Of a DNA stretch of 64,000 nt, positions 1 to 64,000 are shown piece by piece. The first letter of the stretch is position 1. Each line of letters begins with the position of its first letter. The notes beneath the pieces were generated by a model. The model was not told the DNA's origin and did not search any database. It saw only the letters and a list, made by a program, of their open reading frames with translations. The stretch is from Arenicola marina (taxonomy: Eukaryota > Annelida > Polychaeta > Arenicolidae), in contig CAXHSH010001379.1 of the NCBI GenBank assembly GCA_964019135.1, positions 62,001-126,000 of the forward strand. Reading direction: 5' to 3'. The position numbers and the translations under genes were made by a program.

Positions 1-2190
1 TTTTAGCGATAGATTATTCAAAACACTCGCTTTTCGGGATATACTACACCAAACTCTCCGGTATAGCGACATACTGAACAAAACACAAACGGTTTTAGCG
101 ATATATTATTCAAAACACTCGCTTTTAGGGATATACTACACCAAACTCTCAGGTATAGCGACATTCGGTACAAAACACTCGGCTTTAGCGATATAAAACA
201 CAAACAAACATGATTCGATCCTTTTCTTGACCAAAACACTCGCGTTTAGGGATATGCTACACGAAACACTCGGTTATAGGGATTTACTGTACAAAACACT
301 CGGTAATAGCGACATACTCTACAACACACCCGGTTTTAATGATATACTACTCCAACACTCGCCGTTAGTTATATACTACATCAAACACTTAGTTATAGCG
401 GCATACTCTACAAATCACTCGGCTTTAGCGATATACAACACAAACACACATGGTTCGATCATTTTATTAACCAAAACGCTCGGTTCTAACGATATACTGC
501 TCAAAACACTCGGTGTTGCTGATTTACTACGTATAACACTCAATTTATATACTGTTAAACACACTCAGTTATAGCGAAATATTGTACAAAACACTCGGTT
601 TTAGCGACATACTAGGGAAGCACACCAGATTCCAGTATTCCACCTCCCAAAACACTCGGTAAGAGCGATATACTGCTCAAAACACTCGGTACGAGCGATA
701 TACTGCTCAAAACACTCGGTTATAGCGACATACTGCACAAAACACACTCGGTTTTAGCGATATATTATTCAAAACACTCGCCTTTAGGAATATACTACAC
801 CAAACTCTCAGGTATAGCGACATACGGTACAAAACAGTCGACTTTAGTGATTTACAACACAAATACACATGATTCGATCATTTTCTTGACCAAAACACTC
901 GGTTCTACCGATATACTGCTCAAAACACTCGGTTTTATGGATTTTCCACACAAAACACTCGGTTATAGCGACAGTCGGTACAAAACACTCGGCTTTAGCG
1001 ATATAAAACACGAACAAACATGATTCGATCATTTTCTTGACCAAAACACTCGCTTTGAGGGATATACTACACGAAGCACTCGGTTATAGGGATATACTGT
1101 ACAAAACACTCGGTAATAGCGACATACTCTACAACACACTCTGTTTTAATGATATACTACTCAAAACACTCGCTTTTAGTGACATACTATGCAAAACACT
1201 CGGTCATAGCGACATACTGCACAAAACACACTCGGTTTTAGTGATATATTATTCAAAACCCTCGCTTTTAGGGATATACTACACCAAACTCTCCGGTATA
1301 GCGACATACGGAACAAAACACTCGGCTTTAGTGATATACAACACAAACAAACATGATTCGATCATTTTCTTGACCAAAACACTCGGTTCTACCGATATGC
1401 TACTCAAAACACTCGCTTTTAGGGACATACTACTAAAAAAAACATTCGCTTTTAGGCATATACTTCACCCAACACTCAGTTATAGCGACATCCTGTACAA
1501 ATCCATCGGCTTTAGCGATATACAACACAAACAGAAATGATACGATCATTTTATTAACCAAAACACTCGGTACGAGCGATATACTGCTAAAAACACCCTT
1601 CGCAAAACCTTCAGTTAAAGCGACATACTGTATAAAACAGACGTTTTTAGCGATATACTATTTAAAACACTCGCTTTCAGGGATATGCTACACAAAACAC
1701 TCTGTTATAGCGGCATACTGTACAAAGCAGTCGTCTTTAGCGATATACACCACAAACACACATGGTTCGACCATTTTATTAATCAAAACACTCGGTTCTA
1801 CCGCTATACTACTCAAAACACTCGGTTTTAGGGATATACAATACAAAACACTCGGTAATAGCGATATACTGTACAAAACGCTCGGTTGTAGTGACATACT
1901 GTACAAAACACTCGGTTTTAGCAATATACTAGGGAAACACACCAGATTCCACTTACCAAAACACCCGGTACGAGAGATATACTGCTCAAAACACACGGCT
2001 ATAGCAACATAATGTACATCACACTCGGTTTTAGCCACATAGTACGTTAACACACCAGATTGCATCATTACACCTGCCAAAACAACCGGTACGAGCGATA
2101 TACTACTCAAAACACTCGCTTTTAGAGATATGCTACACAAAACCCTCGGTTATACCGACATACTGTACAAAACACTCGGGTTTTAGGGAC
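1..2190. repeat. Satellite field, 30-bp/61-bp monomer family (segment 1)
   Basis: Tandem degenerate monomers of about 30 bp, each with CAAAACACTCGG followed by a variable TTTTAGCGATATACTGCT-like half. Clean 30-bp spacing is visible at 661-720, and in the same family at 7201-7320. Every few monomers a 61-bp version appears that carries CATGATTCGATCA or CATGGTTCGATCA and then a TTTTCTTGACC or TTTTATTAACC tail (for example near 210, 450, 870 and 1020). A CACACCAGATTCC module occurs near 620 and a CACACCAGATTGC module at 2051. Because 30 bp is ten codons, short open frames with a ten-residue period (KTLGTSDILL-like) appear on both strands. They change frame and stop at each odd-length module, so I do not call genes. 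No promoter or RNA gene is evident. Confidence 0.93.
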
Positions 2191-3548
2191 ATGCCTCAGG
2201 GAAGGCATCAGGGAGGGCATCAGAGAGGGCATCAGGAAGGGCATCAGCAAAGGCATCAGATCGACATCCCCCAGGTCGCGCATCCGGGAGGGCATGAGGG
2301 TGGGCATCAGAAGGACATTTCCCGGGGAGGGCATCAGGGAAGGCATCAGAATGACATGCCTCAGGGAAAACCTCAGGGAGGGCAACATGGAGGGCATGAG
2401 AAGGACATCCCCAGGAAGGGAGTCATGGAGGGCATCAGGGAGAGCATTAAATAGACATCGCCCAGGGAGGGCATCAGGGAGGGCATCAGGGAGAGCATCA
2501 GGTGGACATCCCCCAGGGAGGGCATCAGGGAGAGCATCAGGGAGAGTATCAGCTGGCCATCCCCAAGGGAGGGCATCAGGGAGGGCATCAGGGAGGTCAT
2601 CAGCGAGGGCATCAGAAGGACATCCCCCAGGGAGGGCATTAGAGAGGGTATTCAGGGAGGGCATCAGATGGACATCCCCAAGGGAGGGCATCAGGGAGGG
2701 CTTCAGGCAGAGAATCAGATGGACATCCCCCAGGGAGGGCATCAGGGAAGGCATCAAGGAGGGCATCAGGGAGGGCATCAGAAGTACAGCCCCCAGGGAG
2801 GGCATCACGGAGGGCATCACGCGGGGCATCAAATGGACATCTCCCAGGGAGGGCATCAGGGAGAGCATCAGATGGAAATCCCCCAGGGAGGGCATCATAG
2901 AGGGCATCAGATGGAAATCCCCCAGGGAGGGCATCATGGAGGGCATCAGAAGGACATCCAACAGGGAGGGCATCAGGGAGGGCTTCAGGGGGAGCATCAG
3001 ATGGACATCCGCCAAGGAGGCCATCAGATAGACATCCCCCAGGGAGGGAATCAGGGATGGCATGCGATGGAAATCCCCCAGGGAGGGCATCAGTGAGAGC
3101 CTCAAACAGAGAATCAGATGGACATCTCCCAGGGAATGCATGAAGGAGGGCATCAGGGAGGGCATCAGAAGTACATCCCCCAGGGAGGGCATCAGGGAGG
3201 GCATCAGATGGACATCCCCCAGGTAGGGCATCAGATGGACATCCCCCAGGGAGGGCATCAAGGAGGGCATCAGGGAAGGCATCAGAAGAACATCCCCCAG
3301 GGACAGCGTTAGGTAAGGCATCAGGGAGGGCGTCAGAGAGGGCATCATTTGGTCATCCCCCAGTGAGGGCGTCAAGGATGGCATCAGAGAGGGCATCAGA
3401 TGGACATCCCCCAGGGAGGGCATCAGGGAGGGCATCAGAAGGAGCATCAGATGGACATACCCCAGGGAGGGCATCAGGGAGGACATCATCAGAAGGACAC
3501 CCCCCGGGGAGGGCATCAGGGAGAGCATCAGGGAGAGCATCAGATGCT
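2191..3548. repeat. G-rich minisatellite block, copy 1
   Basis: Abrupt change from AT-rich satellite to a G/purine-rich plus strand. The units are 12 bp (GGAGGGCATCAG) alternating with 27-bp units that add ATGGACATCCCCCAG. Both lengths are multiples of three, so several frames stay open on both strands. One minus-strand frame (about 478 residues, MPSLMPSLGDV-like) crosses the whole block and runs into the flanking satellite. Plus-strand frames read GGHQGGHQ or GRASGRAS. No domain, signal peptide or non-repetitive core is visible. Four G-runs in GGGAGGGCATCAGGGAGGG give a canonical G-quadruplex pattern, repeated many times. CACACCAGATTGC satellite modules lie on both sides (2051 and 3554). Confidence 0.93.
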
Positions 3549-6500
3549 CTAAACACACCAGATTGCAGCATTACACCTGCCAAAACACCCGGTACGAGCG
3601 ACATACTGCTCAAAACACTCGCTTTTAGGGACATACTACTCATAACATTCGCTTTTAGGGATATACTTCACCCAACACTCAGTTATAGCGACATCATGTA
3701 CAAATCACTCGGCTTTAGCGATATACAACACAAACAGACATGATTCGATCATTTTATTAAGCAAAAAAACACTCGGTACAAGCGATATACTGCTAAAAAC
3801 ACCCGGTTTTAGGTACATGCTCCACAAAACATTCGGTTATAGCGACATACTGCGCAAACCACACTCGGTTTTAGCGATATACTATTCAAAACATTCGCTT
3901 TTATGGGCATACTACTAAAAACATTCGCTTTTAGGGATATACAACATCGAACACTTAGTTATAGCGGCATACTCTACAAATCACTCGGCTTTAGCGATAT
4001 ACAACTAAAAACATACATGGTTCGATCAATTTATTAACCAAAACACTCGGTTCTAACGATATACTACTCAAAACACTCGGTTTTAAGGATTTACTACATA
4101 TAACACTCGAGATATACTGTACAAAACACTCGGTTATAGCGACATACTGCACAAAACACACTCGGTTTTAGCGACATATTATTCAAAACCCCCGCATTTA
4201 TGGATATACTACACCAAAGTCTCAGGTATGGCGACATTCGGTACAAAACACTCGGCTTTAGTGATATACAACACAAACAAACATGGTTCGATCATTTTCT
4301 TGACCAAAACACTCGGTTCTATCGATATACTGCTCAAAACACTCTGTTTTAAAGATTTACTATACAAAAAACTCGGTTATAGCGGCATTCGGTACAAAAC
4401 ACTCGGCTTTAGCGATATGCAACACAAACAAACTTGATTCGATCATTTTCTTGACCAAAACACTCGGTTCTACCGATATGCTACTCAGAAGACTCGTTTT
4501 AGGGACATACTACTAAAAAACATTCGCTTTTAGGGATATACTTCACCCAACACTCTGTTATAGCGACATCCTGTACAAATCCCTCGGCTTTAGCGATATA
4601 CAACACAAACAGAAATGATACGATCATTTTATTAACCAAAACACTCGGTACGAGCGATATACTGCTAAAAACACCCTTCACAAAACCTTCAGTTAAAGCG
4701 ACATACTGTATAAAACAGACGTTTTTAGCGATATACTATTTAAAACACTCGCTTTTAGGGATATGCTACACAAAACACTCTGTTATAGCGGCATACTGTA
4801 CAAATCAGTCGCCTTTAGCGATATACACCACAAACACACATGGTTCGACCATTTTATTAATCAAAACACTCGGTTCTACCGCTATACTGCTCAAAACACT
4901 CGGTTTTAGGGATTTACAATACAAAACACTCGGTTATAGCGATATACTGTACAAAACGCTCGGTTGTAGTGACATACTGTACAAAACACTCGGTTTTAGC
5001 AATACATTAGGGAAACACACCAGATTCCAGTATTCCACTTACCAAAACACCCGGTACGAGAGATATACTGCTCAAAACACACGGTTATAGCAACATAATG
5101 TACATCACACTCGGTTTTAGCCACATAATACGTTAACACACCAGATTGCATCATTACACCTGCCAAAACAACCGGTACGAGCGATATACTGCACAAAACA
5201 CTCGGTTTTAGGGACATACTGCACAACCCATCCGGTTAAAGCGACATACTGTACAAAACACTCGGCATTAGCGATAAACAACACAAACAAACATGATTCG
5301 ATCATATGCTTGACCAAAACACTCGGTTCTACCGATGTACTGCTCAAAACACTCGGTTTTAGGGATATACTACACCAAACACTTAGTTATAGCGGCATAC
5401 TCTACAAATCACTCGGCTTTAGCGATATACAACACAAACACACATGGTTCGATCATTTTATTAACCAAAACACTCGGTTCTAACGATATACTACTCAAAA
5501 CACTCGCTTTTAGAGATATGCTACACAAAACCCTCGGTTATACCGACATTCTGTACAAAACCCTCGGGTTTTAGGGACATACTACTCAAAACACTCGCTT
5601 TTAGGGATATACTTCACCCAACACTCAGTTATAGCGAAAAACGGTACAAAACACTCGGCTGTAGTGATATAGAACACAAGCAAACATGATTCGATCATTT
5701 TCTTAAACAAAACACTCGGCTCGACCGATATACTGCTCAAAACACTCGCCTTTAGGGACATACTACTAAAAACATTCGCTTTTAGGAATATGCATCACCC
5801 AACACTCAGTTAAAGCGACATCATGTACAAATCACTCGGCTTTAGCGATATACAATACAAACAGACATGATTCGATCATTTTATTAAGCAAAACACTCGG
5901 TACAAGCGATATACTGCTAAAAACACCCGGTTTTAGGTACAAAATACACAAAACATTCGGTTATAGCGACATACTGCGCAAACCACACTCGGTTTTAGCG
6001 ATATACTATTCAAAACACTCCCTTTTAGGGACATACTACTAAAAACATTCGCTTTTAGGGATATACAACATCGAACACTTAGTTATAGCGGCATACTCTA
6101 CAAATCACTCGGCTTTTATCGATATACAACTCAAACACACATGGTTCGATCATTTTATTGACCAATATACTCGGTTCTAACGATATACTACTCAAAACAC
6201 TCTGTTTTAAGGATTTACTACATATAACACTCGGTTATAGCGATATACTGTAACGCACACTCGGTTATAGCGACATATTGTACAAAACAGTCGGTACGAG
6301 CGATATACTGCTCAAAACATACGGTACAAAACACTCGGCTTTGGTGATATACAACACAAACAAACATGGTTCGATCATTGTATTAACCAAAACACTCGGT
6401 TCTATCGATGTACTGCTCAAAAAACTCGCTTTTAGGGATATACTAGACGAAGCACTCAGTTATAGGAATTTACTGTACAAAACACTCGGTAATAGCGACA

Positions 6501-9500
6501 TACTCTACAACACACCCGGTTTTAATGATATACTACTCCAACACTCGCCTTTAGTTACATACTATATCAAACACTTAGTTATAGCGGTATACTCTACAAA
6601 TCACTCGGCTTTAGCGATATACAACACAAACACACATGGTTCGATCATTTTATTAAACAAAACGCCCGGTTCTAACGATATACTGCTCAAAACACTCGCT
6701 TTTAGGGATATACTACACCAAACTCTCAGGTATAGCGACATACGGAACAAAACACTCGGCTTTAGTAATATACAACACAAACAAACATGATTCGATCATT
6801 TTCTTGACCAAAACACTCGGTTCTACCGATATGCTACTCAAAACACTCGCTTTTAGGGATACCCTACACGAAGCACTCGGTTATAGGGATTTACTGTACA
6901 AAACACTCGGTAATAGCGGCATACTCTACAAATCACTCGGTTTTAGCCATATACAACACAAACACACATGGTTCGATCATTTTATTAACCAAAACACTCT
7001 GTTCTAACGATATACTACTCAAAACACTCGGTTTTAAGGATTTACTACACATAACACTCGGTTATAGCGATATACTGTAAAAGACCCTCGGTTATAGCGA
7101 AATATTGTACAAAACACTCGGTTTTAGCGACATACTAGGGAAGCACACCAGATTCCAGTATTCCACTTCCCAAAACACTCGGGAAGAGCGATATGCTGCT
7201 CAAAACACTCGGTACGAGCGATATACTGCTCAAAACACTCGGTACGAGCGATATACTACTCAAAACACCCGGTACGAGCGATATACTGCTTAAAACACTC
7301 GGTTATATCGACATACTGCACAAAACACAAACGGTTTTAGCGATATATTATTCAAAACACTCGCTCTTAGGGATATACTATACCAAACTCTCAGGTATAG
7401 CGGCATACGGTACAAAACACTCGGCTTTAGCGATATACAACACAAACAAACATGATTCGATCATTTTCTTGACCAAATCACTCGGTTCAATCCATATGCT
7501 GCTCAAAACACTCGGTTTTAGGGATTTACCATACAAAACACTCGGTTATAGCGACATATTCTACAACACACCCTGTTTTAATGATATACTACTCAAAACA
7601 CTCGCTTCTAGGGACATACTATGCAAAACACTCGGTTATAGCGACATACTGCATAAAATACACTCGGTTTTAGCGATAGATTATTCAAAACACTCGCTTT
7701 TCGGGATATACTACACCAAACTCTCCGGTATAGCGACATACTGAACAAAACACAAACGGTTTTAGCGATATATTATTCAAAACACTCGCTTTTAGGGATA
7801 TACTACACCAAACTCTCAGGTATAGCGACATTCGGTACAAAACCCTCGGCTTTAGCGATATAAAACACAAACAAACATGATTCGATCCTTTTCTTGACCA
7901 AAACACTCGCGTTTAGGGATATGCTACACGAAACACTCGGTTATAGGGATTTACTGTACAAAACACTCGGTAATAGCGACATACTCTACAACACACCCGG
8001 TTTTAATGATATAGTACTCCAACACTCGCCGTTAGTTATATACTACATCAAACACTTAGTTATAGCGGCATACTCTACAAATCACTCGGCTTTAGCGATA
8101 TACAACACAAACACACATGGTTCGATCATTTTATTAACCAAAACGCTCGGTTCTAACGATATACTGCTCAAAACACTCGGTGTTGCTGATTTACTACGTA
8201 TAACACTCAATTTATATACTGTTAAACACACTCAGTTATAGCGAAATATTGTACAAAACACTCGGTTTTAGCGACATACTAGGGAAGCACACCAGATTCC
8301 AGTATTCCACCTCCCAAAACACTCGGTAAGAGCGATATACTGCTCAAAACACTCGGTACGAGCGATATACTGCTCAAAACACTCGGTTATAGCGACATAC
8401 TGCACAAAACACACTCGGTTTTAGCGATATATTATTCAAAACACTCGCCTTTAGGAATATACTACACCAAACTTTCAGGTATAGCGACATACGGTACAAA
8501 ACAGTCGACTTTAGTGATATACAACACAAATACACATGATTCGATCATTTTCTTGACCAAAACACTCGGTTCTACCGATATACTGCTCAAAACACTCGGT
8601 TTTATGGATTTTCCACACAAAACACTCGGTTATAGCGACAGTCGGTACAAAACACTCGGCTTTAGCGATATAAAACACGAACAAACATGATTCGATCATT
8701 TTCTTGACCAAAACACTCGCTTTGAGGGATATACTACACGAAGCACTCGGTTATAGGGATATACTGTACAAAACACTCGGTAATAGCGACATACTCTACA
8801 ACACACTCTGTTTTAATGATATACTACTCAAAACACTCGCTTTTAGTGACATACTATGCAAAACACTCGGTCATAGCGACATACTGCACAAAACACACTC
8901 GGTTTTAGTGATATATTATTCAAAACCCTCGCTTTTAGGGATATACTACACCAAACTCTCCGGTATAGCGACATACGGAACAAAACACTCGGCTTTAGTG
9001 ATATACAACACAAACAAACATGATTCGATCATTTTCTTGACCAAAACACTCGGTTCTACCGATATGCTACTCAAAACACTCGCTTTTAGGGACATACTAC
9101 TAAAAAAAACATTCGCTTTTAGGCATATACTTCACCCAACACTCAGTTATAGCGACATCCTGTACAAATCCATCGGCTTTAGCGATATACAACACAAACA
9201 GAAATGATACGATCATTTTATTAACCAAAACACTCGGTACGAGCGATATACTGCTAAAAACACCCTTCGCAAAACCTTCAGTTAAAGCGACATACTGTAT
9301 AAAACAGACGTTTTTAGCGATATACTATTTAAAACACTCGCTTTCAGGGATATGCTACACAAAACACTCTGTTATAGCGGCATACTGTACAAAGCAGTCG
9401 TCTTTAGCGATATACACCACAAACACACATGGTTCGACCATTTTATTAATCAAAACACTCGGTTCTACCGCTATACTACTCAAAACACTCGGTTTTAGGG

Positions 9501-9857
9501 ATATACAATACAAAACACTCGGTTATAGCGATATACTGTACAAAACGCTCGGTTGTAGTGACATACTGTACAAAACACTCGGTTTTAGCAATATACTAGG
9601 GAAACACACCAGATTCCACTTACCAAAACACCCGGTACGAGAGATATACTGCTCAAAACACACGGCTATAGCAACATAATGTACATCACACTCGGTTTTA
9701 GCCACATAGTACGTTAACACACCAGATTGCATCATTACACCTGCCAAAACAACCGGTACGAGCGATATACTACTCAAAACACTCGCCTTTAGAGATATGC
9801 TACACAAAACCCTCGGTTATACCGACATACTGTACAAAACACTCGGGTTTTAGGGAC
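3549..9857. repeat. Satellite field, segment 2
   Basis: Continuation of the 30/61-bp monomer family between minisatellite copies 1 and 2. It crosses the macro-unit boundary at 7667/7668. The run 7201-7320 has the cleanest consecutive 30-bp monomers (GGTACGAGCGATATACTGCT variants). Position 5580/5581 is a satellite version of the minisatellite insertion site without the minisatellite. All open frames here are ten-residue-periodic repeat translations. I see no gene in this 6.3-kb stretch. Confidence 0.93.
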
Positions 9858-12721
9858 ATGCCTCAGGGAAGGCATCAGGGAGGGCATCAGAGAGGGCATC
9901 AGGAAGGGCATCAGCAAAGGCATCAGATCGACATCCCCCAGGTCGCGCATCCGGGAGGGCATGAGGGTGGGCATCAGAAGGACATTCCCCGGGGAGGGCA
10001 TCAGGGAAGGCATCAGAATGACATGCCTCAGGGAAAACCTCAGGGAGGGCAACATGGAGGGCATGAGAAGGACATCCCCAGGAAGGGAGTCATGGAGAGC
10101 ATCAGGGAGAGCATTAAATGGACATCGCCCAGGGAGGGCATCAGGGAGGGCATCAGGGAGAGCATCAGGTGGACATCCCCCAGGGAGGGCATCAGGGAGA
10201 GCATCAGGGAGAGTATCAGCTGGCCATCCCCAAGGGAGGGCATCAGGGAGGGCATCAGGGAGGTCATCAGCGAGGGCATCAGAAGGACATCCCCCAGGGA
10301 GGGCATTGGAGAGGGTATTCAGGGAGGGCATCAGATGGACATCCCCAAGGGAGGGCATCAGGGAGGGCTTCAGGCAGAGAATCAGATGGACATCCCCCAG
10401 GGAGGGCATCAGGGAAGGCATCAAGGAGGGCATCAGGGAGGGCATCCGAAGTACAGCCCCCAGGGAGGGCATCACGGAGGGCATCACGCGGGGCATCAGA
10501 TGGACATCTCCCAGGGAGGGCATCAGGGAGAGCATCAGATGGAAATCCCCCAGGGAGGGCATCATAGAGGGCATCAGATGGAAATCCCCCAGGGAGGGCA
10601 TCATGGAGGGCATCAGAAGGACATCCAACAGGGAGGGCATCAGGGAGGGCTTCAGGGGGAGCATCAGATGGACATCCGCCAAGGAGGCCATCAGATAGAC
10701 ATCCCCCAGGGAGGGAATCAGGGATGGCATGCGATGGAAATCCCCCAGGGAGGGCATCAGTGAGAGCCTCAAACAGAGAATCAGATGGACATCTCCCAGG
10801 GAATGCATGAAGGAGGGCATCAGGGAGGGCATCAGAAGTACATCCCCCAGGGAGGGCATCAGGGAGGGCATCAGATGGACATCCCCCAGGTAGGGCATCA
10901 GATGGACATCCCCCAGGGAGGGCATCAAGGAGGGCATCAGGGAAGGCATCAGAAGAACATCCCCCAGGGACAGCGTTAGGTAAGGCATCAGGGAGGGCGT
11001 CAGAGAGGGCATCATTTGGTCATCCCCCAGTGAGGGCGTCAAGGATGGCATCAGAGAGGGCATCAGATGGACATCCCCCAGGGAGGGCATCAGGGAGGGC
11101 ATCAGAAGGAGCATCAGATGGACATACCCCAGGGAGGGCATCAGGGAGGACATCATCAGAAGGACACCCCCCGGGGAGGGCATCAGGGAGAGCATCAGGG
11201 AGAGCATCAGATGCTCTAAACACACCAGATTGCAGCATTACACCTGCCAAAACACCCGGTACGAGCGACATACTGCTCAAAACACTCGCTTTTAGGGACA
11301 TACTACTCATAACATTCGCTTTTAGGGATATACTTCACCCAACACTCAGTTATAGCGACATCATGTACAAATCACTCGGCTTTAGCGATATACAACACAA
11401 ACAGACATGATTCGATCATTTTATTAAGCAAAAAAACACTCGGTACAAGCGATATACTGCTAAAAACACCCGGTTTTAGGTACATGCTCCACAAAACATT
11501 CGGTTATAGCGACATACTGCGCAAACCACACTCGGTTTTAGCGATATACTATTCAAAACATTCGCTTTTATGGGCATACTACTAAAAACATTCGCTTTTA
11601 GGGATATACAACATCGAACACTTAGTTATAGCGGCATACTCTACAAATCACTCGGCTTTAGCGATATACAACTAAAAACATACATGGTTCGATCAATTTA
11701 TTAACCAAAACACTCGGTTCTAACGATATACTACTCAAAACACTCTGTTTTAAGGATTTACTACATATAACACTCGAGATATACTGTACAAAACACTCGG
11801 TTATAGCGACATACTGCACAAAACACACTCGGTTTTAGCGACATATTATTCAAAACCCCCGCATTTATGGATATACTACACCAAAGTCTCAGGTATGGCG
11901 ACATTCGGTACAAAACACTCGGCTTTAGTGATATACAACACAAACAAACATGGTTCGATCATTTTCTTGACCAAACACTCGGTTCTATCGATATACTGCT
12001 CAAAACACTCTGTTTTAAAGATTTACTATACAAAAAACTCGGTTATAGCGGCATTCGGTACAAAACACTCGGCTTTAGCGATATGCAACACAAACAAACT
12101 TGATTCGATCATTTTCTTGACCAAAACACTCGGTTCTACCGATATGCTACTCAGAAGACTCGTTTTAGGGACATACTACTAAAAAACATTCGCTTTTAGG
12201 GATATACTTCACCCAACACTCTGTTATAGCGACATCCTGTACAAATCCCTCGGCTTTAGCGATATACAACACAAACAGAAATGATACGATCATTTTATTA
12301 ACCAAAACACTCGGTACGAGCGATATACTGCTAAAAACACCCTTCACAAAACCTTCAGTTAAAGCGACATACTGTATAAAACAGACGTTTTTAGCGATAT
12401 ACTATTTAAAACACTCGCTTTTAGGGATATGCTACACAAAACACTCTGTTATAGCGGCATACGGTACAAAACACTCGGCTTTAGTGATATACAACACAAA
12501 CAAACATGATTCGATCATTTTCTTGACCAAATCACTCGGTTCAATCCATATGCTGCTCAAAACACTCGGTTTTAGGGATTTACCATACAAAACACTCGGT
12601 TATAGCGACATATTCTACAACACACCCTGTTTTAATGACATACTACTCAAAACACTCGCTTCTAGGGACATACTATGCAAAACACTCGGTTATAGCGACA
12701 TACTGCATAAAATACACTCGG
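7668..12721. repeat. Macro-unit U2 (5054 bp, ~2.6 kb deletion)
   Basis: Collinear with U1 at offset 7667 up to about 12450. It then jumps to the U1 equivalent of 7396, losing about 2612 bp. The breakpoint lies in a shared TATAGCGGCATAC, as expected for unequal exchange between satellite monomers. Confidence 0.87.
9858..11215. repeat. G-rich minisatellite block, copy 2
   Basis: Same block as copy 1, displaced by 7667 bp, of equal length and nearly identical by eye. Scattered single-base differences exist; for example the plus frame that is interrupted around 2453 in copy 1 is open here. The 478-residue minus-strand frame persists. The two blocks clearly descend from one macro-repeat duplication rather than from independent expansion of a short unit, because the same order of variant units is kept. 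Confidence 0.93.
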
Positions 12722-14911
12722 TTTTAGCGATAGATTATTCAAAACACTCGCTTTTCGGGATATACTACACCAAACTCTCCGGTATAGCGACATACGGAAC
12801 AAAACACAAACGGTTTTAGCGATATATTATTCAAAACACTCGCTTTTAGGGATATACTACACCAAACTCTCAGGTATAGCGACATTCGGTACAAAACCCT
12901 CGGCTTTAGCGATATAAAACACAAACAAACATGATTCGATCCTTTTCTTGACCAAAACACTCGCGTTTAGGGATATGCTACACGAAACACTCGGTTATAG
13001 GGATTTACTGTACAAAACACTCGGTAATAGCGACATACTCTACAACACACCCGGTTTTAATGATATAGTACTCCAACACTCGCCGTTAGTTATATACTAC
13101 ATCAAACACTTAGTTATAGCGGCATACTCTACAAATCACTCGGCTTTAGCGATATACAACACAAACACACATGGTTCGATCATTTTATTAACCAAAACGC
13201 TCGGTTCTAACGATATACTGCTCAAAACACTCGGTGTTGCTGATTTACTACGTATAACACTCAATTTATATACTGTTAAACACACTCAGTTATAGCGAAA
13301 TATTGTACAAAACACTCGGTTTTAGCGACATACTAGGGAAGCACACCAGATTCCAGTATTCCACCTCCCAAAACACTCGGTAAGAGCGATATACTGCTCA
13401 AAACACTCGGTACGAGCGATATACTGCTCAAAACACTCGGTTATAGCGACATACTGCACAAAACACACTCGGTTTTAGCGATATATTATTCAAAACACTC
13501 GCCTTTAGGAATATACTACACCAAACTCTCAGGTATAGCGACATACGGTACAAAACAGTCGGCTTTAGTGATATACAACACAAATACACATGATTCGATC
13601 ATTTTCTTGACCAAAACACTCGGTTCTACCGATATACTGCTCAAAACACTCGGTTTTATGGATTTTCTACACAAAACACTCGGTTATAGCGACAGTCGGT
13701 ACAAAACACTCGGCTTTAGCGATATAAAACACGAACAAACATGATTCGATCATTTTCTTGACCAAAACACTCGCTTTGAGGGATATACTACACGAAGCAC
13801 TCGGTTATAGGGATATACTGTACAAAACACTCGGTAATAGCGACATACTCTACAACACACTCTGTTTTAATGATATACTACTCAAAACACTCGCTTTTAG
13901 TGACATACTATGCAAAACACTCGGTCATAGCGACATACTGCACAAAACACACTCGGTTTTAGTGATATATTATTCAAAACACTCGCTTTTAGGGATATAC
14001 TACACCAAACTCTCCGGTATAGCGACATACGGAACAAAACACTCGGCTTTAGTGATATACAACACAAACAAACATGATTCGATCATTTTCTTGACCAAAA
14101 CACTCGGTTCTACCGATATGCTACTCAAAACACTCGCTTTTAGGGACATACTACTAAAAAAAACATTCGCTTTTAGGCATATACTTCACCCAACACTCAG
14201 TTATAGCGACATCCTGTACAAATCCATCGGCTTTAGCGATATACAACACAAACAGAAATGATACGATCATTTTATTAACCAAAACACTCGGTACGAGCGA
14301 TATACTGCTAAAAACACCCTTCGCAAAACCTTCAGTTAAAGCGACATACTGTATAAAACAGACGTTTTTAGCGATATACTATTTAAAACACTCGCTTTCA
14401 GGGATATGCTACACAAAACACGCTGTTATAGCGGCATACTGTACAAAGAAGTCGTCTTTAGCGATATACACCACAAACACACATGGTTCGACCATTTTAT
14501 TAATCAAAACACTCGGTTCTACCGCTATACTACTCAAAACACTCGGTTTTAGGGATATACAATACAAAACACTCGGTTATAGCGATATACTGTACAAAAC
14601 GCTCGGTTGTAGTGACATACTGTACAAAACACTCGGTTTTAGCAATATACTAGGGAAACACACCAGATTCCACTTACCAAAACACCCGGTACGAGAGATA
14701 TACTGCTCAAAACACACGGCTATAGCAACATAATGTACATCACACTCGGTTTTAGCCACATAGTACGTTAACACACCAGATTGCATCATTACACCTGCCA
14801 AAACAACCGGTACGAGCGATATACTACTCAAAACACTCGCTTTTAGAGATATGCTACACAAAACCCTCGGTTATACCGACATACTGTACAAAACACTCGG
14901 GTTTTAGGGAC
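11216..14911. repeat. Satellite field, segment 3
   Basis: 30/61-bp satellite between minisatellite copies 2 and 3, only 3.7 kb because the macro-unit beginning at 7668 lacks about 2.6 kb present in the first unit. The junction is near 12446-12460, where sequence matching 4784 onward switches to sequence matching 7396 onward at a shared TATAGCGGCATAC. No gene is seen. Confidence 0.93.
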
Positions 14912-17900
14912 ATGTCTCAGGGAAGGCATCAGGGAGGGCATCAGAGAGGGCATCAGGAAGGGCATCAGCAAAGGCATCAGATCGACATCCCCCAGGTCGC
15001 GCATCCGGGAGGGCATGAGGGTGGGCATCAGAAGGACATTCCCCGGGGAGGGCATCAGGGAAGGCATCAGAATGACATGCCTCAGGGAAAACCTCAGGGA
15101 GGGCAACATGGAGGGCATGAGAAGGACATCCCCAGGAAGGGAGTCATGGAGGGCATCAGGGAGAGCATTAAATGGACATCGCCCAGGGAGGGCATCAGGG
15201 AGGGCATCAGGGAGAGCATCAGGTGGACATCCCCCAGGGAGGGCATCAGGGAGAGCATCATGGAGAGGATCAGCTGGCCATCCCCAAGGGAGGGCATCAG
15301 GGAGGGCATCAGGGAGGTCATCAGCGAGGACATCAGAAGGACATCCCCAAGGGAGGGCATTAGAGAGGGTATTCAGGGAGGGCATCAGATGGACATCCCC
15401 AAGGGAGGGCATCAGGGAGGGCTTCAGGCAGAGAATCAGATGGACATCCCCCAGGGAGGGCATCAGGGAAGGCCACAAGGAGGGCATCAGGGAGGGCATC
15501 AGAAGTACAGCCCCCAGGGAGGGCATCACGGAGGGCATCACGCGGGGCATCAGATGGAAATCCCCCAGGGAGGGCATCATAGAGGGCATCAGATGGAAAT
15601 CCCCCAGGGAGGGCATCATGGAGGGCATCAGAAGGACATCCAACAGGGAGGGCATCAGGGAGGGCTTCAGGGGGAGCATCAGATGGACATCCGCCAAGGA
15701 GGCCATCAGATAGACATCCCCCAGGGAGGGAATCAGGGATGGCATGCGATGGAAATCCCCCAGGGAGGGCATCAGTGAGAGCCTCAAACAGAGAATCAGA
15801 TGGACATCTCCCAGGGAATGCATGAAGGAGGGCATCAGGGAGGGCATCAGAAGTACATCCCCCAGGGAGGGCATCAGGGAGGGCATCAGATGGACATCCC
15901 CCAGGTAGGGCATCAGATGGACATCCCCCAGGGAGGGCATCAAGGAGGGCATCAGGGAAGGCATCAGAAGAACATCCCCCAGGGACAGCGTTAGGTAAGG
16001 CATCAGGGAGGGCATCAGAGAGGGCATCATTTGGTCATCCCCCAGTGAGGGCGTCAAGGATGGCATCAGAGAGGGCATCAGATGGACATCTCCCAGGGAG
16101 GGCATCAGGGAGGGCATCAGAAGGAGCATCAGATGGACATACCCCAGGGAGGGCATCAGGGAGGACATCATCAGAAGGACACCCCCCGGGGAGGGCATCA
16201 GGGAGAGCATCAGGGAGAGCATCAGATGCTCTAAACACACCAGATTGCAGCATTACACCTGCCAAAACACCCGGTACGAGCGACATACTGCTCAAAACAC
16301 TCGCTTTTAGGGACATACTACTCATAACATTCGCTTTTAGGGATATACTTCACCCAACACTCAGTTATAGCGACATCATGTACAAATCACTCGGCTTTAG
16401 CGATATACAACACAAACAGACATGATTCGATCATTTTATTAAGCAAAAAACACTCGGTACAAGGGATATACTGCTAAAAACACCCGGTTTTAGGTACATG
16501 CTCCACAAAACATTCGGTTATAGCGACATACTGCGCAAACCACACTCGGTTTTAGCGATATACTATTCAAAACATTCGCTTTTATGGGCATACTACTAAA
16601 AACATTCGCTTTTAGGGATATACAACATCGAACACTTAGTTATAGCGGCATACTCTACAAATCACTCGGCTTTAGCGATATACAACTAAAAACATACATG
16701 GTTCGATCAATTTATTAACCAAAACACTCGGTTCTAACGATATACTACTCAAAACACTCTGTTTTAAGGATTTACTACATATAACACTCGAGATATACTG
16801 TACAAAACACTCGGTTATAGCGACATACTGCACAAAACACACTCGGTTTTAGCGACATATTATTCAAAACACCCGCATTTATGGATATACTACACCAAAG
16901 TCTCAGGTATGGCGACATTCGGTACAAAACACTCGGCTTTAGTGATATACAACACAAACAAACATGATTCGATCATTTTCTTGACCAAAACACTCGGTTC
17001 TATCGATATACTGCTCAAAACACTCTGTTTTAAAGATTTACTATACAAAAAACTCGGTTATAGCGGCATTCGGTACAAAACACTCGGCTTTAGCGATATG
17101 CAACACAAACTTGATTCGATCATTTTCTTGACCAAAACACTCGGTTCTACCGATATGCTACTCAGAAGACTCGTTTTAGGGACATACTACTAAAAAACAT
17201 TCGCTTTTAGGGATATACTTCACCCAACACTCTGTTATAGCGACATCCTGTACAAATCCCTCGGCTTTAGCGATATACAACACAAACAGAAATGATACGA
17301 TCATTTTATTAACCAAAACACTCGGTACGAGCGATATACTGCTAAAAACACCCTTCACAAAACCTTCAGTTAAAGCGACATACTGTATAAAACAGACGTT
17401 TTTAGCGATATACTATTTAAAACACTCGCTTTTAGGGATATGCTACACAAAACACTCTGTTATAGCGGCATACTGTACAAATCAGTCGCCTTTAGCGATA
17501 TACACCACAAACACACATGGTTCGACCATTTTATGAATCAAAACACTCGGTTCTACCGCTATACTGCTCAAAACACTCGGTTTTAGGGATTTACAATACA
17601 AAACACTCGGTTATAGCGATATACTGTACAAAACGCTCGGTTGTAGTGACATACTGTACAAAACACTCGGTTTTAGCAATATATTAGGGAAACACACCAG
17701 ATTCCAGTATTCCACTTACCAAAACACCCGGTACGAGAGATATACTGCTCAAAACACACGGTTATAGCAACATAATGTACATCACACTCGGTTTTAGCCA
17801 CATAGTACGTTAACACACCAGATTGCATCATTACACCTGCCAAAACAACCGGTACGAGCGATATACTGCACAAAACACTCGGTTTTAGGGACATACTGCC

Positions 17901-20344
17901 CAACCCATCCGGTTAAAGCGACATACTGTACAAAACACTCGGCATTAGCGATAAACAACACAAACAAACATGATTCGATCATATGCTTGACCAAAACACC
18001 CGGTTCTACCGATGTACTGCTCAAAACACTCGGTTTTAGGAATATACTACACCAAACACTTAGTTATAGCGGCATACTCTACAAATCACTCGGCTTTAGC
18101 GATATACAACACAAACACACATGGTTCGATCATTTTATTAACCAAAACACTCGGTTCTAACGATATACTACTCAAAACACTCGCTTTTAGAGATATGCTA
18201 CACAAAACCCTCGGTTATACCGACATTCTGTACAAAACCCTCGGGTTTTAGGGACATACTACTCAAAACACTCGCTTTTAGGGATATACTTCACCCAACA
18301 CTCAGTTATAGCGAAAAACGGTACAAAACACTCGGCTGTAGTGATATAGAACACAAGCAAACATGATTCGATCATTTTCTTAAACAAAACACTCGGCTCG
18401 ACCGATATACTGCTCAAAACACTCGCCTTTAGGGACATACTACTAAAAACATTCGCTTTTAGGAATATGCATCACCCAACACTCAGTTAAAGCGACATCA
18501 TGTACAAATCACTCGGCTTTAGCGATATACAATACAAACAGACATGATTCGATCATTTTATTAAGCAAAACACTCGGTACAAGCGATATACTGCTAAAAA
18601 CACCCGGTTTTAGGTACAAAATACACAAAACATTCGGTTATAGCGACATACTGCGCAAACCACACTCGGTTTTAGCGATATACTATTCAAAACACTCCCT
18701 TTTAGGGACATACTACTAAAAGCATTCGCTTTTAGGGATATACAACATCGAACACTAAGTTATAGCGGCATATTCTACAAATCACTCGGCTTTTATCGAT
18801 ATACAACTCAAACACACATGGTTCGATCATTTTATTAACCAATATACTCGGTTCTAACGATATACTACTCAAAACACTCTGTTTTAAGGATTTACTACAT
18901 ATAACACTCGGTTATAGCGATATACTGTAACACACACTCGGTTATAGCGACATATTGTACAAAACAGTCGGTACGAGCGATATACTGCTCAAAACATACG
19001 GTACAAAACACTCGGCTTTGGTGATATACAACACAAACAAACATGGTTCGATCATTGTATTAACCAAAACACTCGGTTCTATCGATGTACTGCTCAAAAA
19101 ACTCGCTTTTAGGGATATACTAGACGAAGCACTCAGTTATAGGAATTTACTGTACAAAACACTCGGTAATAGCGACATACTCTACAACACACCCGGTTTT
19201 AATGATATACTACTCCAACACTCGCCTTTAGTTACATACTATATCAAACACTTAGTTATAGCGGCATACTCTACAAATCACTCGGCTTTAGCGATATACA
19301 ACACAAACACACATGGTTCGATCATTTTATTAAACAAAACGCCCGGTTCTAACGATATACTGCTCAAAACACTCGCTTTTAGGGATATACTACACCAAAC
19401 TCTCAGGTATAGCGACATACGGAACAAAACACTCGGCTTTAGTAATATACAACACAAACAAACATGATTCGATCATTTTCTTGACCAAAACACTCAATTC
19501 TACCGATATGCTACTCAAAACACTCGCTTTTAGGGATATGCTACACGAAGCACTCGATTATAGGGATTTACTGTACAAAACACTCGGTAATAGCGGCATA
19601 CTCTACAAATCACTCGGTTTTAGCCATATACAACACAAACACACATGGTTCGATCATTTTATTAACCAAAACACTCTGTTCTAACGATATACTACTCAAA
19701 ACACTCGGTTTTAAGGATTTACTACACATAACACTCGGTTATAGCGATATACTGTAAAAGACCCTCGGTTATAGCGAAATATTGTACAAAACACTCGGTT
19801 TTAGCGACATACTAGGGAAGCACACCAGATTCCAGTATTCCACTTCCCAAAACACTCGGGAAGAGCGATATGCTGCTCAAAACACTCGGTACGAGCGATA
19901 TACTGCTCAAAACACTCGGTACGAGCGATATACTACTCAAAACACTCGGTACGAGCGATATACTGCTTAAAACACTCGGTTATATCGACATACTGCACAA
20001 AACACAAACGGTTTTAGCGATATATTATTCAAAACACTCGCTTTTAGGGATATACTATACCAAACTCTCAGGTATAGCGACATACGGTACAAAACACTCG
20101 GCTTTAGTGATATACAACACAAACAAACATGATTCGATCATTTTCTTGACCAAATCACTCGGTTCAATCCATATGCTGCTCAAAACACTCGGTTTTAGGG
20201 ATTTACCATACAAAACACTCGGTTATAGCGACATATTCTACAACACACCCTGTTTTAATGATATACTACTCAAAACACTCGCTTCTAGGGACATACTATG
20301 CAAAACACTCGGTTATAGCGACATACGGCATAAAATACACTCGG
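12722..20344. repeat. Macro-unit U3 (7623 bp)
   Basis: Full-type unit, collinear with U1 apart from small indels, including the 39-bp loss in its minisatellite block. Offset to U1 is 12721 before the block and 12677 near its end. Confidence 0.87.
14912..16230. repeat. G-rich minisatellite block, copy 3 (39 bp shorter)
   Basis: Same block, beginning ATGTCTCAGGG instead of ATGCCTCAGGG. It is 39 bp shorter than copies 1 and 2 because one unit set near 15545-15560 is missing (the segment with GGACATCTCCCAGGG before the GGAAATCCCCC units). The loss is a multiple of three, so the long minus-strand frame stays open at 465 residues. The ATGTCTCAGGG start links it to copies 4 and 5. Confidence 0.92.
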
Positions 20345-21605
20345 TTTTAGCGATAGATTATTCAAAACACTCGCTTTTCGGGATATACTACACCAAACTC
20401 TCCGGTATAGCGACATACTGCACAAAACACACTCGGTTTTAGCGACATATTATTCAAAACACCCGCATTTATGGATATACTACACCAAACTCTCAGGTAT
20501 GGCGACATTCGGTACAAAACACTCGGCTTTAGTGATATACAACACAAACAAACATGGTTCGATCATTTTCTTGACCAAAACACTCGGTTCTATCGATATA
20601 CTGCTCAAAACACTCTGTTTTAAAGATTTACTATACAAAAAACTCGGTTATAGCGGCATTCGGTACAAAACACTCGGCTTTAGCGATATGCAACACAAAC
20701 AAACTTGATTCGATCATTTTCTTGACCAAAACACTCGGTTCTACCGATATGCTACTCAGAAGACTCGTTTTAGGGACATACTACTAAAAAACATTCGCTT
20801 TTAGGGATATACTTCACCCAACACTCTGTTATAGCGACATCCTGTACAAATCCATCGGCTTTAGCGATATACAACACAAACAGAAATGATATGATCATTT
20901 TATTAACCAAAACACTTGGTACGAGCGATATACTGCTAAAAACACCCTTCACAAAACCTTCAGTTAAAGCGACATACTGTATAAAACAGACGTTTTTAGC
21001 GATATACTATTTAAAACACTCGCTTTTAGGGATATGCTACACAAAACACTCTGTTATAGCGGCATACTGTACAAATCAGTCGCCTTTAGCGATATACACC
21101 ACAAACACACATGGTTCGACCATTTTATGAATCAAAACACTCGGTTCTACCGCTATACTGCTCAAAACACTCGGTTTTAGGGATTTACAATACAAAACAC
21201 TCGGTTATAGCGATATACTGTACAAAACGCTCGGTTGTAGTGACATACTGTACAAAACACTCGGTTTTAGCAATATATTAGGGAAACACACCAGATTCCA
21301 GTATTCCACTTACCAAAACACCCGGTACGAGAGATATACTGCTCAAAACACACGGTTATAGCAACATAGTGTACATCACACTCGGTTTTAGCCACATAGT
21401 ACGTTAACACACCAGATTGCATCATTACACCTGCCAAAACAACCGGTACGAGCGATATACTGCACAAAACACTCGGTTTTAGGGACATACTGCACAACCC
21501 ATCCGGTTAAAGCGACATACTGTACAAAACACTCGGCATTAGCGATAAACAACACAAACAAACATGATTGGATCATATGCTTGACCAAAACACTCGGTTC
21601 TACCG

Positions 21606-22391
21606 ATGTACTGCTCAAAACACTCGGTTTTAGGGATATACTACACCAAACACTTAGTTATAGCGGCATACTCTACAAATCACTCGGCTTTAGCGATATA
21701 CAACACAAACACGCATGGTTCGATCATTTTATTAACCAAAACACTCGGTTCTAACGATATACTACTCAAAACACTAGCTTTTAGAGATATGCTACACAAA
21801 ACCCTCGGTTATACCGACATTCTGTACAAAACCCTCGGGTTTTAGGGACATACTACTCAAAACACTCGCTTTTAGGGATATACTTCACCCAACACTCAGT
21901 TATAGCGAAAAACGGTACAAAACACTCGGCTGTAGTGATATAGAACACAAGCAAACATGATTCGATCATTTTCTTAAACAAAACACTCGCCTCGACCGAT
22001 GTACTGCTCAAAACACTCGGTTTTAGGGATATACTACACCAAACACTTAGTTATAGCGGCATACTCTACAAATCACTCGGCTTTAGCGATATACAACACA
22101 AACACACATGGTTCGATCATTTTATTAACCAAAACACTCGGTTCTAACGATATACTACTCAAAACACTAGATTTTAGAGATATGCTACACAAAACCCTCG
22201 GTTATACCGACATTCTGTACAAAACCCTCGGGTTTTAGGGACATACTACTCAAAACACTCGCTTTTAGGGATATACTTCACCCAACACTCAGTTATAGCG
22301 CAAAACGGTACAAAACACTCGGCTGTAGTGATATAGAACACAAGCAAACATGATTCGATCCTTTTCTTAAACAAAACACTCGGCTCGACCG
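21606..22391. repeat. 393-bp tandem duplication
   Basis: The sequence at 21606-21998 is repeated at 21999-22391, and is followed by a ~273-bp loss relative to U1 (the U1 interval from about 5747 to 6020). It is absent from U1 and U3, but present again at 24754/25147 and 32417/32810, so it marks a sub-lineage of units. Confidence 0.82.
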
Positions 22392-24058
22392 ATATACTGC
22401 TCAAAACACTCGCCTTTAGGGACATACTACTAAAAGCATTCGCTTTTAGGGATATACAACATCGAACACTTAGTTATAGCGGCATACTCTACAAATCACT
22501 CGGCTTTTATCGATATACAACTCAAACACACATGGTTCGATCATTTTATTAACCAATATACTCGGTTCTAACGATATACTACTCAAAACACTCTGTTTTA
22601 AGGATTTACTACATATAACACTCGGTTATAGCGATATACTGTAAAACACACTCGGTTATAGCGACATATTGTACAAAACAGTCGGTACGAGCGATATACT
22701 GCTCAAAACATACGGTACAAAACACTCGGCTTTGGTGATATACAACACAAACAAACATGGTTCGATCATTGTATTAACCAAAACACTCGGTTCTATCGAT
22801 GTACTGCTCAAAAAACTCGCTTTTAGGGATATACTAGACGAAGCACTCAGTTATAGGAATTTACTGTACAAAACACTCGGTAATAGCGACATACTCTACA
22901 ACACACCCGGTTTTAATGATATACTACTCCAACACTCGCCTTTAGTTACATACTATATCAAACACTTAGTTATAGCGGCATACTCTACAAATCACTCGGC
23001 TTTAGCGATATACAACACAAACACACATGGTTCGATCATTTTATTAAACAAAAGACCGGGTTCTAACGATATACTGCTCAAAACACTCGCTTTTAGGGAT
23101 ATACCACACCAAACTCTCAGGTATAGCGACATACGGAACAAAACACTCGGCTTTAGTAATATACAACACAAACAAACATGATTCGATCATTTTCTTGACC
23201 AAAACACTCGGTTCTACCGATATGCTACTCAAAACACTCGCTTTTAGGGATATGCTACACGAAGCACTCGGTTATAGCGATTTACTGTACAAAACACTCG
23301 GTAATAGCGGCATACTCTACAAATCACTCGGTTTTAGCCATATACAACACAAACACACATGGTTCGATCACTTTATTAACCAAAACACTCTGTTCTAACG
23401 ATATACTACTCAAAACACTCGGTTTTAAGGATTTACTACACATAACACTCGGTTATAGCGATATACTGTAAAAGACCCTCGGTTATAGCGAAATATTGTA
23501 CAAAACACTCGGTTTTAGCGACATACTAGGGAAGCACACCAGATTCCAGTATTCCACTTCCCAAAACACTCGGGAAGAGCGATATGCTGCTCAAAACACT
23601 CGGTACGAGCGATATACTGCTCAAAACACTCGGTACGAGCGATATACTACTCAAAACACTCGGTACGAGCGATATACTGCTTAAAACACTCGGTTATATC
23701 GACATACTGCACAAAACACAAACGGTTTTAGCGATATATTATTCAAAACACTCGCTTTTAGGGATATACTATACCAAACTCTCAGGTATAGCGACATACG
23801 GTACAAAACACTCGGCCTTAGTGATATACAACACAAACAAACATGATTCGATCATTTTCTTGACCAAATCACTCGGTTCAATCCATATGCTGCTCAAAAC
23901 ACTCGGTTTTAGGGATTTACCATACAAAACACTCGGTTATAGCGACATATTCTACAACACACCCTGTTTTAATGATATACTACTCAAAACACTCGCTTCT
24001 AGGGACATACTATGCAAAACACTCGGTTATAGCGACATACTGCATAAAATACACTCGG

Positions 24059-24523
24059 TTTTAGCGATAGATTATTCAAAACACTCGCTTTTCGGGATAT
24101 ACTACACCAAACTCATACATACTGTACAAACAAACATGATTCGATCATTTTCTTGACCAAATCACTCGGTTCAATCCATATGCTGCTCAAAACACTCGGT
24201 TTTAGGGATTTACCATACAAAACACTCGGTTATAGCGACATATTCTACAACACACCCTGTTTTAATGATATACTACTCAAAACACTCGCTTCTAGGGACA
24301 TACTATGCAAAACACTCGGTTATAGCGACATACTGCATAAAATACACTCGGTTTTAGCGATAGATTATTCAAAACACTCGCTTTTCGGGATATACTACAC
24401 CAAACTCTCCGGTATAGCGACATACGGAACAAAACACAAACGGTTTTAGCGATATATTATTCAAAACACTCGCTTTTAGAGATATACTACACCAAACTCT
24501 CAGGTATAGCGACATTCGGTACA
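24059..24523. repeat. 293-bp partial duplication and novel junctions in U4
   Basis: The anchor at 24059 runs only to about 24112, where CAAACTCATACATACTG makes a junction seen nowhere else. Sequence matching about 23820 onward then resumes, giving a second anchor at 24352 (offset 293). Near 24523 the sequence jumps again (CATTCGGTACATCACACTT) to the region equivalent to 21376. Confidence 0.8.
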
Positions 24524-24753
24524 TCACACTTGGTTTTAGCCACATAGTACGTTAACACACCAGATTGCATCATTACACCTGCCAAAACAACCGGTACGAG
24601 CGATAGACTGCACAAAACACTCGGTTTTATGGACATACTGCACAACCCATCCGGTTAAAGCGACATACTGTACAAAACACTCGGCATTAGCGATAAACAA
24701 CACAAACAAACATGATTGGATCATATGCTTGACCAAAACACTCGGTTCTACCG

Positions 24754-25539
24754 ATGTACTGCTCAAAACACTCGGTTTTAGGGATATACTACACCAAACA
24801 CTTAGTTATAGCGGCATACTCTACAAATCACTCGGCTTTAGCGATATACAACACAAACACACATGGTTCGATCATTTTATTAACCAAAACACTCGGTTCT
24901 AACGATATACTACTCAAAACACTAGCTTTTAGAGATATGCTACACAAAACCCTCGGTTATACCGACATTCTGTACAAAACCCTCGGGTTTTGGGGACATA
25001 CTACTCAAAACACTCGCTTTTAGGGATATACTTCACCCAACACTCAGTTATACCGAAAAACGGTACAAAACACTCGGCTGTAGTGATATAGAACACAAGC
25101 AAACATGATTCGATCATTTTCTTAAACAAAACACTCGCCTCGACCGATGTACTGCTCAAAACACTCGGTTTTAGGGATATACTACACCAAACACTTAGTT
25201 ATAGCGGCATACTCTACAAATCACTCGGCTTTAGCGATATACAACACAAACACACATGGTTCGATCATTTTATTAACCAAAACACTCGGTTCTAACGATA
25301 TACTGCTCAAAACACTAGATTTTAGAGATATGCTACACAAAACCCTCGGTTATACCGACATTCTGTACAAAACCCTCGGGTTTTAGGGACATACTACTCA
25401 AAACACTCGCTTTTAGGGATATACTTCACCCAACACTCAGTTATAGCGCAAAACGGTACAAAACACTCGGCTGTAGTGATATAGGACACAAGCAAACATG
25501 ATTCGATCCTTTTCTTAAACAAAACACTCGGCTCGACCG
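24754..25539. repeat. 393-bp tandem duplication, second occurrence
   Basis: Same 393-bp duplication as at 21606, copied by the 3148-bp segmental repeat within U4. Confidence 0.8.
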
Positions 25540-28500
25540 ATATACTGCTCAAAACACTCGCCATTAGGGACATACTACTAAAAGCATTCGCTTTTAGGGA
25601 TATACAACATCGAACACTTAGTTATAGCGGCATACTCTACAAATCACTCGGCTTTTATCGATATACAACTCAAACACACATGGTTCGATCATTTTATTAA
25701 CCAATATACTCGGTTCTAACGATATACTACTCAAAACACTCTGTTTTAAGGATTTACTACATATAACACTCGGTTATAGCGATATACTGTAAAACACACT
25801 CGGTTATAGCGACATATTGTACAAAACAGTCGGTACGAGCGATATACTGCTCAAAACATACGGTACAAAACACTCGGCTTTGGTGATATACAACACAAAC
25901 AAACATGGTTCGATCATTGTATTAACCAAAACACTCGGTTCTATCGATGTACTGCTAAAAAAACTCGCTTTTAGGGATATACTAGACGAAGCACTCAGTT
26001 ATAGGAATTTACTGTACAAAACACTCGGTAATAGCGACATACTCTACAACACACCCGGTTTTAATGATATACTACTCCAACACTCGCCTTTAGTTACATA
26101 CTATATCAAACACTTAGTTATAGCGGCATACTCTACAAATCACTCGGCTTTAGCGATATACAACACAAACACACATGGTTCGATCATTTTATTAAACAAA
26201 AGACCGGGTTCTAACGATATACTGCTCAAAACACTCGCTTTTAGGGATATACTACACCAAACTCTCAGGTATAGCGACATACGGAACAAAACACTCGGCT
26301 TTAGTAATATACAACACAAACAAACATGATTCGATCATTTTCTTGACCAAAACACTCGGTTCTACCGATATGCTACTCAAAACACTCGCTTTTAGGGATA
26401 TGCTACACGAAGCACTCGGTTATAGCGATTTACTGTACAAAACACTCGGTAATAGCGGCATACTCTACAAATCACTCGGTTTTAGCCATATACAACACAA
26501 ACACACATGGTTCGATCATTTTATTAACCAAGACACTCTGTTTTAACGATATACTACTCAAAACACTCGGTTTTAAGGATTTACTACACATAACACTCGG
26601 TTATAGCGATATACTGTAAAAGACCCTCGGTTATAGCGAAATATTGTACAAAACACTCGGTTTTAGCGACATACTAGGGAAGCACACCAGATTCCAGTAT
26701 TCCACTTCCCAAAACACTCGGGAAGAGCGATATGCTGCTCAAAACACTCGGTACGAGCGATATACTGCTCAAAACACTCGGTACGAGCGATATACTACTC
26801 AAAACACTCGGTACGAGCAATATACTGCTTAAAACACTCGGTTATATCGACATACTGCACAAAACACAAACGGTTTTAGCGATATATTATTCAAAACACT
26901 CGCTTTTAGGGATATACTATACCAAACTCTCAGGTATAGCGACATACGGTACAAAACACTCGGCCTTAGTGATATACAACACAAACAAACATGATTCGAT
27001 CATTTTCTTGACCAAATCACTCGGTTCAATCCATATGCTGCTCAAAACACTCGGTTTTAGGGATTTACCATACAAAACACTCGGTTATAGCGACATATTC
27101 TACAACACACCCTGTTTTAATGATATACTACTCAAAACACTCGCTTCTAGGGACATACTATGCAAAACACTCGGTTATAGCGACATACTGCATAAAATAC
27201 ACTCGGTTTTAGCGATAGATTATTCAAAACACTCGCTTTTCGGGATATACTACACCAAACTCTCCGGTATAGCGACATACGGAACAAAACACAAACGGTT
27301 TTAGCGATATATTATTCAAAACACTCGCTTTTAGGGATATACTACACCAAACTCTCAGGTATAGCGACATTCGGTACAAAACACTCGGCTTTAGCGATAT
27401 AAAACACAAACAAACATGATTCGATCCTTTTCTTGACCAAAACACTCGCGTTTAGGGATATGCTACACGAAACACTCGGTTATAGGGATTTACTGTACAA
27501 AACACTCGGTAATAGCGACATACTCTACAACACACCCGGTTTTAATGATATAGTACTCCAACACTCGCCGTTAGTTATATACTACATCAAACACTTAGTT
27601 ATAGCGGCATACTCTACAAATCACTCGGCTTTAGCGATATACAACACAACCACACATGGTTCGATCATTTTATTAACCAAAACGCTCGGTTCTAACGATA
27701 TACTGCTCAAAACACTCGGTGTTGCTGATTTACTACGTATAACACTCAATTTATATACTGTTAAACACACTCAGTTATAGCGAAATATTGTACAAAACAC
27801 TCGGTTTTAGCGACATACTAGGGAAGCACACCAGATTCCAGTATTCCACCTCCCAAAACACTCGGTAAGAGCGATATACTGCTCAAAACACTCGGTACGA
27901 GCGATATACTGCTCAAAACACTCGGTTATAGCGACATACTGCACAAAACACACTCGGTTTTAGCGATATATTATTCAAAACACTCGCCTTTAGGAATATA
28001 CTACACCAAACTCTCAGGTATAGCGACATACGGTACAAAACAGTCGGCTTTAGTGATATACAACACAAATACACATGATTCGATCATTTTCTTGACCAAA
28101 ACACTCGGTTATAGCGACAGTCGGTACAAAACACTCGGCTTTAGCGATACAAAACACGAACAAACATGATTCGATCATTTTCTTGACCAAAACACTCGCT
28201 TTGAGGGATATACTACACGAAGCACTCGGTTATAGGGATATACTGTACAAAACACTCGGTAATAGCGACATACTCTACAACACACTCTGTTTTAATGATA
28301 TACTACTCAAAACACTCGCTTTTAGTGACATATTATTCAAAACACTCGCTTTTAGGGATATACTACACCAAACTCTCCGGTATAGCGACATACGGAACAA
28401 AACACTCGGCTTTAGTGATATACAACACAAACAAACATGATTCGATCATTTTCTTGACCAAAACACTCGGTTCTACCGATATGCTACTCAAAACACTCGC

Positions 28501-29274
28501 TTTTAGGGACATACTACTAAAAAAAACATTCGCTTTTAGGCATATACTTCACCCAACACTCAGTTATAGCGACATCCTGTACAAATCCATCGGCTTTAGC
28601 GACATACAACACAAACAGAAATGATACGATCATTTTATTAACCAAAACACTCGGTACGAGCGATATACTGCTAAAAAAACCGTTCGCAAAACCTTCAGTT
28701 AAAGCGACATACTGTATAAAACAGATGTTTTTAGCGATATACTATTTAAAACACTCGCTTTCAGGGATATGCTACACAAAACACTCTGTTATAACGGCAT
28801 ACTGTACAAAGCAGTCGTCTTTAGCGATATACACCACAAACACACATGGTTCGACCATTTTATTAATCAAAACACTCGGTTCTACCGCTATACTACTCAA
28901 AACACTCGGTTTTAGGGATATACAATACAAAACACTCGGTTATAGCGATATACTGTACAAAACGCTCGGTTGTAGTGACATACTGTACAAAACACTCGGT
29001 TTTAGCAATATACTAGGGAAACACACCAGATTCCACTTACCAAAACACCCGGTACGAGAGATATACTGCTCAAAACACACGGATATAGCAACATAATGTA
29101 CATCACACTCGGTTTTAGCCACATAGTACGTTAACACACCAGATTGCATCATTACACCTGCCAAAACAACCGGTACGAGCGATATACTACTCAAAACACT
29201 CGCTTTTAGAGATATGCTACACAAAACCCTCGGTTATACCGACATACTGTACAAAACACTCGGGTTTTAGGGAC

Positions 29275-30630
29275 ATGTCTCAGGGAAGGCATCGGGGAGG
29301 GCATCAGAGAGGGCATCAGGAAGGGCATCAGCAAAGGCATCAGATCGACATCCCCCAGGTTGCGCATCCGGGAGGGCATGAGGGTGGGCATCAGAAGGAC
29401 ATTCCCCGGGGAGGGCATCAGGGAAGGCATCAGAATGACATGCCTCAGGGAAAACCTCAGGGAGGGCAACATGGAGGGCATGAGAAGGACATCCCAGGAA
29501 GGGAGTCATGAAGGGCATCAGGGAGAGCATTAAATGGACATCGCCCAGGGAGGGCATCAGGGAGGGCATCATGGAGAGGATCAGCTGGCCATCCCCCAGG
29601 GAGGGCATCAGGGAGAGCATCATGGAGAGGATCAGCTGGCCATCCCCAAGGGAGGGCATCAGGGAGGGCATCAGGGAGGTCATCAGCGAGGACATCAGAA
29701 GGACATCCCCCAGGGAGGGCATTAGAGAGGGTATTCAGGGAGGGCATCAGATGGACATCCCCAAGGGAGGGCATCAGGGAGGGCTTCAGGCAGAGAATCA
29801 GATGGACATCCCCCAGGGAGGGCATCAGGGAAGGCATCAAGGAGGGCATCAGGGAGGGCATCAGAAGTACAGCCCCCAGGGAGGGCATCACGGAGGGCAT
29901 CACGCGGGGCATCAAATGGACATCTCCCAGGGAGGGCATCAGGGAGAGCATCAGATGGAAATCCCCCAGGGAGGGCATCATAGAGGCATCAGATGGAAAT
30001 CCCCCAGGGAGGGCATCATGGAGGGCATCAGAAGGACATCCAACAGGGAGGGCATCAGGGAGGGCTTCAGGGGGAGCATCAGATGGACATCCGCCAAGGA
30101 GGCCATCAGATAGACATCCCCCAGGGAGGGAATCAGGGATGGCATGCGATGGAAATCCCCCAGGGAGGGCATCAGTGAGAGCCTCAAACAGAGAATCAGA
30201 TGGACATCTCCCAGGGAATGCATGAAGGAGGGCATCAGGGAGGGCATCAGAAGTACATCCCCCAGGGAGGGCATCAGGGAGGGCATCAGATGGACATCCC
30301 CCAGGTAGGGCATCAGATGGACATCCCCCAGGGAGGGCATCAAGGAGGGCATCAGGGAAGGCATCAGAAGAACATCCCCCAGGGACAGCGTTAGGTAAGG
30401 CATCAGGGAGGGCATCAGAGAGGGCATCATTTGGTCATCCCCCAGTGAGGGCGTCAAGGATGGCATCAGAGAGGGCATCAGATGGACATCCCCCAGGGAG
30501 GGCATCAGGGAGGGCATCAGAAGGAGCATCAGATGAACATACCCCAGGGAGGGCATCAGGGAGGACATCATCAGAAGGACACCCCCCGGGGAGGGCATCA
30601 GGGAGAGCATCAGGGAGAGCATCAGATGCT
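29275..30630. repeat. G-rich minisatellite block, copy 4
   Basis: Same block, starting ATGTCTCAGGG and then GGCATCGGGGAGG, a variant shared only with copy 5. It has small length changes relative to copies 1-3, for example at about 29494-29512 and a lost G in CATAGAGGCATCAG near 29982. Several long frames are therefore broken here. That loss of open frame without other change is what one expects of non-coding repeat DNA. Confidence 0.92.
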
Positions 30631-33600
30631 CTAAACACACCAGATTGCAGCATTACACCTGCCAAAACACCCGGTACGAGCGACATACTGCTCAAAACAC
30701 TCGCTTTTAGGGACATACTACTCATAACATTCGCTTTTAGGGATATACTTCACCCAACACTCAGTTATAGCGACATCATGTACAAATCACTCGGCTTTAG
30801 CGATATACAACACAAACAGACATGATTCGATCATTTTATTAAGCAAAAAAACACTCGGTACAAGCGATATACTGCTAAAAACACCCGGTTTTAGGTACAT
30901 GCTCCACAAAACATTCGGTTATAGCGACATACTGCGCAAACCACACTCGGTTTTAGCGATATACTATTCAAAACATTCGCTTTTATGGGCATACTACTAA
31001 AAACATTCGCTTTTAGGGATATACAACATCGAACACTTAGTTATAGCGGCATACTCTACAAATCACTCGGCTTTAGCGATATACAACTAAAAACATACAT
31101 GGTTCGATCAATTTATTAACCAAAACACTCGGTTCTAACGATATACTACTCAAAACACTCTGTTTTAAGGATTTACTACATATAACACTCGAGATATACT
31201 GTACAAAACACTCGGTTATAGCGACATACTGCACAAAACACACTCGGTTTTAGCGACATATTATTCAAAACACCCGCATTTATGGATATACTACACCAAA
31301 CTCTCAGGTATGGCGACATTCGGTACAAAACACTCGGCTTTAGTGATATACAACACAAACAAACATGGTTCGATCATTTTCTTGACCAAAACACTCGGTT
31401 CTATCGATATACTGCTCAAAACACTCTGTTTTAAAGATTTACTATACAAAAAACTCGGTTATAGCGGCATTCGGTACAAAACACTCGGCTTTAGCGATAT
31501 GCAACACAAACAAACTTGATTCGATCATTTTCTTGACCAAAACACTCGGTTCTACCGATATGCTACTCAGAAGACTCGTTTTAGGGACATACTACTAAAA
31601 AACATTCGCTTTTAGGGATATACTTCACCCAACACTCTGTTATAGCGACATCCTGTACAAATCCATCGGCTTTAGCGATATACAACACAAACAGAAATGA
31701 TATGATCATTTTATTAACCAAAACACTTGGTACGAGCGATATACTGCTAAAAACACCCTTCACAAAACCTTCAGTTAAAGCGACATACTGTATAAAACAG
31801 ACGTTTTTAGCGATATACTATTTAAAACACTCGCTTTTAGGGATATGCTACACAAAACACTCTGTTATAGCGGCATACTGTACAAATCAGTCGCCTTTAG
31901 CGATATACACCACAAACACACATGGTTCGACCATTTTATGAATCAAAACACTCGGTTCTACCGCTATACTGCTCAAAACACTCGGTTTTAGGGATTTACA
32001 ATACAAAACACTCGGTTATAGCGATATACTGTACAAAACGCTCGGTTGTAGTGACATACTGTACAAAACACTCGGTTTTAGCAATATATTAGGGAAACAC
32101 ACCAGATTCCAGTATTCCACTTACCAAAACACCCGGTACGAGAGATATACTGCTCAAAACACACGGTTATAGCAACATAATGTACATCACACTCGGTTTT
32201 AGCCACATAGTACGTTAACACACCAGATTGCATCATTACACCTGCCAAAACAACCGGTACGAGCGATAGACTGCACAAAACACTCGGTTTTAGGGACATA
32301 CTGCACAACCCATCCGGTTAAAGCGACATACTGTACAAAACACTCGGCATTAGCGATAAACAACACAAACAAACATGATTGGATCATATGCTTGACCAAA
32401 ACACTCGGTTCTACCGATGTACTGCTCAAAACACTCGGTTTTAGGGATATACTACACCAAACACTTAGTTATAGCGGCATACTCTACAAATCACTCGGCT
32501 TTAGCGATATACAACACAAACACACATGGTTCGATCATTTTATTAACCAAAACACTCGGTTCTAACGATATACTACTCAAAACACTAGCTTTTAGAGATA
32601 TGCTACACAAAACCCTCGGTTATACCGACATTCTGTACAAAACCCTCGGGTTTTAGGGACATACTACTCAAAACACTCGCTTTTAGGGATATACTTCACC
32701 CAACACTCAGTTATAGCGAAAAACGGTACAAAACACTCGGCTGTAGTGATATAGAACACAAGCAAACATGATTCGATCATTTTCTTAAACAAAACACTCG
32801 CCTCGACCGATGTACTGCTCAAAACACTCGGTTTTAGGGATATACTACACCAAACACTTAGTTATAGCGGCATACTCTACAAATCACTCGGCTTTAGCGA
32901 TATACAACACAAACACACATGGTTCGATCATTTTATTAACCAAAACACTCGGTTCTAACGATATACTACTCAAAACACTAGATTTTAGAGATATGCTACA
33001 CAAAACCCTCGGTTATACCGACATTCTGTACAAAACCCTCGGGTTTTAGGGACATACTACTCAAAACACTCGCTTTTAGGGATATACTTCACCCAACACT
33101 CAGTTATAGCGCAAAACGGTACAAAACACTCGGCTGTAGTGATATAGGACACAAGCAAACATGATTCGATCCTTTTCTTAAACAAAACACTCGGCTCGAC
33201 CGATATACTGCTCAAAACACTCGCCTTTAGGGACATACTACTAAAAGCATTCGCTTTTAGGGATATACAACATCGAACACTTAGTTATAGCGGCATACTC
33301 TACAAATCACTCGGCTTTTATCGATATACAACTCAAACACACATGGTTCGATCATTTTATTAACCAATATACTCGGTTCTAACGATATACTACTCAAAAC
33401 ACTCTGTTTTAAGGATTTACTACATATAACACTCGGTTATAGCGATATACTGTAAAACACACTCGGTTATAGCGACATATTGTACAAAACAGTCGGTACG
33501 AGCGATATACGGCTCAAAACATACGGTACAAAACACTCGGCTTTGGTGATATACAACACAAACAAACATGGTTCGATCATTGTATTAACCAAAACACTCG

Positions 33601-36600
33601 GTTCTATCGATGTACTGCTCAAAAAACTCGCTTTTAGGGATATACTAGACGAAGCACTCAGTTATAGGAATTTACTGTACAAAACACTCGGTAATAGCGA
33701 CATACTCTACAACACACCCGGTTTTAATGATATACTACTCCAACACTCGCCTTTAGTTACATACTATATCAAACACTTAGTTATAGCGGCATACTCTACA
33801 AATCACTCGGCTTTAGCGATATACAACACAAACACACATGGTTCGATCATTTTATTAAACAAAAGACCGGGTTCTAACGATATACTGCTCAAAACACTCG
33901 CTTTTAGGGATATACTACACCAAACTCTCAGGTATAGCGACATACGGAACAAAACACTCGGCTTTAGTAATATACAACACAAACAAACATGATTCGATCA
34001 TTTTCTTGACCAAAACACTCGGTTCTACCGATATGCTACTCAAAACACTCGCTTTTAGGGATATGCTACACGAAGCACTCGGTTATAGCGATTTACTGTA
34101 CAAAACACTCGGTAATAGCGGCATACTCTACAAATCACTCGGTTTTAGCCATATACAACACAAACACACATGGTTCGATCATTTTATTAACCAAAACACT
34201 CTGTTCTAACGATATACTACTCAAAACACTCGGTTTTAAGGATTTACTACACATAACACTCGGTTATAGCGATATACTGTAAAAGACCCTCGGTTATAGC
34301 GAAATATTGTACAAAACACTCGGTTTTAGCGACATACTAGGGAAGCACACCAGATTCCAGTATTCCACTTCCCAAAACACTCGGGAAGAGCGATATGCTG
34401 CTCAAAACACTCGGTACGAGCGATATACTGCTCAAAACACTCGGTACGAGCGATATACTACTCAAAACACTCGGTACGAGCGATATACTGCTTAAAACAC
34501 TCGGTTATATCGACATACTGCACAAAACACAAACGGTTTTAGCGATATATTATTCAAAACACTCGCTTTTAGGGATATACTATACCAAACTCTCAGGTAT
34601 AGCGACATACGGTACAAAACACTCGGCCTTAGTGATATACAACACAAACAAACATGATTCGATCATTTTCTTGACCAAATCACTCGGTTCAATCCATATG
34701 CTGCTCAAAACACTCGGTTTTAGGGATTTACCATACAAAACACTCGGTTATAGCGACATATTCTACAACACACCCTGTTTTAATGATATACTACTCAAAA
34801 CACTCGCTTCTAGGGACATACTATGCAAAACACTCGGTTATAGCGACATACTGCATAAAATACACTCGGTTTTAGCGATAGATTATTCAAAACACTCGCT
34901 TTTCGGGATATACTACACCAAACTCTCCGGTATAGCGACATACGGAACAAAACACAAACGGTTTTAGCGATATATTATTCAAAACACTCGCTTTTAGGGA
35001 TATACTACACCAAACTCTCAGGTATAGCGACATTCGGTACAAAACACTCGGCTTTAGCGATATAAAACACAAACAAACATGATTCGATCCTTTTCTTGAC
35101 CAAAACACTCGCGTTTAGGGATATGCTACACGAAACACTCGGTTATAGGGATTTACTGTACAAAACACTCGGTAATAGCGACATACTCTACAACACACCC
35201 GGTTTTAATGATATAGTACTCCAACACTCGCCGTTAGTTATATACTACATCAAACACTTAGTTATAGCGGCATACTCTACAAATCACTCGGCTTTAGCGA
35301 TATACAACACAACCACACATGGTTCGATCATTTTATTAACCAAAACGCTCGGTTCTAACGATATACTGCTCAAAACACTCGGTGTTGCTGATTTACTACG
35401 TATAACACTCAATTTATATACTGTTAAACACACTCAGTTATAGCGAAATATTGTACAAAACACTCGGTTTTAGCGACATACTAGGGAAGCACACCAGATT
35501 CCAGTATTCCACCTCCCAAAACACTCGGTAAGAGCGATATACTGCTCAAAACACTCGGTACGAGCGATATACTGCTCAAAACACTCGGTTATAGCGACAT
35601 ACTGCACAAAACACACTCGGTTTTAGCGATATATTATTCAAAACACTCGCCTTTAGGAATATACTACACCAAACTCTCAGGTATAGCGACATACGGTACA
35701 AAACAGTCGGCTTTAGTGATATACAACACAAATACACATGATTCGATCATTTTCTTGACCAAAACACTCGGTTATAGCGACAGTCGGTACAAAACACTCG
35801 GCTTTAGCGATACAAAACACGAACAAACATGATTCGATCATTTTCTTGACCAAAACACTCGCTTTGAGGGATATACTACACGAAGCACTCGGTTATAGGG
35901 ATATACTGTACAAAACACTCGGTAATAGCGACATACTCTACAACACACTCTGTTTTAATGATATACTACTCAAAACACTCGCTTTTAGTGACATACTATG
36001 CAAAACACTCGGTCATAGCGACATACTGCACAAAACACACTCGGTTTTAGTGATATATTATTCAAAACACTCGCTTTTAGGGATATACTACACCAAACTC
36101 TCCGGTATAGCGACATACGGAACAAAACACTCGGCTTTAGTGATATACAACACAAACAAACATGATTCGATCATTTTCTTGACCAAAACACTCGGTTCTA
36201 CCGATATGCTACTCAAAACACTCGCTTTTAGGGACATACTACTAAAAAAAACATTCGTTTTTAGGCATATACTTCACCCAACACTCAGTTATAGCGACAT
36301 CCTGTACAAATCCATCGGCTTTAGCGACATACAACACAAACAGAAATGATACGATCATTTTATTAACCAAAACACTCGGTACGAGCGATATACTGCTAAA
36401 AAAACCGTTCGCAAAACCTTCAGTTAAAGCGACATACTGTATAAAACAGATGTTTTTAGCGATATACTATTTAAAACACTCGCTTTCAGGAATATGCTAC
36501 ACAAAACACTCTGTTATAACGGCATACTGTACAAAGCAGTCGTCTTTAGCGATATACACCACAAACACACATGGTTCGACCATTTTATTAATCAAAACAC

Positions 36601-36999
36601 TCGGTTCTACCGCTATACTACTCAAAACACTCGGTTTTAGGGATATACAATACAAAACACTCGGTTATAGCGATATACTGTACAAAACGCTCGGTTGTAG
36701 TGACATACTGTACAAAACACTCGGTTTTAGCAATATACTAGGGAAACACACCAGATTCCACTTACCAAAACACCCGGTACGAGAGATATACTGCTCAAAA
36801 CACACGGCTATAGCAACATAATGTACATCACACTCGGTTTTAGCCACATAGTACGTTAACACACCAGATTGCATCATTACACCTGCCAAAACAACCGGTA
36901 CGAGCGATATACTACTCAAAACACTCGCTTTTAGAGATATGCTACACAAAACCCTCGGTTATACCGACATACTGTACAAAACACTCGGGTTTTAGGGAC
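30631..36999. repeat. Satellite field, segment 5
   Basis: 30/61-bp satellite covering the rest of macro-unit 5 and the start of unit 6 (anchor at 34870). It contains the 393-bp tandem duplication again (32417 and 32810), as in unit 4. No gene is seen. Confidence 0.93.
32417..33202. repeat. 393-bp tandem duplication, third occurrence
   Basis: Same duplication as at 21606 and 24754, here in U5. Sharing of the exact duplication implies that the second half of U5 is closest to U4. Confidence 0.8.
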
Positions 37000-38353
37000 A
37001 TGTCTCAGGGAAGGCATCGGGGAGGGCATCAGAGAGGGCATCAGGAAGGGCATCAGCAAAGGCATCAGATCGACATCCCCCAGGTTGCGCATCCGGGAGG
37101 GCATGAGGGTGGGCATCAGAAGGACATTCCCCGGGGAGGGCATCAGGGAAGGCATCAGAATGACATGCCTCAGGGAAAACCTCAGGGAGGGCAACATGGA
37201 GGGCATGAGAAGGACATCCCCAGGAAGGGAGTCATGGAGGGCATCAGGGAGAGCATTAAATGGACATCGCCCAGGGAGGGCATCAGGGAGGGCATCATGG
37301 AGAGGATCAGCTGGCCATCCCCCAGGGAGGGCATCAGGGAGAGCATCATGGAGAGGATCAGCTGGCCATCCCCAAGGGAGGGCATCAGGGAGGGCATCAG
37401 GGAGGTCATCAGCGAGGACATCAGAAGGACATCCCCCAGGGAGGGCATTAGAGAGGGTATTCAGGGAGGGCATCAGATGGACATCCCCAAGGGAGGGCAT
37501 CAGGGAGGGCTTCAGGCAGAGAATCAGATGGACATCCCCCAGGGAGGGCATCAGGGAAGGCATCAAGGAGGGCATCAGGGAGGGCATCAGAAGTACAGCC
37601 CCCAGGGAGGGCATCACGGAGGGCATCACGCGGGGCATCAAATGGACATCTCCCAGGGAGGGCATCAGGGAGAGCATCAGATGGAAATCCCCCAGGGAGG
37701 GCATCATAGAGGCATCAGATGGAAATCCCCCAGGGAGGGCATCATGGAGGGCATCAGAAGGACATCCAACAGGGAGGGCATCAGGGAGGGCTTCAGGGGG
37801 AGCATCAGATGGACATCCGCCAAGGAGGCCATCAGATAGACATCCCCCAGGGAGGGAATCAGGGATGGCATGCGATGGAAATCCCCCAGGGAGGGCATCA
37901 GTGAGAGCCTCAAACAGAGAATCAGATGGACATCTCCCAGGGAATGCATGAAGGAGGGCATCAGGGAGGGCATCAGAAGTACATCCCCCAGGGAGGGCAT
38001 CAGGGAGGGCATCAGATGGACATCCCCCAGGTAGGGCATCAGATGGACATCCCCCAGGGAAGGCATCAAGGAGGGCATCAGGGAAGGCATCAGAAGAACA
38101 TCCCCCAGGGACAGCGTTAGGTAAGGCATCAGGGAGGGCATCAGAGAGGGCATCATTTGGTCATCCCCCAGTGAGGGCGTCAAGGATGGCATCAGAGAGG
38201 GCATCAGATGGACATCCCCCAGGGAGGGCATCAGGGAGGGCATCAGAAGGAGCATCAGATGGACATACCCCAGGGAGGGCATCAGGGAGGACATCATCAG
38301 AAGGACACCCCCGGGGAGGCATCAGGAGAGCATCAGGGAGAGCATCAGATGCT
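37000..38353. repeat. G-rich minisatellite block, copy 5
   Basis: Close relative of copy 4: it shares ATGTCTCAGGG, the GGCATCGGGGAGG variant and the lost G in CATAGAGGCATCAG. Near 38305-38335 it shows three closely spaced single-base losses in C or G runs that no other copy has. These are part of a wider local cluster of one-base indels. Confidence 0.92.
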
Positions 38354-40079
38354 CTAAACACACCAGATTGCAGCATTACACCTGCCAAAACACCCGGTAC
38401 GAGCGACATACTGCTCAAAACACTCGCTTTTAGGGACATACTACTCATAACATTCGCTTTTAGGGATATACTTCACCCAACACTCAGTTATAGCGACATC
38501 ATGTACAAATCACTCGGCTTTAGCGATATACAACACAAACAGACATGATTCGATCATTTTATTAAGCAAAAAAACACTCGGTACAAGCGATATACTGCTA
38601 AAAACACCCGGTTTTAGGTACATGCTCCACAAAACATTCGGTTATAGCGACATACTGCGCAAACCACACTCGGTTTTAGCGATATACTATTCAAAACATT
38701 CGCTTTTATGGGCATACTACTAAAAACATTCGCTTTTAGGGATATACAACATCGAACACTTAGTTATAGCGGCATACTCTACAAATCACTCGGCTTTAGC
38801 GATATACAACTAAAAACATACATGGTTCGATCAATTTATTAACCAAAACACTCGGTTCTAACGATATACTACTCAAAACACTCTGTTTTAAAGGATTTAC
38901 TACATATAACACTCGAGATATACTGTACAAAACACTCCGGTTATAGCGACATACAGCACAAAACACACTCGGTTTTAAGCGACATATTATTCAAAACACC
39001 CGCATTTATGGATATACTACACCAAACTCTCAGGTATGGCGACATTCGGTACAAAACACTCGGCTTTAGTGATATACAACACAAACAAACATGGTTCGAT
39101 CATTTTTTTGACCAAAACCCTCGGTTCTATCGATGTACTGCTCAAAGCACTCGGTTTGTCAGATTTACTATACAAAAAACTCGGTTATAGCGACATCGGT
39201 ACAAAACACTCGGCTTTAGCGATATACAACACACACAAACTTGATTCGATCATTTGTCTTGACCAAAACACTCGGTTCTACCGATATGCTACTCAAAACA
39301 CTCGCTTTTAGGGACATACTACTAAAAAAACATTCGCTTTTAGACATATACTTCACCCAACACTCAGTTATAGCGGACATCCTGTACAAATCCATCGGCT
39401 TTAGCGATAAACAACACAAACAGAAATGATACGTTCATTTTATTAACCAAAACACTCGGTACGAGCGATATACTGCTAAAAACACATTTCGCAAAACCTT
39501 CAGTTAAAGCGACATACTGTATAAAACAGACGTTTTTAGCGATATACTATTTAAAACACTCGCTTTCAGGGATATGCTACACAAAACACTCTGTTATAAC
39601 GGCATACTGTACAAAGCAGTCGTCTTTAGCGATATACACCACAAACACACATGGTTCGACCATTTTATTAATCAAAACACTCGGTTCTACCGATATACTA
39701 CTCAAAACACTCGGTTTTAGGGATATACAATACAAAACACTCGGTTATAGCGATATACTGTACAAAACGCTCGGTTGTAGTGACATACTGTACAACACAC
39801 TCGGTTTTAGCAATATACTAGGGAAACACACCAGATTCCACTTACCAAAACACCCGGTACGAGAGATATACTGCTCAAAACACACGGCTATAGCAACATA
39901 ATGTACATCACACTCGGTTTTAGCCACATAGTACGTTAACACACCAGATTGCATCATTACACCTGCCAAAACAACCGGTACGAGCGATATACTACTCAAA
40001 ACACTCGCTTTTAGAGATATGCTACACAAAACCCTCGGTTATACCGACATACTGTACAAAACACTCGGGTTTTAGGGAC
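38354..40079. repeat. Satellite field, segment 6, with LINE-free target site
   Basis: Short satellite interval between minisatellite copies 5 and 6. It contains a paralogue of the LINE insertion site without the LINE. The left part (about 39036-39144) matches the sequence left of both LINE copies, including CATTTTTTTGACCAAAACCC. The right part (from about 39145, CACTCGGTTTGTCAG) matches the sequence right of LINE copy 1 (CACTCGGTTTCTCAG at 52384). Several one-base indels unique to this copy lie between 38880 and 39400. Confidence 0.9.
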
Positions 40080-41437
40080 ATGCCTCAGGGAAGGCATCAG
40101 GGAGGGCATCAGAGAGGGCATCAGGAAGGGCATCAGCAAAGGCATCAGATCGACATCCCCCAGGTCGCGCATCCGGGAGGGCATGAGGGTGGGCATCAGA
40201 AGGACATTCCCCGGGGAGGGCATCAGGGAAGGCATCAGAATGACATGCCTCAGGGAAAACCTCAGGGAGGGCAACATGGAGGGCATGAGAAGGACATCCC
40301 CAGGAAGGGAGTCATGGAGGGCATCAGGGAGAGCATTAAATGGACATCGCCCAGGGAGGGCATCGGGGAGGGCATCAGGGAGAGCATCAGGTGGACATCC
40401 CCCAGGGAGGGCATCAGGGAGAGCATCATGGAGAGTATCAGCTGGCCATCCCCAAGGGAGGGCATCAGGGAGGGCATCAGGGAGGTCATCAGCGAGGGCA
40501 TCAGAAGGACATCCCCCAGGGAGGGCATTAGAGAGGGTATTCAGGGAGGGCATCAGATGGACATCCCCAAGGGAGGGCATCAGGGAGGGCTTCAGGCAGA
40601 GAATCAGATGGACATCCCCCAGGGAGGGCATCAGGGAAGGCATCAAGGAGGGCATCAGGGAGGGCATCAGAAGTACAGCCCCCAGGGAGGGCATCACGGA
40701 GGGCATCACGCGGGGCATCAAATGGACATCTCCCAGGGAGGGCATCAGGGAGAGCATCAGATGGAAATCCCCCAGGGAGGGCATCATAGAGGGCATCAGA
40801 TGGAAATCCCCCAGGGAGGGCATCATGGAGGGCATCAGAAGGACATCCAACAGGGAGGGCATCAGGGAGGGCTTCAGGGGGAGCATCAGATGGACATCCG
40901 CCAAGGAGGCCATCAGATAGACATCCCCCAGGGAGGGAATCAGGGATGGCATGCGATGGAAATCCCCCAGGAAGGGCATCAGTGAGAGCCTCAAACAGAG
41001 AATCAGATGGACATCTCCCAGGGAATGCATGAAGGAGGGCATCAGGGAGGGCATCAGAAGTACATCCCCCAGGGAGGGCATCAGGGAGGGCATCAGATGG
41101 ACATCCCCCAGGTAGGGCATCAGATGGACATCCCCCAGGGAGGGCATCAAGGAGGGCATCAGGGAAGGCATCAGAAGAACATCCCCCAGTGACAGCGTTA
41201 GGTAAGGCATCAGGGAGGGCATCAGAGCAGGCATCATTTGGTCATCCCCCAGTGAGGGCGTCAAGGATGGCATCAGAGAGGGCATCAGATGGACATCCCC
41301 CAGGGAGGGCATCAGGGAGGGCATCAGAAGGAGCATCAGATGGACATACCCCAGGGAGGGCATCAGGGAGGACATCATCAGAAGGACACCCCCCGGGGAG
41401 GGCATCAGGGAGAGCATCAGGGAGAGCATCAGATGCT
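40080..41437. repeat. G-rich minisatellite block, copy 6
   Basis: Full-length block of the ATGCCTCAGGG type, with the 478-residue minus-strand frame open. It corresponds to copy 7 at an offset of 13236 bp, as part of the 13.3-kb macro-duplication. Confidence 0.93.
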
Positions 41438-44400
41438 CTAAACACACCAGATTGCAGCATTACACCTGCCAAAACACCCGGTACGAGCGACATACTGCTC
41501 AAAACACTCGCTTTTAGGGACATACTACTCACAACATTCGCTTTTAGGGATATACTTCACCCAACACTCAGTTATAGCGACATCATGTACAAATCACTCG
41601 GCTTTAGCGATATACAACACAAACAGACATGATTCGATCATTTTATTAAGCAAAAAAACACTTGGTACAAGCGATATACTGCTCAAAACACTCTGTTTTA
41701 AGGATTTACTACATATAACACTCGAGATATACTGTACAAAACACTCGGTTATAGCGACATACTGCACAAAACACACTCGGTTTTAGCGACATATTATTCA
41801 AAACACCCGCATTTATGGATATACTACACCAAACTCTCAGGTATGGCGACATTCGGTACAAAACACTCGGTTCTATCGATATACTGCTCAAAACACTCTG
41901 TTTTAAAGATTTACTATACAAAAAACTCGGTTATAGCGGCATTCGGTACAAAACACTCGGCTTTAGCGATATACAACACAAAAAAACATGATTCGATCAT
42001 TTTCTTGACCAAAACACTCGGTTCTACCGATATGCTACTCAGAAGACTCGTTTTAGGGACATACTACTAAAAAACATTCGCTCTTAGGGATATACTTCAC
42101 CCAACACTCTGTTATAGCGACATCCTGTACAAATCCCTCGGCTTTAGCGATATACAACACAAACAGAAATGATACGATCATTTTATTAACCAAAACACTC
42201 GGTACGAGCGATATACTGCTAAAAACACCCTTCACAAAACCTTCAGTTAAAGCGACATACTGTATAAAACGGACGTTTTTAGCGATATACTATTTAAAAC
42301 ACTCGCTTTTAGGGATATGCTACACAAAACACTCTGTTATAGCGGCATACTGTACAAATCAGTCGCCTTTAGCGATATACACCACAAACACACATGGTTC
42401 GACCATTTTATGAATCAAAACACTCGGTTTTAGGGATTTACAATACAAAACACTCGGTTATAGCGATATACTGTACAAAACGCTCGGTTGTAGTGACATA
42501 CTGTACAAAACACTCGGTTTTAGCAATATATTAGGGAAACACACCAGATTCCAGTATTCCACTTACCAAAACACCCGGTACGAGAGATATACTGCTCAAA
42601 ACACACGGTTATAGCAACATAATGTACATCACACTCGGTTTTAGCCACATTGTACGTTAACACACCAGATTGCATCATTACACCTGCCAAAACAACCGGT
42701 ACGAGCGATATACTGCACAAAACACTCGGTTTTAGGGACATACTGCACAACCCATCCGGTTAAAGCGACATACTGTACAAAACACTCGGCATTGGCGATA
42801 AACAACACAAACAAACATGATTCGATCATATGCTTGACCAAAACACTCGGTTCTACCGATGTACTGCTCAAAACACTCGGTTTTAGGGATATACTACACC
42901 AAACACTTAGTTATAGCGGCATACTCTACAAATCACTCGGCTTTAGCGATATACAACACAAACACACATGGTTCGATCATTTTATTAACCAAAACACTCG
43001 GTTCTAACGATATACTACTCAAAACACTCGCTTTTAGAGATATGCTACACAAAACCCTCGGTTATACCGACATTCTGTACAAAACCCTCGGGTTTTAGGG
43101 ACATACTACTCAAAACACTCGCTTTTAGGGATATACTTCACCCAACACTCAGTTATAGCGAAAAACGGTACAAAACACTCGGCTGTAGTGATATAGAACA
43201 CAAGCTAACATGATTCGATCATTTTCCTAAACAAAACACTCGGCTCGACCGATATACTGCTCAAAACACTCGCCTTTAGGGACATACTACTAAAAACATT
43301 CGCTTTTAGGAATATGCATCACCCAACACTCAGTTAAAGCGACATCATGTACAAATCACTCGGCTTTAGCGATATACAATACAAACAGACATGATTCGAT
43401 CATTTTATTAAGCAAAACACTCGGTACAAGCGATATACTGCTAAAAACACCCGGTTTTAGGTACAAAATACACAAAACATTCGGTTATAGCGACATACTG
43501 CGCAAACCACACTCGGTTTTAGCGATATACTATTCAAAACACTCCCTTTTAGGGACATACTACTAAAAGCATTCGCTTTTAGGGATATACAACATCGAAC
43601 ACTTAGTTATAGCGGCATACTCTATAAATCACTCGGCTTTTATCGATATACAACTCAAACACACATGGTTCGATCATTTTATTAACCAATATACTCGGTT
43701 CTAACGATATACTACTCAAAACACTCTGTTTTAAGGATTTACTACATATAACACTCGGTTATAGCGATATACTGTAAAACACACTCGGTTATAGCGACAT
43801 ATTGTACAAAACAGTCGGTACGAGCGATATACTGCTCAAAACATACGGTACAAAACACTCGGCTTTGGTGATATACAACACAAACAAACATGGTTCGATC
43901 ATTGTATTAACCAAAACACTCGGTTCTATCGATGTACTGCTCAAAAAACTCGCTTTTAGGGATATACTAGACGAAGCACTCAGTTATAGGAATTTACTGT
44001 ACCAAACACTCGGTAATAGCGACATACTCTACAACACACCCGGTTTTAATGATATACAACACAAACACACATGGTTCGATCATTTTATTAAACAAAACGC
44101 CCGGTTCTAACGATATACTGCTCAAAACACTCGCTTTTAGGGATATACTACACCAAACTCTCAGGTATAGCGACATACGGAACAAAACACTCGGCTTTAG
44201 TAATATACAACACAAACAAACATGATTCGATCATTTTCTTGACCAAAACACTCGGTTCTACCGATATGCTACTCAAAACACTCGCTTTTAGGGATATGCT
44301 ACACGAAGCACTCGGTTTTAGGGATTTACTGTACAAAACACTCGGTAATAGCGGCATACTCTACAAATCACTCGGTTTTAGCCATATACAACACAAACAC

Positions 44401-47400
44401 ACATGGTTCGATCATTTTATTAACCAAAACACTCTGTTCTAACGATATACTACTCAAAACACTCGGTTTTAAGGATTTACTACACATAACACTCGGTTAT
44501 AGCGATATACTGTAAAAGACCCTCGGTTATAGCGAAATATTGTACAAAACACTCGGTTTTAGCGACATACTAGGGAAGCACACCAGATTCCAGTATTCCA
44601 CTTCCCAAAACACTCGGGAAGAGCGATATGCTGCTCAAAACACTCGGTACGAGCGATATACTGCTCAAAACACTCGGTACGAGCGATATACTACTCAAAA
44701 CACTCGGTACGAGCGATATACTGCTTAAAACACTCGGTTATATCGACATACTGCACAAAACACAAACGGTTTTAGCGATATATTATTCAAAACACTCGCT
44801 TTTAGGGATATACTATACCAAACTCTCAGGTATAGCGACATACGGTACAAAACACTCGGCTTTAGTGATATACAACACAAACAAACATGATTCGATCATT
44901 TTCTTGACCAAATCACTCGGTTCAATCCATATGCTGCTCAAAACACTCGGTTTTAGGGATTTACCATACAAAACACTCGGTTATAGCGACATATTCTACA
45001 ACACACCCTGTTTTAATGATATACTACTCAAAACACTCGCTTCTAGGGACATACTATGCAAAACACTCGGTTATAGCGACATACTGCATAAAATACACTC
45101 GGTTTTGGCGATAGATTATTCAAAACACTCGCTTTTCGGGATATACTACACCAAACTCTCCGGTATAGCGACATACGGAACAAAACACAAACGGTTTTAG
45201 CGATATATTATTCAAAACACTCGCTTTTAGGGATATACTACACCAAACTCTCAGGTATAGCGACATTCGGTACAAAACACTCGGCTTTAGCGATATAAAA
45301 CACAAACAAACATGATTCGATCCTTTTCTTGACCAAAACACTCGCGTTTAGGGATATGCTACACGAAACACTCGGTTATAGGGATTTACTGTACAAAACA
45401 CTCGGTAATAGCGACATACTCTACAACACACCCGGTTTTAATGATATAGTACTCCAACACTCGCCGTTAGTTATATACTACATCAAACACTTAGTTATAG
45501 CGGCATACTCTACAAATCACTCGGCTTTAGCGATATACAACACAAACACACATGGTTCGATCATTTTATTAACCAAAACGCTCGGTTCTAACGATATACT
45601 ACTCAAAACACTCGGTTTTAAGGATTTACTACACATAACACTCGGTTATAGCGATATACTGTAAAAGACCCTCGGTTATAGCGAAATATTGTACAAAACA
45701 CTCGGTTTTAGCGACATACTAGGGAAGCACACCAGATTCCAGTATTCCACTTCCCAAAACACTCGGGAAGAGCGATATGCTGCTCAAAACACTCGGTACG
45801 AGCGATATACTGCTCAAAACACTCGGTACGAGCGATATACTACTCAAAACACTCGGTACGAGCGATATACTGCTTAAAACACTCGGTTATATCGACATAC
45901 TGCACAAAACACAAACGGTTTTAGCGATATATTATTCAAAACACTCGCTTTTAGGGATATACTATACCAAACTCTCAGGTATAGCGACATACGGTACAAA
46001 ACACTCGGCTTTAGTGATATACAACACAAACAAACATGATTCGATCATTTTCTTGACCAAATCACTCGGTTCAATCCATATGCTGCTCAAAACACTCGGT
46101 TTTAGGGATTTACCATACAAAACACTCGGTTATAGCGACATATTCTACAACACACCCTGTTTTAATGATATACTACTCAAAACACTCGCTTCTAGGGACA
46201 TACTATGCAAAACACTCGGTTATAGCGACATACTGCATAAAATACACTCGGTTTTAGCGATAGATTATTCAAAACACTCGCTTTTCGGGATATACTACAC
46301 CAAACTCTCCGGTATAGCGACATACGGAACAAAACACAAACGGTTTTAGCGATATATTATTCAAAACACTCGCTTTTAGGGATATACTACACCAAACTCT
46401 CAGGTATAGCGACATTCGGTACAAAACACTCGGCTTTAGCGATATAAAACACAAACAAACATGATTCGATCCTTTTCTTGACCAAAACACTCGCGTTTAG
46501 GGATATGCTACACGAAACACTCGGTTATAGGGATTTACTGTACAAAACACTCGGTAATAGCGACATACTCTACAACACACCCGGTTTTAATGATATAGTA
46601 CTCCAACACTCGCCGTTAGTTATATACTACATCAAACACTTAGTTATAGCGGCATACTCTACAAATCACTCGGCTTTAGCGATATACAACACAAACACAC
46701 TTGGTTCGATCATTTTATTAACCAAAACGCTCGGTTCTAACGATATACTGCTCAAAACACTCGGTGTTGCTGATTTACTACGTATAACACTCAATTTATA
46801 TACTGTTAAACACACTCAGTTATAGCGAAATATTGTACAAAACACTCGGTTTTAGCGACATACTAGGGAAGCACACCAGATTCCAGTATTCCACCTCCCA
46901 AAACACTCGGTAAGAGCGATATACTGCTCAAAACACTCGGTACGAGCGATATACTGCTCAAAACACTCGGTTATAGCGACATACTGCACAAAACACACTC
47001 GGTTTTAGCGATATATTATTCAAAACACTCGCCTTTAGGAATATACTACACCAAACACCAAACCAAAAACAGTCGGCTTTAGTGATATACAACACAAATA
47101 CACATGATTCGATCATTTTCTGGACCAAAACACTCGGTTCTACCGATATACTGCTCAAAACACTCGGTTTTATTGATTTTCTACACACAACACTCGGTTA
47201 TAGCGACAGTCGGTACAAAACACTCGGCTTTAGCGATATAAAACACGAACAAACATGATTCGATCATTTTCTTGACCAAAACACTCGCTTTGAGGGATAT
47301 ACTACACGAAGCACTCGGTTATAGGGATATACTGTACAAAACACTCGGTAATAGCGACATACTCTACAACACACTCTGTTTTAATGATATACTACTCAAA

Positions 47401-48338
47401 ACACTCGCTTTTAGTGACATACTATGCAAAACACTCGGTCATAGCGACATACTGCACAAAACACACTCGGTTTTAGTGATATATTATTCAAAACACTCGC
47501 TTTTAGGGATATACTACACCAAACTCTCCGGTATAGCGACATACGGAACAAAACACTCGGCTTTAGTGATATACAACACAAACAAACATGATTCGATCAT
47601 TTTCTTGACCAAAACACTCGGTTTTACCGATATGCTACTCAAAACACTCGCTTTTAGGGATATGCTACACGAAGCACTCGGTTATAGGGATTTACTGTAC
47701 AAAACACTCGGTAATAGCGGCATACTCTACAAATCACTCGGTTTTAGTCATATACAACACAAACACACATGGTTCGATCATTTTATTAGCCAAAACACTC
47801 TGTTCTAACGATATACTACTCAAAACACTCGGTTTTAAGGATTTACTACACATAACACTCGGTTATAGCGATATACTGTAAAAGACCCTCGGTTATAGCG
47901 AAATATTGTACAAAACACTCGGTTTTAGCGACATACTAGGGAAGCACACCAGATTCCAGTATTCCACTTCCCAAAACACTCGGGAAGAGCGATATGCTGC
48001 TCAAAACACTCGGTACGAGCGATATACTGCTCAAAACACTCGGTACGAGCGATATACTGCTCAAAACACTCGGTTCTAACGATATACTACTCAAAACACT
48101 CGCTTTTAGGGACATACTATGCAAAACACTCGGTCATAGCGACATACTGCACAAAACACACTCGGTTTTAGCGATATATTATTCAAAACACTCGCTTTTA
48201 GGGATATACTACACCAAACTCTCAGGTATGGCGACATTCGGTACAAAACACTCGGCTTTAGTGATATACAACACAAACAAACATGGTTCGATCATTTTTT
48301 TGACCAAAACCCTTGGTTCTATCGATGTACTGCTCAAA
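41438..48338. repeat. Satellite field, segment 7 (left of LINE copy 1)
   Basis: 30/61-bp satellite. Relative to the copy at 54674 it lacks 61 bp near 41865-41880: one long monomer was lost between two CAAAACACTCGG boxes. It includes the macro-unit anchors at 45103 and 46252 (a short 1149-bp unit between them). It ends abruptly at the LINE junction, CTGCTCAAA followed by CTCAAACGG. No gene is seen. Confidence 0.92.
45103..46251. repeat. Macro-unit U7 (1149-bp remnant)
   Basis: From the anchor (here TTTTGGCGATAG) to the next anchor is only 1149 bp. It is a fusion of the first ~0.5 kb and last ~0.65 kb of the U1-type unit, with about 6.5 kb missing. The same remnant recurs at 58400-59548. Confidence 0.84.
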
Positions 48339-48792
48339 CTCAAACGGACGTGGACGCAGCCGGACGGATCAGGACGGACCGGCGACGGGACCAGGACGAC
48401 GACATAACGCGACAGTAGACAGGAGACCTGCGTATCGCATCGCCGACCGCGGAGAACGGGACCGTGACGGAGACGACTGGACCCAGGTTCAGCGACGGCA
48501 CCGTGACGGAGGCGAGTGGACGCGGGGACAGCGACGGCACTGTGACGGAGGCGAGAGGACGCAGGTAGAGGGACGGCACCGTGACGGAGGCGAGTGGACA
48601 CATGTAGAGCGACGGCACCGAGCCCGACGAGAGGTGACAGACAGATCCCGCGCGACAGAGAAGACGAACGACCAGCCTAGGTGTTACTACTGCGCGGAGG
48701 AAGGACATGTTACTGACAACTGCCGACATGGACACTACGTCACTTGTTACACTTGTGGTCGCTCGGGCCACAAGGCCAAGTTTTGTAAATAG
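48339..48792 (+). CDS. LINE ORF1 (5'-partial), Arg-rich with two CCHC zinc knuckles
   Basis: The element's first open frame ends at the TAG at 48790-48792. The frame runs upstream into satellite, where the first ATG is at 48313. The first eight to nine residues of that reading are therefore satellite-derived and the true N-terminus is probably missing. Seen: an Arg/Asp/Gly-rich basic region with four tandem 13-residue units (48478-48633), then two CCHC knuckles, CYYCAEEGHVTDNC and CYTCGRSGHKAKFC, both C-x2-C-x4-H-x4-C. In LINEs such ORF1 proteins bind RNA and package the transcript into ribonucleoprotein; here that role is inferred from the family. At about 150 residues it is shorter than typical CR1-group ORF1 proteins, consistent with 5' truncation. 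The frame is the same as ORF2, with one stop between them. Confidence 0.8.
48478..48633 (+). repeat. Four tandem 39-bp units inside LINE ORF1
   Basis: Four successive 13-codon units beginning W/R-T and ending in a Glu: WTQVQRRHRDGGE, WTRGQRRHCDGGE, RTQVEGRHRDGGE and a diverged fourth, WTHVERRHRARRE. At the DNA level GACGGCACCGTGACGGAGGC recurs. The repeats add Arg and His residues and precede the zinc knuckles, so they plausibly form a flexible nucleic-acid-binding tract. Confidence 0.85.
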
Positions 48793-48819
48793 GTATTCGG
48801 CAACGGAGGAAGGGCCGAT

Positions 48820-51800
48820 ATGTTAAGTGATGGCTCCACTGACGATTTAATATTATGTAGCAAGTCTGATTTACATTTTATGAATGAGGGGAGCTGTCAA
48901 TGTGATTTTACTGGGCAACTAGACAGTAAAGCCCATATTTTAAGCGATCTAACCGACACAGATGTTGTACATTGTAATGATGAGCTTTGTTTTATGGAAG
49001 ATGACATGTCACGTGATGTTTTAACGATACCATGCAAGGTAAAAGAGTCAAAAGATATTTTAAGCCGTGCTGCAGATAGTGTAAGATACCGGCCTGATCA
49101 GCCTTTTATGATGAATGAGGATCATACATGTGCCCCTAGCGACATAATAGCTACACCCAAGAATAATGAGGTAAGGTACGACCCCACATCTGTCCAGGAC
49201 TGCCGCAATCATGAAAAGGTAAGTGAACGACAGGAGAATTTAGTGGCAGCGATCGAAACCAACGAAGATGAAGAGTTATTTGGGCTCGCGCCATTTCATC
49301 AGAGAAATGTAAAAAATCTCAAGATAGCCCACATTAACATAAACAGCGTACGACATAAGTTTGGACCGCTTAGCCAAGCACTGGGAAAAGGCGTATTAGA
49401 TGTCTTGTTCATTCAAGAGACTAAGTTGGACGATAGCTTTCCGGCAGGCCAATTTACTTTAAATGGGTACGAGGTCCACCGAAATGATAATACAGACAGC
49501 TCTGGAGGCATAATGGTGCAGGTAAGAGACGATATACCACACCGGCGGCGCAAGGATATAGAAATTAATGAAGACGAGAAGGGGCGTATCGAATCCCTGG
49601 CAATAGAAGTGACGCTGAATGCTGAAAAGTGGCTCTTTCTCAGTGTATACAAGCAGCCGAAGGTAAAAAACGCATTACTTGTGACAAAGATCGATAGCCT
49701 TCTGAATGCAATCGCTGCTGAACAGGTTAACCTTGTACTGTTGGGAGATTTAAATGTAAACATGTTAAACCATAAAAATTGTCTGAATGACGTATTAGAG
49801 GTCTATGGTACTAAAAATATCGTTAAGTCACCAACTTGTTTCAAAGGTAAAGTACCGACCTTAATTGATGTTGTGATTACAAATGTGTCGAAGCGCTTAC
49901 GAGATGTATCATGTATAGATACGGGCCTCAGCGATTTTCACCATATGGTTTGCGTAGCAACGAAAATAGAAGTTCCCATTAGGCAGCAGAAACGTGTCTA
50001 TTATCGAAGCTTTAAACATTTTGATGAGATTAAATACAAAGACGATCTAGCATCGGTACCTTTTCATGTAGGTGAAGTCTTTGAAGATGTTGATGATTCA
50101 TATTGGTTTTGTAGCACATTGATCAAAGAGGTCGTTGATAGACATGCACCAACCAAGCAACGGGTAGTTAAGAATAACTGTGTGCCCTATATGAATAGCC
50201 ATCTTCGCAAAGCCATAAATGTAAAAAATATGCTGAGACGGAAGTACGAGCAATTGAGTAGCCAAGAGAATTGGGAAAAATACAAAAAGCAAAGGAATCT
50301 CATAGGACGTCTTCGGAAAGTAAGCATGCAAAAGTACATAAAGGGGAAATGTAGCGAAGCTACGACTAACGGGAAGGAATTCTGGAAAGTTGTAAAACCA
50401 CTGATATCAAGAAAAAACGCAAGCAGCGGAAACGTGTTACTGAAAGAGCGAGACGAAATAATATCAGATCCATCAAAGGTAAGTGACATATTTAATCAAT
50501 ATTTCATAGACGTTGCCAAAGACATAGGCCAACAAGATGACATACCAGATGATCAACCAATAGACGAAACCCTTCTTTATCACAAAGACCATAAATCCGT
50601 TATGGCTATAAAGGAAGGTAACCAAGGTATAACGGAAACTTTTAACTTTCGGGCAGTAAGTAGCCACGAAATATACAATGCACTTAAAGGCATTGACGTG
50701 TCGAAGGCTAGTGGCTACGACAAGATACCTCCGAAGCTCATCAAGCTGGGAGTTGCCATCCTGTGTGAGCCATTAAGGTATGTGTTAAATATGACGATTA
50801 ATTGTAATACGTTTCCAAAAGAACTAAAATACGCTGAAGTCACACCAATTTTCAAGAAGAAGGATAACTTAAATAAGGAAAACTACAGGCCAGTAAGTGT
50901 TCTCCCCTGTATCTCCAAGATATATGAAAAAATATTGTGTGACCAGCTTATGTCCTTTATGGAACCCAGGTTATCACCCAGACTATCTGGGTTTAGAAAG
51001 GGACACAGTTGTCAAAGTCTACTGATGCGCTTAGTTGAAGACTCCAAAAATGCATTAGATAATAATCAAGTTATGGGAGCTATACTAATGGATCTCTCAA
51101 AAGCATTCGATTGTCTTCCACATAGATTATTGATTACCAAGATGAACGCTTATGGCATAAGTAAACAATCATGTACGCTAGTTGCAAGCTATCTTACGAA
51201 CCGCGAACAGAGGGTAAAACTAGGACATAATCGGAGCGAGTGGCTTACCCTCAAGAAAGGAGCACCACAGGGATCTGTTTTTGGTCCACATCTGTATAAT
51301 GTATTTACGAATGACCTGCTTGTATCCACCGCACGGGGAACCGATAAGTATAATTATGCTGATGATAATACTGTGGCGGCTCAAGGTAAGGAGTTTAACA
51401 AGGTTAAAGTAACTCTAGAGAAGGCGTTATCGGAGATAACAACGTGGTTCGTCGACAATTACATGAAAGCGAACCCAAGTAAGTACCAGGCAATCGTGTT
51501 TGAAAAGAGAAACGAATTAAGTCAGCACAGATCGTTTTCGATTTCTGGAACAGAACTGGCAGCACAACAGGAAGTAACATTACTAGGTATTCAACTGGAC
51601 GCTAGGTTAACTTTCGGCAACCATATATCAAGTTTATGCAAGAAGGCTGGAAAAAGTCTCAATGTCTTAGCTAGAGTTTCTAAATTAATGGATGTTGATA
51701 GCAAACTTACGTTATTTCATGCTTTTATTCTTTCACATTTTAATTATTGTCCCGTTGTATGGCATTTTTGTGATATGAAAAATATGCGTAAGATTGAAAA

Positions 51801-52149
51801 GATACAGGAGCGGGCATTGAGGTATGTGTTTAATGACTTTAGATCAGAATACGCAGAGTTGAGGAAGAGAGCGGGTAGACCATTGCTATATGTTGAACGA
51901 TTGCGCTGCATATCATTAGAAGTTTACAAGAGTATCAACAAGATTGGGCCTAGTTATCTTCAGGACATGTATAACGTGAAGGAAAACAATTACATTTTAA
52001 AAAATGGGCCAAATTTATGTATGCCACGCGTTAAGACATCAGCTTATGGCCATAATTCATTGAAGTATCAAGATAGCAAGCTATGGAACATGCTCAACAA
52101 GGAAACGAAGTTAGCCAAATCTGCCAAGCAATTTAAAACAACGCTGTAA
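48820..52149 (+). CDS. LINE ORF2: APE endonuclease and reverse transcriptase, 1109 aa
   Basis: Complete uninterrupted frame from ATG at 48820 to TAA at 52147-52149. Residues 1-165 are acidic and unrecognised. Residues ~168-380 are an apurinic-endonuclease-like domain: NINS near 173-176, catalytic Glu in QETKL (E200), GDLN at 309-312, and SDFHH at 371-375. Residues ~390-600 are a basic linker. Residues ~610-900 are the reverse transcriptase: ASGYDKIPP (630-638), YRPVSVLPCISKIYEK, SGFRKGHSCQS, the motif A Asp in MDLSKAFD (D758), GAPQGSVFGPHLYN, and the YADD catalytic pair D848/D849. The C-terminal part has HFNYCPVVWHFC and the following KIEKIQERALRYVF, typical of CR1-like LINEs. The protein would nick target DNA and copy the LINE RNA in the nucleus. 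All key residues I looked for are present, so the copy looks potentially active. Confidence 0.95.
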   Translation: MLSDGSTDDLILCSKSDLHFMNEGSCQCDFTGQLDSKAHILSDLTDTDVVHCNDELCFMEDDMSRDVLTIPCKVKESKDILSRAADSVRYRPDQPFMMNEDHTCAPSDIIATPKNNEVRYDPTSVQDCRNHEKVSERQENLVAAIETNEDEELFGLAPFHQRNVKNLKIAHININSVRHKFGPLSQALGKGVLDVLFIQETKLDDSFPAGQFTLNGYEVHRNDNTDSSGGIMVQVRDDIPHRRRKDIEINEDEKGRIESLAIEVTLNAEKWLFLSVYKQPKVKNALLVTKIDSLLNAIAAEQVNLVLLGDLNVNMLNHKNCLNDVLEVYGTKNIVKSPTCFKGKVPTLIDVVITNVSKRLRDVSCIDTGLSDFHHMVCVATKIEVPIRQQKRVYYRSFKHFDEIKYKDDLASVPFHVGEVFEDVDDSYWFCSTLIKEVVDRHAPTKQRVVKNNCVPYMNSHLRKAINVKNMLRRKYEQLSSQENWEKYKKQRNLIGRLRKVSMQKYIKGKCSEATTNGKEFWKVVKPLISRKNASSGNVLLKERDEIISDPSKVSDIFNQYFIDVAKDIGQQDDIPDDQPIDETLLYHKDHKSVMAIKEGNQGITETFNFRAVSSHEIYNALKGIDVSKASGYDKIPPKLIKLGVAILCEPLRYVLNMTINCNTFPKELKYAEVTPIFKKKDNLNKENYRPVSVLPCISKIYEKILCDQLMSFMEPRLSPRLSGFRKGHSCQSLLMRLVEDSKNALDNNQVMGAILMDLSKAFDCLPHRLLITKMNAYGISKQSCTLVASYLTNREQRVKLGHNRSEWLTLKKGAPQGSVFGPHLYNVFTNDLLVSTARGTDKYNYADDNTVAAQGKEFNKVKVTLEKALSEITTWFVDNYMKANPSKYQAIVFEKRNELSQHRSFSISGTELAAQQEVTLLGIQLDARLTFGNHISSLCKKAGKSLNVLARVSKLMDVDSKLTLFHAFILSHFNYCPVVWHFCDMKNMRKIEKIQERALRYVFNDFRSEYAELRKRAGRPLLYVERLRCISLEVYKSINKIGPSYLQDMYNVKENNYILKNGPNLCMPRVKTSAYGHNSLKYQDSKLWNMLNKETKLAKSAKQFKTTL

Positions 52150-52348
52150 ACCTCGGATGTGTTCTTGTGTCACTGTAATTCGTGCACATTATGTAACATA
52201 GCTAATGGGTAAGGTTTTATGAGATGCAAAGATTGTTATATTTTCATTGTCATATGTATATATATCTCATCCGCTCATGTCATTTTATCATTGTCGGTCA
52301 ATAGCACGTGTGCTAATGTTTATTGTTGACTTTTACATACCGACGTTA
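52150..52348 (+). other. LINE 3' untranslated region
   Basis: About 200 bp between the ORF2 stop and the polyadenylation-like signal. It is AT-rich with no open frame of note. In this family the 3' UTR is where the element's own RT recognises its RNA; that is family knowledge and no specific hairpin was resolved by eye. Confidence 0.75.
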
Positions 52349-52354
52349 AATAAA
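52349..52354 (+). promoter_or_regulatory. Polyadenylation-like signal AATAAA
   Basis: AATAAA lies four bases before the TTATC tail, within GTTAAATAAAACT. It may help end the LINE transcript. In tail-repeat LINEs the signal can also be incidental. Confidence 0.5.
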
Positions 52355-52357
52355 ACT

Positions 52358-52380
52358 TTATCTTATCCTATCTTATCTTA
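52358..52380 (+). repeat. LINE 3' tail, (TTATC)n
   Basis: About 4.6 copies of the pentamer TTATC, one unit reading CTATC, ending TTA directly before satellite AAACACTCGG. A short tandem 3' tail instead of poly(A) is typical of CR1/L2-group LINEs and marks the intact 3' end. Confidence 0.88.
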
Positions 52381-53315
52381 AAACACTCGGTTTCTCAGAT
52401 TTACTATACAAAAAACTCGCTTATAGCGACATTCGGTACAAAACACTCGGCTTTAGCGATATACAACACACACAAACTTGATTCGATCATTTTCTTGACC
52501 AAAACACTCGGTTCTACCGATATGCTACTCAAAACACTCGCTTTTAGGGACATACTACTAAAAAAAACATTCGCTTTTAGGCATATACTTCACCCAACAC
52601 TCAGTTATAGCGACATCCTGTACAAATCCATCGGCTTTAGCGATAAACAACACAAACAGAAATGATACGATCATTTTATTAACCAAAACACTCGGTACGA
52701 GCGATATACTGCTAAAAACACCCTTCGCAAAACCTTCAGTTAAAGCGACATACTGTATAAAACAGACGTTTTTAGCGATATACTATTTAAAACACTCGCT
52801 TTCAGGGATATGCTACACAAAACACTCTGTTATAGCGGCATACTGTACAAAGCAGTCGTCTTTAGCGATATACACCACAAACACACATGGTTCGACCATT
52901 TTATTAATCAAAACACTCGGTTCTACCGCTATACTACTCAAAACACTCGGTTTTAGGGATATACAATACAAAACACTCGGTTATAGCGATATACTGTACA
53001 AAACGCTCGGTTGTAGTGACATACTGTACAAAACACTCAGTTTTAGCAATATACTAGGGAAACACACCATATTCCACTTACCAAAACACTCGGTACGAGA
53101 GATATACTGCTCAAAACACACGGCTATAGCAACATAATGTACATCACACTCGGTTTTAGCCACATAGTACGTTAACACACCAGATTGCATCATTACACCT
53201 GCCAAAACAACCGGTACGAGCGATATACTACTCAAAACACTCGCTTTTAGAGATATGCTACACAAAACCCTCGGTTATACCGACATACTGTACAAAACAC
53301 TCGGGTTTTACGGAC
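52381..53315. repeat. Satellite field, segment 8 (right of LINE copy 1)
   Basis: 30/61-bp satellite resuming right after the LINE tail. It matches 39145-40079 and leads into minisatellite copy 7, giving the right-hand flank of the insertion site. No gene is seen. Confidence 0.93.
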
Positions 53316-54673
53316 ATGCCTCAGGGAAGGCATCAGGGAGGGCATCAGAGAGGGCATCAGGAAGGGCATCAGCAAAGGCATCAGATCGACATCCCCCAGG
53401 TCGCGCATCCGGGAGGGCATGAGGGTGGGCATCAGAAGGACATTCCCCGGGGAGGGCATCAGGGAAGGCATCAGAATGACATGCCTCAGGGAAAACCTCA
53501 GGGAGGGCAACATGGAGGGCATGAGAAGGACATCCCCAGGAAGGGAGTCATGGAGGGCATCAGGGAGAGCATTAAATGGACATCGCCCAGGGAGGGCATC
53601 AGGGAGGGCATCAGGGAGAGCATCAGGTGGACATCCCCCAGGGAGGGCATCAGGGAGAGCATCAGGGAGAGTATCAGCTGGCCATCCCCAAGGGAGGGCA
53701 TCAGGGAGGGCATCAGGGAGGTCATCAGCGAGGGCATCAGAAGGACATCCCCCAGGGAGGGCATTAGAGAGGGTATTCAGGGAGCGCATCAGATGGACAT
53801 CCCTAAGGGAGGGCATCAGGGAGGGCTTCAGGCAGAGAATCAGATGGACATCCCCCAGGGAGGGCATCAGGGAAGGCATCAAGGAGGGCATCAGGGAGGG
53901 CATCAGAAGTACAGCCCCCAGGGAGGGCATCACGGAGGGCATCACGCGGGGCATCAAATGGACATCTCCCAGGGAGGGCATCAGGGAGAGCATCAGATGG
54001 AAATCCCCCAGGGAGGGCATCATAGAGGGCATCAGATGGAAATCCCCCAGGGAGGGCATCATGGAGGGCATCAGAAGGACATCCAACAGGGAGGGCATCA
54101 GGGAGGGCTTCAGGGGGAGCATCAGATGGACATCCGCCAAGGAGGCCATCAGATAGACATCCCCCAGGGAGGGAATCAGGGATGGCATGCGATGGAAATC
54201 CCCCAGGGAGGGCATCAGTGAGAGCCTCAAACAGAGAATCAGATGGACATCTCCCAGGGAATGCATGAAGGAGGGCATCAGGGAGGGCATCAGAAGTACA
54301 TCCCCCAGGGAGGGCATCAGGGAGGGCATCAGATGGACATCCCCCAGGTAGGGCATCAGATGGACATCCCCCAGGGAGGGCATCAAGGAGGGCATCAGGG
54401 AAGGCATCAGAAGAACATCCCCCAGGGACAGCGTTAGGTAAGGCATCAGGGAGGGCATCAGAGAGGGCATCATTTGGTCATCCCCCAGTGAGGGCGTCAA
54501 GGATGGCATCAGAGAGGGCATCAGATGGACATCCCCCAGGGAGGGCATCAGGGAGGGCATCAGAAGGAGCATCAGATGGACATACCCCAGGGAGGGCATC
54601 AGGGAGGACATCATCAGAAGGACACCCCCCGGGGAGGGCATCAGGGAGAGCATCAGGGAGAGCATCAGATGCT
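53316..54673. repeat. G-rich minisatellite block, copy 7
   Basis: Full-length block of the ATGCCTCAGGG type, nearly identical to copy 6 (offset 13236). It has a few private substitutions, for example in GGGAGCGCATCAG near 53783 and ATCCCTAAGGG near 53800. The 478-residue minus-strand frame is open. Confidence 0.93.
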
Positions 54674-57600
54674 CTAAACACACCAGATTGCAGCATTACA
54701 CCTGCCAAAACACCCGGTACGAGCGACATACTGCTCAAAACACTCGCTTTTAGGGACATACTACTCACAACATTCGCTTTTAGGGATATACTTCACCCAA
54801 CACTCAGTTATAGCGACATCATGTACAAATCACTCGGCTTTAGCGATATACAACACAAACAGACATGATTCGATCATTTTATTAAGCAAAAAAACACTTG
54901 GTACAAGCGATATACTGCTCAAAACACTCTGTTTTAAGGATTTACTACATATAACACTCGAGATATACTGTACAAAACACTCGGTTATAGCGACATACTG
55001 CACAAAACACACTCGGTTTTAGCGACATATTATTCAAAACACCCGCATTTATGGATATACTACACCAAACTCTCAGGTATGGCGACATTCGGTACAAAAC
55101 ACTCGGCTTTAGTGATATACAACACAAACAAACATGGTTCGATCATTTTCTTGACCAAAACACTCGGTTCTATCGATATACTGCTCAAAACACTCTGTTT
55201 TAAAGATTTACTATACAAAAAACTCGGTTATAGCGGCATTCGGTACAAAACACTCGGCTTTAGCGATATACAACACAAAAAAACATGATTCGATCATTTT
55301 CTTGACCAAAACACTCGGTTCTACCGATATGCTACTCAGAAGACTCGTTTTAGGGACATACTACTAAAAAACATTCGCTCTTAGGGATATACTTCACCCA
55401 ACACTCTGTTATAGCGACATCCTGTACAAATCCCTCGGCTTTAGCGATATACAACACAAACAGAAATGATACGATCATTTTATTAACCAAAACACTCGGT
55501 ACGAGCGATATACTGCTAAAAACACCCTTCACAAAACCTTCAGTTAAAGCGACATACTGTATAAAACGGACGTTTTTAGCGATATACTATTTAAAACACT
55601 CGCTTTTAGGGATATGCTACACAAAACACTCTGTTATAGCGGCATACTGTACAAATCAGTCGCCTTTAGCGATATACACCACAAACACACATGGTTCGAC
55701 CATTTTATGAATCAAAACACTCGGTTTTAGGGATTTACAATACAAAACACTCGGTTATAGCGATATACTGTACAAAACGCTCGGTTGTAGTGACATACTG
55801 TACAAAACACTCGGTTTTAGCAATATATTAGGGAAACACACCAGATTCCAGTATTCCACTTACCAAAACACCCGGTACGAGAGATATACTGCTCAAAACA
55901 CACGGTTATAGCAACATAATGTACATCACACTCGGTTTTAGCCACATTGTACGTTAACACACCAGATTGCATCATTACACCTGCCAAAACAACCGGTACG
56001 AGCGATATACTGCACAAAACACTCGGTTTTAGGGACATACTGCACAACCCATCCGGTTAAAGCGACATACTGTACAAAACACTCGGCATTGGCGATAAAC
56101 AACACAAACAAACATGATTCGATCATATGCTTGACCAAAACACTCGGTTCTACCGATGTACTGCTCAAAACACTCGGTTTTAGGGATATACTACACCAAA
56201 CACTTAGTTATAGCGGCATACTCTACAAATCACTCGGCTTTAGCGATATACAACACAAACACACATGGTTCGATCATTTTATTAACCAAAACACTCGGTT
56301 CTAACGATATACTACTCAAAACACTCGCTTTTAGAGATATGCTACACAAAACCCTCGGTTATACCGACATTCTGTACAAAACCCTCGGGTTTTAGGGACA
56401 TACTACTCAAAACACTCGCTTTTAGGGATATACTTCACCCAACACTCAGTTATAGCGAAAAACGGTACAAAACACTCGGCTGTAGTGATATAGAACACAA
56501 GCTAACATGATTCGATCATTTTCCTAAACAAAACACTCGGCTCGACCGATATACTGCTCAAAACACTCGCCTTTAGGGACATACTACTAAAAACATTCGC
56601 TTTTAGGAATATGCATCACCCAACACTCAGTTAAAGCGACATCATGTACAAATCACTCGGCTTTAGCGATATACAATACAAACAGACATGATTCGATCAT
56701 TTTATTAAGCAAAACACTCGGTACAAGCGATATACTGCTAAAAACACCCGGTTTTAGGTACAAAATACACAAAACATTCGGTTATAGCGACATACTGCGC
56801 AAACCACACTCGGTTTTAGCGATATACTATTCAAAACACTCCCTTTTAGGGACATACTACTAAAAGCATTCGCTTTTAGGGATATACAACATCGAACACT
56901 TAGTTATAGCGGCATACTCTATAAATCACTCGGCTTTTATCGATATACAACTCAAACACACATGGTTCGATCATTTTATTAACCAATATACTCGGTTCTA
57001 ACGATATACTACTCAAAACACTCTGTTTTAAGGATTTACTACATATAACACTCGGTTATAGCGATATACTGTAAAACACACTCGGTTATAGCGACATATT
57101 GTACAAAACAGTCGGTACGAGCGATATACTGCTCAAAACATACGGTACAAAACACTCGGCTTTGGTGATATACAACACAAACAAACATGGTTCGATCATT
57201 GTATTAACCAAAACACTCGGTTCTATCGATGTACTGCTCAAAAAACTCGCTTTTAGGGATATACTAGACGAAGCACTCAGTTATAGGAATTTACTGTACC
57301 AAACACTCGGTAATAGCGACATACTCTACAACACACCCGGTTTTAATGATATACAACACAAACACACATGGTTCGATCATTTTATTAAACAAAACGCCCG
57401 GTTCTAACGATATACTGCTCAAAACACTCGCTTTTAGGGATATACTACACCAAACTCTCAGGTATAGCGACATACGGAACAAAACACTCGGCTTTAGTAA
57501 TATACAACACAAACAAACATGATTCGATCATTTTCTTGACCAAAACACTCGGTTCTACCGATATGCTACTCAAAACACTCGCTTTTAGGGATATGCTACA

Positions 57601-60600
57601 CGAAGCACTCGGTTTTAGGGATTTACTGTACAAAACACTCGGTAATAGCGGCATACTCTACAAATCACTCGGTTTTAGCCATATACAACACAAACACACA
57701 TGGTTCGATCATTTTATTAACCAAAACACTCTGTTCTAACGATATACTACTCAAAACACTCGGTTTTAAGGATTTACTACACATAACACTCGGTTATAGC
57801 GATATACTGTAAAAGACCCTCGGTTATAGCGAAATATTGTACAAAACACTCGGTTTTAGCGACATACTAGGGAAGCACACCAGATTCCAGTATTCCACTT
57901 CCCAAAACACTCGGGAAGAGCGATATGCTGCTCAAAACACTCGGTACGAGCGATATACTGCTCAAAACACTCGGTACGAGCGATATACTACTCAAAACAC
58001 TCGGTACGAGCGATATACTGCTTAAAACACTCGGTTATATCGACATACTGCACAAAACACAAACGGTTTTAGCGATATATTATTCAAAACACTCGCTTTT
58101 AGGGATATACTATACCAAACTCTCAGGTATAGCGACATACGGTACAAAACACTCGGCTTTAGTGATATACAACACAAACAAACATGATTCGATCATTTTC
58201 TTGACCAAATCACTCGGTTCAATCCATATGCTGCTCAAAACACTCGGTTTTAGGGATTTACCATACAAAACACTCGGTTATAGCGACATATTCTACAACA
58301 CACCCTGTTTTAATGATATACTACTCAAAACACTCGCTTCTAGGGACATACTATGCAAAACACTCGGTTATAGCGACATACTGCATAAAATACACTCGGT
58401 TTTGGCGATAGATTATTCAAAACACTCGCTTTTCGGGATATACTACACCAAACTCTCCGGTATAGCGACATACGGAACAAAACACAAACGGTTTTAGCGA
58501 TATATTATTCAAAACACTCGCTTTTAGGGATATACTACACCAAACTCTCAGGTATAGCGACATTCGGTACAAAACACTCGGCTTTAGCGATATAAAACAC
58601 AAACAAACATGATTCGATCCTTTTCTTGACCAAAACACTCGCGTTTAGGGATATGCTACACGAAACACTCGGTTATAGGGATTTACTGTACAAAACACTC
58701 GGTAATAGCGACATACTCTACAACACACCCGGTTTTAATGATATAGTACTCCAACACTCGCCGTTAGTTATATACTACATCAAACACTTAGTTATAGCGG
58801 CATACTCTACAAATCACTCGGCTTTAGCGATATACAACACAAACACACATGGTTCGATCATTTTATTAACCAAAACGCTCGGTTCTAACGATATACTACT
58901 CAAAACACTCGGTTTTAAGGATTTACTACACATAACACTCGGTTATAGCGATATACTGTAAAAGACCCTCGGTTATAGCGAAATATTGTACAAAACACTC
59001 GGTTTTAGCGACATACTAGGGAAGCACACCAGATTCCAGTATTCCACTTCCCAAAACACTCGGGAAGAGCGATATGCTGCTCAAAACACTCGGTACGAGC
59101 GATATACTGCTCAAAACACTCGGTACGAGCGATATACTACTCAAAACACTCGGTACGAGCGATATACTGCTTAAAACACTCGGTTATATCGACATACTGC
59201 ACAAAACACAAACGGTTTTAGCGATATATTATTCAAAACACTCGCTTTTAGGGATATACTATACCAAACTCTCAGGTATAGCGACATACGGTACAAAACA
59301 CTCGGCTTTAGTGATATACAACACAAACAAACATGATTCGATCATTTTCTTGACCAAATCACTCGGTTCAATCCATATGCTGCTCAAAACACTCGGTTTT
59401 AGGGATTTACCATACAAAACACTCGGTTATAGCGACATATTCTACAACACACCCTGTTTTAATGATATACTACTCAAAACACTCGCTTCTAGGGACATAC
59501 TATGCAAAACACTCGGTTATAGCGACATACTGCATAAAATACACTCGGTTTTAGCGATAGATTATTCAAAACACTCGCTTTTCGGGATATACTACACCAA
59601 ACTCTCCGGTATAGCGACATACGGAACAAAACACAAACGGTTTTAGCGATATATTATTCAAAACACTCGCTTTTAGGGATATACTACACCAAACTCTCAG
59701 GTATAGCGACATTCGGTACAAAACACTCGGCTTTAGCGATATAAAACACAAACAAACATGATTCGATCCTTTTCTTGACCAAAACACTCGCGTTTAGGGA
59801 TATGCTACACGAAACACTCGGTTATAGGGATTTACTGTACAAAACACTCGGTAATAGCGACATACTCTACAACACACCCGGTTTTAATGATATAGTACTC
59901 CAACACTCGCCGTTAGTTATATACTACATCAAACACTTAGTTATAGCGGCATACTCTACAAATCACTCGGCTTTAGCGATATACAACACAAACACACTTG
60001 GTTCGATCATTTTATTAACCAAAACGCTCGGTTCTAACGATATACTGCTCAAAACACTCGGTGTTGCTGATTTACTACGTATAACACTCAATTTATATAC
60101 TGTTAAACACACTCAGTTATAGCGAAATATTGTACAAAACACTCGGTTTTAGCGACATACTAGGGAAGCACACCAGATTCCAGTATTCCACCTCCCAAAA
60201 CACTCGGTAAGAGCGATATACTGCTCAAAACACTCGGTACGAGCGATATACTGCTCAAAACACTCGGTTATAGCGACATACTGCACAAAACACACTCGGT
60301 TTTAGCGATATATTATTCAAAACACTCGCCTTTAGGAATATACTACACCAAACACCAAACCAAAAACAGTCGGCTTTAGTGATATACAACACAAATACAC
60401 ATGATTCGATCATTTTCTGGACCAAAACACTCGGTTCTACCGATATACTGCTCAAAACACTCGGTTTTATTGATTTTCTACACACAACACTCGGTTATAG
60501 CGACAGTCGGTACAAAACACTCGGCTTTAGCGATATAAAACACGAACAAACATGATTCGATCATTTTCTTGACCAAAACACTCGCTTTGAGGGATATACT

Positions 60601-61635
60601 ACACGAAGCACTCGGTTATAGGGATATACTGTACAAAACACTCGGTAATAGCGACATACTCTACAACACACTCTGTTTTAATGATATACTACTCAAAACA
60701 CTCGCTTTTAGTGACATACTATGCAAAACACTCGGTCATAGCGACATACTGCACAAAACACACTCGGTTTTAGTGATATATTATTCAAAACACTCGCTTT
60801 TAGGGATATACTACACCAAACTCTCCGGTATAGCGACATACGGAACAAAACACTCGGCTTTAGTGATATACAACACAAACAAACATGATTCGATCATTTT
60901 CTTGACCAAAACACTCGGTTTTACCGATATGCTACTCAAAACACTCGCTTTTAGGGATATGCTACACGAAGCACTCGGTTATAGGGATTTACTGTACAAA
61001 ACACTCGGTAATAGCGGCATACTCTACAAATCACTCGGTTTTAGTCATATACAACACAAACACACATGGTTCGATCATTTTATTAGCCAAAACACTCTGT
61101 TCTAACGATATACTACTCAAAACACTCGGTTTTAAGGATTTACTACACATAACACTCGGTTATAGCGATATACTGTAAAAGACCCTCGGTTATAGCGAAA
61201 TATTGTACAAAACACTCGGTTTTAGCGACATACTAGGGAAGCACACCAGATTCCAGTATTCCACTTCCCAAAACACTCGGGAAGAGCGATATGCTGCTCA
61301 AAACACTCGGTACGAGCGATATACTGCTCAAAACACTCGGTACGAGCGATATACTGCTCAAAACACTCGGTTCTAACGATATACTACTCAAAACACTCGC
61401 TTTTAGGGACATACTATGCAAAACACTCGGTCATAGCGACATACTGCACAAAACACACTCGGTTTTAGCGATATATTATTCAAAACACTCGCCTTTAGGG
61501 ATATACTACACCAAACTCTCAGGTATGGCGACATTCGGTACAAAACACTCGGCTTTAGTGATATACAACACAAACAAACATGGTTCGATCATTTTTTTGA
61601 CCAAAACCCTTGGTTCTATCGATGTACTGCTCAAA
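54674..61635. repeat. Satellite field, segment 9 (left of LINE copy 2)
   Basis: Copy of segment 7 at offset 13236, becoming 13297 after the 61-bp monomer that segment 7 lacks. It has anchors at 58400 and 59549. A private difference just before the LINE is C at 61493 where the other copy has T at 48196. No gene is seen. Confidence 0.93.
58400..59548. repeat. Macro-unit U9 (1149-bp remnant, copy of U7)
   Basis: Offset 13297 from U7, including the TTTTGGCGATAG anchor variant. This confirms that the whole region is one tandem segmental copy. Confidence 0.84.
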
Positions 61636-62089
61636 CTCAAACGGACGTGGACGCAGCCGGACGGATCAGGACGGACCGGCGACGGGACCAGGACGACGAC
61701 ATAACGCGACAGTAGACAGGAGACCTGCGTATCGCATCGCCGACCGCGGAGAACGGGACCGTGACGGAGACGACTGGACCCAGGTTCAGCGACGGCACCG
61801 TGACGGAGGCGAGTGGACGCGGGGACAGCGACGGCACTGTGACGGAGGCGAGAGGACGCAGGTAGAGGGACGGCACCGTGACGGAGGCGAGTGGACACAT
61901 GTAGAGCGACGGCACCGAGCCCGACGAGAGGTGACAGACAGATCCCGCGCGACAGAGAAGACGAACGACCAGCCTAGGTGTTACTACTGCGCGGAGGAAG
62001 GACATGTTACTGACAACTGCCGACATGGACACTACGTCACTTGTTACACTTGTGGTCGCTCGGGCCACAAGGCCAAGTTTTGTAAATAG
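61636..62089 (+). CDS. LINE ORF1 (5'-partial), copy 2
   Basis: Identical in translation to the ORF1 of copy 1. It has the same four 13-residue Arg-rich units (61775-61930), the same two CCHC knuckles and the same TAG stop at 62087-62089. The first in-frame ATG at 61610 again lies in satellite, so the native N-terminus is missing or unknown. Its inferred role is RNA binding in the LINE ribonucleoprotein. Confidence 0.8.
61775..61930 (+). repeat. Four tandem 39-bp units inside ORF1, copy 2
   Basis: The same 13-codon tandem units as at 48478-48633, with no differences noticed. Confidence 0.83.
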
Positions 62090-62116
62090 GTATTCGGCAA
62101 CGGAGGAAGGGCCGAT

Positions 62117-64000
62117 ATGTTAAGTGATGGCTCCACTGACGATTTAATATTATGTAGCAAGTCTGATTTACATTTTATGAATGAGGGGAGCTGTCAATGT
62201 GATTTTACTGGGCAACTAGACAGTAAAGCCCATATTTTAAGCGATCTAACCGACACAGATGTTGTACATTGTAATGATGAGCTTTGTTTTATGGAAGATG
62301 ACATGTCACGTGATGTTTTAACGATACCATGCAAGGTAAAAGAGTCAAAAGATATTTTAAGCCGTGCTGCAGATAGTGTAAGATACCGGCCTGATCAGCC
62401 TTTTATGATGAATGAGGATCATACATGTGCCCCTAGCGACATAATAGCTACACCCAAGAATAATGAGGTAAGGTACGACCCCACATCTGTCCAGGACTGC
62501 CGCAATCATGAAAAGGTAAGTGAACGACAGGAGAATTTAGTGGCAGCGATCGAAACCAACGAAGATGAAGAGTTATTTGGGCTCGCGCCATTTCATCAGA
62601 GAAATGTAAAAAATCTCAAGATAGCCCACATTAACATAAACAGCGTACGACATAAGTTTGGACCGCTTAGCCAAGCACTGGGAAAAGGCGTATTAGATGT
62701 CTTGTTCATTCAAGAGACTAAGTTGGACGATAGCTTTCCGGCAGGCCAATTTACTTTAAATGGGTACGAGGTCCACCGAAATGATAATACAGACAGCTCT
62801 GGAGGCATAATGGTGCAGGTAAGAGACGATATACCACACCGGCGGCGCAAGGATATAGAAATTAATGAAGACGAGAAGGGGCGTATCGAATCCCTGGCAA
62901 TAGAAGTGACGCTGAATGCTGAAAAGTGGCTCTTTCTCAGTGTATACAAGCAGCCGAAGGTAAAAAACGCATTACTTGTGACAAAGATCGATAGCCTTCT
63001 GAATGCAATCGCTGCTGAACAGGTTAACCTTGTACTGTTGGGAGATTTAAATGTAAACATGTTAAACCATAAAAATTGTCTGAATGACGTATTAGAGGTC
63101 TATGGTACTAAAAATATCGTTAAGTCACCAACTTGTTTCAAAGGTAAAGTACCGACCTTAATTGATGTTGTGATTACAAATGTGTCGAAGCGCTTACGAG
63201 ATGTATCATGTATAGATACGGGCCTCAGCGATTTTCACCATATGGTTTGCGTAGCAACGAAAATAGAAGTTCCCATTAGGCAGCAGAAACGTGTCTATTA
63301 TCGAAGCTTTAAACATTTTGATGAGATTAAATACAAAGACGATCTAGCATCGGTACCTTTTCATGTAGGTGAAGTCTTTGAAGATGTTGATGATTCATAT
63401 TGGTTTTGTAGCACATTGATCAAAGAGGTCGTTGATAGACATGCACCAACCAAGCAACGGGTAGTTAAGAATAACTGTGTGCCCTATATGAATAGCCATC
63501 TTCGCAAAGCCATAAATGTAAAAAATATGCTGAGACGGAAGTACGAGCAATTGAGTAGCCAAGAGAATTGGGAAAAATACAAAAAGCAAAGGAATCTCAT
63601 AGGACGTCTTCGGAAAGTAAGCATGCAAAAGTACATAAAGGGGAAATGTAGCGAAGCTACGACTAACGGGAAGGAATTCTGGAAAGTTGTAAAACCACTG
63701 ATATCAAGAAAAAACGCAAGCAGCGGAAACGTGTTACTGAAAGAGCGAGACGAAATAATATCAGATCCATCAAAGGTAAGTGACATATTTAATCAATATT
63801 TCATAGACGTTGCCAAAGACATAGGCCAACAAGATGACATACCAGATGATCAACCAATAGACGAAACCCTTCTTTATCACAAAGACCATAAATCCGTTAT
63901 GGCTATAAAGGAAGGTAACCAAGGTATAACGGAAACTTTTAACTTTCGGGCAGTAAGTAGCCACGAAATATACAATGCACTTAAAGGCATTGACGTGTCG
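62117..64000 (+). CDS. LINE ORF2, 3'-partial at window end (first 628 codons)
   Basis: Begins at the ATG at 62117, 27 bases after the ORF1 stop, and stays open to the last base of the window, exactly 628 codons. It contains the N-terminal acidic region, the whole APE-like endonuclease (QETKL, GDLN, SDFHH) and the linker. It stops being visible just as the reverse transcriptase begins. The frame is intact throughout what can be seen. Confidence 0.93.
   Translation, partial: MLSDGSTDDLILCSKSDLHFMNEGSCQCDFTGQLDSKAHILSDLTDTDVVHCNDELCFMEDDMSRDVLTIPCKVKESKDILSRAADSVRYRPDQPFMMNEDHTCAPSDIIATPKNNEVRYDPTSVQDCRNHEKVSERQENLVAAIETNEDEELFGLAPFHQRNVKNLKIAHININSVRHKFGPLSQALGKGVLDVLFIQETKLDDSFPAGQFTLNGYEVHRNDNTDSSGGIMVQVRDDIPHRRRKDIEINEDEKGRIESLAIEVTLNAEKWLFLSVYKQPKVKNALLVTKIDSLLNAIAAEQVNLVLLGDLNVNMLNHKNCLNDVLEVYGTKNIVKSPTCFKGKVPTLIDVVITNVSKRLRDVSCIDTGLSDFHHMVCVATKIEVPIRQQKRVYYRSFKHFDEIKYKDDLASVPFHVGEVFEDVDDSYWFCSTLIKEVVDRHAPTKQRVVKNNCVPYMNSHLRKAINVKNMLRRKYEQLSSQENWEKYKKQRNLIGRLRKVSMQKYIKGKCSEATTNGKEFWKVVKPLISRKNASSGNVLLKERDEIISDPSKVSDIFNQYFIDVAKDIGQQDDIPDDQPIDETLLYHKDHKSVMAIKEGNQGITETFNFRAVSSHEIYNALKGIDVS

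What the first reader, a model, noticed from the sequence alone, without database searches (positions are those of the whole stretch)
39145..64000. A LINE carried along by a 13.3-kb satellite macro-duplication
Both LINE copies have the same left junction (CTGCTCAAA then CTCAAACGG at 48338/48339 and 61635/61636), the same 5' truncation point and the same flanks for many kilobases. Independent insertions would not do this, so the LINE inserted once and became part of a new higher-order repeat. The only differences I saw near the LINE are flanking ones (T at 48196, C at 61493) and a 61-bp monomer indel, so the duplication is recent. It shows an array turning a mobile gene into a satellite component.
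Basis: partly seen in the sequence, partly recalled or inferred. Interest (0 to 1): 0.75.

Follow-up and report, generated by a model that had tools for sequence, protein, structure and literature searches.

The report
Retrotransposon captured and copied by satellite
A broken copy of a jumping gene landed once in a long DNA repeat array of an animal genome and was then copied to four places by the array's own duplications; the process is known in kind, but this is an unusually clean and recent example.

Summary
The two LINE copies have identical junctions and no base difference where both are complete (the second was read past the window end). The recent duplication is a 13,236-bp unit (13,297 with a 61-bp difference) whose crossover maps to window 41,230-41,504 / 54,466-54,740, not to 39,145/52,381; the stretch to its left is older paralogy (about 98.9%).

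The window lies in contig C739 of an 867-Mb animal assembly. Exact genome-wide searches find 4 filled sites (spacings 13.3, 20.6, 22.8 kb) and 8 empty sites, all on C739. The four LINEs share 7 alleles absent from the outside copies compared (two against 16 of 16, five against 2 of 2). Nine flank alleles are in 4 of 4 filled and 0 of 8 empty sites. Filled flanks differ from each other by 0.10-0.17%, from empty ones by 0.70-0.80%. The LINE is 5'-truncated; ORF2 is open in all four.

So: one insertion, then at least three duplications by homologous out-of-register exchange (unequal crossing over or break-induced replication, not separable here). A new member of a known kind. Assembly error is unlikely for copies 3 and 4, and not excluded for copy 1 versus 2.

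The parts
48344..52379 (+). LINE copy 1 (4,036 bp, 5'-truncated non-LTR retrotransposon, probably with APE-type endonuclease); tail of TATCT-like units
   Evidence: no difference from copy 2
61641..64000 (+). LINE copy 2, cut by the window end; continues to C739:127,676 (window-equivalent 65,676)
48346..48792 (+). C-terminal fragment of ORF1 with CCHC zinc knuckle; upstream part lost by the 5' truncation
   Evidence: zf-CCHC; translation
48793..52149 (+). ORF2, stop-to-stop 1,118 aa: endonuclease (Pfam match below cut-off) and reverse transcriptase
   Evidence: RVT_1 E 3e-33; Exo_endo_phos 21.9 bits, cut-off 24.5; R2 and LINE-1 among PDB matches
48339..48343 (+). 5-nt filler CTCAA between satellite flank and LINE; repeats the preceding flank letters
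   Evidence: Empty versus filled site comparison
61636..61640 (+). Same filler at copy 2
41230..41504 (+). Left crossover interval (275 bp): no difference here separates the two parental paralogues
   Evidence: Last older mismatch at C739:103,229
54466..54740 (+). Matching right crossover interval; the junction between unit 1 and unit 2 lies here
   Evidence: First mismatch of copy 1 versus copy 2 right flank at C739:116,741
41230..54465 (+). Duplicated unit 1 (13,236 bp; ends known to within 275 bp), carrying LINE copy 1
   Evidence: 1 mismatch and one 61-bp indel against unit 2
54466..64000 (+). Duplicated unit 2, carrying LINE copy 2; runs past the window end
55095..55155 (+). 61-bp (two-monomer) segment present in unit 2 and absent from unit 1
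39144..41229 (+). Older paralogue of 52,380-54,465; not part of the recent event
   Evidence: 23 mismatches and 4 single-base gaps listed between C739:101,141 and 103,229; 98.9% over 39,144-41,884

Best explanation
A young, 5'-truncated LINE inserted once into one satellite repeat on contig C739. The satellite array then duplicated the segment by homologous out-of-register exchange between paralogous repeat blocks, at least three times, giving four LINE-bearing units. Shown from the assembly: shared junctions, shared private alleles, eight empty sites, and the crossover interval of the event that made copies 1 and 2. Inferred: that the other copies arose by the same kind of exchange, that the exchange was unequal crossing over or break-induced replication, and that the LINE plays no active part, because its 5' end and the start of ORF1 are missing.
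For: Exact genome-wide pattern searches: left junction 4 hits, right junction 4 hits, empty site 8 hits, all on C739; reversed-pattern controls 0 in each. Seven empty sites were read across the target and all 8 compared. The four array LINEs all carry 1128G and 1509G, where 16 of 16 fetched outside copies have A, and 1942A, 2396C, 2410T, 3805A and 4025C, absent from 2 of 2 outside copies fetched for that part. Nine flank alleles are in 4 of 4 filled and 0 of 8 empty sites; divergence filled-filled 0.167% left and 0.101% right, filled-empty 0.797% and 0.702%. Copy 1 versus copy 4: 5/4,036 in the LINE, 3 in about 2,360 bp to its right, 4 in about 4,280 bp to its left before a cluster of 6 where the alignment ends. 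The crossover of copies 1/2 maps inside paired 275-bp intervals and the identical tract (13,511 bp) is at least as long as the period.
Against: No reads were available, so copy 1 versus copy 2 (1 mismatch in 13.5 kb) rests on the assembly. Only 276 of 369 kb of C739 was read directly; the rest was covered by searches only. Empty sites were counted by an exact 25-base pattern, so diverged ones are missed. The unit lengths are unequal, so further rearrangement is needed (about 1.15 kb present left of copies 1, 2 and 4 is missing left of copy 3). On the right flank, empty sites differ among themselves (0.676%) about as much as filled from empty (0.702%), so there the filled group is not more distant, only more uniform. 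Five of the seven shared LINE alleles were checked against only two outside copies.
Confidence: 0.9

Rival explanations
1. Assembly duplication: one LINE-bearing unit was written more than once by the assembler (chiefly a risk for copy 1 versus copy 2; not exclusive of the main reading for the other copies).
For: Copies 1 and 2 do not differ in the LINE and differ at one base over 13.5 kb; no read data; C739 is a small contig, probably unplaced (inference).
Against: Copies 3 and 4 differ from 1 and 2 by 1 and 5 LINE bases and by flank variants, and have different spacings and outer flanks. The copy 1/2 junction is a homologous exchange between older paralogues with different alleles on either side. 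LINE-free stretches of the same contig show similar large duplications.
Confidence: 0.07
2. Independent LINE insertions into the same preferred site of several satellite units.
For: The LINE family is young, with many near-identical copies, and the satellite offers many similar targets.
Against: Same truncation point, same 5-nt filler, same tail end, LINE alleles shared only by the array copies, and flank alleles that separate filled from empty.
Confidence: 0.01
3. Spread by gene conversion: the LINE with long flanks was copied into existing empty units instead of the array gaining units (possible for some copies beside duplication for others).
For: The near-identical tracts have ends inside the array; the unit spacings differ. 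For copies 2/3 the tract (15.0 kb) is shorter than the offset (20.6 kb).
Against: For copies 1/2 the tract is at least as long as the period, which a tandem duplication predicts and conversion does not require. Tracts of 13-22 kb are long for conversion (own knowledge).
Confidence: 0.1

Closest known systems
Unequal exchange / break-induced replication models of satellite higher-order repeats (Smith 1976; reviewed in PMC8997354, passages seen)
   Same: Variants inside a tandem array are duplicated together as larger units by out-of-register exchange; here tandem, same strand, homologous breakpoint for copies 1/2.
   Different: Here the tracked variant is a 4-kb LINE; the two mechanisms cannot be told apart with this data.
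Retrotransposon fragments hitchhiking in rDNA spacers of Lepidoptera (PMC10257491, passages seen)
   Same: Non-autonomous elements are passed on with the tandem array that holds them.
   Different: rDNA is a selected gene array; here the host is a satellite, and the insertion site, empty sites and one crossover are resolved to the base or to 275 bp.
ATHILA insertions duplicated after integration in Arabidopsis centromere satellites (recalled; the paper asked for is not held)
   Same: A retrotransposon inside a satellite is copied with its flanks after insertion.
   Different: LTR element, plant and 178-bp satellite, against a LINE in an animal with a roughly 30-bp composite satellite.

Membership tests
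Non-LTR retrotransposon (LINE), APE-endonuclease type | Reverse transcriptase of non-LTR type | tested here: met
   RVT_1 115.7 bits, cut-off 29.6; R2 and LINE-1 chains are the best of 11 PDB sequences matched
Non-LTR retrotransposon (LINE), APE-endonuclease type | APE-type endonuclease N-terminal to the RT | tested here: inconclusive
   Exo_endo_phos E 1.7e-4, 21.9 bits against cut-off 24.5; Exo_endo_phos_2 20.0 against 27.4; not listed at E 0.001 with the whole ORF
Non-LTR retrotransposon (LINE), APE-endonuclease type | Insertion by target-primed reverse transcription: 5' truncation, 3' tail, target-site duplication | tested here: inconclusive
   5' truncation and short-repeat tail met; target duplication is at most 3 A's and cannot be separated from tail letters
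Particular LINE clade (CR1, Jockey and relatives) | Placement in an RT tree with named references | not tested
   No reference set of LINE clades was at hand
Satellite higher-order repeat containing a transposon | Same insertion at the same site in several tandem units, beside empty units | tested here: met
   4 filled and 8 empty sites on C739
Satellite higher-order repeat containing a transposon | Regular period of the LINE-bearing unit | tested here: not met
   Spacings 13,297, 20,622 and 22,812 bp; filed as variant units, not as a regular higher-order repeat
Centromeric satellite | Binding of the centromeric histone, or primary constriction | not testable with these tools
   No chromatin or cytological data

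The most novel reading that the evidence does not exclude
The LINE-bearing lineage is now the expanding variant of this array, and the insertion itself promotes exchange around it (for example through a long stretch of unique homology that aligns sister chromatids), so that a dead retrotransposon gains copies by steering satellite recombination. Against it: LINE-free parts of the same contig show duplications of similar size.
Probability: 0.08. Interest if true: 0.65.

Novelty: new member of a known kind. Interest (0 to 1): 0.38.

Why it matters
A unique 4-kb marker in an otherwise repetitive array, with filled and empty sites on one contig and alleles shared only by the array copies, orders the events (flank split, insertion, amplification) and lets one crossover be placed within 275 bp. 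That makes satellite turnover measurable in this animal. The principle itself is established.

Tried and rejected
Independent insertion was rejected on junctions, LINE alleles and flank alleles. A full-length LINE was considered, where many copies share one match start, and rejected, where 16 of 16 fetched outside copies continue upstream. For the organism: Bindin (PF02084) gave nothing, but the control rang nowhere, so it says nothing. Contig C762 carries ORFs that I read as ND3, ND2, COX1 and COX2; only COX1 was found by a family search, the other names are my reading of the translations, and no tRNA was found in that stretch by a bacterial-code scan. That gene order I recall from annelids and several gastropods; the species was not identified. 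One paper asked for by DOI is not held. The paper searches were on the general process, not on this satellite by name or sequence, so I make no claim that it is unpublished.

Rows dropped and put back: 6 of 16 outside LINE loci gave clean ungapped comparisons, 5 were set aside for 40 or more differences and 5 because the start word was not found. One search aligned 11 of them with gaps; the other 5 lie in reverse orientation and were aligned. All 16 are in the final count for the alleles 1128 and 1509.

Full report
What is there. The window is contig C739, bases 62,001-126,000, of an 867-Mb assembly in 762 contigs. Of the 369,163 bp of C739, 1-276,000 was read. A scan for satellite words leaves gaps over 150 bp only in the four LINE copies and at three places of 170 bp. 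In the first 256 kb the word ACACTCG occurs on one strand only (reverse count 0 in every 5-kb row). It is a composite satellite of roughly 30-bp monomers with GC-rich blocks of about 1.3 kb, 40 of them in the 276 kb. A monomer word occurs on eight other contigs as well.

The observation. Ungapped extension from the junction gives one mismatch to the left, the stated T/C pair, back to the 61-bp indel, and none to the right before C739:116,741. A gapped alignment shows that identity continues left of the 61-bp indel for 629 bp and then drops to the older level. The recent event is therefore a duplication of 13,236 bp, with the 61-bp difference arising later, and the exchange lies within window 41,230-41,504 and 54,466-54,740, where the two parental paralogues cannot be told apart. 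The identical tract (13,511 positions, 1 mismatch) is at least as long as the period, as a tandem duplication by homologous exchange predicts.

Four filled sites, eight empty sites. Exact pattern searches of the whole assembly find the left junction 4 times, the right junction 4 times and the empty site 8 times, all on C739, with 0 hits for the reversed-pattern controls. The filled sites lie at C739 110.3, 123.6, 144.2 and 167.1 kb, with spacings 13,297, 20,622 and 22,812 bp. Seven empty sites lie to the left (5.7-56 kb) and one to the right (186.5 kb); no exact empty site lies between. Related but more distant sites (about 91% and less) are common in the array. The six pairs of LINE-bearing units share tracts of 9.4 to 22.1 kb at 99.74-99.95% identity, and LINE-free stretches share tracts of similar size, for example 14.3 kb at 99.66%. 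Large duplications are therefore normal for this array and do not need the LINE.

One insertion. An empty site reads CTGCTCAAAACACTCGG. The filled site keeps CTGCTCAAA on the left and AAAACACTCGG on the right, with five extra letters, CTCAA, before the first LINE base. Any target duplication is at most three A's. All 16 non-array copies fetched continue upstream of the junction, so this LINE is 5'-truncated. The four array copies share seven LINE alleles that the compared outside copies lack: two against 16 of 16 copies and five against 2 of 2. They may date from the source element or from the time after insertion. Nine flank alleles occur in 4 of 4 filled and 0 of 8 empty sites.

Order of events. 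Flank divergence is 0.797% (left, 600 bp) and 0.702% (right, 2.3 kb) between filled and empty sites, 0.167% and 0.101% among filled sites, and 0.289% and 0.676% among empty sites. Among the LINEs, copies 1 and 2 do not differ, copy 3 differs from them by 1 base and copy 4 by 5. The four changes private to copy 4 are derived by comparison with two outside copies; the fifth site is unpolarised. Four sites (C739 109,174, 114,039, 115,090 and 115,785) separate copies 1 and 2 from copies 3 and 4, so neighbours are closest relatives. Between copies 1 and 4, LINE and flank diverge to a similar degree: 5 in 4,036 bp, 3 in about 2,360 bp to the right, and 4 in about 4,280 bp to the left before a cluster of 6 where the alignment ends. 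That is expected if they were copied together. Four copies from one insertion need at least three copying events. The left side of copy 3 lacks about 1.15 kb that copies 1, 2 and 4 have: the offset to copy 4 shifts from 21,663 to 22,812 there, and copies 1, 2 and 4 show two repeats 1,149 bp apart where copy 3 shows one.

What the LINE is. ORF2 has a reverse transcriptase, endonuclease matches below the Pfam cut-off, and R2 and LINE-1 as best solved relatives. The preceding frame is the C-terminal part of an ORF1 with a zinc knuckle. ORF2 is open in all four copies. Because the 5' end is lost, I infer that these copies are not autonomous and gain copies only through the array. The family is young: of the 40 best of 2,496 first-look candidates, scored with a 2,379-bp probe, the 36 outside the array match at 99-100%; the first look's best were scored, so this does not describe older copies.

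Mechanism and rivals. Homologous out-of-register exchange is shown by breakpoint position for copies 1/2 and inferred for the others. Unequal crossing over and break-induced replication, both described in PMC8997354 (passages seen), leave the same trace here. An assembly duplication is unlikely for copies 3 and 4 and remains possible, at low probability, for copy 1 against copy 2. Gene conversion into existing units fits the copy 1/2 tract less well, but is not excluded for copies 2/3, where the tract (15.0 kb) is shorter than the offset (20.6 kb). Independent insertion is contradicted. The odds given to the readings are not exclusive of each other, since different copies may differ in origin.

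Novelty. Transposon fragments that hitchhike in tandem arrays are described (PMC10257491, passages seen), satellites built from transposons are reviewed (PMC9659126, passages seen), and post-integration duplication of ATHILA in Arabidopsis centromeres is recalled, its paper not being held. This is a new and well-resolved member of that kind.

Noticed in passing
53247-54695 (-), and 2122-3570, 9789-11237, 14843-16252, 40011-41459 (-): The GC-rich satellite blocks hold long stop-free frames (469-482 aa) and others on both strands; listed repeat units of 12, 39 and 51 bp are multiples of three, so this is probably a by-product of the unit lengths.
   Followed up: no
44574-46349: A 1,149-bp tandem sub-repeat lies left of the LINE; LINE units 1, 2 and 4 keep about 1.15 kb there that unit 3 lacks.
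   Followed up: partly
23833-24407: A 293-bp tandem duplication with 100% matches, perhaps another very recent exchange.
   Followed up: no
C739:203894-218173 and 220632-234910: LINE-free duplication of 14.3 kb at 99.66% identity, offset 16.7 kb: turnover on the same scale without a LINE.
   Followed up: partly
C739:167075-171110 (LINE copy 4): All four private changes of LINE copy 4 are transversions; a small number, unexplained.
   Followed up: no
L045 (contig C762): Probably the mitochondrial contig; by my reading of the ORFs the order is ND3-ND2-COX1-COX2, which points to a lophotrochozoan animal by recall only.
   Followed up: partly
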